From: Heterotrichella gracilis | Lineage: Eukaryota; Sar; Xanthophyceae; Tribonematales; Xanthonemataceae | Direction of reading: 5' to 3' | Assembly (NCBI GenBank): GCA_032358255.1 | Contig: JAULBX010031370.1 | Coordinates: forward strand, 124,001-188,000 | Length of the DNA: 64,000 bases | In this document: piece after piece, positions 1-64,000 of the stretch | How positions within the stretch are numbered: the stretch's first letter is position 1 | Layout: the number at the start of each line of letters is the position of its first letter | Notes under the pieces: model-generated | Seen by the model: the letters and a program-made list of their open reading frames with translations, nothing else | Databases searched by the model: none | What the model was told of the DNA's origin: nothing | Made by a program: the position numbers and the translations under genes

Positions 1-1710
1 AGCTGCCTAGCAGTGTGTTGGCCCAGCACCCACCGTGCAGCCTTGGCCCCACCCAGTCTCGAGGCGAAGGAGACAGGCAATCGGACCACCATGGGCACTG
101 GGCGTGTCTAGAACATTGGAACTCGGCTTGTGACCAGCTGGGCTTGCAAGCCCAAGTAACGGTGGCACCTGAGCGAGGTGGGGTCAAGTCCCTGGCAGGG
201 ATGGAGGGTGCCTAGGCTCGCAAAACGAGCTGTACAGCTGCTTTATTTTCAGACACTACCGGTAGCTCATGTGGGCAGTCGTCGTGTACGCGATGAGGCC
301 AGGCCGTATGTAGTCTTAGAAATGATGCATACGGTTTGTGTTTATGAGCGGTGAATGTCCTCCGCGGGTCCCCCGTTCGCGCGCGAGCGGCGCCCTCCCC
401 GTTTGAAGTTTGAAACCTGGGCTGATTGTCTTCGATGAATATTCCTTATTACATTGCAGTCCAAGCAAGAATAGATTTGTGAACGTCGTTTACGTTTCTG
501 CTGTGCACTCAAGTTGCAAGTTCCTTTTGCTGGTTGTGGTGGCTGATCTGGATCTCGCCGACCTCGTTTGAACGTGGGAGGACAGCTCGGTCAACCTTGT
601 CTGGGCAACTGAAACAGGGCTCACTTTCAACCGTGGAACCCTTAAAGCTGCGCCATTCGTTGCTTGCTTTCGTTGTGCAGTTGCGCTAAAGCTTGTTCAA
701 AGGATATCGATAATAGGGTTGGCCAGTGGATGTCCTACCTTGAAGTTATGGGGACAACAGCTGGCGCTGACTGCACTGGAGCCTTCTCGAGACGCCTTGG
801 CGTCACGCCTCCCAAACAATAACAAACCCATCCCGCTTTGTTGTCAAAGCAACACTCTGGCTTGGCAGCACTCCCTCGTGGTTGCTGTGGGGGACCTGGC
901 ATGTTGGACTTTATCGGTTGTGCCTCTTGTTACTTTGAAGGGCAGTCAGGTACGGCAACCGTCAAGCGGAGCGTCCTCTTGCACTCCAAACTGAAAAAAC
1001 ACTCTCGAGATACATTGGTTTTTGCTCTGTTGCTGTCAAGATTGCTTGCAGCCAGCGACCGCTCGTGCGTGAATATATTGCAACCTTTTGCATGCATGCA
1101 TGTGTGGGGTACTGAAAAGCTGTTAAATGATCCCGGCTGTGGACCGCAGGATGGTGTTTTGGACAACATCATCCACGAGGAGGGGAGGCTTCGGCACGCG
1201 GTAAGGAACCGCAGTCACAGACGTCCATTCCTAGTGTCTGCTATGCGGTTGCAGTCCGTGGGTTTTTGAAAGACCTGCTTTGACTGTGGTTTAAAGCTCT
1301 GTTCAGCACAACCAGCGCCAGTTGCAGCTAGCTGGCGTCAACCGGTAGTGTGCACGTGTCTTGCACTTAAGTCGATCCTACCACTATGTAGGCCAGTGGC
1401 AAAGGCTTGATAGGTTTCCTACCGTGCCCTGCACTGCTACACCCTATGCCCCATATCTACAACCCTTGTGACAGGCCACATTTTGGTTTCCATCCCTCCA
1501 GGGACTGTGGTGCTGCTCCCCGGGACCAACCTCCGACTGTGCTCCCTCCCCACCACCACACCCACCTTCAACATAGACTGGCAAGTACAACCCAGCAGCC
1601 GCCCACCCCACCCCCGCCACACGCACCATACCCCACCCAGGTCACCCTCCAACCAATCACACCAGGGCACATTGGCGCCGTTCGCCAGCATCTCGGGCGC
1701 ATTTTCAGCA
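1..1710. other. Upstream flank without a confident gene
   Basis: I see no convincing coding exon between 1 and about 1,467. The short open frames have no recognisable domain and no consistent splice phases. From 1,468 to 1,710 the frame of the carrier gene is open upstream of its first ATG, so part of this stretch may be 5' UTR or an N-terminal extension joined to an unseen exon. Confidence 0.4.
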
Positions 1711-4700
1711 ATGGGCAGCGCAACCAGCGCCAGCTTTTCCCGCACACTCTCCTCCTTTTCCCAGCACATGGCTCAGTGTAACAATGGGGCGCTCAACCAG
1801 CCCGCGCCAGCCTTTGCTGCCATGTCGTTCTTCATGCCCTTTCTGCAGACCACCCCCTGGACCCGCATGTCTGACTCGGATATCCGCCTGATCTTCAATG
1901 ACATGGATATCGACAACAATGGCAAACTGGACTTTAAGGAGATGAAGGTGAGGGCTGGTTGCTTTTGCATGCCTCCCCAACATCAGGAACCGCTGTGCCG
2001 GGGAGTTGCCAGTGCATCTTTCTTACAGCTGGCTTGTAATCATCATTCTGTTGGTTTGTCATGAAGGTTGCCCTGGCTTGCAGTCATGGAAATCAGCTAA
2101 TACATGTCATTGTGGTATTTAGGTTGCCCTGGCCCGGCTGGGCCTGCCCTGTGCCGAGGACTATCTGGCGGACATGATTCGGCAGTACGACAGGAACAAT
2201 GATGGGTCTGTGGACTTCCTTGAGTTCAAGGCCTACTTGCAGAAGCACGAGCGCAATATGAAGGCGGCGTTTGAGGGCCTTAAACCCAAGGTAGGGTGCT
2301 GGGAATTAAAGAGGCTAAGATTCAATAAAAGGCTGCCTGTCGTTCTCTTTGGCACCTCCTCTTCCTCGACCAACAGGCTTTGTTCCACGTGCAGCATATG
2401 TATATTGGAAAGTAAAACATGAACAAAGTTTTTTTTACTAAATTTCTGTAAAACAAAGTCAAGTCAATTAGTCAAAATTCAAAACAGCATTATTCATTTC
2501 TGCATCCCGCCCATGTGTAGGACGGCCAGGTGAGCGTGGAGCAGCTGGAGCGGGTGCTGCGCAGGGCGGGGCTACCCGCAACCCGCACCGACGCACACAA
2601 AATGGTTGAGCTGCTGGACAGGAATGCAGACAGCGCCATCAGCTACGAGGAGTTCTGCAGATATGTGTGCCTGCTGCCCGCTACCCAGGTGAGGTGGTGG
2701 TGGTGGCGGTGGCGGCGGTGATGGTGGTGGTGGGGTGGTGGTTGTGGTTGAATGTTGCACAGTTGCGCAGTGCGGGAACCAGTTGGCACAAACACATGCC
2801 TCGCAAGATCAGCTGGTGTGTTGTGGTGTGGGATCGTGCAGTCTTGGTTGGTGGGACCACATGCAATGACTGTCAACCCCTTTCTCTGCCAATGCCTGAC
2901 GCCAAACCCCCCCTCACCAGGTTGACAACCTGAACGTGATGTACTGCTGGTTAGACAGCGCAGACTGGGTGGCGGACATGGAGTACAGGTGCGGCTATAG
3001 CCTAAACCCTGACGCGTAAACCCTAAACATGGGGTACAATCGTGCGGCGGTGGCAGGCGCATCAGGTGCATGACACCAGATAATATTCATACTAATTTAT
3101 ATTTATTTTTAGTGTACTAACATCCACGGCACCCGCATATTGACATCGATTGAGTGGATGGCTTTGGGCAAGCTGTGGCAATGGCACAGGCATCACTTGC
3201 AGACCATGGTCACGGACATCATGGCCAACATGGGGATCAGTCAAACATGCAGACAACGCGGTTCAACCTTTATCAAGTATCCAGCTCATCACATGCCGCA
3301 AAGGGAGCACATGGATCTCGACACCCCCCCCACTCAGCATGCCCCCCACACGGAATCCCCCACTGCAGGCTGTGCATGACCCCCCCCAACCAACCCTTCC
3401 AGCGCTTCATTGCCGGGGGCCTGGCGGGTGCGGTGTCCCGCAGCGCCACGGCCCCACTCGAGCGCCTGCGCACCATCATGATGGCCAGCAGCAGCTCGGG
3501 ATCGGTGGTGGAGGTGGCGAGGAGCATGTGGCGGGAAGGAGGGGTGGGAGGTGCGGGGATGCACTTGCAGTCGATGCACACATCAGCAATGCGCCTGCCG
3601 CTGGGGGAAACACTCACCACCACCGTTGCACTACCGCCACCGCTCTTTCATTCCTCATCCCACCCCCCGCCAATGCCCTGTCATTACCACCCCCAACCCA
3701 TAAACTGGGAAACCTGGCCACCAGTCACAAAGGCAGCCATCAACTGCTCTTTGTGTAAGGGTGCATGGCAATGTGCATGAAAATTGCATGGCATTGTCAT
3801 CCACGCAGGCCTGTTCAGGGGCCAACCTGTCGCTCCCGCCTCCCTCCCCCCCTAAACCCTAAACCCTACATTCCCCTACATCTGCGCAGGCCTGTTCAGG
3901 GGCAACCTGGCCACCATCCTCAAGGTCTTCCCCAACTCCGCCATCAGCTTTGGTGTCTTTGACGCAACCAAGGACCTGTTCCTCTCGAGCCACAAGGGGG
4001 CGGAAAAAGCCTCGCTCAAAACCCACGAGCAGCTCCTATGTGGCATGGCTGCGGGAGCTGTTTCCTGCGCTGCTACGTACCCCTTGGACGTGCTGCGCAC
4101 CCGCATGTCCATCCCCGGGAATGGCGCCAGCCTTGGGAAGGTGCTTCTTGGCATTGTGAGGACGCAGGGTGTGTGGGCGCTGTACAACGTGAGTGTGGGC
4201 CGGGGAGGGTGGGGGGTGATGGCCGGCCATGTTTTAGGTGATGCAAATGCGATGGAGGATATGCTAATGCCCCACCAAGCATCATTACCGCCCACCCGCA
4301 CTGATGATACCACCAGCACTCTCGAAACCACCCCACCCAATATCACCACACCATCACCAACCTCCGAAATTACCCTTCCCTAGGGTTTCCGTGCCTCCCT
4401 GTTCTCCGACGTGCTGTGCGACGGCATCGGCTTCTTCATGTATGAGATTTGCCAGGCCTCCTTCCGGCGCATGCACGGCGGCAGGCAGCCGAGTGCCAAG
4501 GAGAAAGGGGTGATGGGTGGCATGTCGTCGCTGGTGGTCATGACCACGATCATGCCGCTTGAAGTGGTCATGCGCAGGCTGCAGGTGGGGACCGAGGTGG
4601 CGTGGGGTAGTCCCACAGGAATTTCAATTTCATGCGGTTGTCTGATATGGACTCTGGCGTGGTTAACACACTTGAATGTCGCAGGGCCCTACTGCGCAAA

Positions 4701-5028
4701 TTTGTGCTGTATCCATCCCATGGCCCAGGGCACCAACTTTCCGCATCCCACTCCGTGACCCCCCACTGACAATCTCCCATCCCATGTGCAGCTGCAAGGG
4801 TCCCCGGGGTACCCCATCCAGTACCGCGGCATGCTGGACGCCTTCCGCCAAATCATCGCCAAGGAGGGGGTGAGGGCGCTGTACCGGGGCCTGTTCACCA
4901 GCTATGCCAAAGTGGTCCCCTCCATCACCGCCATGTACTTCCTGTACGAGCTGCTGTCGCAGCAGTGGGGCATCGGGGGCCTGAGGCGGTACAAGCAGCT
5001 GGCACTGGAGGAGGAGGCGGGGAGGTGA
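1711..5028 (+). CDS. EF-hand (Ca2+-regulated) mitochondrial carrier, SCaMC/APC-like
   Basis: Likely an inner-membrane mitochondrial solute carrier of the Ca2+-regulated ATP-Mg/phosphate class. Exons I could phase: 1711-1947, 2123-2290, 2521-2688, 2921-2988, 3369-3550, 3890-4188, 4384-4584, 4792-5028; all joins keep frame. The N-terminal third has EF-hand loops (DMDIDNNGKLDF; YDRNNDGSVDF) and two weaker ones (DGQVSVEQLE; LDRNADSAISYEEF). The C-terminal part has three carrier repeats with the motifs TAPLERLRT, YPLDVLRTR and MPLEVVMRR. The third lacks the usual Lys/Arg at the last motif position. The first ATG is at 1711, but the frame is open further upstream, so the true N-terminus is uncertain. 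Substrate cannot be read from sequence. The stop is followed by a duplicated copy of the gene's own 3' end. Confidence 0.85.
3801..3830 (+). repeat. Intronic echo of a carrier exon start
   Basis: The segment GCAGGCCTGTTCAGGGG plus its AG acceptor occurs here and again at the true exon start near 3,886. The intron therefore carries a second, nearby candidate 3' splice site. Confidence 0.75.
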
Positions 5029-5130
5029 CGTGAGGAGTTTAGGGTTTAGGCCAGGGCTGTTTAGGGTTTAGGCCAGGGCTGAGGCGGTACAAGTAGCTGG
5101 CACAGGAGGAGGCGGGGAGGTGACGTGGGG
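4981..5130 (+). repeat. Duplicated 3' end of the carrier CDS
   Basis: The last 53 bases of the gene region (4981-5033, including the TGA) reappear at 5079-5130 with a few changes. A TTTAGGG-rich spacer separates the copies. The second copy lies in the 3' flank. Confidence 0.8.
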
Positions 5131-6767
5131 AGCGCTGTTTAGGGTTTAGACCAGGGCTGGGACTGCGGTGGGTGGGTTGTTGGGTGGCCCAGGCCACAGC
5201 ATTTCGCACTAAATTGGATTTTGAATTGTGGACTGTGCTTGGCCACATTATGGCTTTGAATTGTTGGGCGAGGCTTGCCCACAAGGCGCACCGCAGTGCA
5301 TAACTAAATGGAGGGCGGGGTGCAGATCAAGGTGGTTAGCGTTCTGCAACAGAGCTGTGCAAATGCCAATTGCGCGCAGAGCTGGGCATGTAGGGGGAGG
5401 ACCTTATCGCGGTGTGGGGGGATTGAGGAGGTGGCTCAAGAGGTCACGCGATTGGTACAACTTTGGAGTCTTGATGGGACCTGCACATATGAGTGCAACG
5501 CTATGGGTCCTGTGTACTTTGACTGCATTTGGCAAATAAAGCATTGGGAGGTGCAAAGATAGAATCTTTCCACTCCGACTGGGCGTTATGGGTGAGGGTT
5601 GAGGCTAAGGGACATGTCACATTGCCATGCCATGCCATAGTGTGGTGCCCCTTAATAACGGTCAATGAGTCTCAATCTTTGCATTTTAAGTATATTTCTA
5701 ATCAGAAATATCATGTACCGTTGGGTGCCTCCTTGGGAATAGGTATTTCTTACAAATTTTATGTGGGCATTACCATTACACCAGTGATGCCAAGCGGGGC
5801 ATTGGGTCCATTTTTTGCACATTTTCTGACTTGAGAAACCTCACCAATGTACAGATGGGCACACCTGTATTGGTCTTTGAGTTTTAAACCGTTGGCGATG
5901 ATGGAAAAGGGTGCCATTGTTGGTGGGGCATGTATTTGTGGGGACAGCAGTTGGCCCCTCAGGGGACCAAAATTACCCCCACCCTCTTTCCTCCCATTCC
6001 ACCGGTTGCCCACCAGAACACAAAAGCGCGGTGTGCACAACTAAACTTGTAAGAAACTCCTTATCTTGGCCTTTCCCAGGACAACAATATTGAAAACTGC
6101 ACAACCGAACTGCAAGGGAACCTTGTGCTTCTCATAGATAACCTGGACTTTAAACCGAGTTCAAATGGGGGTCGCATGTGAGCTCGACGAAATGTACAGC
6201 CGCGATGAAGACACTTGAAGCCTGCGGCGGTTCCAAGTAATAAACAGGTTGTCTGGTGAGTGGAGTGACGACGTATTTACTGTGCCAATAGCCTCCGTTT
6301 CCCTGCAGTCGTGCACTTGGGTGACTTGTAACGTCAAATATGGGGCCAGGTGTGAAAACCACCGCATGGCCACAATATATCCTGGTGACTCAAACTTTGC
6401 TTATCACATGAGCATATATGTAGAGAACACTAGGTGATGATATACTATATGTGCTTCAATCGTGCAAACCAATGCCGCTGCTGTGCCTAATGCTTCATAG
6501 GCCATTCCAGGCTTTTCAGCATGCCAACTCTGTTTGCCCTTGAGCTGTTTGGGAACCATGCGAGCCAGCAGAGTATCTGAGATAGGTTTTCAACCCTGTA
6601 CACCTTGGTTGGACTGCACAAAAGACCATTGGCACCACCCAGTTCTTGCACGTGGTGATCTGACCTCATGTCCCTTGTGGGTTGGCCTCATGCACAGACA
6701 TGTGGGCGCCATATGATGCTCTTGCAGAGCTGACAACATAGTGCCTGTTGTGTGGCATGCAGGAGCA
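5029..6767. other. Intergenic region
   Basis: It starts with TTTAGGG-type motifs and the echo of the carrier's end, then AT-richer sequence. I found no exon with matching phases or recognisable domain. It probably contains the 3' UTR of the carrier and the promoter of the ankyrin gene. Confidence 0.5.
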
Positions 6768-9700
6768 ATGGGGAAGCGCACCATCTGTGGGGCTGGGTTT
6801 GAGGGAGACCAGAGGGGGCAAATTCACGAACGCTGTACCAAAACAGGGGACCTACAGAGCAATGCATTGTCAGCACCAGCAGTCCAAGAGCCTGCTTGCA
6901 GTACCACAGACGGAGTACATGCCAAGGTGGGTGCTTGTCATATAATAAGTGTTCTCTACTAAATAAGGGCTTGGCCGTTCCAAGAGGGGCCCGACCAAGG
7001 GCTGACTGTTGGTGCACATTGCCACAGGCGCAGCAGGATGACTGGGACACCTTTGTGGTGCACAACTGGCGCCCTGCACTGGAGATAGTGTATGGAAAAG
7101 CGTGGAAGGACCACTTTGGCAGCGAGGTGGCGGCAATGCTCCACCTGGCACTGCACCAGTCCTTTGCCAGCGGCAACGCAGAGCTCAGGATTGCTGAAAC
7201 CACCTCCCAGCAGGAGGCCTCACCCGATGCCTCCCAGCCGCCCACCGACAGCGAATCAAACTCTTCAGCAGAGGAGCACAGGGGCGACCTGGCTGGCTCC
7301 CCACCGACTGTCCTCCCCTCAGCAGTGCAGCCGCCCTCTTGCAAGTGCCAGACCTGCGGCCCTGCCGCACCAGCCAGCGGGAGCCAGCAGCAAGCGCAGC
7401 AGCAGCCCACATCAGCCGAAGAGGTTGCCGGGCCTAGCCAAGCAGTGGATCCACCAGAGCATGAATGTGGGCATGGCTGCAGCCATGCGCCTGTACCTGG
7501 TAGTGCGCTGGCAGGGGGGCATATTACGGGCGAGCTGGCAGCCATGCTCTCAGCCTCTCTGACAGCCCACGTTGCAAGGATGACCCGAAACAGCCCCCAG
7601 GCGGCCGTCCAGGACGCTGCTGTGGCTTCGCTGATCAACGTGCCGTCAGGTGGCAGTGGTTCTGTGGCGGCGGGGGACCCCCTGCATCGCCAGGCCATGA
7701 TGCTCCTGCGCGAGAACATCCTGGATGGCATCGACTGCTGGGGCAGGACGCCTGTGCACATTGCGGCGGCGGCTGGCAGGGCGGACATTGTGCAGCAGCT
7801 GCTGTTTGCGGGGTGTGATGCGGCCAAGATCCTGCCCATCGATTATAGGTCAGTGATCTCCCAGCTGCATCGATTACAGTGATCAACCATGCTGCATGTC
7901 AACATGTCCCAAGTGCTGGTCGTTCTGTAATGATTGGAATGTGCGTGGGTGTAGGTCAATGCATTGGGTCATTGGACAGCGCAATTCATGAGAAGACTCT
8001 TCATGCTGCATGTGTGACCCATGCATCCAATGCATGCATGTGCTGATCCCATAATCCAGTGCATGCGCAGAGGAATGCAGCGACACCTCAGCTATAATCC
8101 TCAACCCCACATCCAATGCATGTGCTGGATGTTTCGCCAAACCCTAAACCCTACATCTGATGCATGCGCAGGGTGTTGCAGCGGCACCTCAGCGCCCTAG
8201 CGAGCCCGGGGGAGCCCCTCGCCCCCGCCTCGCCCACCGCACCCGACCCCCCTCCATCCCCCCGCGTCGCCGTGGACCTCGCCAGCCTGCACTCAGTCAC
8301 CTTCCAGTACTGCACAGCCCTCCACCTGGCAGCGCACGCGGGTCACCTGCCAGTGGCCGAGGTCCTGCTGCAAAGCGGCTCGGTGGATCCTCGCGCCCCG
8401 AATGCCGTGGGGTGCACCGCGCTACATTTGGCGGCGCAGCAGGGGCACGCGGCGGTGGTCTCCCGGCTGTGCCAGGCAGGGGGAAATATTAATGCGGAGG
8501 ACCAGGCGGGGCGCACGCCGCTGCACTATGCGGCGGGGCTGGGCCACGACGCGGTGGTGGGGGAGCTGTGGGCCAAGGGGTGCAATGTTGAGGGGGCGGA
8601 CAAGGCGGGGTGGACGGGTAAGTTGCTGGGTATTGAGTTGCATATGGGTTCAGCCAGATCAGCAGTCAGCCTGCATGTCTAGGGAGCAGCTAGCCCGTCC
8701 TGGCGCTGCTTGTATATCTCTGCATCGGCGGATTGCAATGCAGCTAGTGGGTAATGGCATGCACATTGTCAATGCCTCCCAAAGTGCATCGGCGCCGCGC
8801 AGTGCATGCTGTTGACCATCACAACTGCGGGGTGTTCTTCAAACCCTAACTGTGCCCTAACCATTGCTGCGCAGCGCTGCACTACGCCACCGAAGGCGGC
8901 TTCACCGAGGTTGTCTCCAAGCTGGTCATCGCTGGCAGCCCGGTGCACAAGGCTGAGCGTGGCGGCTACACCCCCGCGCACATCGCAGCCTGCAAGGGCT
9001 ACCACGACATCATGGAGAGGCTGCTGCATGCGGGTTACACGGTGGACACCTTTGGGAGCGCGAGCGGGGCGGCGGGGGGCGGGGGCAGCACGGCGATCCA
9101 CCTTGCCGCGCAGCATGGTCATTGCCAGGTGAGCCCATGCATATCCTATGCTCAGCATGTGCATGTGCATGCATGCGTCTGAATTTGAAAGTGGTATGGA
9201 TCGTGCGTTGGATTTTCATGTGCACCCGCTTGAGCATGGCGACAATGCAAGTTAGGTAGTGCAAATAGGAGCAGTACAGGGATCCAAGATGTTGCGGAGC
9301 GTGGTGATTGTTTGGTGAGCCCTGCATGTAGGTACATATTGAGTCACAAGCTATCCAGCAATGTAGTCAAGAAAGCAGCACCACACACGTTTTGCATGAG
9401 GGAAGTGGGGTGGATTTTGAACGTGACTTTTGCATGAACATGGCAGGGGCATACGGCACTTTCAACCTGCTGGACAGCACACACCCCTGCCTTGTGAGCA
9501 CTGCATGCACGGCCTTGCATTCAAGAAGTGGGACGAGTGATGCTTTAGGTTCAGGGTTTGGCATCTAGTGCTTAGGGTTAAGGGTTTTGCTGAGGGGCCG
9601 CTGTCCCTGGCCGCAGGTGGTGGACAAGCTGCTTCGCTCCGGCGCCAACCCCAGCCTGCGGGACTTCCGCGGCCGCACCCCGCTGCAGTGCGCGGCCGAG

Positions 9701-12700
9701 GGCGGGCACGCGGACACCTTCGCGCGCATCCGCCAGACCGGGTGCAGCCCCCTCGGGGAGGACAACTCAGGCGCCACTACCCTCCACGCGGCGTGTTCCG
9801 GCGGATCCTGGCCCATAGTCAGCTCCCTATCGGATGCCGGGTGCGACGTGGGTGCGAGGACTGCCAGCGCGCGCAGCGTGCTGCACTGCGCGGCGCAGGG
9901 CGGGCATCTGGACCTGGTGCAGCGCCTGGTGGGGCTGGGGTGTGGGCTGGGGGAGGTGGATGACGCGGGGAACGGCGTGTGGCATGCGGCCGCGGGCGGC
10001 GGGAACGTGGGCGTGGTGGAGTTTCTGCACAGCAAGGGGTGTGAGGTGGACGCCAAGAATGGGGGAGGGTGGACGGCGCTGCACTACGCCGCGCGAGCAG
10101 GTACTGGGGCTGGGTTGTGGCATGTAGCAATGCCCTTGCACGCTCATGGTACCATCCAGCAGCGCATGCGCATGTTTGGGTGGTGGCTGTGCCCAACCGA
10201 TGCACTGCTGGTGTGGGTTGTGGGACTAGGTGGCGACCATGCCCGACTGCTTTGCCTGCTGGATTAGGATTATGGGTTTGCATGTAGGTGTTTGTAGTGC
10301 TGGTTTGAAATTTGGATGGCTGTACCCTGTTGCTGGGCTAGGGCTTAGCATTTGAAATTGGGGTAGTGGCTGCATCCTGCTGCTGCACTAGCCTTCAGCT
10401 TGCTCACCACGCCGCCCATCCCCCTCACTGCAGGCGCCCTTGACACTGTGCACAAGCTTCTGGAATTCGGAGCAGACCCCGCAGCCATATCCAGCCAAGG
10501 CTGGACCGCGCTGCACTGTGCGGCGCAGATGGGCCACGAGGCGGTGATGGAGGTGCTGGTGGGCCGGCTGCGGGAGGGGCTGGTGGACCATGCGGATGAG
10601 CGCGGGTGCACAGCGCTGCACTTGGCGGCGGAGCGGGGGAGCGCGCCGGCGGTGCAGCTGCTGCACAAGGTGGGGGCTGGTGGATGCGTGGAGGGGCTCA
10701 TGACAATAGCAATTGCAGTGACAGCTCACGCTTTTTGCTCAACACAAAGTTACTGTCTGTCACAGGTACAATTACAGCTAGGTAATTGCAACTCCACTCC
10801 CACTCCCACTTCTAATCAAAACCACAACCGCATGACAATTCACAGTTGCAATGACCAACACAAAGCCTTACACGATGGAATACCCTGTCAGGGTATTACC
10901 ATACGAAACTCCACCTATTCACCCGCACTGCCACCCCTGTCCCAGGCCGGCGCCTCCCTCGACGCCCAGAGCCGCGAGGGGTGGACCCCCCTGCACCTGG
11001 CCACCAAGGCGCGCCACCTGCGGGCGGTGGAGGCGCTGCTTGAGGCTGGTGCCAGCGCGCAGCTGGCAACCGCTGCAGGCTGCACGCCGCTGCACTTTGC
11101 GGTGCAGCTGGCTGACATGGCGCTGTTCAACCAGCTGTACCCGCATGCTGCGCGCAGCGCACGGCAGAAGGACGCAAAAGGTGTGCACTTTGTTTTCATT
11201 ATTGTTTTGGCATACAACAATTATAAATATTATAACAATGACAGTGCCGTATTTATGAGCAACGTTTGTTCAGTAAATGTAAAAGCCGGACAAGCTGGGC
11301 AGTTGAAGGCTGTTGATACTGTTGGGTTGGGTTGTGCAGAGGATCCTATTCATATGCGTGCTCTCACGTTCAATGTGTTTTGCCCTGCAGGCCACAGCGT
11401 GCTGCACTACGCGGTGGAGGGCGGCAGCCCCGAGATCGTCAGCATCCTGCTGCTCACAGGGCACGCGGACGACCTCCTCGCCTGCCCCGGCACATTCACC
11501 CCCCTGCACCTGGCGGCCAAGGCGGGATTTGTGGAAGTGCTCCCCTTTCTGCTCAAGGCGGGGTTCAAGGCCAGCGTGGTAGACCCCGAGGGGCGCACCC
11601 CTGTGCATTACGCGGCCATGGGCGGTGGTGGGGCCGCGGCCTGGGGCGGGAGGGCGGGGAGGGCTGTGAGCCATGTGAAGGTGTTTGAGATGCTGCTGGG
11701 AGCGGGGTGCGACCCCGCGGCGGTGGACGCGCATGGGTGCATGGCGCTGCACTTTGCGGCAGGTGGGTCCCAGCACAGCCTTGGCTGGTGCAGATTATGA
11801 AACGATGGGAGTACGCATGCTGGCAAATTGGGGGAATGCAAAATCACCAGCCAGCCATATTAGTCTAAACTCGCAATTCGAAACCCCAGGCTCTGGCAAC
11901 GTGGATTATCATCTCCCTTGTTGAACACCTGGCAAAACCCTAAACTACAAAACCCTAAATCTTAAACCCTAAAACCTAAACCCCAACCCCGCCCCGGCAG
12001 GCTCCGGCAACCTGCCCATCGTGTCGCACCTCCTCAAGCTGGGCGCATGCGCGCACCACCCTGACGAGCAGCAGTGGACCCCGCTGGCATGGGCCGCCTC
12101 CGCCGGCCGTGCGCACGTCATCCCCTGCCTCATTGAGCATGGTGATGATCCCCTGCACCGCGACAGCCGCGGCCGCCTGGCGCTGCACCTGGCGGCGGAG
12201 CAGGGCCACTCCGAGGCGTGCGGCGTGCTGGTGGATGCCATGGTGGCGCTGAGGGCGGACACCAACGTGGCGGTGCGTGGGCCGGCGGTGTTGTTATGTA
12301 CAGTGTATATCTATTACATTCACACATGTTGTGAGTAATTTGTGCCGCCAGGGCTCGCCAGGAGTGGGGTCTGGGTGGGTGGTTGCTGTAGCATCATCAC
12401 TCACCGCAAGGGACCCATGCCATATCCTGGGTGTATTACAGTGGATCAAACTGGGACAATGGAACAGCGCCCACCTGACCATTGCGGGTGATCACGCAGT
12501 TATCATTCGCCACGTGTTGTCGCTTGCCCTCTCCCTTGCCCTGTCCCTCGCCCCTGCTCCTTGCTCTACCCCACATGTGCTGCTGCTTGCCTGGTACGGT
12601 GTAATTAAGGGCCCGGCTGTGCCCCACAGGACGACGAGGGCCGGCGCGCGGTGGACATTGCCGCTGAGAAGGGCCACGGCTTGATCGTGGCCAAGCTGCT

Positions 12701-15700
12701 GGATGCGGGGGGCGTGAGCGGGGAGCGCGCGCTGACTGCGCTGCACCTGTCCATACAGCTGGGGCAGCCCCAGCTTGTATCGCACCTGCTGCGTGCGGGG
12801 TGCTGCGATGTGAATGCGCGCGACTCAGAGGGGCTCACGCCGCTGCACTGGGCCGCCAGCAAAGGTACGCGGTGCTGAACATGATGGTTTATTTTCACTT
12901 CTAGGAACAGGCACATGTGTTGCGTATTGTCTTTGCTTCCAAAAATGAAATGAGGTTCGTTTCATAACTACCACTGGGTTGCCAGCAAAGTATACAAATG
13001 GCATCAGCAGATGTTTTTTGTTGCATTGTGTCAGAGTTGAGTAAGTAGCTGCCACACTTGAAAAGAATGGACACTGGAAAAAAAGTGCATTGAATATGAT
13101 GTCACTATGGTAATGACACCAAGGTGATGATACCACCCCGTCACTATGGTAACACACCTTGCTGTGTGCAGGCCACGGGGACATGGTGGACCAGCTGCTG
13201 GCCAGCGGCGCCGCGGTGGACGTGGCTGCGGTTGACGGGTGCACGGCGCTGCACAAGGCGGCGCACGGGGGGGCGCTGGGCGTGGTCAAGAAGCTGCTGA
13301 CCAGCGGCAGCCAGGTGAGTGTGGAGGGGTGGAGGGCGTGGGGGTGGAGGGGGGCGGCGCCTGCCGAGTGCATATGCCACCTGCTTACTACTCAGTGCCA
13401 TTGGATCATGACGCCCAGGTCAACCTCAAGATGCCAGTGTCTCCCTACTGCCGAACTTCAGGGTTGGGGCATTGTCATACCATGCGCATTATTGATAGAT
13501 TTGCGCAAAGGCTAATCCCAAGTCTGCCAAAGGCTCTCAACATAGAATTCAGGCATTTGTCAACAAAATAATAAGGCCTTAATCTTATAATATTTAACTA
13601 ATCAAACATATTCTCTTCCTGCAGGCCAATCTCAAGTCCGCCAACGGCTTCACGCCGCTCCACTTTGCCGCCGCGGGCGGCCACCTGGACGCACTCAATT
13701 TCCTGCTGGCCGCCGGCTGCACCCCAAACACGCGCACCGCCACCGGCACCACCGCGCTTTACTGCGCGGCCTCGGGCGGCCACGTGGCGGCACTCGAGCG
13801 CCTGCTGGAGGCCGGCAGCGAGGTCGATGCGCCCGCAACCAATGGCACCACCGCGCTGCACGTCGCGGCGAGCGGCGGGTTTGCCGACGCGGTGTCGCGG
13901 CTGGTCGGTGCGGGCGCCGACATGGACCTGCAGGCGCACAACGGGTGCACCGCGTTGCACAACTGCGTGACCAACCTGCACGTGGCAGTGGCGGAGGCGC
14001 TGGTGGACGTCGGGTGCGACGTGGACATCCAGAACGCGCTGGGCAACACCGCGCTGCACGTGGCCTCCTCCAAAGGTGGGTGGGTGGGGATAAATAACAG
14101 CAATTTCAGCAGTAGATCCAGGTCAGCAGGCACGGTGCTGCACAAGCGGCGCAAGCATGTTCATCCTGTTTGTTGGCCATTCTGCATTTGGTGCAATTTT
14201 TCTTCATGCCACCCCACTCGCTCGCTGTGCAGGCAGCCTGCCCATCATTGAGACGGGAACCCTTCATGCATGCATATGTTATTTGTCATATTTTCACCAT
14301 CTTATTGTACTGAAACACCTTTCTACATACCTCCATGTGCAGGCAGCCTGCCCATCGTGGTCAAGCTGCTGGCCGTCCTCTCCCCGTGCATCTGGCATCG
14401 TAGTAAACCCTATACCCAAAACACCCGCCTCCTTTCCGCCCTGTGCAGGCAGCCTGCCCATTATTGACAAGCTGCTGGCCCGCGGCTGCGACATGCACAT
14501 CAGGAACTCAAAGTCGTGGATGGCGGTGCACTCGGCAGCCAGCGCCGGGCATTTCGAGGCGCTGCTGCGGCTGGTGCAGGCAGGGGCGCCCTGGCGGCAT
14601 AAGGCGGACAACGACGTGGTGAAGATGGTGTGCAAGAAGTCGAGCTACAAGTGAGTTGAAAGGGGCGTTTTGCGGGCATGGCTGGAAATTGGGGGGTGCA
14701 TGCAATGGGGGAATTGGTATTGACACAGCGGTTGCTGCAGTTGGGGGCGTTCTGGGGGACAAGGGGAAAACCAGTGCTTTGGTGTTCTGTGTCCGCCCCG
14801 GCAGTGAGTGTTGTACATTTTAATCCATATCTGTTGATCAACTTCCATTTTCCCCCACGCTGGCTCTCAGACCCTAGCCTTAAGTCTCAAACCCTATCTT
14901 TAAACCCTAACTCCCAAACCCTCTCCGCAGGCCCACCTATGTGGAGGGCCGGCTGCGCCTGGCTGAGAAGGAGCGGCAGCGCGTCAAGGTGCGGCCACCT
15001 GCGGGCGAGGACGGGGTGCAACCCGGTGCAGTCCCCACCCCCGAGGAGCTTAGGCAGAGGGAGGAGGAGGCCAACGCACACATGGCGCAGCTGCTGCTGC
15101 AGGAGGAGGCTGAGAAGGTGCGGGGTGATGGTGGTGGTGGTGGTGATGGGTGGTGGTGGTGGGTGGGGTGGGTTGTGGTTGGGTCTGTGTGGTGGTTGGG
15201 GTGGGTGGTGGTGGGGTGGGGTTGGGGGCATGTATTGTATGCTGCCATGTGTTAGCACTGATTGGTTCTGAGATGGTCTCTGTGTACCCAAAGTGCCCTA
15301 AACCCTTAACCCTAAACCCTACCCCCTAAACCTAAAGCCATAAACTCTAAGCTGTAAATCCTAAGCCTCAATTGCTTAGGAGCTTTCCTTCTTGTGGGGC
15401 CTGCAGGAGGTCCAGGTGAAGAAGAAGAGCAAGAAGAAGGACCGCAAGAAGAAGAAGGGAAAGAAGCAGGCCTCGCAGGACGGCTCCCTCACAGACGCAG
15501 GCAGCGACCCTGGCACAGCACAGGAGCCAGCTGCTATCGAGCCCGAGACAGTCGCACGCTCAGAGGCTTCTGACCTTGCCCAGGAACCAGCTCCTGGCGC
15601 AGCAGGGGCAGCCGTGCGTACGGGTGCCTCGGGGACCTCCGGCCAACCCCAGGGATCAAATGCTGATTCAGCGGGCACGGTTAAAAGCTCCAAGACTGCG

Positions 15701-17412
15701 GGTCAAGGCAGGGCTACCAGCAATGGAACAACGTCCACAGCCGCTACCCAGCCCCAGCCTGCAAGCAACGGGGCTGGGTTGTCTGCCCATCCGCCATTTG
15801 GCAGCAAGGGGGGCGTAGGGCCATCTGGCGCCAGGGGGGACACAGCCAAGGGTACGGGGGAGGCGGCGCCAGCGGGCCATGCAGCCAGCAGGGGCCGCCA
15901 TAACGCATCTGCAACCACAGCCACAGCCACAGCCACAGCCGCTGCCGCTGCCGCTGCCAGCACCTCCAGCCAGCAGGGGGCCAAGGGGGCTGGACAGGGG
16001 GCGGCTGGTAGGGCGGGTGTGGGGGTGCGTGGCGCAGCGGGAGCACATCAGCGGGTGGACGGTGGTGCGGGTGGTGCGGTTGCTAGCGCTGTGCGCACTC
16101 CACCTGGCGGGGCAGGCCAAACCACTGCGTCTACGCGCTCGCCAACTGGCAGCAGAGGCCAATCCTTGTCACACGCCAGGGCAGAGGTGGCGCCACCTGG
16201 CAGCAGTGGGGAAGGCAGGCAGCCGCGTCCGGTGGTGGAGGGGGCCAAGGGGCAGGCAGCCACATCCCGACCACCCAATGCATGGGCGCAGAGGCCTGGC
16301 GTCAGCGCTGGGGCACCTTCAGATCACCTGGAGCCGACTGTGGATGCCATGCGCTTGCTGCAGCTGTCCGATGGCGCACACGGTGGGTAGCAAGCCTTTG
16401 TGTCTGCAATGGCATCCTTGCTGGTTAGATGCGCACCAAACCTGTCCTAGCACTTCTTGGGCAGTGTGTCGTAGCAATGTGCTGATCTGAAAGCGCGGTG
16501 TTAACTGCGGCAATTAGACCATTATGACCATTGCTTTGTAAACTATGTTCCTAAGATATGTTCCTTTACTAAAGCTCTCACAGCACTGTGTAAGATGTTG
16601 CATTTCCTCGCCATGCAGGTGCCAGGCAAGCCCCCAGCGCACCAGCACATGCGCCGCCACGCGGGGACCCCCGCCACCCGCAGGCGCCAGCCCAGCCCCC
16701 CGCCCCTGCGGCACCCACCCCCGGGGCTCCTGCACAACATCCCGCCCCACAGGCCGCCGCCCCCTCGCCCACCCTGCGCAAGTCCCAGAGCGCAAGCGTG
16801 CTTCACGAGTTGGAGGGGGTGGGGTCCACACGCGCCAGACCCGAGCAACCCCTCGTGGACATTTCCGCAGAGGCCAACCTCCCCGCGGGGCTGGTGGAGC
16901 CTGGCTACGGCGGCATGCACCACCCGGGGGAGTGGCGACCCGGCGGCGTGCCCCAGGTGCCCTCCATCTCGCCCTACGTCACCACCTCCAGCATATGGGG
17001 GTTCGGCCAGGGCGGAGGGGGATTACCCCAGGGAGGGTTTGGCCCCTCACCTTTCGCAGCCGCCGCGCCCGGGAGCAGCATTTGGGGCCCCGCCGCAGGC
17101 GGGCCTGCGCCACCCCACCTGCACCCGCCTGGGTATACATCCCAGCTGCCCCCCAATGTCCAGCAGATGGCGCAGCTCTACGGGCTCTGCTGCCCTCTCA
17201 CAAAGAAGCTCATGGTGGATCCCGTGGTTGCATCGGACGGGTACACCTATGAGCGGGCCGCGGTGGAGGAGTGGGTGTCGGTGCATGATGTATCGCCGCT
17301 CACCTCCGCCCCGCTGCCGCACAAGGAGCTGGTGCCCAACCTCACCATGCGCTCCGCCATCCAGCTGCTCATACCCACGCGCAGCGTGGGCGTGGGCGCG
17401 TACGGGGCGTGA
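6768..17412 (+). CDS. Giant ankyrin-repeat protein with C-terminal U-box (candidate E3 ubiquitin ligase)
   Basis: Sixteen exons join in frame to about 2,088 aa: 6768-6926, 7028-7848, 8172-8617, 8875-9128, 9617-10100, 10434-10669, 10946-11180, 11391-11762, 12001-12272, 12630-12864, 13172-13314, 13625-14075, 14449-14650, 14931-15117, 15407-16382, 16619-17412. Residues about 289-1430 are a near-continuous array of roughly 30-35 ankyrin repeats (TALHLAAQQGH, TPLHYAAGLGH and similar). Then come a charged helical stretch (1437-1498), a Lys-rich then Ala/Gly/Thr-rich low-complexity region (1499-1824), a Pro-rich region, and a U-box at about 2010-2085 (CCPLTKKLMVDPVVASDGYT; YERAAVEEW). A U-box recruits E2 enzymes, so ubiquitin ligation with ankyrin-based substrate binding is the inference. 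No TM segment or signal peptide is evident. The first exon is the least certain. Confidence 0.85.
11937..11990 (+). repeat. Telomere-like CCCTAAA run before an acceptor
   Basis: Several imperfect CCCTAAA units sit just upstream of the AG at 11,999-12,000. The same arrangement precedes the acceptors at 3,889, 8,171, 8,874, 14,930 and 15,406. Confidence 0.75.
14225..14490 (+). repeat. Three copies of one ankyrin exon start with acceptor
   Basis: The string TGCAGGCAGCCTGCCCAT occurs three times, near 14,227, 14,338 and 14,443, each time preceded by a usable AG. The third continues into the full ankyrin exon. The second continues for about 30 bases of exon-like sequence before diverging. Confidence 0.85.
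14875..14925 (+). repeat. Telomere-like CCCTAAA run before an acceptor
   Basis: Imperfect CCCTAA units run up to the acceptor at 14,930. A longer similar run lies at 15,298-15,350 in the next intron. Confidence 0.7.
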
Positions 17413-19199
17413 CGCGGCGGGGCGAGGTAGATGAGCGGGGATGTGGTGGAGTATGGCATTTGGAGATCTTTCTTGTAAGGCGAGAACAGCATTTTGCCCG
17501 CGTGGCAAGAACAGTGGTGGGGATGTAATGGCATGTGCAGGGCACTAGTTGTGAGTTGGGTGTGGGATGGGTGTTGGCAGTGAGTAGTGTGCACCCTGCT
17601 GTTTTATAGTGCAATTGGTTGCTCGTGAGTCTTGGTGAACAGGGCAATTGCCACGATGGCGATGTGTGTAGCATACGAGTGGGTGTGCGCCCCACGCAAC
17701 TTGTAGGAGGTAGCGTAGAGTGGTAAGTGTTTTCTGCTTCTTTGGTCTTTTTGCGAGTGCTGACAGGGCGGGGCAATGCATGTGGGGAGCTGTGTGCCTG
17801 CCTTGGCAAGTTTTCAAGAGCGCTGACCGATTGGCGGCGGCAAATGGCTTGCCATGAGGCATTGTCAAGACCATGCATGCCCGCAGAATACAGTGAGCGT
17901 TGAGTTACAGTTTATAAATTACTAATGCGTAGGCTGGTTGTAGTAGAATCCCATGTACGTTACAATGTATGTCATAGCATAGACACAATTTCCGGGACAG
18001 CTCAGGTGTGCAGACCAAGGATGGGATGGTGGTATTGCAGCCATAGTATAGTATAGTATGGAGGCTGCATGGAGGGGCCAGCGCCAATCTACATATACTG
18101 TCATTCAATTTGAATGATTCATGGATGCTTTTTTCAAATGCCAGTGCTGCAATGCAAATATCTGAGGGTAGTGTGGTTCACGTTGTCAATTTAACAGGAC
18201 GGGTGAACAGATTGTCTGTTGGCAACCTGGCCAGTGGTGGCAGCCATGGTGCTTGTAATATTACAATTGATTGTCTCCAGTGAAATATTTACAAGCCTGC
18301 TGCCAGCGGTGCTGCAAGGAGCTAGCCCTGACCCATGGGGCAGACGAGGTGAAGCCAGATCTGACTCATAGTCTGAGCCTCCATGATGTAACCCTTTTGC
18401 ATGCCATGCCTGCGGGCATTGGCTAATTAGGCCTCAAGGCCTATCATTGACCAGCCGTTCTGGCTGGTGTGGTGCCCTGGTGCAAGCCAGTGGCCCCCTA
18501 ACTACGCCTCTGTGCGTTCCCTTTCTTTCTTTCTTCTTCTAACCCTGGGTGGGCCACTAAGGGTCTCGATGAGCCACTGCCAGACGGCCACTTGAAGAGA
18601 AACTGCGGATTTCTGTGGGTACCAGGGTACAAAATTATTTAAACAAAAGGCATTCCCAGCCGTCATCGGCTTATTGCCTCAGTACCAGGGTACTGAGTCA
18701 CTCATTTGGCAACTGACAATAGTTAATTTACAGTTGAAGCTTCACAACACTGTGCCGCGCAGTGATCATTAATGGAATATGCACGAAGTCTGCTTGAACC
18801 CAAACTTTCAAAGATGGATCCTGGTCAGATCTGGAAAAGAAAGATTTAGATGGGTCTCCGCACTGCCATATCTTAAACTGGACTGTATCTATACTATATC
18901 TGAGATTAGTCTACTGAGCTCAGTTCTCAAGCCGTCATCAAGATTCAAGTATCGCCAAATTCTAATGCATTGCTTATCAACAGTGTTCAACAGTGAGCAA
19001 TAAGAAAGCACACCCAAACAATTAAGTCAACATGGGTGCTGCGCCTGTCTGAGATACCACATCCAACCGAGACTCCTGCGCAGTTGGCAATCATTGGTCG
19101 ATCCATGGACATGGCACTACCTAAAATTTTTGCGGGACTTTCGGAAAGAAAAATGCATGCATGTCGGGTAAGAGAAAAGGATGACATGCGCCTACCAAT
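17413..19199. other. Convergent intergenic region
   Basis: Between two convergent genes. It should hold both 3' UTRs; TGTAA-type signals are present near both ends. At 18,300-18,560 a non-coding stretch ends in a CTTT-rich tract and might be an old retroelement tail, but I could not match it to the LINE tails elsewhere. No exon seen. Confidence 0.45.
17524..17528 (+). terminator. TGTAA poly(A)-type signal of the ankyrin/U-box gene
   Basis: TGTAA, the usual green-algal polyadenylation motif, lies about 112 bases after the stop codon. Confidence 0.5.
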
Positions 19200-21284
19200 C
19201 TACAGCTGTACTTCACCCGAATGGTACCATGACACCCCGCCGGGGGCCTGCACATCCCCACCGGCACCTGATCCTCGGGACTGCGTGGCTGCAGCCACCC
19301 CCCACTGGCTCAGGTGGCCAAACAGCTGGTCAAAATCCACCTGGATGCCCATCGCTGGCGCCGCCTGATCCGCCCACGACGGCATCGGGGGGGCGGACGG
19401 GCCCTCATCGCCATCCCCTAAGGGCTCTCCCCTGCTGGGGCTGCCACCCTTGCTGCCATTGCTTGTGGCCTGTCCAGCATGTGCCTTCTGGAACCCATGC
19501 CTCATGGGCATGGACCCCCTCCGACTCACAAAATTTGGGTCATTTCTGTGGGACCGGGCGTGCGCGCTGGAGTCGGTCTCGCTCTCATCGATGGACTCCA
19601 TCGAGGACCGCCTGGCGCTCTTTTTGGCCCCCTTCTTGCTGGTGGTAGTGCTGCTGGTGATGGACACGCTGCCGTCGCTGTTGACCGTCATGCGCCCGTT
19701 GATCACCACCCCCGCCCCAAACACCACCTTGGGGGTGGCGCGTGTGCTGCTGCCGGAGCCTCTCCCGCTGCCACCGGTCTTGCTGGGTTTGTTGGAGGCG
19801 GCTGCGCTGCCCAGCAGCTCCTCTCGCTGCTTGCGGTACTGGGTGTTGGTGTTGGCGGTAGTGGGCGGGTGGGTGGTGGTGGCGGTGGGTGGCTTGCGCC
19901 CCTGCTCCTTTTCTCGCTTCAGGTCTTTTTGGTCCTGCACAAAAGGAGGGAAAACAGCGTTGGTCAGCATGGCACACAGGACTGGGGGTATCAAAACAGG
20001 GGAAGCAAGCGCGGAGTGGTTGCCCCTGCTGGCTTGTGGCAATGCCGTACCAGTTGTAGCGCCGTGTATCATTTGCTACAAAAAGCTGCTTCTTTGCTGC
20101 AGCAGGTATACATATGCACAACGCCTTTTTGCCTAGAGGGGTTTGTGTCAACGTGACGCCATTCTCGTCGCTGCCTACCTACTCCATGGTTCTTGCACCC
20201 TGAACCCTTAGATGTGAAACCCTAAAAACCCTACCCGTAACCCCTGCCTCGTGCATCTTGCAGCCTGGGCAGTAGTGCTATGCCCTGCTGCACCACTTGA
20301 TTGCCCATGTGAACAGGCACAGCAGCTGGAAGTATACTCCACCTGGCGACAGGCATGGACTAAACCATAGACCCTACCACATGCTTCTGCTGAGCTCTGA
20401 ACCCTTCATCCCACAACCTACCTCACCTCGTGTTTCTTGCACCCCGGACAGTAGTGCTGCGCGCTGTTGCGCCCCTTGACCGCCCGGTATCGCTGGTCCG
20501 AGCATGCGCAGCAGTTGGGTGTGTACTCCAGCTGACACCAAGTGTGACCACAGCGCTTGCTGCCATTCTCTCCAGGCTGCACCTCCCAGTCATCGGTAGT
20601 CTCTGTGTAGCTGGTGGAGGTGGCCGCTGGCCAGGGCTCCACATCCAGGGGCGGGATGCCGTCGGGAAAGGGGTTCTCCTGCAATAGGACAGTTTAGGGT
20701 TTAGGGTTTTGAAAGGGAGGGAAGGGGTTCTCCTGTATTTGCGACCTGACAAAGCTAAGAAGGGTGAGCCTTGGGCTACAGGCGTGAATGCTGTAATAAA
20801 CAAAGCAATGCAGCGTTCTCATGATACCACACTGGAGCAAGGTGGTCGCAACAATACCTATCACGCACTACAGGTTGGGGGGTTTTGGGAAGTGCACTTT
20901 GGTGAAGCCAAGATGTCCTATAGGGCGGGTTAAGGCACGTACCGGGTAGGAGGCCTGGGCTGCTGGGTACTGGTCCTGGTACGCAAACGGTCCGTCCCCG
21001 TACACAGGGTCGACCGCAGGCTGCGAGGTGGTGGGCATGCCATACAGGTACTGGGTGTGGGCCTGAGGCGTGGCGGCCCAGGGCGCGTTCCCGTCGTAGT
21101 TCAGCTCGGTAGCAGAGTCCATGAAGTTCGTCGGGTACGCTGGCGAACCCCATGGTGGGTAGCCTGTTGCGATGTTGCTGGCAGGTTTGGCGTACGCTGC
21201 ATCGGCTCCACGTGGTGTGTCTCCGGACTGGGAGCAGTGGCAGTGGTGGTCACCCTTCACGCGGGTGGACAAGCAGCCGCCCAT
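19200..21284 (-). CDS. Unrecognised protein with N-terminal MGGC acylation motif and Cys-rich segment
   Basis: Three exons join in phase 0: 21284-20943, 20678-20427, 19934-19200, giving about 442 aa. I do not recognise the family. The first ATG begins MGGCLSTRVK, a textbook N-myristoylation site (Gly2) with an adjacent palmitoylatable Cys4, so membrane anchoring is likely. Residues about 115-198 contain a Cys/His-rich region (CGHTWC, then CCAC, then YCPGCKKH) that could bind zinc. The last exon is Lys/Ser/Thr-rich low complexity and includes a short beta-rich stretch (VVFGAGVVINGRMTVNSDG). The gene diverges from the DUF2256 gene across a spacer of about 1 kb. The intron after exon 2 holds a decayed copy of exon 2. 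The exon model is solid; the function is unknown. Confidence 0.75.
20243..20350 (-). repeat. Decayed copy of the Cys-rich exon
   Basis: About 108 bases match 20,423-20,540 (3' part of exon 2 plus donor) with many substitutions, for example CAGTAGTGCT and GTATACTCCA versus GTGTACTCCA. The copied donor is mutated from GT to GC. Confidence 0.7.
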
Positions 21285-22371
21285 GGGAACTGGTTTTTGG
21301 GGAGGGGTCGACACGGAGGGCGGGGGTTTGGGACCTGCGCGAGTGGCAACGTTGAACGTTGGCCCATTGGTGCACCATCAGTACTGCATGCCACTGCTGC
21401 ATGCCACGTGCCCCAGAAAGCCTACTGCCGTGCAGTCCCGTTGCAACAATAAGGGCAGCTAGTATGTTTAGCAAACGAGTAGCGCCCATCTATATACGTG
21501 CCCAGGTTCGTTGCCGGCGGTTTGCTCGCTATCATCCTGTATGTATCCTCCATGCATGCATTGCCACCCACCGGCAAATAAGAAGCACTTTTAACAGTTA
21601 CAGGACAAAGACAGCAACTCACCTGCAGAGCACTTAAGTACAAGCGTTGATAGCCGATTCGAGGGTGGATAGAGGGCAAAGACGAGGGGAGGTTCGGTAT
21701 CGGAAGCTTCTACCCGCTCCCATGCAAGAGTGGATTGCCACTACGAGGTTTGCCTTAATCCTGATTTGGAATCACGGCAGACTGGTCCAAAGACCCAGTG
21801 CACAGGCTATATACTCGTGTTCTAACCACAGGGCTTCCTTCAACTGCGCAACGGGATAAGGGTCCCGCACTGAAACCTGATGGGCGAGCTTCGAAACTGA
21901 GGAAGCAGGACACCTGTTTGAGGGCCAGCTGGCATCGGAATGTGACGTCAGCACTCCCCCAAAACCCTATTAGGTTAAACCCACCTCACAGCCTTCTGTG
22001 TTGGCGGGTGCGACACGTAAGTGGAGGTGGACTAGGCCTAAGGAGTTGCGTTGGGAGGCAGTTTGGGCTTGTGAATGGACGTACACATCTCATGCTTCAC
22101 CGCAGCGTGGTGTCTCGCACTTCTTACTTGCCATCTCAGAGCTTGTGTGAGCTTGCATGGTCCTGCCTGCAAAGTTGCTTGAAGCCCGCTTTGTGCCCAG
22201 CAGTATTTACCTTCCAAACCCAACAAGCAGAACTGCAAGTGTTACTATTGCCCAACCAGGATCCACCGACACATATGTGAGCCCCACTATCCGCAACCCC
22301 ATCGAACTCAGGATGCATGCATGCATCCTCGACCACGTGCCAATCGCCCCACCCAGACTGCTGTGGGTGCA
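21285..22371. promoter_or_regulatory. Divergent spacer, probable bidirectional promoter
   Basis: About 1.1 kb between two head-to-head genes. No exon was found. Overlapping ATGs at 22,313, 22,317 and 22,321 form a short cluster upstream of the 22,372 start and could act as upstream start codons. Confidence 0.35.
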
Positions 22372-22725
22372 ATGACAAGCACCTACTGCGTCTGGCGACT
22401 CACCCCAAGGAGCGTTACAAAGACGCTCGCAGCATTGCGGCAGGCACTTCCCGTGACAGCTGGCAAGCAGCAGGGGCAGCGAGGTGCAAGCAAGATGCCA
22501 TCCAAGCAGCCCTCCAGCAGTGGAGCGGCAATTGGAGCGACCAAGGTGTTTGACCGGGGCCAGTGGAAGGAGTGCAAGCCATGCCAGCACTGCCAGCGGC
22601 CCATGGTGATGCGCGCCAAATGGAAGAACTGCTGGGATGAAGTGCGCTACTGCTCTGACAAGTGCCGGAAGGAGGCCAAAGCCACCAACAAAGCAGTAGC
22701 AGGTGGTGCTGAGGAGGCGCAGTAG
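22372..22725 (+). CDS. Small DUF2256-type zinc-binding protein
   Basis: A single-exon frame encodes 117 aa. Residues about 67-102 carry the DUF2256 pattern: CQHCQRP, a spaced Trp pair (KWKNCW), and YCSDKC. The two CxxC-type pairs could bind zinc. DUF2256 proteins are mainly bacterial and cyanobacterial and are of unknown function. The N-terminal 30-40 residues are Ser/Thr/Arg-rich and could be an organelle transit peptide. An in-frame ATG at 22,321 would add 17 residues; I prefer 22,372 without strong evidence. The C-terminus is a short Lys/Ala/Glu tail. Confidence 0.7.
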   Translation: MTSTYCVWRLTPRSVTKTLAALRQALPVTAGKQQGQRGASKMPSKQPSSSGAAIGATKVFDRGQWKECKPCQHCQRPMVMRAKWKNCWDEVRYCSDKCRKEAKATNKAVAGGAEEAQ

Positions 22726-23456
22726 GTCATGGATAGCCAACCGTGAACAAACAGCACTGCTCAACACAGTTTATGACAGCCCCACACCTTCATACCACGT
22801 TGTTGATCAAGTGCGCTATCGAATTGGGCAGCACAGCGCTGTGCTTGACGCTCGTCAAGCACTGTTTAGCACTGTCAGGGCAACCCATTCTTTTACCCCA
22901 AGTTGATCAAAGTATTCAAACATACAGAGATGTTGACATGACAAGAAAACCGCACTCTTTCGTCAGAGGGTTGTCAATGACACACATGACAACGTGTGGT
23001 TTACGCTGCAGCTTTAATAGCCAGGATGTGTTGTACACCATTTGACACAATCATGCACAGAGTTTGAATACTGCAGACTCGCATCGTGCCAAGCATTGCA
23101 CACTCTCGGATTTTTTTCAATGCACAATAAACGTGGACTTCAGATTATTTGTTCTATGCTAGCTTAGGCAAGGTGAATGAAGACTGATTGTACAGAGGAG
23201 TGTGATGATACAAAGAGGAGTTCACACACCAAACAGAGCTTAATAGTTTCCTAACGAGAAGTTCTAAGAGGGAATATGTTACAATTGTCTGTAATAAAAA
23301 TGCCACATGGTGGCAGTCATAGAAAAACTAGAGTCACAAAGCATAAATCGCCAACACAACCATATTCCAGCACGCAAAGTGCAGCGTTCCCAACTCCCAG
23401 GCTACAACGCTCTCAAAATATGCTGTCACCACCCCACCCCCACCCCACCCACCCCC
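22726..23456. other. Convergent spacer with opposed TGTAA signals
   Basis: No coding exon seen. TGTAA occurs on the + strand at 23,290-23,294 and on the - strand at 23,279-23,283, so the 3' ends of the DUF2256 and exchanger transcripts probably meet or overlap slightly here. Confidence 0.5.
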
Positions 23457-26400
23457 TCACACCGATCCAACGTCCGCAAACCGCACCCCGGCATGCACCG
23501 GGCCGGGCACCGAAGCTTCATCCGCTGAGTCAGCGACCGCCACTCTCGGCCCCACCAGACCCTCGGGAGGGACCTCCAGGGAGCCTGACCTCATCCTGAA
23601 AGCCACGTACAAAGGTCTCAGATTTGGTTTTTGAATTTGGACGGAAAAGGGCAATGCAAACCGCTCCATACAGCAAACGAAGCGGCGAGGTCATATATAT
23701 TATGAATCCTCCTAGGATTGATACCTCATTTGCATTGCTAGAGCAAAAGTAAGGGCGACGCTAAATATAAGAAAAGCAGAGGAAGCAGCAGCTCTTTTCA
23801 CCAGAGGACACCTTCAGCAGACCCAGAAAAGAGGAAATGAACATAAGAACGCACAATGGCAGAGGTAGGAGGCACACAAGGGGCAGTCAGGGAGGCATAC
23901 ATGGGCCCAGCCAGCCAGCCATGGCATAGCATGACATAAGGAGTGAACAGAACACAACCACCCTGGGAGGCTGACCTCGATGGAATAGAGACCCCCGACC
24001 AGTTGCGGTTCATGCGCGCCGCCAAGTGGTTGTGCTGCTCGTGGTCAGGGTTCAGCCTCCACAGCTCCTCATACTCATCCACCTCTGAGTCGGTCTCAGA
24101 GCCGGGCGGGAGCAGCGAGGAGAGGTGGTCTGCAGTGGCGGCAACTGCATGTGACACACGATGGGTTGGTACTTTTTCCTGCTGTGGGATGCATGCTATA
24201 GCATGCTCCCTGGGCATGCAAGTATCCTGTGCTTGCAGCTGTTTTCATGCTGCCAGCAACAATCTTGGGATTGGGGGGAAAAGGATGGAGTGCAATACTT
24301 GGGTGGACCAGGTGGGAGCAGGGAGGGGAGTTGGTCTGCAGTGGCTGCAACTGCACGCGACACAAATGCACGCGACACAAATATTCTTGATACATTGGGA
24401 TGGGATGCAGCCTGTACCTGTAGCCCCAGAAAATTTTCATGCCACAAAATAATCAGCAAAGCCCGCCGCCCCTGCATCCCCTCGCACCTGCCAGCCCCAG
24501 ATTTTTTTGGTCCAATTCATTTGCATTGCCTTCTTCACAAAATTTGTGTAGTTTGCAATTCGCACCTGCCAGTCCCGGTGCCTGTATCCCCAGGATGTGG
24601 CGCATGAGCTGGCCCCCTGGGGATGGGGGGGGCGTGGGCCGCTCCCCGCGGTTTCGCCGCCCCCCAAATAGGCGCTGCATGGTGGTGCTATCAAACTGGC
24701 GCCACATGCGGTGCACCATGGAGCGCTGCTTGTCCTCGACTGCTTGCGCATGGATGGATGTTAGTTGCAAATTGGAAAGGTCATAGCATATCATGGCTTT
24801 AATCACATATTGAAACAGTTGGCATTCACCATATTCTGTTGGCATGCGCAAGTGAAATTGGAGACATGCCGTTGACACCCCCATCATCCTGAACCCCATG
24901 TCCTTAACCCTAACCCTACCCTCTGATACGCACCAGATATCCGGGACATGGACATGTTGTTGACACCCCCATCAGGATGTGCTCTCTGACTCTTAAACCC
25001 TACCCTAAACCCTAATGCGCACCAGATATCCGAGACATGCCGTTGGTACCCCCATCAGGATGCGGTCCGCCATTTGCCCCCAGGGTCTCAATCAGCGGCT
25101 CACGCAGGCTGGTGCGCCGCGGGCGGGGGAAGAACGAGGACTGGCTAATCTCTGCGGCATGGCAGGACAGTGAGGGCAGTTAATTGTTAGCTCTGGGCAT
25201 AACAAGACAGGCAGGGCAGCTAGGTGCACAGCAACAGCAGGGTAGTGCGCCATGGGCGGGGGAAGAAGGATGACTGGCTGATCTCTGGGGCATGGCAGCA
25301 GTTGGAAACTCATTTCTGGGGCATGGCAGAACAGGGAGGGCAGGCAAAACCGAAGGCAAAGAAAAAGAATAATCGCACAATAGGAATTTGCAGAGGTCCT
25401 AGATATCAGCCTGATCTGCATCATTCGCTTAACCACACAGCTGCCTTGGCACCTCCCATTTTATAATTACGACTTTTTTCTGAGCCACTACATTTCTGGT
25501 GCAAGGTGCGGGTCTGCTGCGGCCAGCACCTTATCCTTGAAGGGCTTGATGACTGCCCAATGTGATGATAAACACCAAAATAACTCGGATAAACAAGAAA
25601 AAACACCATGTATTACCTGGCGCCAGGTGCGGGTCTGCTGCCCCCCGCACCGCATCCATGAAGGGCTTGATGGCTCCACAGTGTATTAGCGAAAAACAAC
25701 ATACCTGGAATAAACCATAATATAAAACCATGTATTACCTGGCGCCAGGTGCGGGTCTGCTGCGCCCAGCACTGCATCCATGAAGGGCTTGGTGAAGCTG
25801 CCCAGGCCCAGGGTGGTAAACAGCACAACTGCAAAGGCAGCAGCCACCATGGTGTCGTGCTGGAGGGAGGGCTGGGTGCCGCGGAGGCCGCCCCTGCAGA
25901 TGGCATAAGCTTGGTTGGGTGGTGCATGGGCATTGTACATGGGGCTCATTGTTTTAGGTTTTGGGTGCAGCTCCAGCTTAGGATGTAGCGCTTGGGGTTT
26001 AGGGTTTAGCGCACCTGTCATCCTGGTAGAAGTAGGAGTAGGCCAGCGCAATGGTGATGGCCCCCCCATCATGCCCGCCCACCAGATAACCTATGATGCA
26101 GATCCCCCTCCTAACACTCCCATACCACACACACCAGAGTACCCTAGATAGTCCCCTTCACGGGTCACTCTGCAGTAGGACTATGCCAGCTACAGCTTTA
26201 TGTTGAGGGTTTGGTTTGGAGCATAAACCCCCACCTGTCATCCTGGTAGAAGTACGAGTAGGCCAGCGCGATGGTGATGGCCCCCCGCATCATGCCCGCC
26301 CACCATATGACCACCATCTCGCGCACGCTGATCACTTTACCCCCCTTGCGCCCCCGCCACAGGTTGGCCACCGCGCATATGGGGAACACAAAGGCGGCGC

Positions 26401-29400
26401 GGCTGGCCATGACCTGGAGCGACAGGCTGGCGGCAAGGGTGATGACATCAAGCACAAGCTGCTTGTAGCTCTGCACAGGCAGACAGCGCCATTGAGATAT
26501 GTCAAGCATACCATACCATACCAAATGCATACCATATGTGGGCCCAACTGCTCTGTTTACCAGCCTGAGCAACAAAAAGGGGCAAAAGGCAGCCGATCGC
26601 ACACAGCGTCATGCGCTACATGTCAAACCATAAAACTTTAAGCTTACCACCTGAACCCTACACTGGCCACGTTTGTCTACCTCACTGTGTTCCACTGCAT
26701 CATACTTCAAGCCCTAAACCCTACCCACCCCACCTTTTCGCACTCCTCCGAGTTCCACAGCATCATGCTCCACACGTCCAACCCTAAACCCTAAACATTG
26801 CACCCTAAACCTTTAACCCTAGCCACCCCACCTTTTCGTACTCCTCCGTGTTCCACAGCATCACACTTCAAATGTCAAACCCTTAACCCCTTAAATCCTG
26901 AACCCTACCCACCCCACCTTTTCATACTCCTCCGTGTTCCACAGCGTCATGCTCCACATGTCAAAGCCGCAGTAGATGAACAGGAACAGCTCGGTGGCAA
27001 ACGACACGATGCGGAAGGCGTAGATGGTGATGACCTTGGCGGAGGGGCTCAGGCTGTGCCACGTGTAGTGGCTCATGGTCAAACCACAGAAGAAGGCGGC
27101 AAAAATGCCTGGGGCCACAGGGATTTTTAGTTGGTTGATTAGCATATGCTCCCGCAAGTATAGGGAGGCTAGCCCTCACCCTTGTTTAGGGTTTTGTGGT
27201 TCAGGGTTAGGGTTGCAAATCAGGTTGTGGTGGCCTTGGCTGATGGCCGCACACTGCATGGTGCTGATCCTTGTGATCATGCAATGCGCTCTCATGATCC
27301 ATGTAAATTGTGCGGCGCCCGTTGCTTACCAATGTCGACCTGCACCCCAGGGTGACGCACACAACCCTCTCATCCCTCCGGACCCCCCCCCTACCCTCCC
27401 TCCACCATCCTTCCCCCCCCTCCACCCACCACTTAGCTCCAGCTCCTCCGCCACCGCATATGCCAGGAAGCCCATCAAACCCACAATCACCACCTCCCTG
27501 CGCACCACAGGCAAAACAGGCTTGGCCCACACAGCCTTCAGGATGGTACATTTGTTTCCGTGAGTACGCTCAGTTGCAGTGGAGCAGCGCGTATGTGAAC
27601 GCAGTGCAGAGGGGTAGCTGTGTGGCGCATCCAGGCAAGGTGCAAATGCAACGAGCCTCACAAACACACACGCATGCGTACGTGAAGCATGTGCGTGCTC
27701 TCATTGCTGCATTGGCATCTGGTGATGTGCTAGTGCACATTGTATGTGCCCAATAGTGTGCTGTGCCTAGTGCGGGTGCAGCATGTTGTTGCGCCCACCT
27801 GTCTGTTGAGTGTGGCGGGAAGCAGTAGCGGATGACCAGCGCGCTCAGCAGGCCCATCTGCAGGTCACGGGGCACACGTGAGCATCCCCCTTGCCACTCT
27901 TTCTCATCTTTTCTGTTGTTGACTCGATTTCCCCCGTGTTTAATGATGTACTGGCGTGTGAGTGTGGTGGTATGCTTCCGACAGGCAGGCCGCACATGCA
28001 TGGACTATGCAATACTCTGGAACAGCACCCTTGCTCCCACTGACCAGCGGTGTTTAACCCCAAATCCATACCCTTGCACACCACTCACCGCCACACCCAG
28101 CGCCAGGCTTGACAGGAACAGGTGCGTGAAAGACAGGATGATCTGCCCTGCCACCGCCAGGGTGAGGTGGTCCACGCTCGTGATGCCCTGGGTGGCGCGC
28201 AGCAGCACTACAGAGGTGGCGTCATTAACCACACCCTCGCCGAAAACCAGGCTGTACAACACCGGCATCGCATCCTGCACGCGATGGAGAGGGTGAGCAT
28301 TGGGCCTACCATTACAAGGAAAGGGTGGCAGGGCAAGAATTTGCCAAGGGCTTGGGCATCCATTTGGAGGGAGAGGATGTGGTGGAACAAGCCTAGGGCA
28401 GGAGTGAGCATTGGGTGGAGTGCACAGGTAGCAGTGCCAAGAGTAATATGGTGCAGGTGGCCACATGGTTGCGATGGCGAGGATGCACTGTGCGTCACTT
28501 CGAAGTAGATGAGAGGGCCAAGTGACTGGGTCGGGTGTCTGTATTGCAAAATTTAGTGGTAGTGTCACCTGGTTGAGGATCTGCAGCGTGGCTATAGAGT
28601 CTGTAGATGAGAAGATGGTGCCCAGCGCCATGCTGTGCGATACCAGGGTGCTGGGGGTCTTGATGGACCCAATGTGGTCCAGGGTGAAGTAGGTGCCTGT
28701 GAATACAAAATAACAGATTTGAGGTTGACAGACACATAAACAGAACCTATAAAAACAAAATCCCAAACAACTGCTTATTCACAACGGTGGCAATTACGAC
28801 AACATGACAGTCACATACAGTAACAATGCCATCATCACAGATTCAAGCCAACCATCGCCTCGTGTCCAATCATGGGCCTGAACACAAGCAGGGGGTGACA
28901 CACCTACCTATGGAAATGAGTGCCGTGCTGACAAATGTGCCAATGACCCCCATCAGGCATAGCGTGAAGAAGTTCTGCAGGCAAGGGGGGGTGAGGCAGG
29001 GTGAGGTGCAAGGAATTGTGACGAGGATGGCCTGGTCCCATCGGCACAGGCAAAGTAGAGTTAAGCATAATGGTTGGCACAGAGAAATAATTAAAAATGA
29101 AACAAAGCAAAGAAGTGGGCCACGGAGTTGACCGCCATGATTGTACATTAGCCCATAATCATTGGATGATGCATGCAGGCTGCAGGGTGTGCCACAGGTG
29201 AGTGCAGGACTCAGAGTGTGGTACAGGTAGTGGGTAGGTGCAGGCTGCAGGGGAGACCACATATACAGCGCAGGGAGTGGGAGCAACAGTTGGTGCATGT
29301 GGGGTGTGTGACCAGCGAAGAGGCATGGGTAGGGCGCATGCTGCTGGATGGACCACACGTACTGCAAAGAACAGCTTCTTTTTGACGCTGAACCCAGCGT

Positions 29401-31008
29401 TGAAGATAATGGGCGGGAGGAGGACCTGGAAAAACACCTGGAGACACACAGCGCAGTCAGCCATAATCCGCATGTTAGGGTCTAGGGTACAATGTGTGGA
29501 TAGCCGCAGTGAGGCTGGCCAGAGTAGCACAAGCCTTGCTCTACCCTAACAGGTGAGCCAGCAGCAGGATACTGCCTGACTGGCAGCAGCGACATCCGGG
29601 ATTAAATATCGAAGAAGTATATTTGTATTTAACATAACAGCACAAGTAAGTAATAACACTTTAGACGCGGAGATATCACACCGCCTTAGCCGTGCAGGTG
29701 GCGCCTTTGCGTCGCTCAGAGGGGTTTTGTGGCATAACAGGCGAATTAGTTTGCGCACAAAATGCCGGATTTTTAGTGCAGTGGTGCTGACAACCCTTTT
29801 ATATGGGGCTGACAGCTGGGCTATTAAGCAGCCTCAACTTGCTAGATTAGAGGTTTTTCAAAATAATTGTTTTAGGGCTCTGTGTGGGGTTTCTAGGTTG
29901 GTGCACACCCCTAATTCCGTTCTCCTTACCAAGTGTGGGTTACAAAGCATACGTGACAAACTCAGGGACATTAGGCTACGCTGGTTGGGACATTTAGGAC
30001 GTTTATCAGACGATAGGGTTCCTAAATGTATGGTGTTTGGTAGGGTAGAGGGGGCAAAGGGGGTAGATAAGCCAAGGGCCACATGGGCTGACTTACTCCA
30101 GCACGACCTCAAGTCGCGTGGGATCAATAGGTGGTTCAAACAGTGCCAGGAAAGAGCTGCATGGCGCCGCATATGCAAGACCGACTGCTAATCTGGCTGT
30201 ATTGCTGGAATGCATGTAACTAACTAACTAATTAACTAATAACGGCAGCAAGCCCAGCTAGGAGTGTGACCCAAGGAAAGGTGGACGGCTTTGGCTTACG
30301 TCTGGGTCGAACGTGAACAGCTCCGCTGGGATCGCTCGGTGCTCGATGAAGTGGTAGTACAGGGTGAGGCAACCTGCACCATAACGAGGGAGCCATGGAC
30401 GTGAGGGAGAACTGGGTTTCTCAGGCAGTGGATGCTCACTTGCCATACTCAGTTAGGGGAACCATACCTCAACATATGCCACTATGTTACACAGACCAGA
30501 GTGTAAGGTGTGCTTGAGGGCAGTTGAAGAACAGGCGAGGTTCCGAGAGGTGTGCAAATACAGGGTTTAGGTTTCGGGGTTTAGGGTACTCAGGCAGTGA
30601 ATTTTTCCTGGCCAGCTCAGGGAGGCGCAGCCCTAGGCGCCAAAGGCGGTGTGTTTCCTGGCCAGCTAGAGCGAGGTGGACACTAACTGCTGTGAGCTGG
30701 TGTTGTATGGCGCCTAGGCACCAGCCGACACCGTACCTCCTGCAAGCAGACCCACCAGCAGCCCCACAGAGCCTTCGGTGGCATACTTGAGCCTGCAAAC
30801 ACCAGTGAAATGTCATTTCATCTCTTTGTTTCAACCGCAATAGGGGTGCATTGCTTGCCGTGCGTCTTGTGCATCTCCAGTGCCTCACACCCCATGTTGG
30901 CCACATGCCATGTGTTTCTCCTTACCTGCCGTGGTGTATCCAGTGCCCAAGCAGGACAGTGAGGATGATGAGCACGAAAAACGTGATTATAACCGCAGTT
31001 CCCAGCAT
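23457..31008 (-). CDS. NHX: Endosomal-type Na+(K+)/H+ exchanger (NHX/NHE, CPA1 family)
   Basis: Sixteen exons join in frame to about 662 aa: 31008-30926, 30792-30737, 30373-30300, 29437-29363, 28974-28908, 28696-28569, 28274-28089, 27857-27799, 27497-27430, 27108-26918, 26470-26235, 25893-25739, 25151-25023, 24739-24566, 24144-23976, 23595-23457. Family hallmarks are the amiloride-site motif FFQVLLPPIIFNAGF, SSTDSIATLQ, the ion-binding Asn-Asp in FGEGVVNDATS, CGLTMSHYTWHS, and MMRGAITIALAY. The spacing fits the NHX5/6 and NHE6/7/9 class, which sets endosome/Golgi/TGN pH. The last about 190 residues form a cytosolic tail with HRMWRQFD and an acidic stretch. Several introns carry echoes of adjacent exon edges, and one holds an antisense LINE fragment. 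The start is the only ATG in frame. Confidence 0.9.
24306..24350 (-). repeat. Echo of an exchanger exon start
   Basis: The start of the exon at 24144, with its acceptor, is repeated upstream in the intron (GTCTGCAGTGGCTGCAACTG here versus the near-identical sequence at 24,128-24,147). Confidence 0.65.
24930..25066 (-). repeat. Duplicated donor end of an exchanger exon
   Basis: CACCAGATATCCG with flanking CCCCCATCAGGATG occurs at the real donor (25,021-25,066) and again about 85 bases downstream (24,935-24,980). A third, shorter match lies near 24,870. Confidence 0.75.
25488..25790 (-). repeat. 122-bp exon-edge/intron unit in three tandem copies
   Basis: A unit of about 122 bp contains the last about 45 bases of an exon (encoding the KPFMDAV..ADPHLAP end), its donor, and about 75 bases of intron. 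It occurs three times in a row. The copy nearest the exon body (25,740-25,790) is used in my model; the other two are intronic. Confidence 0.85.
26008..26090 (-). repeat. Echo of the exchanger YFYQDD exon end
   Basis: CACCTGTCATCCTGGTAGAA plus about 50 following bases matches the real exon end at 26,233-26,310, donor included. It lies in the following intron. Confidence 0.8.
26680..26965 (-). repeat. Four tandem copies of an exchanger exon end with donor
   Basis: The segment around CACCCCACCTTTTC with CTCC, GTTCCACAGC and CATGCTCCACA occurs near 26,730, 26,820 and 26,910, plus a shorter copy near 26,690. Only the one at 26,918 upward continues into coding sequence. CCCTAAA units separate the copies. 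Confidence 0.85.
29640..30242 (+). mobile_element. 5'-truncated non-LTR retrotransposon (LINE) fragment
   Basis: It lies antisense in an exchanger intron (between 30300 and 29437). An open frame from about 29,655 to the TAA at 30,189-30,191 encodes the C-terminal part of a LINE reverse transcriptase polyprotein (LLYGADSW, LRWLGHLGRL, then a Trp-rich end AAWRRICKTDC). A short 3' UTR ends in a TAAC-type tail (30,218-30,240). The catalytic RT core is absent, so the copy is dead. It is the longest of several related tails in this window. Confidence 0.85.
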
Positions 31009-32084
31009 CTTTCAGCCACTGTCGATCCGCCGCAGGTTCCTGCTAGGGCCTCAATGCCCTAGCTCGGTCGGGTGCATTGCTTCATTTCAACCTAGACGGG
31101 ATAGATGACCGTATGTGTCCATATAATACGTTTCTTTCATTGCGAAGCTGTGGGGTTTCGTAAAGACAGGGTTTTATCTGGGTTGGGCAGAAGTTGTTTG
31201 GGAAGCTTGCGTGGAGTTAACCCTGGGTCATGACTCATGGCAGAGTTCACACTCTCGGCGTTTGTATTTCATCAAACTCTCCATCGAGACTAGCCCGAGA
31301 CAGATGTACTTGTGAACGGGTGATAGTGAAGGCTAGAGCAAGTAGGATGCACAGTAGACTTTCGTCACTTGATTATGGTCTCGACTGCCCACCCATGTCA
31401 TGTGCACGTCGCACCCACAAAAGCAGAACTGTTTCCGGTGCTTCAATGTTTGTTTGGAACCAGCGTTGCGACTCCAAGTTCATATTGCATGCGACCCAAT
31501 ACAGATCTATATTGCTTCGTCCCACGCTTGCAAGTCATAACATATATGCATGCATTTTGCTATATTTGTGTGCATGCATGCCGGCCCATTTCCTACCACG
31601 ACAAGGTGATGCCAACCCCCTTCGTTACGCTTGCTTTGAAATAACTCTACCTAAAGGATATGGTGTAAGGGCACATGGAGTCCAGAGCAGGTCTCAAGGA
31701 GCAGGTAGGATGCTCTCGAGCACTGTATGTACAGCATGCGTGACACACGACAGAGTGGCCAAGCACCCCATTTGAAATACACTTATGCTTACTACTTTAC
31801 ATTTATTTCTTATGTGCAATACGGTGCCTAGTACGCTGCTCTGCGCTGCCTATCGCCCACAATGCCACCCTTGCACAGCGCCCCAAAACCACGACAGAGT
31901 GGACAAGCAAGCCTATTGAAACACACTTCATCCTCTCCACTTTGCCCTAACTACTGCGGTGTACAATACGGGTGCCTACTGCGCTGGTCTGCCTTGCCCA
32001 TTTTCCACGATGCCAACCTTGCATTGGCATAGGTATATTATTATCTTGATTTAACTCCAACCTTGCACTGCACCCCTGAACCAG
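31009..32084. promoter_or_regulatory. Divergent spacer upstream of NHX and AP5Z1, with a tandem duplication
   Basis: It probably holds the NHX promoter and the unseen first exon(s) of AP5Z1. Segments near 31,747-31,885 and 31,890-32,025 are diverged tandem copies (GACAGAGTGG...AATACG...TGCC...TTGCA). The pyrimidine-rich stretch with ACCTTGCA recurs a third time just before the acceptor at 32,084. Confidence 0.5.
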
Positions 32085-35000
32085 GTGCAGCTGTTATTGG
32101 ACAGCGCCACCCCAGCTGCCGCACGCTGCCAGGTGCTGCAGTCGCTGCACGCTGCGCTGCACAAGGAAACCGCAACCTTCAGGCTCGATGACCGCGACCT
32201 GCTGCAAAACACCTTCCTGGCGCTGCTGGAAAAGGTGGGCCACTGGTCATGACAGAGCACAACCTTAAAAAAACCCTAAGGCCACATCCAGTGAGGACAC
32301 TGTAGTTGCACAGTGGCAGAACTGTCGTAATTACCCAACGTGTACGTTGGGCACATTGTGCGGAGCATCCATGCAGGACCCCACCCTCACGGCCGGCCCC
32401 ACACCCTCCCCCACACCCACACGCACACCCGCACCCACACGCACACCACCACTCCCAAACCCATGCCCACACACCCATCACTCCACTGCAATATCACAGA
32501 ATGCCCAGAGGGGGCAAGCGGGTGACCTTGTCACCGCCATGGGTCAAGGTCACGCGGTTGCAATAGCAAACTATTGACCCCACCCCAGCAGGGCACCTTG
32601 GCATCCCTTGAGCGGCAGCTTGCCAGCAGCTGCCTCACCCAGCTGGTTTGCGGCAACTTCCCCCCCATATTCAAGGGGGCCACCCTGCAATGCACCAAGC
32701 TAGAGGCCTCCCTCCCCTTGCTCGTTACCTCGCTGTGCTCCCCTTCACCCTCCCTGGAGGCCAAGAAAACCCTAGGGGCTGCGGTCAGTGGCCTGGTGAT
32801 CATCGCGCAGACTCGTAGGTGAGCAAAATCAGAATGGCTCCCTCCATGGGGAGAATTCCATGCTTGTGGTTGGAGTCGGGGAGTGGGGACCCGTTTCGTG
32901 CAGGTTCGTCATAGTGCACCGCAATGCGACTTATGTTGGACAGGGTATGCGTGGCGTGTGGCTGCTGCCGATGGATGCATCTCTCCGGGTGCACGCATGT
33001 AACTGTGGTTGTATCACAATGCACCGCAGCGCAAACTCTAACACACCAACCCCATGCACTCCTGCAGGCAAATCCTAGACCAAGATAAGCACATCGCCCC
33101 CTTTGAAGCATGGCTGGCGGGGCAGCTACTATGGGGCGACCCAGGCAGCCTGGCTGCACCGGATGCAGTGCAGCTGCTGCAGCAGGGCCACAGCCTGTCG
33201 GTGTGCAGGGCATGGCTGGAGGCCATGTACCCCTCTGCTACCACGCCAGGTGGGTGCTCTAGGGTTTCGATAAGGGTTGAGGTAGGGTTGTGTGCAGAGC
33301 GTGGTTGGAGGCGCTGTACCCCGCGGCTACAACGCAGGTGGGTGCGCTAGGGTCTGGGTTAGGGGTTTGGATTAGGGCCACAGCCTGTCTGTGTGTAGGG
33401 CATGGCTGGAGGCAATATACCCCTCGGCTACCACGTTTGGTGGGTGCGCTAGGGTTTGGGTTAGGGTTTGGGATTGGGGCGGGTGGGAATAGACTGGAGC
33501 GTGGTTGGAGGTGGTGTACCCCTTAGCAATATCCACGAGACACCCTCAGACGAGCCAAGGCAATTGCGACAGGATCACTTTCTCTCACTGTCAATTCTGC
33601 ATGATACTCTGGCTGCCCAACAAGGCTGCCCATTTGGTAACGATTTGGAGTGTAATGAAGGTAAAGCGGGAATGTGTAAACGAATTGTTGGTTTTTAATA
33701 CTGTCGGAAAATGAACAACACTTTTTTGTTCCTTCAGGTGGGGCAGTGCACCAGTCAGCCGAGGCAGTACCCCCCTCAGATGCGCCGCAGGGCCCCAGCA
33801 GGGAGCCTCATCCGCAGCTGGTGTCGGCAGCCCACAAGGCATGCCTCCACATTCTCTCCCTGCAGGTAAATGTGCAGCTAACCCCTTGCGCTTGCCATTG
33901 GGGGGACTATGGTAGTGGGGCGCATTGCATGCACAGCAATGCAGTGCAGCTTGCAGCAATGCCACACATTGCTTTTTCGCAAGTAGCGGCTGAATCACCC
34001 ATGCAGAGGTGGTATAAGGAGTGTCAGGAGAGTGCCGGTTGGCGCACGGCATGTACCGCTTGACTGCTGAAATACCTGTATCGATGGAAAATGCAATACA
34101 CCCCAACTCAAACCACACCACCCACACAGGTCAGCCAATCAGGGCATGCCACCCGACCCCGTGGTGCCTCCTCCTCATCATCATCATCTTCTTCCAAGCC
34201 CGAGCCCATACCGGAGAGCCTGGCCCTGGTCGCCTGCCAGCTGCTGCGCACCCTGTGCATGGTGCGGGGCCAGCGGGCGGAGGAGGCGGGCACCGCCGTG
34301 CGAAACATGTATTATAAAGTGCGGAACGGGGGAGCGGAGGCTGTGTGGGGTCCACGGTCTAGGCGGATGTTGCGCAGATTGCAAGGCTTAGGGTTCCAAG
34401 CGTGGTGCAGGGACTGGGTGCTGTTGGGGTGATGGCCAAAGCCGGAAGCCGCCCATACGTCTATTATATGTGGCCCCTTTACCATCAATTTTCTGACGCT
34501 CTATCTGCCTCCACTTGCTGATTGCCAGGTGGCGGAATCCGAGGGCCTGTTCCTGGACCTCAAGCTGACCCTACTAGGGTTCCTGCTCACCTGGCCCCAC
34601 CCAGACCGCTTCAAGCAGCTGGAGGCTGACGTGGCAACCTGCCTGCACTCCACCGCACCTGACTGGGTGGGCAGCTGGGCCCACATGCTGCACCTGTTCA
34701 GCTTCTGCACCCATGCGGCGCCCGTGCTGCAGCGCCACCGGTCCCTGCTGCTGCCACGGTTCTTCCCCCTGCTGCTCAAGGTGGGTGGGTGGGTGATGGT
34801 GGTTGGGTTGGTAGTGGTGGGTGGCGTGGTTTGGTAAGTGGGTGGTGGTGGTGGGCAGCTGGGCGCACATGCTGCACCAACTTTTGCATCCATGCGGTAT
34901 CTGGTGCTGCAGCGCCACCGCTCCCTGCTGCTGCCAAGGGTCTTCCCGTGCTCGAAGTGGGTGGTATAAAGTGGTGGTGGTGGCGGTGGCAGTGGTGGTG

Positions 35001-38000
35001 GTGGGGGCAGCTGGGCCCACATGCTGCACCTGTTCAGCTTCTGTACCCACGCGGCACCCGTGCTGCAGCGCCACCGATCCCTGTTGCTGCCAAGGTTCTT
35101 TCCCCTGCTGCTCAAGGTGGGTGGATGGGTGGGTGGTGGTGGCGGTGGTGGGTGGCAGTGGTGGGGGGCAGGGTGGCGCGGTGTGGTGGGTGAGGTTGGT
35201 GGTGGTGGGCAGCTGGGCGCACATGCTGCACCTGTTCAGCGTCTGCACGCATGCGGCGGCGCCACCGATCCCTGGTCTTGCCAAGTTCATCCCACTGCTG
35301 CTCAAGGTGGGTGGGTGCGAGTGTAAAGGGTCGTCGCCCTGTGGGTGGGGTGCTTTTGTGTTGGGAGTGGCGTGGGCCTATGACTGTGGGTTTCATGAGG
35401 TGGGTGGTGCGTGGCAAATGGGAAATGCGAGAGACACTATGCACAACGCATAACTTGGAAGTCTTGCAAAAAGCACTATTCCCTATAGCTGCCAGCCTGG
35501 AGCCTGCACTCCCTGGTATTTGTTGAAATATTACACACTTTTATTTTAAAATTATTTAAATATGCGACATGCACACACACACTCTCCCCTTCCCCCGTAG
35601 GCCGCCGCCTGGAGCCCACACACCCTAAGTGAGCCCCTTCTCCAATTGCTGCCTGCACTTGTGTGCTCAGACTCGCTCCTACCGCTGTGCGACTGGCTGA
35701 TGGACTACCCGGCTGTGGCCATGGCTATGGAGGCGGTGGGCCATGTGGGCGGGGACAGCCTGGGGCTGCAGGGGGGGAAAGGGAAGCAGGGGAAGACGCC
35801 GCTGAGGTACGAGGAAAGGAGGTATCCCTAAACCATCACCTGCCTTGGAAATTGCCTGCCATGCCGCGCACAGCAGTGGAGCTGCAAAAGGATGGCTATA
35901 CAGCGGTTCAAACATTTTAACCCCCCTCACAAATCCCTGTGACTTCCCCCAGAAGCACTCCACACACATCCTTTCCTCCCCTTAAATTCCAACCTATTGC
36001 CTCCCCCCTGGCCCCCAGGGCCCGCCCCCACTCGCCCGGCCAATCCGCCCGGCCGCCCCCCAGGGGTGCGCGCCGCGCCGACCCCGCAGGGGATGTCATG
36101 GTAGCGCTGCTGGAGCACGGCTACATGGGTGCCAGCTCAAGGGGGGGAGGCACGCGTGACGCAGAGCATGCAGGCACTCTCCAGGCGCTGTTTGTTGATA
36201 TTGTCATGCAGGAGGTAAAAGTAAAGGAGTACAATTTAAAACTTAACAGTGTTCATTTTCACATGGCCCCCTCACAGTGATCAATGACTTTCATGAGTTG
36301 ATGCTGAATGCTGAATTAGGCTGCAATTGGCATGTACACAGGAGCATGCGGGTGTGCCGGATGCCATGGACTGGGGGTCGCCCCACCTGCGCGCAACTCT
36401 AGCCGCTACCCTAGCCAACACACAGCCCTCTCCCAAGGTGCAATTTGTGACCGCCCAGGTGACACCCGCAGCAGTCAAGGTGCGCTGATGTGGGTACAAA
36501 TGATACACCAAGCTTGTGCCTGTAGGCATGTGCAACAAGAGCATCAGTGCAGAGCAGCACCACACATTTAATCGTTTTATCAATACCATCTGCACACCTG
36601 ATGCCTCCCATCATCCCACCGCCCCTTTATGTTCTTCCTACAAAGCAAATTCCTCCATTTCCTATCTTTTAATTGTCTCAAGAAAGTGATACCCCCCCGC
36701 ACAGGCGCTGTTTGGCCTGGCGCTGCGCGACGCCCCCGACCCTGCGCTATGCGCCCTCCTCAACCAGCTGCTGAGGCGACACCTGGCGCTGTTCCCAGAC
36801 CCCTCCCTGAGGCGCCAGCTGCACATGCTCAAGCAAAACTTCGTGGCTGCAGCTGCCAGTCGGAGCCCCACGTGCCTGTACTTGCTGCGCCCCGCTATCG
36901 CTCGCTGCCTGGCGCCGGTGGTGCATGGTAGGTGGCATGGTGGTGGTGGTGGTTGTGTGGCGGTGGCTGCTAGTGTGTGGGTGTGTGATATGGGCGTTGG
37001 GTGAGATCTAGGTGGCCATGCGCGACATTGCCCATGCGAAACCCCATGGATGTGGCCGCCAGCCCGAACCACGAGTGCCTGTACCTGCAGCGCCCCGCTT
37101 TCGGGAGGTGCCTGGTGCCGGTGGTGCATGGTAGGTAGCGGTGGCGGTGGTGGTGGTGGTGGTGGTGGTGGTGGTGGTGCGCGGTGGCTGCATATTGTGT
37201 GTGTGGGGTGGGAGGGAGCTGTCCTCAATTTTTTTTTGTATGGACGGGAACTGACGAGGCAAGGAGGGGGAGAGCGTGGTGGTGGTGGTGCTGGTGGTGG
37301 TGGTGGTGGTGCGGTGGCTGCCGAAATACTGTGTGACTGTCCCCAATGTATTATCCACCATCCCCTTGCCCATGCTACCCCATGTGCCTGCATGTGTGCA
37401 TACCCATACACCCCGCTCATGTGCATGTATGGTTGCCACCCATGAGGCCTTGCATCTCACATGTGCACCCGCAAGGCAGTACCCCATGATGGTGACACGT
37501 GGCAGTTGCTGGCGCAGGTTCTCCCGCGGATACCTCGGACCACGTGGCCATGGCGTGCACCCTCATTAGGGTTCTGGGGGAGTATGGCGCCACGCCTAGC
37601 AGCTGGGGAGGTGCTCACTCCCCATGTGGCGTTGCAGAGGTTAGGGAGAATAGGCAATCTTCTCACGATTAAGGGCACTTAGGGCCACCCTCATAGATGA
37701 CATCAAGATAGGCATGCGGCTGGAGGGCAAGAGTGCCCATGTATGGCCGTTTACCATACCATTGCATACAGTGACGCTTACTGAAACTCGTTTTGTGTTA
37801 TTGCTGTCAACTCAGGGTTTTAGGGTAGGAGCATTATGTATGAAAGTATGACAAGCGAAACCCCCTTTTTGTTGGGTTGTACCCAACGAAAGATTTTGAG
37901 CTCTGTATTCAGCTGCATGCTCCCGCCTCACCCCACCCCCACCACTCTCACACTGGTTCTCCACGCCTCCAGACTCCCTCCCTGGATGCACGGCACACGC

Positions 38001-38899
38001 CACTGGCGCTGTTTGAGCTCCTAGAAAACCTGCTGACGCAGTGGATGGAGGCGACTGCGCCACCAGCACCACCACCACAGACGCCACCGCAGCGATCGCC
38101 TCCCCTGCCGCTATCCCCTGCCTCCTCCCAGCCCGACCCACAGCCGGAGGGCGAACCGCAGCCAGCAGCCGTGGAGGGCGGGGGGTGGGATGAGGCGGCG
38201 GTGGCTGCGCTGCATGCCATGGCGAAATTTGGTGCCAGGTGTGTGGCTATTGTGTAGTGGGTGGCGGCATGCATTATGCCCACAGTATCAGATCATTTAT
38301 GGCAAGGTGTGTAGCACATGTACATGCAGAATTCGAATGGGTTGTGGCAAGCTTTAGCCGCATGTTCATGTCAATCAAAATCACTTTCATTGGTGCAAAA
38401 GTGCTATCAAAGTCCGTGCATGGCAAGCCTAATTTTACTTTCTTCTTTCTGGAAAAGGCATTATAGGTCAAATGTGTGAGCAATCAAAGCGCATGTATGG
38501 CCCTAAATCCGCCATAGGTCTGCTTGCAACAATCAGCATGTGATGGTGACCATGGTACCATTCCTTCCTGATCATTTTTTTTGCATACCGTGATCGGCGG
38601 ATGTTATGTATCTACATATCCCTGTACAAATTCCCCCCTGCATGCAGGCATGTGGAGTGTGCGCTTCGGGCCCGACGAGCCGTGCATGCTGTGGCGGCAT
38701 GTGACCATCTTTCCCCGCATGTGCGCCAGCAAGCGGCCGCCAGCTTGAGCGCTATGCAGCAGGCGGCGCACAGCCCACCCGTGCAGTGGCAGGCGTACGT
38801 GCATGGGGTACAAGGGGGGAAAACTGAAGGGGCTGCTGGGGGTGAGGGGCGACAGGGGCTGCAGCTGTTGTTGCCACCAGGCGGGCTAGTGGGCACCAG
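32085..38899 (+). CDS. AP5Z1: AP-5 adaptor complex subunit zeta (5' end unresolved)
   Basis: HEAT-like alpha-solenoid protein resembling AP5Z1/SPG48, a subunit of the AP-5 endosomal/lysosomal adaptor. Phased exons: 32085-32234, 32592-32818, 33068-33249, 33738-33865, 34130-34318, 34529-34780, 35601-35806, 36019-36214, 36342-36479, 36705-36927, 37518-37610, 37973-38238, 38648-38899. The best family matches are LLQLLPALV with the preceding AWSPHTLSE, the LLNQLLRRHL region, the adaptin-like VLGEYG, and FELLENLLTQW. The N-terminal 20-40 residues and the true stop are not resolved. The junction 37610 to 37973 does not keep phase in my model. A partial copy elsewhere has about a dozen extra bases in that exon, so this locus may carry a small deletion. 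Many introns contain tandem exon-edge copies. Family identity is inferred from remembered patterns. Confidence 0.65.
33190..33530 (+). repeat. Four tandem copies of an AP5Z1 exon end with donor
   Basis: The unit carrying GCATGGCTGGAGG...TACCCC...GCTACCACG and the donor GGTGGGTGC, followed by TAGGGTTT-type sequence, is repeated near 33,200, 33,295, 33,400 and 33,500. Only the first belongs to the exon ending at 33,249. Confidence 0.85.
34003..34064 (+). mobile_element. Short LINE C-terminal relic
   Basis: The frame MQRWYKECQESAGWRTACTA followed by a stop matches the C-terminal end of the LINE at 30.1 kb in pattern (RW, CQE, WR). It lies in an AP5Z1 intron. Confidence 0.6.
34679..35310 (+). 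repeat. Tandem copies of the AP5Z1 exon end (34,679-34,780)
   Basis: The last about 100 bases of the exon (GGGC.CACATGCTGCACC ... CTGCTGCTCAAGGTGGGTGG) recur at about 34,855-34,960, 35,005-35,120 and 35,210-35,312. The third copy (35,005-35,120) is almost perfect; the other two have indels that break the frame. TGG-rich spacers separate them. Confidence 0.85.
36880..37135 (+). repeat. Echo of an AP5Z1 exon end
   Basis: GTGCCTGTAC...CGCCCCGC...GGTGGTGCATGGTAGGT at the exon end (36,869-36,930) is repeated at about 37,073-37,135, donor included. Confidence 0.8.
37141..37180 (+). repeat. (TGG)n microsatellite
   Basis: A run of about a dozen GGT/TGG triplets in an AP5Z1 intron. A shorter run is at 37,276-37,315, and similar runs flank the copies at 34.8-35.2 kb. 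Confidence 0.9.
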
Positions 38900-38989
38900 G
38901 TAGGGTCCACCTATTTTTCCTATTCAATTGCTTGCAATTTAGCTAGGCTTACTAGGTTTCTGGAAAGGTACAGGAGTGCGTGTGATCAG

Positions 38990-39085
38990 GAAATAATTAC
39001 AAGCAGCGTGACGTCAGACCTTTAGGTTAAGGACTTGCCTGGCGCCATGTGTACGGGGCTGACTGTAACTATCTGACTTGAGTCA
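38990..39085 (+). mobile_element. LINE 3'-tail relic
   Basis: GCCTGGCGCCATGTGTACGG followed by GGCTGACTG corresponds to the conserved WRHVYGADC-stop end of a LINE. It closely matches the copy at 45,550-45,620, as expected if it predates the block duplication. Confidence 0.6.
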
Positions 39086-39459
39086 ACAACAACAACAACC
39101 ACCACCCTATGTCTTATGTATGCTGGGTGACAGCGGTGTGGAATTTCCTGTCTTGTCTGTGCCTCCACTGGCTGCTGTTGGGACCATAAAAGTACCTAAA
39201 GCTGCTTGATACTGAAGCCATCTATGCTCCCGCTAGAGGAGGTTGCATGCAACAACACACAAAAATGGAATGCCATGCTATTTTCGTGCGCAGGCAGCCT
39301 GCTGGGGCTGATCAGCGATCGCGGGCACAGCGACATCATGCACTGGTGTTACATTGCCATTTGACTACGTGGCCCACACAGACCAGCCAAGTGCACACTT
39401 TGCTTCACATAGCCCCCTTGTGCACAATGGGCAAAGCAGCTGGTGCACCAAACTTGGTT

Positions 39460-40250
39460 TGTAATGTCCACAGGAGCGTGCGGTTGTGGCGTATGCATGG
39501 AATGGAGATATCTCACTTGCGCGCAACCCCAGCCACAATCCTAGCCAACCACACAACCATGGCCCAAGGTGCACTTTGTGACTGCCCATGTGACACCCGC
39601 AGCAGTCAAGATGCGCTGATTTGGAGTTTGTTTACAAATGATACACCCCCGAGCGTGTGCCTGTGAGTTCAAGTGCAACGAGGCTAACATTGCTGTGCAT
39701 CACCGCGCGACTGATGCCACCTACACCTCCCGCGCCTCCAACCCCTATGCCCCCTTGCCACCAACCCGCTCCCTCTCCTTCATGCCCCTGGTGCCCTAGT
39801 AAGCCTGGCCCTAAGCGACGCCTCAGGCCTGCACCATGCTTATTTGCTACAACTTCCTGCTGAGGCGACACATGGCGCTGCTCCCTGACCTACCTGTACT
39901 TCAAGCCCTTGATCATATCCTTTTTTTTTAGTATATATAAAACATTTCCTTCAATACATTTATCTTGTGTCGCGAGCAAGAGATGCCCCCCACAGGCGCT
40001 GTTTGGCCTGGCCCTGCGCGACGCCCCTGACCCCACCCTGTGCGCCCTCCTCAACCAGCTGCTGAGGCGACACCTGGCGCTGGTACCAGCTGCTGAGGCG
40101 ACACCTGGCCCAGCTGTTCCCAAACCCCATCCTCAGGCACCAGCTGCACACGCTCATGCAAATTGGAAGGCATGGAGGGGCTGCTGGGTGGGTGGGGCGA
40201 CAGGGGCAGCTGGGGGAGTAGGGCGACAGCCCTAGGGGCTGCAGCTGTTG
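39460..40250 (+). pseudogene. Partial AP5Z1 copy (exon relics)
   Basis: 39,474-39,612 matches the AP5Z1 exon 36,342-36,479, but its donor GT has become AT. 39,850-39,900 and 39,998-40,180 match exon 36,705-36,927 with an internal repeat of the GCTGAGGCGACACCTGGC segment. No continuous frame survives. Confidence 0.8.
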
Positions 40251-40429
40251 TGACCACAAGGTGGCCAAGTGTTAGCCATGTGGCACCCATTTCCTACCTG
40301 CCTACTAGGTCCTATCTTGACTTGGGGGCTATGCGTAGCTGCTATGCCGCCTTTTTTCGCCTGTGCCTCTCTTTCTTTCTATACAGTTTCCCCCTATCAT
40401 GCTTATCCCTTTGGAAGTTTAGGGCACGA

Positions 40430-40535
40430 GGTCCAAAAGCTGTGCCAGCCCTGCCTGGCGTCGTAGTTTGTACGTTTTGTAGGACTGATTGCTAACCTTT
40501 GCACGGTATATGGCAAACTTATGCAAGTAACTAAT
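40430..40535 (+). mobile_element. LINE 3'-tail relic
   Basis: A GCCTGGCGTCG segment, then TAGGACTGATTGCTAAC and a GTAACTAATAA end, resembles the 3' end of the 30.1-kb LINE (ACTGCTAAT, then TAAC tail). Confidence 0.5.
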
Positions 40536-41205
40536 AAGGCATGGTTGTGTGTTGGGTGACGACGGTGCACTGTATAGTGTTTACAAACAGGTGCTCATGT
40601 GTGCTTCCTTTAAACAACAGCCGTTGGTGGGACCACATATTACTGGCGTGGGACTGGAAAGTGTTGGCATATGCATGTCTAGACAGACGGGATGTTCTCC
40701 GGGATGTTTTGTGGGCATTGTCAATGGCAGTGTGCACCATGAAACCCTAGCTTAGGGTACCAATTCTGATTATAATACGCATTACAAGTGGGGGCAAGTG
40801 GCCAAGCAGCATGCTGCTCACTCCATGTGAGGAGTAGGCGGCAACCTGAACTCCCTTACTAGGGTTCACCAATGCCCTCGCCTGAAAGTTCAATTGACGG
40901 TCTGGGTGTGGAACGTTGCAACGGCTATTAGCAAACTGGTAAAAGAGCGGTCGATGCTACAGCAGGCTGCAACTCAGCCATATATGTACAGTGCAAGGCT
41001 GCAGGCATCGTCACTCAGCCATGGTAAAGTGAGAACAGCACCAGTGAAAGCAGGTTCTTGCAACAATGCAGCAATGAACAGTCCGCACAACTACCCACGT
41101 TCTGCTTGATGGGCAAACACTGCACGGCTGCACTGTAAGGGGGGGATTATATAAACGCTGGCGCTCTATAGATACTACAAAAGGCTGCACGTCTGCTCCA
41201 GCAGT
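40536..41205. other. Intergenic stretch between AP5Z1 relics and gene Y
   Basis: No exon is recognised. A segment around 40,545 (GTTGGGTGACGACGGTGCAC) resembles 39,120 and 45,660, which also follow LINE tails, so this is part of the repeated AP5Z1 3' flank. Confidence 0.4.
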
Positions 41206-41694
41206 CTAGCTATCGTCGCTACTGTAGCTGGCGTACTCGAGATAATACCAGCCTTCCTCAGTGACATCTCTGGACAGATCAAGCTCTTTCAGCTTCTCCT
41301 TCAGCCTGCCCAGCATGAAAGACTCCTGCACATCTAGCGCGTCCTTCACCTTCCCGGCTGGGATAGGTTCAAACCTGGTCTTCGGCCACCAGTCCAGTTT
41401 TTCCTTGTACCTTTTTGCTTCCAGGTCCTCGGACTCCAGACGGTCGGCTATTCTGAACGCTTCAAATTTGGCCTGGTATCCCACGCGAGAGAAGCCTTTT
41501 ATCTTGTCGACGTCTGCTTGGTACAGGCTCCCTGGCGGAACCTTCACGAAGTAGGCGGTCCCCACATTCCATGTTCCAACACAGCATGGTGCCACTACCA
41601 CCGCACGCGCCTGCCTGCTGGGTGTGCGTGCCGACAGCTGCAGTGCGCATGGGGCACGACCATTGTCACAATTTAGTGCGCGAAGCGACTGCAT
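41206..41694 (-). CDS. Small unrecognised plastid-type protein (gene Y)
   Basis: A single-exon frame encodes 162 aa from the ATG at 41,694. The first about 45 residues are Arg/Ser/Ala-rich with no acidic residue besides one Asp, typical of a chloroplast transit peptide. The mature part is charged and mostly helical (GFSRVGYQAKFEAFRIADRL; LDWWPKTRFEPIPAGK) and ends in an acidic SYSSDDS tail. I do not recognise the family. The start is supported because the decayed second copy (48,689) aligns from this same MQSLR start and stays similar for about 30 codons. The gene diverges from the dead Z copy. Confidence 0.65.
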   Translation of the reverse strand: MQSLRALNCDNGRAPCALQLSARTPSRQARAVVVAPCCVGTWNVGTAYFVKVPPGSLYQADVDKIKGFSRVGYQAKFEAFRIADRLESEDLEAKRYKEKLDWWPKTRFEPIPAGKVKDALDVQESFMLGRLKEKLKELDLSRDVTEEGWYYLEYASYSSDDS

Positions 41695-42380
41695 GGCTAA
41701 TTGTTGACCTGTGGCTACCCAACTGGCCAACGTCAACAGTAGGACCCCTCTAGGCAAAGTGGGCTGTAAGTTTGCGCGCTATTTGTTGGGCAACGTGTAT
41801 GCTACAACTGCGTTTTTCCCGTAAATACCTGTGTATCGCCGGGCTATTGCGGCCAGAGGACAAGCTGGGTTTGCCAACAGGGTGCATGCATGCATTCAGC
41901 GCGGTCCCCGTAACTGGAACCCTTACCGAGGGTATAGGGCCAGTCCAGGTGGAGCTGGCAGCTGTCTAGACGCATACTATGCGGCATAGCCTGTCGGGAA
42001 GGAGAGGGCGGGAATATGTTGCGCACTACAAGAGGTTGTATAGGCATCTCTGCCCGAGTCGTGTCGTGGTCTGTCAAAAGTGCCATCAAGGTGCATGCAT
42101 ATACACTGTCGTCTGCACTGTCGTATGCATGCTTGTGCACTTCTATGCTTGATGTTACGCTTGCTGCGCGCCACCAGCTGCCCCTGACGGCACCCGCATT
42201 CAACGAGGCTACTGTTGGGAAGGCTAGTGTTGCGTTGAAGGTAAGTACAGTGCAGACGTGGCACTACCAGTTGCAGACACCAAGATACAGCTCTCACCCA
42301 CTCTCAGCATCGCAGCGCATCACACAAGCATCCTTGCTGTCCTCTCACTTGCATCCCCACGTCTATTGCAGTCTCTTAAC
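41695..42380. promoter_or_regulatory. Divergent Y/Z spacer, copy 1
   Basis: Aligns in patches with 48,690-49,230 (for example CATGCATGCAT ... GGTCCCCGTAA ... CCCTTA). It was originally the bidirectional spacer of Y and Z. The first two Z exons are missing downstream, so only the Y side is likely functional. Confidence 0.5.
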
Positions 42381-43888
42381 ACCCACAACGGGGTTAATCC
42401 TCTCTGCCAACCCACTCTGCCCACATGGCTCCCAAGCACCCTAAACCCACGTCTCCGCCATCCACACCCCTGTTGTAGCCTCTATCATCCACACTCCTCC
42501 CGCACCCGTGGTCACCCCGCCTGCGCCTACATGCCCCGCACCTGTCAACACCCTACCCCTCCCTGCCACCCACCCCTCCGGCAGACCCACACCCTCCCTG
42601 CCACCAACACCCTCACGCCCTCCCTGGCACCAACACCCTCCCTGCCACCCACAGGGCCATGAACTTTTTTGCTTTATGGCTAGCCTAATGCTGGCACAGT
42701 CAGATACCGACACCAGGCTTCAATTTTTGCTTGATAACGCTTCTACTGTCATCCATGGTGTGCGCACACAAACAGTGCAGGCACATCGCACCTTGCAACC
42801 CCAACACAAGCCATCCCCCGTGTCCTCTCGTTTGGGTCCGCACACCTCGCGCACCTCAACCCCCACACCCCTCCCGCCACCCACAGCCTTATGTATTGTT
42901 TATTTTATTTATGTATTCCATCCACAGGTGGCCGCGCCCCCCGGACCTACATCCTCGTGCTGACAGTGGGGACGGGTCCAATCCCCCGCAAACTGCGCAA
43001 ATCCCAGCTGTTCTTACAGTCCCTGGAAGCAAGCCCCTCCTAGCCCCAGCCTGTATCCCAAACTATCATCTCAATGGGAGGCTGGGCAGTTCCAGTCGCA
43101 GCGGGGAGTGGGCAGGCCAAGTGGCAACAGGACATATATGAAGGTAGGTTACTCAGATGTGTGGATGGGGCGGAAAGTGGATTGGACTTGGGGGGACTGG
43201 AGTCGAAGTCTTGGACATTGAAACGCTCATATTCTAGTCTATAATTGGACCGAAGTTTGCATATGTGCGGCCAGCTGGGGGGGAGGGGCTCTGGCCCCCA
43301 CTGTTCGCCACTCACGATCCATCAAGTGGGGTCTTTTCCTTGATTGGCTAGAATTCACAGTAGTTCAAAATATTTTACCCACTACATCGACATCGCTGTG
43401 ATCCATTTCGCCAATGCGCACCTTTCTTGCTGTGTGCCATCTGTGCAGTCGACAGGGCCAGTGGTATGGTAGCAGGATATCCATATAAATTTGATTCTCA
43501 TCATTTCTTTGGGGGCATTTGCACTGTTACAACTGTTGACAGGGTGCATGTACTGTGGTGTGCATCACCTGTGGGCAAACACTGTTTCACCTTGCTGAGG
43601 GCTCAGCACCACCTGGCACTTTGAATTGTGCGCAAAGTCATGCCGACACATCTCTATCCGCCAAGCCAAACATTTAAGCATCTAACCACCCTCCTCAGGG
43701 TGTGAGGGGACAATCCCGTGTGGTGCTGACCCACGCACTGCCGTTTCCCGCAGAGCTGGATGCTGGCCCATGCACTGCCTATTCCTGCCGACCTGGGTGG
43801 CGTGAGGTTGCGATTTTGGGGGGATGACTACGACACTCAATCAAGCAGAGGGGAGAGGACGACCCCTCCGCGGCTCTTGAGCGTGGAT
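42381..43888 (+). pseudogene. Dead copy of gene Z
   Basis: 42,928-43,143 matches Z exon 3 (50,577-50,802), and 43,755-43,888 matches Z exon 4 (from 51,100). Near 42,929 the copy lacks one base relative to exon 3, so the frame shifts at once; further indels and stops follow. Sequence resembling Z exons 1 and 2 is absent; 42,381-42,927 matches the C-rich intron before exon 3. The copy ends abruptly inside exon 4 at the block junction. Confidence 0.85.
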
Positions 43889-45500
43889 TGACATGCAGCA
43901 CCTGCTTGATACTTTTACCCATGGAGCAACTGATGCAGCAGCTTCTCCGCTTTTCCCCTGCTGCTCAAGGTGGGTGGCGGGGCTGGTGGTGTGGTGGAGG
44001 TGGGCAGGTGCTGCACCCATGGGGTGGGTGGGTGAGGGGTGGGTGGGGGTTGGTTTGGGTGGGGATGGCATCGGTTGGTGGGTGGTGGGATGGAGTGTGG
44101 GTGGCGGGTGAGTGGCGCGGTGTGGAGAGCTTGAGCCTGTGAAGGCTGGTGGTGGACACGAGTGGGATGGCGCAGCGACTCCGCTGCCTGTTGCTGTTGA
44201 GAGTACTTCCCCGGGTGTTAAATGTGGGGGGAATGTTGTGGATGCATCGTGGGTGGCATGGGCTGTACACATATGATGGGTGATGCACGGCAGAGTGACA
44301 ACTAAGTAGATGGTTTGCCATGCAATGCACATGGCAATGTGGCTCGGTGCGCATGGACTTTTTGGGGAAAAAGGGCATGGAGAATGTGAATCAATGCATA
44401 ACGCTGGAAGAGAGGGCCAGTTGTGTCCATGGATTGGTGTTTCTGCTTCAGAAGCCCTTGCGTGCATGCAAAACAAACATCCTCTTGGACCAAGGGTTGT
44501 AATGAACAGAAAATGTTTCCATGTGTTTTTTGCAAATCATAATTATTTACAAGTATTCATTTTTTGTATGCTCCCTTGCTGTTGTCCCCATTTCTTTACC
44601 TGTATTTGGTAACCCTCCCCCGCAGGCTGCAGCCTTGATCCCTTACCCCCTGACTTAGCCCCTGCTGCAGCTGCTGCCCGCGCTGTTGTGCTCTTATGTC
44701 GGCTAATTGACTACCTTGCTCTGGCCATGGCTATGCAGGCGGTGCGCCATGTGGTGGGGGACAGCCTGGAGCTGCAAGGGGGGAAAGGAAGCAAGGGAAA
44801 GCAAGTTCCATGTGGCGGTTGCTGGCGCAGGTCCCCCGCCGACACCTCAGACCACGTGACCATGGCGTGCACCCTCAGTAGGGTTTTGGGGGAGTATGGC
44901 GCCATGATTAGCAGCTGGGAGAACGCTGAGTCTCCTTTGCTTGCGCAGATGGCTTTGCAGCGGCTGCCTCCCAGCCATTCAAGGTAGGCACAATAATTAG
45001 GGTCTGAACTCATCCTGATTGGTAGTACCCAGATAGGCATGCATTCAGGGATAGGCTTTCAAAGAATCTTCAACACGTAAAACTGGCCAATACTTGCATT
45101 GCGTGATCATGTCGATGCGGCTCACTTCTACAGAAGAGGGCATTCATAGAGGTGAATTTCGTGACTGCACAATGAAATTGATAGCTGGCACAGGGACATT
45201 CATCTCTGATTACCTCTCCCTGCATGCAGGCATGTGGAGTGTGCGCTTTGGGCTTGTCGGGCCATGCAGGCTGTGGTGGCATGTGTCCATGTTTCCCCGC
45301 ATGTTTGTAGGCGGTGCACAGCCCACCCGTGCAGGGGCAGGCGCGCATGCATGGTCAAAGGAGGGGAGTGGAGGGGTTGCTGGGGGTGTGGGGCGACAGG
45401 GGCTGCAGCTGCTGGTGCCCCCAAGTGGCCCTGTGGGGACTAGTAGGGTACATCTTTTTTCTTCTATCAATTACAACTCAGTTGCTTGCTAGGCATCCGG
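43889..45500 (+). pseudogene. Truncated second copy of AP5Z1
   Basis: It begins inside the exon equivalent to 34,679-34,780. Relics then follow of exons 35,601-35,806 (44,626-44,810), 37,518-37,610 (44,837-44,984) and 38,648-38,899 (45,234-45,450). Stops and a roughly 50-base deletion in the last relic break the frame. The exon at 44,837-44,984 is open for longer than its counterpart in the main gene. No promoter or 5' half is present. Confidence 0.85.
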
Positions 45501-45539
45501 AAAAGTTGGGCGTGAGATCCAGGATTAATTAGAAGAACA

Positions 45540-45625
45540 TCAGGACAGACCTTGCCTGGCGCCATGTGTACGGGGCTGACTGCTAATTGGCACTTGTATG
45601 TAACTATCTGACTGAAGTCAACTAC
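45540..45625 (+). mobile_element. LINE 3'-tail relic
   Basis: Encodes the LAWRHVYGADC-stop pattern, then AATTGGCACTTGTATGTAAC. It is the same insertion as at 38,990-39,085, carried along by the block duplication. Confidence 0.65.
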
Positions 45626-45978
45626 GTAGCCTATAGTATACCCCTATGTTTTACTGTGTGCTGGGTGACTGCGGTGCAGACTTGAGTTCACTGTGCCGCC
45701 ATGTCAGCAGCAGCTGTTGGTACCAAAATGTGCCTGGTGAAGGGCTGTTGCGCGGCTCTGAAGCCATCTTTGCTCTCGCTAGACAGGTTGCAACAAAAGG
45801 CCAGGTTGCAAAAAAAAAACTGCTTAGCCATGTGCAGCACATTAGCGGCAGGGTATGGAAAGTACTAGTGACCTAGTGACCGCATGTCCTGGAAACCATG
45901 AACACTCCAAGCCTGTTCTGGGCCCACTCTTCCTATGGGTCAGGTTGAAAACTGCACTTGGTACCAGCCATAGTTGCG

Positions 45979-46020
45979 CCATACGCCATACGCCATACGC
46001 ATACGCCATACGCCATACGC
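45979..46020. repeat. CATACGC tandem repeats
   Basis: Six or so CATACGC/CATACGCAT units in a row, with related ATACGGG words scattered to 46,100. They lie next to the 3' side of the hAT transposase and may be its subterminal repeats. Confidence 0.75.
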
Positions 46021-46354
46021 TCTGAATACGGGTATGAAAAAATTGGGCTCCAAGAATGCGGGTTACATACGGGTTCCATACGCTGCATACGGGTATGCAT
46101 CACCCCATTAGGCAGAGGAATACGCTGCTGCAAAAATACTTAAACCTACACATGCAGCATTGTACTGGCACCAACTCACCCATAAACAACACAAAGCTTC
46201 TAATATAGTGATATTTTCCAACTATCCTAGGTACTATGCTAAGAAAGCAAAATTTAATTTTGAAGTTAACCTCAGTACTGTTGAGAACCCTAACACAGGG
46301 TTTCAGTGGCAGGCACAAATAGTTCAGAATTGCAGAGCTAGGCTGCTGATTTGT

Positions 46355-48555
46355 CTACAACTCTAGTGCCTTCTTGTCCATCTGCTTCAGCAGCCTCAAG
46401 TTCGAGAACACCTTCACCAGCTTTGTTGTTTTGTCTGAGCCAAGCTTGTTTCGCTTCTTGTTGTGGACGAAGTCAAAGTCGCTCCAGTTGCGCTCACATG
46501 CCCCAGCAGATGCAACCTGTGCCAGTACTTTCATAGCAACCTTCTGCAGCTCTGGCATGTGGCTGCCATACAACTCCCACCATGCATGCGGCGCCAGGTC
46601 CACTTTCCACACAGCTGGCCTTGCAAACACGCCCTCCCGCTGCATGTACTTGCTGTACTGCTGGTGTGCCTTCAGCTGGTCCTCCTCATCCGGCAGCAAG
46701 CGCTCAATCATGGTAAACAGCCCATCCCTCACCTCCTCCTCAGCATGCGTGTCAGCGTCCACGTACTTGGGGTTCAGTGCGTGTCCAGCGTAGAAGATGG
46801 GGGACTCGTTCACCATGGCAAACCTATGATCCAGAAGCTTCAGCACCTGCTTCTTGCGTGCATCAGCCAGCTCCATCTCCTCCACCTCCTTCCTGATTGC
46901 CAGCTGCATTGCATAGACTTCGCCTGTGCATGGTTCATTGCTGTCAGCCAGGCGCAGTAGCTTTTTGACAGGCCCCATCAGCTGCACCCCCCCCTGTACA
47001 CGCTCCCACCAGCTGGTGTCGAGGATGAGTGAACTTTTTTCACGCATTTTTGCCTTGTAGGTGCAAGCTCTGTTCTCGGTCCAGTCCTGCCACTGTTCTG
47101 ACACCACCGTTTGCTCCAGGCTGTTCTTCACTTGTAGGAGCCGCTGCAGCATGATGTGGTGCGTAGCAAAGCGTGTTTCACCAATAACAGCACACCATTT
47201 TGTAAATCGCAGTGGGATCAATAGATGGTTCAAACAGTGCCAGGAAAGAGCTGCGTGGCGCCGCATGTGCAAGACTGACTGCTAATCTGGCTATTTTGCT
47301 GGAATGCATGTAACTAACTAACTAACTAACTATTTTGTAAATCGCAGTCCCTTGTAAATATTGCTCTGACAAACAACTTTCACAGTGTAGAGATGACAGG
47401 TCTGCATACGTACCAGGTTTGCTCAGCTCCAGATCAGCAAAGTCACGGTAGATTGCCTGCGTCATGCTGTGGTTGGCCAGGAAAGAACCCAAGGACTTGC
47501 CCTGTGCAATAGTACTGGCAACCCAGGGTAGCTCGCCAATGTCCTCCAACAGGAGGTCCATGGTGTGGGACACACAGCGCGTGAAGGTGATATGAGGGTA
47601 CCTGCAGGTGGCAAAACTCTTGTAAAATGGTAGTTCAGAGTTCGCTATGACTTGAAATTTGTGCAGGGTAACTTGAAATAATTCTCACCTTCTTGCAATC
47701 ACCTCCAGTGCGGCCTTGACTCCGGACGCTGCGTTGTCACAGATGATGTGCACCACGTTCTTGGCTCCCACCAACTCAACTGAGTTGCACACAAACCCCC
47801 CAATCATGTCATAGTCCTTGACCAGCCCTGCTGTGTTTTCTGCTTCCACCACGTAGGCACCTCTGTAGGTGGCAAATATTGCGTTCAGCAGTGGCTTGTT
47901 GGTGATGTCTGTGTAGCCATCAGACATCATTGAGCCACCAAACTTCTTCAGCTCGAACAGGGGCCCCTCCAGCATCTTCTCCTCAACTTGCTCTGCCACC
48001 TTATCCAGCAAAGAGCCAAGCACCTGGTCACGATTTGGCAGCTTGTACCCAGGTCCATACAGGCCAATGTTCTGTACGGCTTCGGCCCAGTAAGGGTTAG
48101 CGCATACGCTATTAGCTGACTGCCCACCAGCATGCATGGCCTTCGCCACTGAGATATCCACTTGCTCCTTGCTAAGCCTTGCGAACCCCTGGGGAACAGT
48201 GCGTTGCGTTGAGGCTGCTTGGCTGCCAGATGTTGTGGCCAGAGAGTTGCACACCTCTGCCTGCTTGCATTTCTTGGACGCCTGCTCCTTTTTGCTGTCA
48301 TGCAGTGGCTGCAGCTCAGCCTTGGCTGCCGCAAGTTTTTGCTTGCCATCTTCTGTACTGGGATTGCAGGCTGACACACCTCCACCTGACAGGCCCAGCA
48401 GGTGAGCAACGATACGGGATGCACCACCAAAGAACTCAGCCAAACAGGAGTGACAGCGAACTTTGGGGGAGAACCTGCTTTTTTCCTGGCGCTGCTGGTG
48501 GCTGGTGGACTATGTCCACGTGGTTCCACTCGGGGCCCTTTACAGTCGGCATGAT
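46355..48555 (-). pseudogene. hAT transposase, interrupted
   Basis: Exons by phase: from about 48,530 to 47,689, then 47601-47414, then 47376-46355. The BED-type zinc finger (RCHSC...GGASRIVAHLLG) is followed by a DUF659 region (SMMSDGYTDITNKPLLN; VHIICDNAASGVK), a second DUF659 part (HTMDLLLEDIGELPW) and the hAT dimerisation region (ASAGACERNWSDFDFVH). The only upstream ATG (about 48,553, MPTVKGPEWNHVD) is in a different frame from the BED finger, suggesting a frameshift. A LINE fragment is inserted in the last exon. The element is therefore unlikely to make active transposase. Confidence 0.8.
47213..47331 (+). mobile_element. LINE 3' fragment with 16-bp target-site duplication, nested in the hAT
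   Basis: The 16-base sequence ATTTTGTAAATCGCAG flanks the insert exactly at 47,197-47,212 and 47,332-47,347. The insert encodes the LINE C-terminus (NRWFKQCQERAAWRR...KTDC, stop) and ends in a TAAC tail. It interrupts a transposase exon. Confidence 0.9.
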
Positions 48556-48565
48556 GTCGTGACAA

Positions 48566-48689
48566 CTCAACGAAAGGTGTAGACGCGGTGGCACCAGCCT
48601 GGAACCATGGGTCTGCGCGTGGACAGCTGCAGCGCGCATGGTACACGACCAACGCGAAAACCAATCGGTACAGAGCGAAGCGACTGCAT
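48566..48689 (-). pseudogene. 5' remnant of a second gene Y copy
   Basis: From the ATG at 48,689 it encodes MQSLRS... CALQLSTR, matching the first about 30 codons of gene Y, then goes out of register and stops. The rest of Y is missing beyond this point, where the hAT begins. Confidence 0.75.
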
Positions 48690-49267
48690 TGTCTATTGCT
48701 GACCTGTAGCGCCCGAAACCGCCGACTGCAAATTTGAACCCACTTCAACGTTGCAATTCCCAAACAACGGGGAGTCGGGGACCCCTTTTTAAGCTGGGTA
48801 CTTCACGGAGTGGGCATCAAGTTGGCTCGCTATATTTGTGTGTGCTGCAGCTCTCCCAGGTGTGCCTTGTAAGCCTTATAACTATGGCCAAACAGACTTG
48901 TGTTGCATGCATGCATCGGTCCCCGTAAAACCCTTATTGGGGGTTATTGCCGCCCACAGGCGATATTTCCAAGACGGCTGGGATGTACTCCAACCGGTTG
49001 CAAACCCTCGTACCTCCCTTATACAACAGCTGGAAGGGTTTCACTGCACTAAACTACTATATCGACTCTGCTGCCCGAATCGTGCCCCCACACTGCTATC
49101 TGTCACCCTGTCTAATGCATGCATACGGTGCAAAGTTGTCAGCATGTTGTGCGCCACGCAGCTGGCCTTGACCCCCACATCGCCTAGTGATGCAATAGCT
49201 TAGCACCTAGGTGCATATAGATTCACAGCTAGGCTATAGCCGCCTACGGACGTGGGGTTCTGCTACC
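48690..49267. promoter_or_regulatory. Divergent Y/Z spacer, copy 2 (likely Z promoter)
   Basis: Patchily similar to 41,695-42,240 (see there). It directly precedes the intact Z gene. No exon seen. Confidence 0.45.
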
Positions 49268-51458
49268 ATGGCTGCATTCACCTCGCTGCACCACACTTCA
49301 AGGGTGCCCACGTCAACATCGCGTCCTACCACAGACGCTGCGAGAGCAATGTGGAGCTTCAGGGGGATCAGGACGGCTTCAGGCGCCTCAGGTGTGGCTG
49401 TTGGAGCGTTCAACCCTCGAGGCAGTGGCAACAGGAGGAGGAGGTATACCAGTGACGAGGCAGCCCCCTACGGACGTGACGACGAGGACTTTGCCGAACA
49501 GGAGAGGCAGGAAAGCGAGCGTAGACGCGTGCGTTACGAAAAGAAGCGGGGGAGGGTCACCGAGGAGGAGCCGTTCGGCGCTGAGGTATGCATAGACCTT
49601 GCCCTTGACATTTGCGTCACTACCTAGTCCAAGCGGTCTCGTGTTTGCTGTGGCTCACAGAGTGCTAAGCCTTGAACCCACTAGAAGGTACTGGCATGTA
49701 CACGACACCAAGGATGAGGGTCTTGAAGAGCTTGCCCACCTGCTGCCTTGCCACAAGCATAGCACGGTGTTGTACACCCTGCACACAGTGCAACAAACCT
49801 GCCAGTCCTGTGTGTGCAACAGCTGTCGTATCGCAGCTCCTTGTTATTATTGGGCTGCCCTTTGACCTTTCCCCCGTGTGATACAACTACAGCTATGGGC
49901 TTTACGGTGTGCACACGCTGCTCATGCACCCCAACAGGCCCTATTTGTGTAACAGCACATCCCCCAACTGTGTTGCAGCTCCTCCTCCTTGTGGGCCTGC
50001 CCTTTGCGGTCCTGATGGTCCCCTGGGCACTGGAGAACCCAACCACCCTGCTGGTGCCGGTGCTGCTGGCGGTGTTCCCTGGCACCAAGGACGTGTTTGC
50101 ACCCATCATCACAGAGATACTCAGCGACCTGTACAAGATACTGGCAGCCGCCGCCGCAAAGATAACGGCCTCAAAGCGCAGCAGCAGGCCTGTTAGCACC
50201 ACAAGACAGGTAGGCGCAGTGCGACGTGGCTAGTCATGCGCCGGCACAGCCTCCTGGTCACACCAGGCGTTCCATGCTGGCCACACCAGGCGTTCCATCC
50301 TGGCACACCTGGTGGCATCCATGTCCGTGTATACGCACACACGCTGTGCATGCACAGTGCAACCCCGCGCAACCACCACACAAGAATCATCCATGTCCTG
50401 TCGGTGCACCCACACGCCTGCCCAACGCTCACACCCCTCCTTCCCTCCCACCCCCCGCCCCCGGCGCCTCTCAACGCCCATACCCCTCCCTGACGCGCCC
50501 CTTACGGGACCCCCAACACCCATGCCCCTCCCTGCCACCCACAGCCTTTTATGAATATAATATCTTTGACTCACAGCGTGGCCGCGCCCCCCGAACCAAC
50601 ATCCTCATGCTGCCCCAGCGGGGACAGGACCAATCCCCGGCAAACCGCGCAAAGCCCAGCTACTCCTACACGCCCAATGACCGCCAGTCTCAGGGAGCAG
50701 GCCCCTCCCAGCCCCAGGCTGTATCTCAGTGGGAGGCTGGGCAGCCCCAGGCACAGTGGGGAGCAAGCAGGCCCAGCGGCCGCAACCGGACACGGGATGA
50801 AGGTGGGTTGCTGTGCTTGTGTGGAGGGGGCGACCAGGGTTGGATTGGCCTTTGCATGTGTGGGAGTGGCCGCTGGGGACTCTTGACCCCACTGATTGTC
50901 ACCAATTGTCGAGGCCTAGTAGTTTGGGGATCTGCACGGGCTTTGGTTGGCGTGTGCGCCCTGCCGATAGCCCTAAACCCCAAACTAAGCCCTTTCATAT
51001 GAATGTCTTCCAAACCAAACACCAGCGTACGCAATACTGCACAAAGGTGGAGGGGTCAAATCGCGTGTGGTGCTTAACCATGCGCTGCCCCTTCCGCAGA
51101 CCTGGGTGGCAATGGGTCGGGGTTCTGGGGGGATGACTACGAGGCCCCATCAAGCAGAGGGGAGGGGGGAAACAGCACTTCGCAGCGCTCAGGCATGGAC
51201 CTGCCTGGCGCTGGAGGTGAATCCAACTGGCGCGCCAACATGGATTCACCTGGCGGTGATGCTGGTTCCACCTGGCGCTCGAGGCAGCAGGGGGAGCGAT
51301 GGGGCGGGGAGGACGGGGAGGGGGGAGGAAGCTCCCGCGTGGTGCGTGCGCAGGGTGGTGGGCGCGTGGGTGTGAGGGTGCAGTACCAGAGGAGCTGGTG
51401 GTCACAGGTGCTCACCACGCTGTTCCCCTTCCTGCGCAGCTGGGGAGGGTTTGTGTGA
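49268..51458 (+). CDS. Unrecognised membrane protein, probably plastid-targeted (gene Z)
   Basis: Four exons join in frame to 377 aa: 49268-49585, 49979-50209, 50577-50802, 51100-51458. The first about 60 residues are rich in Ser/Thr/Ala/Arg with almost no acid, like a transit peptide, followed by a charged region. Residues about 107-160 hold one or two hydrophobic segments (LLLLVGLPFAVLMVPWALE; LLVPVLLAVF). The rest is Gln/Pro/Gly/Ser-rich and disordered, and ends with an aromatic, basic amphipathic tail (SWWSQVLTTLFPFLRSWG). I do not recognise the family. A dead copy lies at 42.4-43.9 kb. The intron before exon 2 contains an echo of that exon's start (near 49,790-49,880). Confidence 0.75.
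49777..49880 (+). repeat. Echo of Z exon 2 start with acceptor
   Basis: GCAG then CTCCTTGTTATTATTGGGCT and GCCCTTTG resembles the true exon 2 start at 49,975-50,010 (CTCCTCCTTGTGGGCCTGCC), together with about 70 bases of preceding intron. Confidence 0.65.
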
Positions 51459-51607
51459 GGGTTTTGGGCCACGGGTTCTGGGGAGGCTGTTCATTTTACT
51501 GGGCAGCCGCGTGGTGTGGGTGTGGTGGGTGGTGGAACAGCCCCGCTGCAATGTAGTTTCGCAGTGGGATATGCTGTCTCAAAAGGAGTTATGGATTGTG
51601 TTTGCGG

Positions 51608-51612
51608 TGTAA
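51608..51612 (+). terminator. TGTAA poly(A)-type signal of gene Z
   Basis: TGTAA 150 bases after the Z stop codon. Confidence 0.45.
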
Positions 51613-53309
51613 CATACTAGTAGTAGAAGGGGGGGTAATATGCCATGGCGATGCTTGTTGCTATTTCACAATCAGTGCTTAGCGTTAGTCAGCTGCTATT
51701 CGCTGTGCCGTATTGTGGACTGTGTTACATATATATTGTACCTTTGATAATGCACTCTGTTCCGTTTCCTTCTCTACTGAAAAAGGGGAAAGTGTTCAAA
51801 TTGATTTTCATGCCATGATGGCTTTGCCACACTGCTGTCACAAGGTTTCACATGTCCATATTTTAATCACTGGCTGTGTCCAGTTGGCGGTACAACGATA
51901 ATCATGGAAAATCCATTCTCAAAGTGATGCTGTGAACAATGCCAGGGTAGGCAAACAGTTGACAAGGAGTGTTTCACCCATGGTACCGCCCCATGCTTGG
52001 CGTCGATTCCTCTTATGTACACATGTTTTTAAGCTGCGCGCACCAAGGTCTCGTCCTCCTTGCTAGACCCAGTCCCTGCTAATCGCCCTGCTTTGTGCTT
52101 GTTATTAGCTTTAACTGCTGCACTGGAGATTGTTGATCCATACTTGTTTTGGTGCCTAGTCAGCTGAAACGCGCTGCGTTGTACTGGGATTGTCACCTGT
52201 GGGCATGTCCTTTCCAGGATGTTTCTCTAGGAGTCTGACGCTTAGGTGTTTTTCTTTCATTTGACAGGGAAGTACCTAAGAACAGGTCTGCTGTGAATCC
52301 ATCATGCATTGGCATTAAATGTTATGCCTGAATTCTGGCTGCTGTAACTCCCTCGGATCATCCATCATGACATGTGAAATAAAAAAACTGGACGAGGTGC
52401 GCAGACCCGCCACGCATCCCCAATGCCGGGCACGTCACTGCCAGTGACGTGCCCGGCCGGGGGGATGCGTGGCGGGCCGCTTGTCATTGCCAAACCTTGT
52501 CGATGTCACCATTGAGCCATCATGATGCATGACATGTATCGCACTGGGTGACACTTCACTAAATAAGGAGGGATGTAGAAGACTCCAAATCATTCATCTC
52601 GTAATTCAACACATGGCACTGCCAGACACATCACAGTCGGGCACTTAGTGTAATATGTTTAAAAATTTTCTTTCAAAGAATCTGACCAGAACATCACTGG
52701 TATTTCGCTGTTACAGTACCTGACAGGCCATCAGCTGAGCCAGGTGACCATTGTAATGAGGGTTCTCGGAACCACAAAGGTCTTATAATCAACCACAATG
52801 TCATCCAACCATTATGGCCCACAAGACAAAACTGGTTGCTGTCAATTTTCTAGAAGCTAACTCAGAAAGGATCCGATCGCAGGCTGCGGGCAGCAGATTT
52901 GCCTCCAGGAACCACATATTTCATAAATTGATTGTTCCTGTTCCTTTCACATAAAATATCCAACCAGCTACAAAAGAGACCCCGTCCATCCTATCCCACT
53001 TACCCCCCCAACCCCACCCATCCATCCCAGAAAATGGGTGTCTTACCCTAAAAGTGGCAAACCCTCTCCCTCCCAATCAGCTTCACCCCAGTGGCTGGCA
53101 AAGACCTGACCAATGGCAACTCACATTCTACTGCAGCCATGTGTCAGACTGTCAACGTGAGCTCAACCCCCTGAGTAATCAAGAACAGTCTGGCAGCTGC
53201 ACCTTGAGACTCTCAACCCTTCCTGCCTCCACCTCACCTACCCAAAACTGGTGCGGGGACCATGCTCACATGATGCCCCTCGACAAATACCGCTGGATGC
53301 AGCCGCCGC
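51613..53309. other. Convergent intergenic region with a palindrome
   Basis: AT-richer than its neighbours; no exon seen. It contains the 71-bp inverted repeat described separately. A TGTAA on the - strand near 52,712-52,716 could end the PETs transcript. Confidence 0.5.
52406..52476. repeat. Near-perfect 71-bp palindrome
   Basis: Centred on base 52,441. Of 35 mirrored pairs, 32 are complementary; the three mismatches are contiguous (422-424 against 458-460). The arms are GC-rich (GCCGGGCACGTCACTG and its complement). It could form a cruciform in DNA or a strong hairpin in RNA. Confidence 0.95.
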
Positions 53310-56300
53310 CTAGGCCTTGCCCCCCGTCTGGGCCGCCACCTCCGCCGCAAAGTCCACCTCCTTCTTGGCAATACCCTCGCCTAGGGTGTAGCGCGCAAAG
53401 CGGCGCACCCGCAGGTTCTCGCCGATGGCTGCGATGCACGACTTGATGTGCTCGCCCACTGTTTTGTTGGTGTCCTTGATGAAGGCCTGCTCCATGAGCG
53501 ACATCTCCTTCGCGATCTTGGCCACGCGACCGTCCACGATCTTGGGCCTGGGGGGAAGGGGGACGGGGTGGGATTAGTGGGGTTGCAGACTTTCAGGTAC
53601 ACTAGTTACAGGCTTCTGAAAAGAACCACTTTTGTTTTAAACCTAATGAAACAGGGGCCCAGCTTCATGTACAGCGTCGCCTTCACAATTTTGCCATGCT
53701 TACGGACTATTAACTTCTTATTACCCTTGGGGTTGGTGGTGTGCGGGGCCATAGGGATGAGGGTTTAAATAATCTTGCAGTACTCATTTTATCCTGCCGT
53801 TCACCCGCCCGCATGATGCCGCATGATGCCCAACCCTCGTTCCACCACCTTCACATGCAAGCACCCCCACCCCCGCCAACCCCACATCCCGTGCGCCCTC
53901 AACCCTACCACTCCTCACCTGATGACCTGGTCAGGATGTCCTCCTCGCCCACTGATCTCCCCTACACCCCTTCAATATGCACCACCCAACTTCCACCCTA
54001 AACCCTACAGGAGCCCTAAACCCTACCACCCCTCACCTGATGACCTCTGGCCTTGTCAGGAAACCCTCTCAACATCAACTTATCGCTTGTCCATCTCAAC
54101 ATCAACTCTCAATTGCACATTTGGCAACCCCTACCCTTCAAAAGCAAGCCTCACCTGATCGCCTCTGGATGCCCCCTTGCCCATCTCAATCTCATCCCAC
54201 CACATTCTCATGCAAGCACCCCCACCCTCCACCCCCCAACCCCAACCCCACATCCCTGCGCCTCAACCCCTGCCACCCCCTCACCTCATCGCCCCTAGCC
54301 TGGTCCTGCTCTTATCCTTGCCCACAGATTTGCCAACTTTTGAGTAAGACTGCCTTAACTGTAGCCCCCCTAAACCCTACAGGAACCCTGTACCCTACCA
54401 CCCCTCACCTAATTGCCTCCGGCCTGGTCAGGATGTCCTCCTTGCCCATCTCAATCTCGCGCTCCCTTGCCAGCACCTCGGCAGGCACATCCTCCACCGA
54501 CACGTAAGACACCCCGGGGCAGGCAGCGATCTGCATGGCCATGTCCTGCAGCAGCTCCTGGAACTTCTCGCCGCGCGCGACAAAATCGGTTTCGCAGTTG
54601 AGCTCAACAAGCACGCCCAGCCTGCAGGATGGGGGCAGTAGGGTTTAGGGTTTAGGGTTGAGGTTTTGCAGTTGAGGTCAACCACCACGCCCAGCCTATA
54701 GGATAGGGGGGTAGGGTTTAGGGTTTTGCAGTTGAGGTCAACCATTACCCATCAGCCTGTAGGATGGCAGGTTTAGAGTTATGGGTCTAGGGTTTGTTGC
54801 TACTGACCAATGGTGCAAATGATGTGATTACCAGTGACTACTATGCTGCTGACAGGTACGCATGGCCTCCCGCGCAACAACATCCTGCATAACCACCGTG
54901 CAATACCATCATGCGCACCCACATTGCACGTTTGCCACCCAACGCCACCCACCCACCCCCACCATCACAACCCCCACCCCCTCCTCACCTCGACCCCGCA
55001 TGGATGTACTGGCCGATGCACCCCTCTGCCGCCTGCCTGCCCGCCTTCTTCTCAGCGGAGGCCAGCCCCTTCTTGCGCAGGAACTCAGTGGCAGCCGTGA
55101 TGTCGCCACCTGTCTCACCCAGCGCCTTCTTGCAGTCCATCATGCCTGCACCGGTCTTCTCGCGCAGCTCCTTCACCACTGAGGCGGCCACCTGCAGGGG
55201 GGATGAAAATGTAGTTCATTTTAAGATAAGGAGAAGAAGGAATATGATGTTTTACAGCATTGCATGAGGTTTGAACAGACTTTGTACCTTTAAGGCGGCC
55301 ACCTGAGCGGAAGTAAAGACTGTCCAAATCAAATCACGCGTGACGTACATTACAAATTTTGTACTTGCAATTTTTGTAAAAACCAAAGGAGTACAACATC
55401 CACACACATGCTCGTCAACACCACAACAGTTCTTCCATGGCATTCCAAAGCTTGAGAGAGGACATCAAGGTTGAACTCCACTGGGCGGAGATTATAGAAA
55501 TGACAGTATACAGCGCTTCTATTTGCTTCTACGCCTAGGCAAATGCCATGCGACACCACCTCGTCAAAACACCACGGCGCCAGAGTGAACACGCTCTCAC
55601 TTACACCACTGGCCAGGAGCGACCTCAGGACAGGAATCGGGATAATTAGGGCGGCAACGTACGCGCCGACGCCCAAGCTTTTCCAAACTGTGTAGGATAA
55701 AACTACGAAAGATGAAATCCATCCCATAAATCCCAATTGGTTTAGGTGATTGTAGCATACCTGCACCACTGGCTTGGCAGGTGCGGCCTCCTCCTGTGCG
55801 GCAGCTGGCGCCTCCTCCTTCTTCTGCTCAGCCTTGTCGCTCATTGCCTTGGTCTGCTCCTCAACCTCCTTGGCAAGGTCAACGGTCTTCTTCTCAATGC
55901 CCTCGCCAAGCACATACCTAAGGGGTGGGGCGGTGAGTGGGTGGGGAGGAGGAAAAAGGGTATGGCAGAGTTACTTCAGGTGGAGGGAGGAGGGGAAGGG
56001 TAATATGATTTGACAAGTAGTGGGGTGTATGGGTGGGGATCACAGTAGGAGGGTACGGAGGCAAGGGGAGGGGGCGAGGCATGTTGGGCCACGGGGCGTA
56101 GTGAGAAAGGGAGTGTGGTGGGGCTAGGGTGATTCTGATGGGCTCATGCATGCCAATGGTGCCAGTGCAAGACATGGTTGGGTCCACAATGTTTGATGCA
56201 ACCTCTGCCACGATTAACCTGGCAAAACTAGCGATGGTGGCGTTGCAAAACCCTTATTATTCAACTCCCCCAACCCCCTATCCACCTCATCTCTCAAAAG

Positions 56301-59300
56301 CACCTGATTCAAACCGTTCCTCAATGACCGCCACTGTCTCCTTCATCACCTGCTCCACAATCTTGTCATTGTCCCTAACAAAGACTCTAGCCATTTTCCT
56401 CCTCTCATCTTGACAAACCCTACACCTCCCAGTTCTACTCTCTTTACCCCTCCACCCCCTCCCACCCCTCACCTCTCAAAACGCCTGATCTGGATGTTCT
56501 CCCCAATGGCAGCCACCGTCTCCTTCACCACCTGCCCCACGGTCTTGTCGTTGTCCTTGATGAAGGGCTGCTCAAGCAGGGACATGGTCTTGAGCGTCTT
56601 CTCGATGCGCCCAGCCACGATCGTGGGCCTGAGGAGTGGGGTGAGGGAAGGATTGGAATGGGTGGAGAGATAAGGATTGAGACAAGTTAAGGGATGAGGA
56701 TTGAGTTGAGAGTAGGGACGGGGATTGGAATGAGGGATGGATAGAGATGTGTGAGGATGTATGGGAAGCATGGCGCACGCGGGGCAGTGCCGCAAGTTCT
56801 CAGAAGCTGTGTCTGGGTATGCGCAGGAGACGGTGCAGGCAACCCTGCAACCAGGCACATGCACCGCAGTGTGCACCTTAATTGTGCAACGCCAATGCTG
56901 ATGGCCCATTCCCCAGGCTCCCTGGACATGCGCCCACCGTCCCCAGAATAAAATTTCTGTTCTCAAAGGCGTGCCAAGCCAGTGCTCGGTGGGGCAAGCC
57001 GTGCAAGGGTGACTGCTTACGTGGCTGCACTGGTGGAAGTACTGAAGCCGCTGTGTGGACGGGCCCAAATCAGATTGCCTCCGAATTGCTCTGATACCTT
57101 CTCTGCCCAGTTTGATTCCCCTGCTCCCCTAAAACCTCTTCATTATGCACCATCCAACTTCGCTCCTAGACCATACGTAAACCCTATCATCCCTCTCACC
57201 TGAATTCCTCTGGATTGCTCCAAATGTCCTCCTTGCCCATTGATCCTCCCACACCCCTTCATTACGCACCACCCAACTTCGCCCCTAAACCCTACAGAAA
57301 CCCTAAACCCTACCAACCCTCTCACCTGAACTTCTCTGGCTTGCTCTTTATGTCCTCCTTGCCCATCTCAATAGCAGTCTCACTGTCCTTCACCTCCTGG
57401 GGGACGTCCTCAACGCGCACATACCGAGCGTCGGGTGAGGCGGCGACCTGCGGGTGGGCGGGTGGTGGGCGTGAGGGGGGGTGGGGGGTGAGTGGGTGGG
57501 TTAGGGTGCGAGGAGAGGGGGTGAGTGGGTCGGTGTGAGGTGAGGCAGCGGCGTGCAGGGTGGGGTGGGTGGGTGGGAGAGCTAAACTTTAAACCCTCAT
57601 AAAGACAGGTTCTTTTGTAAGAAAAGGGTAGGGTGGCGGGGGGTGAGGGGCAACCCCCACCCCCACCACGCCATGCCGCATTCCCATCCCAACACAGGGT
57701 CTGAATACAGACACGCGCAGGCATCAGTGCAATGAGGTTGCTTAGTCAAGCCTAGGCGTCTGTGCCAACGGATGCAGCTGCATAGGGCCTGGGAATGTGC
57801 CCATGTGCTCAAGTGTCCAGCCGTGCCTGCATGGCCATGGCTAAACCAATCGCTCCTGGGCACACGACAAATACATGCAATTTCCAGGTGAATACATACA
57901 AATTCATGGGGTGCGCACCTGCATGGCGATGTCTGACACCAGCTAAACCTATGATTTCTGGACAAACAATAATTACATGCAAATTACACGTGATTAGATA
58001 CAAATTCGTGGGGTGCGCACCTGCATGGCGATGTCTGACACCAGCTCCCTGAACCGCTCGTTCTTGGACACAAAGTCGGTTTCGCAGTTGACCTCAACCA
58101 GCACACCCAGCCTGGACATGAGCCAGCAGAGGAAAGTCAGCAGGAGTCCAATGGAGGGGCTTTCCAAACAGTGCCATGCCCCGGATTTGTACACAATGCA
58201 GTACGCAACCTATGAGCCCCAGAGAGAATTCATTGATCCCTGTACGCTTTTGGCCTCCATTTCGGCCCCAGAACGTTCACGCTGTGCGATCCCTTCCATC
58301 CTTCCTCAATTTTAACCCAGCCCTGTATGAATGCGCCCACTAGACCCTCAGCTCCGCCCCCACGCACTGATACCTTCCCCTAAATGATCCACACACCTTG
58401 CTTCTGTATGGAATTCACATACTTGTATGCACAAACGTAGGCCCTCAAAAGGTCACCTATCACCTTCTCCAAAATGGCCCACGCACCTTGCCCCTGCGTG
58501 GATGTATGCCCCCACCAGGCCCTCTGCAGCCACCCTCCCTGCCTTCTTCTCTGCTGAGGCAAGACCCTTCTGGCGCAGGAACTGCAGAGGGTGTGTGGCA
58601 AGGACATTAGAGTGGTGGGCATGGGGCAGGTCGGTGGGAGGTCATGTGACTGGCATGTGCGTCCCTTGCATGTGAGGTGTGATGTTAAAGGTCGCGATGC
58701 ACGCCCAGCAGGTGGGCTGGGGTGCGGCTGATTGCCAGGCATGTGTGAGGTCGTGCGCTGGCATGAAGGGCGTGTGGGGGCGGGTAGGCATAGGTGGGGC
58801 TATGCCTTCACTACATGGCGCCGCAATAATGGTGCAGCAAAGAGCTGGTGTGCCACATGCATGCGCCTGGCAACGAAGATATTGCTGAACCAATGCCAGG
58901 TGCCGAACACTACCACCGCAAGCTATAAACCTTCCCCATCGCCCGCAACGAACACGCATCACCATTCATCACGGAGCTGCCACCCGCAGCCCAATGCACC
59001 CCGCCCTTCCTATGCCATCACCCACAGCCCAGCAAATGCACCGCCTCCTTCATATGCCATCTGCTCACCCATCACAACTTGCCCATCACCCGCAACCGCC
59101 CATTCACCCCCCCCGCTCGCTTCCACCCACCTCAATGGCCTTCTCCAAATCCCCATCCACCTCGCCCAGCGCCTTCTTGCAGTCCATCATGCCCGCCCCC
59201 GTCTTCTCACGCAGCTCCTTCACAGCCTGCGCAGAGATGCCAACCTTGGCCGCCTTGGCAGCAGGCGCAGCCTCCGCAATCACCGGCTCGGGCGCGGGCG

Positions 59301-62300
59301 CTGCCACCTCAGCAACCACTGGGGCTGTCTCGGGCTCTGCAACTGGCGCAGCCACCTCAGCGACTGGCTCGGGAGCTGCCTCAGGCTCCGGTGTGGCTTC
59401 GGCGACTGGCTCGGGCTCGGGGATTGGCTCAGCCACCTCGGGCTCGGGGGCAGCCTCGGCCACTGGCTCTGGTGCTGCTGCCTCCTCCTCAACAGCGGCC
59501 TGGGGAGGGGTATGCCCATGGGCTTCAACCTGTGCATGTGCATGTATGATGGATGCAGGCAGTCGGTATTTGATAATACAACTTACAAAATACAGAGTGA
59601 GTTTTCTTTCCTTCATTTTTCTCATTTTTGGTGATTTTTCTTTTGTCTTTTCTTTAGCCTTTCATACACTTTGGTGCCAGGAGCCTGCAGCCGCGCTCTA
59701 TGCGCCAGCAGGTGCGGCATGCCAAGGTGCACATGGGTGGCAGGGTGTAGCGAGTGACTGGGGGCGGAGTGGGCCAGCAGGCGCTTACAAGTACAAACAA
59801 GCACCTCTCACAGGGTCTCTCAATCACAAATGCGCAATAAGTATTATGGTGTGACTGCACAGCGGTCTGGAAACTTAACATGAAAACTGCTGAAAACTGG
59901 CCATCCGTTGCTGCATCGCTGGGTGGGCTCACATGTTGCAAAATGCTGCGAAAAAAATTGAACTCGAAAAACAGAGGACAAGCGTTGTTCATGATGTAGA
60001 GCCGGCAGGGTAATACCTGGGGCAATGCCCTTGACAGCTGCAGTGCTTAGTGCTGCGGCAACGATTGCACCTCTGCTACTGGACAGTGCTTGTAGCAGTG
60101 CTTGCACCCATGCTACTGGACAGTGCTCTGTGGCCGTGCTTGCGTCTCGGCTACTGGTTAGTGCTGTGGCAGTGCTTGCATCTCTGCTATTGGTGGCGTG
60201 GTGAGGCTGCATGCGGTGAAGGTGAAGGGCAGGGTTCAGGGCCCCACCTCAACTGGGGCCTCCTCAGGCACCGGCGCCTCCTCGACAGCTGGCGCCTCCA
60301 CTGCCGCCTCAGCAACAGGGGCCTCCTCAGCCACTGGCGCAGGCTCCTCAGGGGCCGCCACCTCAGCGACCGGCTCCTCCACTGGCGCAGGCTCCTCAGG
60401 GGCCGCCACCTCAGCGACAGCCTCCTCCACTGGCACAGGCTCCTCCACCGCCACCTCGGCAACAGCCTCCTCCACTGGAGCTGCCGCCTCCGCCACAGCC
60501 TCCTCCAAAGGCGCCTCCTCGGGGGCCGCTGCGGGCTCCTCCTCAGCGACAGCAAAGGCCTCGCCCCCGGGGAACATGTCGCGGCGGATGCCGACCTGCG
60601 CCAGCGCGTACTCCAGGGAGGTTGTGGCGTTGGTTACTCCGATGCCCACCCCCTTCTCCTTCATGTCGCGCTCGCGTTTCCGGTCCTCGTCGGTCTTCTG
60701 GGTCAGCTCGATCTTGCTGCCCTCAACCTTGACCACGCGGGCCTGCGCCATGGGGGGTGACAGGGCATCAGTCCTTTTGCTGTAAATGCAAAGCAACCAC
60801 CAAGCAACCCGCAGAACAACATGCCGCAGAAATTCGCTGAACTGAAACAGGAACAGAAAGTGAACACTCCCTGTTGCTTTTTCAGACTCAACTTCTCCAA
60901 CAACATGGCAGCAACTTTCCAAAACACGGCATCACCAGGTTCAAGATGCAGTGGCGACGCCTTGTTGCCATGCCATGCCACGCCATGCCATGCCATGCAA
61001 ATCAATGCAATGCCATGCCGTGCGGCCACCCACCTCGATCTCGTCGCCCTCGCTGACCAGGTCCTTGGCTGTGGGTGCCCGCACGGTGCTATCGTTGGGC
61101 ACGATGAACTCCTCGGTGCGCATCAGCCCCTGGAAGCCGCCGCCCACGTCCACAAAGGCGCCAAAGTTGGTGACCTTCATGACCTTGCCGGTGATGACGT
61201 CGCCCTTGGCCACGGGGGGCGGGGCGCGCTCCCGGCGCTCCTTGCCTGGGGCTGCGGGGTGGAGGGGCATGTGCATCAGGTGATTGCGATTGGCAACAAG
61301 ATAGGAGGGCAGTGCATGCGGTGGGACTCCAGCCCTGGTATCAGGTTTGGTCCCCACCCAGAATCTAATACACATGGGACGCATCGGCTGGAAGCGGAGT
61401 GCATAGGACCAAAAAGTGTACTTGCAATCCGAACCTAACATGTGATGATGGTAGATACGCGTACATCCATTACAGCAAAAAATCGTCATGAGGTGGTATG
61501 CTGGCAGTACGAGTGAGTCCGCTACCAAGCTTCATCCCACTAACTTGAAGTGTGGTAGTTCTACGCTCCTGCTTGATAGTGGATACCACCAACCACTATC
61601 GTGAAACCTAATCATCGAGATGAAGTGGTAACAATCCTATCCCACTACCTACTATCCACACTATACTGAATCGAGGTGAACTGTTGGCAGTATCGTCTAG
61701 TCCCTTACCACAACCACTGACCACAATGTGCCTGGAAATGCTGGAGTATGGCTAAACCCTAAACCCTAGGCAGCAGCTCCTTACCGCGGGTAGCCACCTT
61801 GCCGCTGCGCTCCTGCCTGGCGGTGGGCCCGCGCGACCCGCGGTACCCACCCTCGCCCTCGCCCCCGCCGGAGCCCTGCTCAGCGGGCTCCTCCAGCACC
61901 ATGCTGCAGGAGAACTTGCCGGTGTCCATGTCCACGGAGGTCACCCGCACCTTGACGGCGTCGCCCATGTTCACAATGTCCTCCACGCGCTTCACGTACC
62001 CGGCCTGCATTGAGGGGATTGCTGGTCTTAGATTAAACCAACCAAACAACAATAATTATGAGACATCGTCCACAATATCCTCCACACGCTTGATGTACCC
62101 GGCCTACATGGTGCAGGAACAGCCTGTCACCCTCCGGCCCAAACGCCGATGCCTTAAATCAGGATTCAGCAGGGTGCGCATGCAAGCAAAGGCTATGTGC
62201 GGTGCTGAGAACCCGGCTTGCTTTTGCCGGCGCTTGGCATGGAACGGCATGGGTGGCAGTCGAGGACAACGTGTATGTGTGTGCATTTGTATATATGGGT

Positions 62301-63339
62301 GAGCCCCACACTGCCCAATTGAGCTGGTGCTAGCACATGGGCAGTGGTAGCAGCTGGTGGGTGAAGGATATTTCCCTGCTCCGTGCAACGTGACACATCA
62401 TGTCCAGCTGCCACAGGGGTGTCCATGCAAGGCCCATGTGTACTTACAGAGAGCTGCGAGATGTGGCACAGGCCGTCTGTCCTTGCACCAATGTCGATGA
62501 AGGCGCCGTAGGGCTGCACCGTGGTCTGCAACAACAGCACCAGTGCAGCTTAGATGGATAGATAGATATTTCACAAGGGCAGCGTACACACAAGGTGGGT
62601 GATAGTGGGTGGTCTCACAAATATACTATTTTGGAGAAGGCAATGAGAATAAAGGCAAGGGGACTGACTAAAACACCGTGATGCACCTGTTATAAACCCG
62701 GCCAGGGCAACAAGCGGGTACACCGGCACTGATCTATAGCACCACGCACCACTGTGCCATCGTATGTGTTCCCAGCTTGGATGTCCTCAAACTTGACGGC
62801 AAACTCCCGGGGCTCGCGCCGGGGCCTGGCGCCACCACGGCCCCTGCCACCGCCGCCCCTGCCCCTGCCCCTGCCACGAAACGAGTCGTCTCCCCTCCGC
62901 TCGCCCTGTGCCTGCTCTGCCGCAGGGGCCACCTGTGCTGCCGCATCCTGAGCTGCCGCCTCGGGTACTGTCTCCTGTGCAACTGCCACGGTCTCGGCTG
63001 CTGCCTCGACGGGCTCTGCTGCCACTTGCACCCTCTGCAGGCGGAGCCTCTCGGTGCGGAGCACACGGCCAAACTTGCTGCCCCGGGATGCACTGCGAGA
63101 CCACAAGTGGTGAGCAAAACACTAGCTAGCTTTGGTGAGGGGCAAACGGTGTTGTGGGGCAAGCGCTGTACCTCTGAAATGCTGCTCCACGGGCGGGGCG
63201 AGCCTGCAGCAAGGTCCTGCCCTGCAACACGAAGGAGGTTGTAAGTTTAGTGGGGTGTGTCCTGGTGGCTAGGTGGTGTACACGTTGTCGCTGGCCGTAC
63301 CTGGGCGATGCACGCCTGCTGCGCGAGTGTGAACTCCAT
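53310..63339 (-). CDS. PETs: Chloroplast EF-Ts polyprotein (PSRP-7/EF-Ts fusion)
   Basis: Sixteen exons join in frame to about 1,028 aa: 63339-63301, 63221-63172, 63092-62750, 62525-62448, 62004-61785, 61251-61034, 60742-60248, 59499-59131, 58581-58487, 58111-58021, 57447-57326, 56628-56473, 55917-55761, 55191-54989, 54621-54409, 53547-53310. Order: transit peptide with Arg-rich stretch, S1 RNA-binding domain 1 ([20 protein letters not shown]), S1 domain 2 ([16 protein letters not shown]), Glu/Ala/Pro repeat linker, then two full EF-Ts modules, each with the [13 protein letters not shown] helix and an N-CETDFV motif. EF-Ts recycles EF-Tu-GDP in the chloroplast; S1 domains bind mRNA at the ribosome. 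Length and order match the Chlamydomonas PETs precursor, known to yield PSRP-7 and EF-Ts forms. The first ATG is used. Confidence 0.93.
53915..54430 (-). repeat. Five copies of a PETs exon end with donor
   Basis: The segment CTCACCTGATnnCCTC...GGTCAGGATGTCCTCCTTGCC appears near 53,916, 54,036, 54,152, 54,280 and at the true donor (54,405-54,460). The copies differ in length and in how many donor bases survive. Confidence 0.85.
54590..54765 (-). repeat. Echoes of the EF-Ts2 exon start with acceptor
   Basis: GCAGTTGAG(C/G)TCAAC...CACGCCCAGCCT and the following GGAT recur at 54,666-54,700 and 54,727-54,765 after the real exon edge (54,594-54,630). TTTAGGG units lie between them. Confidence 0.85.
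56287..56412 (-). repeat. Long echo of a PETs exon that keeps an open frame
   Basis: It matches about 110 bases of the exon 56,473-56,628 and reads on the - strand as [20 protein letters not shown]..., parallel to [20 protein letters not shown] in the true exon. Its donor has mutated from GT to AT. Confidence 0.8.
57195..57380 (-). repeat. Echo of a PETs exon end
   Basis: CTCACCTGAATTCCTCTGG and ATGTCCTCCTTGCCCAT at 57,198-57,243 repeat the true exon end at 57,321-57,368. Confidence 0.8.
57880..58055 (-). repeat. Tandem duplication around a PETs donor
   Basis: A unit of about 115 bp including ACAAATTC(A/G)TGGGGTGCGC and ACCTGCATGGCGATGTCTGA occurs twice (about 57,897 and 58,012). Each copy has an intact donor context; only the 58,021 side leads into coding sequence. 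Confidence 0.85.
58325..58500 (-). repeat. Echoes of a PETs exon end
   Basis: CACACACCTTGCTTCTGTATGG near 58,389 and a weaker match near 58,330 resemble the true exon end ACGCACCTTGCCCCTGCGTGG at 58,481-58,501. Confidence 0.65.
60250..60560 (-). repeat. Coding Glu/Ala/Pro/Val repeats in PETs linker
   Basis: Imperfect units of about 16-20 residues ([20 protein letters not shown] type) encoded in one exon, with near-identical DNA units around 60,320-60,420. The preceding exon (59,230-59,470) has a similar E/P/A repeat stretch. Confidence 0.9.
62055..62106 (-). repeat. Echo of a PETs exon start with acceptor region
   Basis: GTCCACAATATCCTCCACACG then CTTGATGTACCCGGCCTACA repeats the exon start at 61,967-62,010 (TTCACAATGTCCTCCACGCG...GTACCCGGCCTGCA). 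The copied acceptor reads TAG instead of CAG. Confidence 0.85.
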
Positions 63340-63775
63340 GGTGGAAAGGAGGCAAACACCCTGTCGAGTTGTTTGCGTTCCTGGATAAGTGCCGCTGCAC
63401 ATGCACGGCTGTGGCTATGAAACAAGTGCACAAACGCCTGGCTCGTGGCAAAAGCCGCCGGCTCTCTGCAAACTGCCACGCTGGCAGATGATGATCGGCC
63501 CCCTCAAACCCTCTGTAAGGGTTTCCAAGTTTCCCAATATTGGAGCCATGCGTGTGGGTTGCAACTCCGTCCACTCCTCTGTGGCCTTAAAGCTGATGGG
63601 TCGTTGCAAAGTGTAGCTCATCTTGTATATTTGCTTTCCGGATATCGCGTGCGGGTGACCCACTCATTGTTTCGTAGCCCTGGCCTTCAACTCCTGTGCA
63701 ACCTATACCCTGAAAGCAAAGTGGATCTGGCGTCGTGCATACCAGTGATAGCACGCAAAACGAAGAACAACTCCA
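63340..63775. promoter_or_regulatory. Divergent spacer between PETs and the proteasome gene
   Basis: 436 bp between two ATGs in opposite directions, so a shared promoter is likely. A TGTATATTTG stretch near 63,625 could serve as a weak TATA-like element. No exon seen. Confidence 0.45.
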
Positions 63776-64000
63776 ATGTCGGGGATCGGGACAGGGGTGA
63801 GGAGACGTTGCAGCCGCGCACCTCTGGCTGATGTGGGTTGTGCCTTGTCACTGACGACTCTCCTCGTCATGCAGTATGACCTGTCTGTTTCCACTTTCTC
63901 TCCGGACGGAAAGGTTTTCCAAACAGAATATGCACAAAAAGCAGTCGACATCAGTGGGTACGTATTTTGCTTTGCGTGTGCTGATATCATGCCACTGCAT
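63776..64000 (+). CDS. PAG1: 20S proteasome subunit alpha-3 (alpha type G), 5' part
   Basis: Exon 1 is 63776-63796 (MSGIGTG); exon 2 is 63875-63957. Joined they read [20 protein letters not shown] followed by [15 protein letters not shown], the conserved N-terminus of the eukaryotic alpha-3 subunit, whose [14 protein letters not shown] pattern forms the gate of the 20S ring. The second donor (GG|GTACG) is at 63,958. The rest of the gene is beyond the window. It is head to head with PETs. Confidence 0.9.

Follow-up and report, generated by a model that had tools for sequence, protein, structure and literature searches.

Introns in the window, by which we mean the whole 64,000-nucleotide stretch of algal DNA analyzed here, repeatedly carry partial copies ("echoes") of the neighboring exon edge. 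These copies are tandem duplications that lie at predicted exon edges in excess of expectation, and the spacers between them are rich in TTTAGGG/CCCTAAA, with this telomeric filler associated with the duplications. We regard it as an even call whether these echoes are scars of short tandem duplications left by break repair at exon edges, with telomerase or telomeric sequence giving some of the filler.

Extent of the exon-edge duplications

The original prediction placed echoes at 22 coordinates, and 20 of these lie on or within 40 nt of a significant local direct repeat (period 40-1000, E<=0.01). A qualifying repeat is lacking at 49790, where the longest match found is 11 nt, and at 58389, where it is 30 nt (83%, E 0.1). 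The window holds 45 direct-repeat pairs at these thresholds, and each of 20 dinucleotide-preserving shuffles holds none; at a looser cut (E<=0.1), pairs less than 300 bp apart were 42 direct vs 2 inverted. Several of the sites lie in or near plus-strand genes, including a mitochondrial carrier (Mito_carr 5.8e-60):

3798-3829, plus: intronic acceptor-edge echo with decoy acceptor, mitochondrial-carrier exon (91% to 3879-3909, E 0.002)
3850-3868, minus: telomeric run (CCCTAAA)n in the spacer from echo to true acceptor edge (19-nt exact run)
3879-3909, plus: true acceptor edge of the carrier exon (predicted exon start 3890)
4978-5159, plus: tandem copies 4978-5059/5076-5159 over the carrier stop codon (86%, E 7e-22; frame by eye)
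8060-8193, plus: weak pair 8060-8092/8161-8193, telomeric run 8139-8153 in the gap (85%, E 0.023, below the event-count cut)
14225-14480, plus: acceptor edge in three copies, ankyrin/U-box gene (pairs 14225/14441, 14226/14336, 14313/14419)
33184-33522, plus: exon-edge array, three copies (E 6e-29 and 1e-30)
34666-35317, plus: multi-copy array of an exon and its donor (best E 4e-69)
36826-37171, plus: donor-edge pair 36826-36966/37029-37171 (78%, E 1e-24)

The pair at 4978-5159 has TTTAGGG runs between 5037 and 5072 and at 5137-5149; it spans the stop codon, and its echo therefore lies in the 3' flank. The donor predicted there was a wrong call by the gene finder. At 36826-37171, an apparent intron equal to the period was judged an artefact, its acceptor having been predicted inside a GGT repeat.

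A second group includes sites in a Na+/H+ exchanger gene (PF00999 1e-45), a segment of which found no match in a structure-set search:

20247-20534, minus: echo pair 20247-20345/20426-20534, gene model holding the Na+/H+ exchanger (72%, E 3e-7)
24102-24364, minus: acceptor-edge pair 24102-24158/24308-24364 (86%, E 1e-11)
24863-25062, minus: donor-edge echoes, telomeric run 25002-25015 (74%, E 1e-12)
25104-25298, minus: acceptor-edge pair 25104-25165/25237-25298 (87%, E 3e-14)
25496-25804, minus: exon edge three times in tandem, Na+/H+ exchanger gene model; filler AT-rich, without telomeric run (81%, E 5e-42)
26012-26312, minus: echo 26012-26091 of exon end 26232-26312, Na+/H+ exchanger gene (94%, E 2e-27)
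26602-26968, minus: multi-copy exon-edge array, telomeric runs between 26712 and 26811 (pairs up to E 1e-37)

The echo at 26012-26091 was called an exon by the gene finder, and a telomeric run (25995-26009) lies just outside it. The remaining sites include echoes in an S1/EF-Ts polyprotein gene:

53836-54448, minus: donor-edge echoes, S1/EF-Ts polyprotein gene; telomeric runs 53995-54025 and 54368-54379 (E 1e-25)
54588-54794, minus: acceptor-edge echo, TTTAGGG runs 54639-54659 and 54712-54726 (E 1e-5)
56267-56556, minus: donor-edge pair, EF-Ts-domain exon; segment doubled in the predicted protein (E 1e-12)
57134-57366, minus: donor-edge pair, telomeric runs between 57283 and 57312 (E 4e-24)
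57840-58046, minus: donor-edge pair (E 9e-27)
61969-62109, minus: acceptor-edge pair, S1-domain exon (86%, E 4e-6; PF00575 7.8e-27)

Alignment to EF-Ts backs two of the three EF-Ts echoes only. The second copy at 57134-57366 falls within a stretch that the alignment to bacterial EF-Ts skips, and when T. thermophilus EF-Ts is aligned, gaps open within the doubled LVSDIAMQ stretch of the model at 57840-58046. The pair at 56267-56556 is left undecided, as the alignment ends close to the chain terminus there.

The echoes also recur on other contigs: once overlapping, both-copies-exonic and long-period pairs were removed, the window retained 23 events, and 148 kb of other loci retained 48. A first tally of 72 events was drawn from 121 pairs (27 overlapping a better event, 16 both-exonic, 5 of period >400 and 1 of low complexity removed), with period quartiles of 103-184 bp (median 123), alignment length quartiles of 61-116 and identity quartiles of 78-87%; recurrent local duplication with graded divergence is thus supported. 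Judging from the sequences, assembly duplication is not a likely origin, because most copies are 5-30% different. A later tally of 71 events came from 119 pairs (27 overlapping, 16 both-exonic and 5 of period >400 removed). It and the placement null exclude the bacterial-looking L006, L007 and L014, which are included in the first tally, the telomeric-cluster flank test, the simulation and the tract-distance count; L001 and L020 were left out of event, flank and placement counts. Most events place the echo at a splice site, as predicted; the exceptions are the stop-codon pair at 4978-5159, 8 of the 71 events in which an exon is touched and the exonic copy has no predicted splice site, and 3 of the 71 that touch no exon.

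Telomeric filler between copies

TTTAGGG is the telomere repeat of this genome (an eight-unit array has 33 matches on 11 contigs, and 5 contigs begin with the array), and telomerase is encoded, its RNA-binding domain PF12009 having two matches on C626, both above cut-off. The word TTTAGGGTTTAGGG matches 5629 times genome-wide vs 5 for the reversed control, and the window holds 33 telomeric runs, while 19 other cyclic arrangements built from these letters give 0-2 runs apiece. Telomeric runs of at least 8 nt occur in 19 of 51 spacers, vs 76 of 1530 (5%) same-length pieces of event-free introns; since 32 of the 51 spacers have no such run, the filler is not universal. Internal telomeric clusters lie between direct repeats in 31 of 74 cases, whereas random positions do so in 188 of 1480 cases and swapped flanks in 0 of 1271 (1 of 75 clusters was dropped for short flanks; L021 was included). 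Telomeric density follows event density across 16 stretches (Spearman 0.85), and intronic clusters lie within 20 nt of a splice site in 30 of 66 cases vs 21% expected.

Replication slippage, one of the causes originally suggested, predicts copies that abut without unrelated spacer. It is not supported, because copies are separated by a median of 50 nt (71 events) and the spacer is telomeric in 19 of 51 cases. The lower quartile of spacer length is 15.5 nt and the 5th percentile -66, a negative value that arises because array copies overlap; a minority of copies abut or overlap.

The tracts might instead be the cause, if pre-existing short telomeric tracts beside splice sites were fragile and broke repeatedly, with repair duplicating the flank. 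We consider this somewhat unlikely. Tracts do concentrate 5-27 nt from splice sites, and the available text of PMC6410037 describes telomeric tracts as recombinogenic and fragile in other systems. Several arrays carry the telomeric run inside the repeated unit, which is therefore older than at least the last duplication, and have their own tract in every copy (L016 7805-8129; L012 1654-1857 and 2794-2999; L050). However, other pairs have a clear tract solely between the copies (L009 5372, L018 6477, window 3798), and the origin of the tracts would be left unexplained. Tract inspection and the orientation of young tracts used 20 of 30 loci; of the other 10, 3 overlapped another locus and 7 belonged to the contig-end telomere of C70. 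Among the 20, one was not within a predicted gene and one lay over an exon. Telomeric filler between the copies is absent from the original prediction.

Position at exon edges and growth of introns

Exons were labelled by a home-made ab initio gene finder, with protein homology backing only some window genes; the main counts were repeated with a second gene model that had a stronger short-exon penalty and from which bacterial-looking loci were removed. By geometry alone, 32% of all viable random placements and 48% of genic ones fall on an exon. Under the corrected placement null, which has no detection model, 27 of 27 events of at least 85% identity touch a predicted exon vs the 48% expected for random viable genic placement (p 2e-9, like the other p-values optimistic because events of one array or gene are non-independent). 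All events together give 68 of 71 vs the same 48% among genic placements, and the intron portion of the duplicated unit has a median of 12 vs 36 nt in this placement test. Simulated duplications with the same unit lengths, similar divergence and same detection touched exons in 272 of 664 cases, and the real events did so in 26 of 27 (p 2.7e-9); at 70% identity, the counts were 341 of 660 simulated and 63 of 68 observed. For each setting 900 duplications were simulated, of which 807 and 662 were detected and 664 and 660 kept; the loci still held the three bacterial-looking ones. The predicted enrichment at exon boundaries is thus an excess beyond geometry and detection, on predicted exons. The proposal that duplications are centred on splice sites stands as a description of position; as to cause, exon-centred breakage plus selection may take the place of splice-site recognition.

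These comparisons also bear on ordinary local tandem duplication by slippage or end joining, with no telomere role and an edge position arising from short introns, purifying selection and slower exonic decay. Geometry alone does put many placements on exons, and the 32 spacers without a telomeric run would fit. Both the simulated and the placement expectations nevertheless fall far below the observed counts, and the telomeric enrichment goes unexplained; this explanation is disfavoured, and we hold it to be improbable.

The original prediction that echoes generate tandem decoy splice sites holds at the level of sequence. At identities of at least 80%, donor echoes keep GT in 15 of 17 cases and acceptor echoes keep AG in 24 of 25, with 24 donor and 10 acceptor mappings set aside in which the model had used both copies. 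Inflation of introns, likewise proposed, appears to occur: the predicted intron is longer than the period in 40 of 58 splice-site-crossing events (two of the 40, 4978 and 36826, have wrong or doubtful predicted sites), by at least 114 nt in 30 and by 8-84 nt in 10. The other 18 of 58 are ambiguous because the gene model took both copies as exons. Introns there are shorter than the period, and the negative intron-minus-period values are therefore read as echoes miscalled exons.

Such intron excesses lean against the Rogers model, in which an intron is born when an exonic segment carrying AGGT is duplicated in tandem; this would give an intron of one period with ends echoing both exons. AG|GT is often present in the duplicated units (by eye), and a potato intron is described, in the part of PMC4974935 at hand, as having arisen from a duplication crossing an intron-exon boundary. 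With most crossing events exceeding the period, we find this origin quite improbable here.

It is very unlikely that echoes and tracts are kept as splicing aids, G-rich after donors and C-rich before acceptors. Orientation does lean that way: G-rich sense tracts number 19 on the donor side and 6 on the acceptor side, and C-rich tracts 11 and 30 (Fisher p 1e-4), or 10 and 3 vs 9 and 18 within 30 nt of the site (p 0.017), and tract-free introns have a GGG excess after donors and a CCC excess before acceptors. However, the enriched branch-point-like words are CTCAC and CTGAC, and 3 of 207 introns contain CTAAA; the eight young tracts lying no more than 20 nt from a donor are 3 G-rich and 5 C-rich; and splicing aid could account for the orientation, not for the duplications. 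A mobile, introner-like element inserting beside splice sites with long target duplications would give repeated exon-edge insertions with direct repeats, but is barely credible, given that a search of the 51 spacers against 19 stretches found no clear dispersed sequence besides telomeric words (280 distant matches contain a telomeric heptamer; the 15 that lack one are mostly degenerate telomeric, low-complexity or exon-like).

A possible break-repair origin

Under repair of breaks at exon edges, DNA breaks at or near these edges would be repaired into tandem duplications of roughly 30-120 bp. Filling in both sides of a staggered break would double the segment between the nicks and place filler between the copies; the direct repeats here, tens of bp long and separated by short filler, fit such repair. 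More than a third of gaps contain filler recognizable as this genome's telomere repeat, and its simplest source would be telomerase extending exposed 3' ends before joining. Against this reading, the telomeric run of several arrays lies inside the repeated unit, and 5 of the 8 young tracts closest to donors have an orientation not given by left-end telomerase extension. If a splice site fell within the doubled segment, the additional copy would be intronic, be spliced out and decay, presumably neutrally, as an echo; the same duplication within an exon would usually break the protein, and the event would be lost. Repeated events would lengthen the intron by about 80-220 bp each.

A broader proposal, which we offer tentatively, is that the introns of this alga partly record telomerase-assisted break repair aimed at exon edges, in which exons or their transcription or splicing mark the breaks, telomerase seeds the filler and splicing hides the duplicate. 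If true, introns would grow outward from exon edges by a defined, ongoing mutational process, with tandem decoy splice sites as a by-product. Intron growth and the source of raw material for new splice sites have seldom been caught in the act, and both are open questions. With its thousands of internal telomere-repeat tracts, many of them next to duplications that can be dated, such a genome would make the process directly measurable, and could reveal whether transcription or exon chromatin directs the breaks and whether telomerase has a role in internal repair.

Each mechanistic step has precedents, and the whole combination was not found described in the literature searched. Nergadze et al. 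2007 (PMC2246262), in the sections available, attribute interstitial telomeric sequences to insertion by telomerase at double-strand breaks. Those loci resemble ours in their short internal telomere-repeat tracts, the presence of telomerase and some duplicated flanks. They differ in that flank duplications were found at 6 of 130 loci in rodents and 4 of 25 in primates, deletions being commonest, whereas 31 of 74 clusters here lie between direct repeats, mostly in introns next to exons; and in that empty orthologous sites and microhomology were demonstrated there. The authors of a published survey of telomere words in genes suggested that telomerase works on free 3' ends within transcribed DNA; in the accessible portion of that survey, short motifs are densest in 5' UTRs and biased to the first two introns, and exon-edge duplications are unmentioned.

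PMC5730883, as far as its available text goes, derives tandem duplications from repair of adjacent opposite-strand nicks (citing Schiml 2016 and Vaughn & Bennetzen 2014). Those duplications are, like our events, tens of bp in size and were made by end joining of staggered breaks, induced in mouse cells; telomeric filler and exon-edge bias, both present here, are unmentioned in that text. With the intron gain in potato RdRp, as presented in the portion of PMC4974935 consulted, our events share a duplicated unit that holds the intron end, splice site and exon start. The potato case concerns one gene and a new intron, whereas here existing introns seem to grow, in many genes, and about a third of the spacers contain telomeric filler.

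Duplications at exon edges

Introns in the window had been noted to carry echoes, partial copies of the neighbouring exon edge that usually include its splice site, and 20 of the 22 proposed positions indeed lie on, or at most 40 nt from, significant local direct repeats. The window holds 45 direct-repeat pairs with a period of 40-1000, against none in each of 20 shuffled versions. Reduction of the pairs gave 71 events in 212 kb, and since 48 of these were found at other loci (23 in the window), the feature is not confined to the window. Comparison loci were picked by contig number before inspection, four of them adjoining the window, and event density ranged from 0 to 13 per 10 kb. A donor only was involved in 32 events, an acceptor only in 20 and several sites in 8; a further 8 touched an exon, their exonic copy lacking a predicted site, and the last 3 had no exon contact. 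In two other stretches of the assembly, L018 (5502-5960) and L016 (7805-8129), an acceptor or donor edge with a piece of exon recurs in multi-copy arrays, up to 93% identical, which look like recent repeated events.

Three bacterial-looking 10 kb stretches were removed to give the 212 kb. Bacterial contigs seem to be present in the assembly: these stretches (L006 and L007 on the 894 kb contig C1, L014 on contig C100) have a GC content of 35-37%, both C1 stretches were labelled 81-83% coding, and L006 contains long ORFs of bacterial type. Judged by eye only, C1 looks like Bacteroidota.

Exon labels are predictions throughout, made with a purpose-written, self-trained small gene finder. This returned 484 introns in 275 kb (median length about 250), with adjacent genes merged and an echo occasionally labelled as exon; the splice sites it learned (donor CAG/GTGAG, acceptor GCAG/G) are sensible. 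Homology supports the models at some places only. In an alignment with Thermus thermophilus EF-Ts, gaps open inside a doubled LVSDIAMQ stretch of the predicted protein, and query residues are skipped from 138 to 191, across a stretch with a copy of a 12-letter segment. At a third doubled segment (DNDK...), the match stops close to the end of the bacterial chain.

Because short introns make chance splice-site crossing common and exon-internal duplications are purged, we simulated random viable duplications with the same lengths, similar divergence, extra copies removed from the sequence and identical detection. Observed events exceeded the simulated share at predicted exons: 26 of 27 touched an exon, against 272 of 664 kept duplications in simulations still including the bacterial-looking loci (p = 2.7e-9), and with new models and those loci out the figure was 27 of 27 at 85% identity or more (p = 2e-9 against genic placements), both p-values being optimistic, as events sharing an array or gene are not independent. 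A placement null, which has no detection model, predicts contact for 48% of genic and 32% of all placements. In the simulation run, at 70% identity or more, contact was observed in 63/68 events and simulated in 341/660; with the new models, beyond the window all 20 events at 85% or more touched an exon. The intronic share of the duplicated unit was short (median 12 nt vs 36).

Internal telomeric clusters tell the same story, independently of similarity detection. Among 71 clusters, 67 lie in predicted introns, 1 is exonic and 3 are intergenic; 30 of 66 fall no farther than 20 nt from a splice site (21% expected), as do 8 of 18 intronic loci with four-unit tracts (3.6 expected).

Telomere repeats between the copies

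Spacers between copies often hold runs such as accctaaaccctaaaccc. Telomeric runs 10 nt or longer occur 33 times in the window; each of the 19 other ways of arranging these letters in a cycle gave 0-2. Genome-wide, a 14-nt telomeric word has 5629 matches (reversed control, 5) and an eight-unit array is matched 33 times across 11 contigs, lying within the first 7 bases on 5 contigs, at base 138 on a sixth and on the opposite strand in the remaining five. These word counts and contig-opening arrays identify TTTAGGG as the telomere repeat of the genome. Contig C626 encodes a telomerase RNA-binding domain, and at this locus repeated exon-edge copies with telomeric runs between them were seen by eye.

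Starting from telomeric clusters rather than from duplications, we found matching flanks (score at least 30) at 31 of 74 clusters; random positions drawn from the loci of the clusters gave 188 of 1480, and swapped flanks 0 of 1271. Telomeric runs of at least 8 nt occurred in 19 of 51 spacers of at least 20 nt, against 76 of 1530 fragments of equal length taken from introns without events. The majority of spacers (32/51) lack such a run, and some of these are AT-rich; besides telomeric words, no clear dispersed sequence was shared among the 51.

Origin of the copies and probable intron growth

Most likely, repair would fill in a staggered break close to an exon edge, doubling 30-120 bp, with filler, at times telomeric, linking the ends. 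The spliceosome would retain the copy in context, and the other, removed with the intron, would then decay. In several arrays, however, each copy has a tract of its own, an observation that tracts acting as fragile sites and provoking duplication would explain at least as well.

Tracts G-rich on the sense strand number 19 on the donor and 6 on the acceptor side, C-rich ones 11 and 30 (Fisher p = 1e-4). The skew would result if telomerase lengthened both ends of a break within an intron; it would also result from selection, as TTTAG ahead of an acceptor forms a decoy acceptor in its own right. Tract-free introns show a like skew, with GGG after donors and CCC before acceptors, and the rule is broken by the eight young tracts lying no more than 20 nt from a donor (3 G-rich, 5 C-rich).

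The intron is longer than the period in 40 of 58 crossing events, by at least 114 nt in 30, with two of the 40 on wrong or doubtful sites and the other 18 events ambiguous; this suggests that introns already present have lengthened, and speaks less for the birth of new ones. Among echoes at 80% identity or more, most sites retain their dinucleotides (donors 15/17, acceptors 24/25), so candidate decoy splice sites appear abundant.

Published work describes telomeric insertions with duplicated flanks at mammalian breaks, with duplication at 6/130 rodent and 4/25 primate loci (PMC2246262), tandem duplications from repair of nick pairs (PMC5730883), a potato intron derived from duplication across a boundary (PMC4974935) and a proposal of telomerase action in transcribed plant DNA (PMC3022908). 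Searches of an open-access library gave no report recognisable as describing the combination at exon edges. Exon-edge duplications with telomeric filler may represent a variant of known repair outcomes.

Genes of the window

The contig bearing the window measures 513 kb, in an assembly of 68.5 Mb in 903 contigs. Window genes include a mitochondrial carrier, an ankyrin/U-box gene, a Na+/H+ exchanger, an S1/EF-Ts polyprotein and a transposase:

46355-48552, minus strand, hAT-family transposase gene (Dimer_Tnp_hAT, DUF659)

A green alga is a fitting host for S1/EF-Ts polyproteins and TTTAGGG telomeres. The polyprotein gene has coding tandem repeats rich in Ala, Glu and Pro at 59258-60553, and its in-frame exonic pairs were mostly excluded from event counts. 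A 94-nt piece at 85% identity, common to 36674-36767 (a gene near 36.7 kb) and 39881-40058, suggests a partial gene copy.
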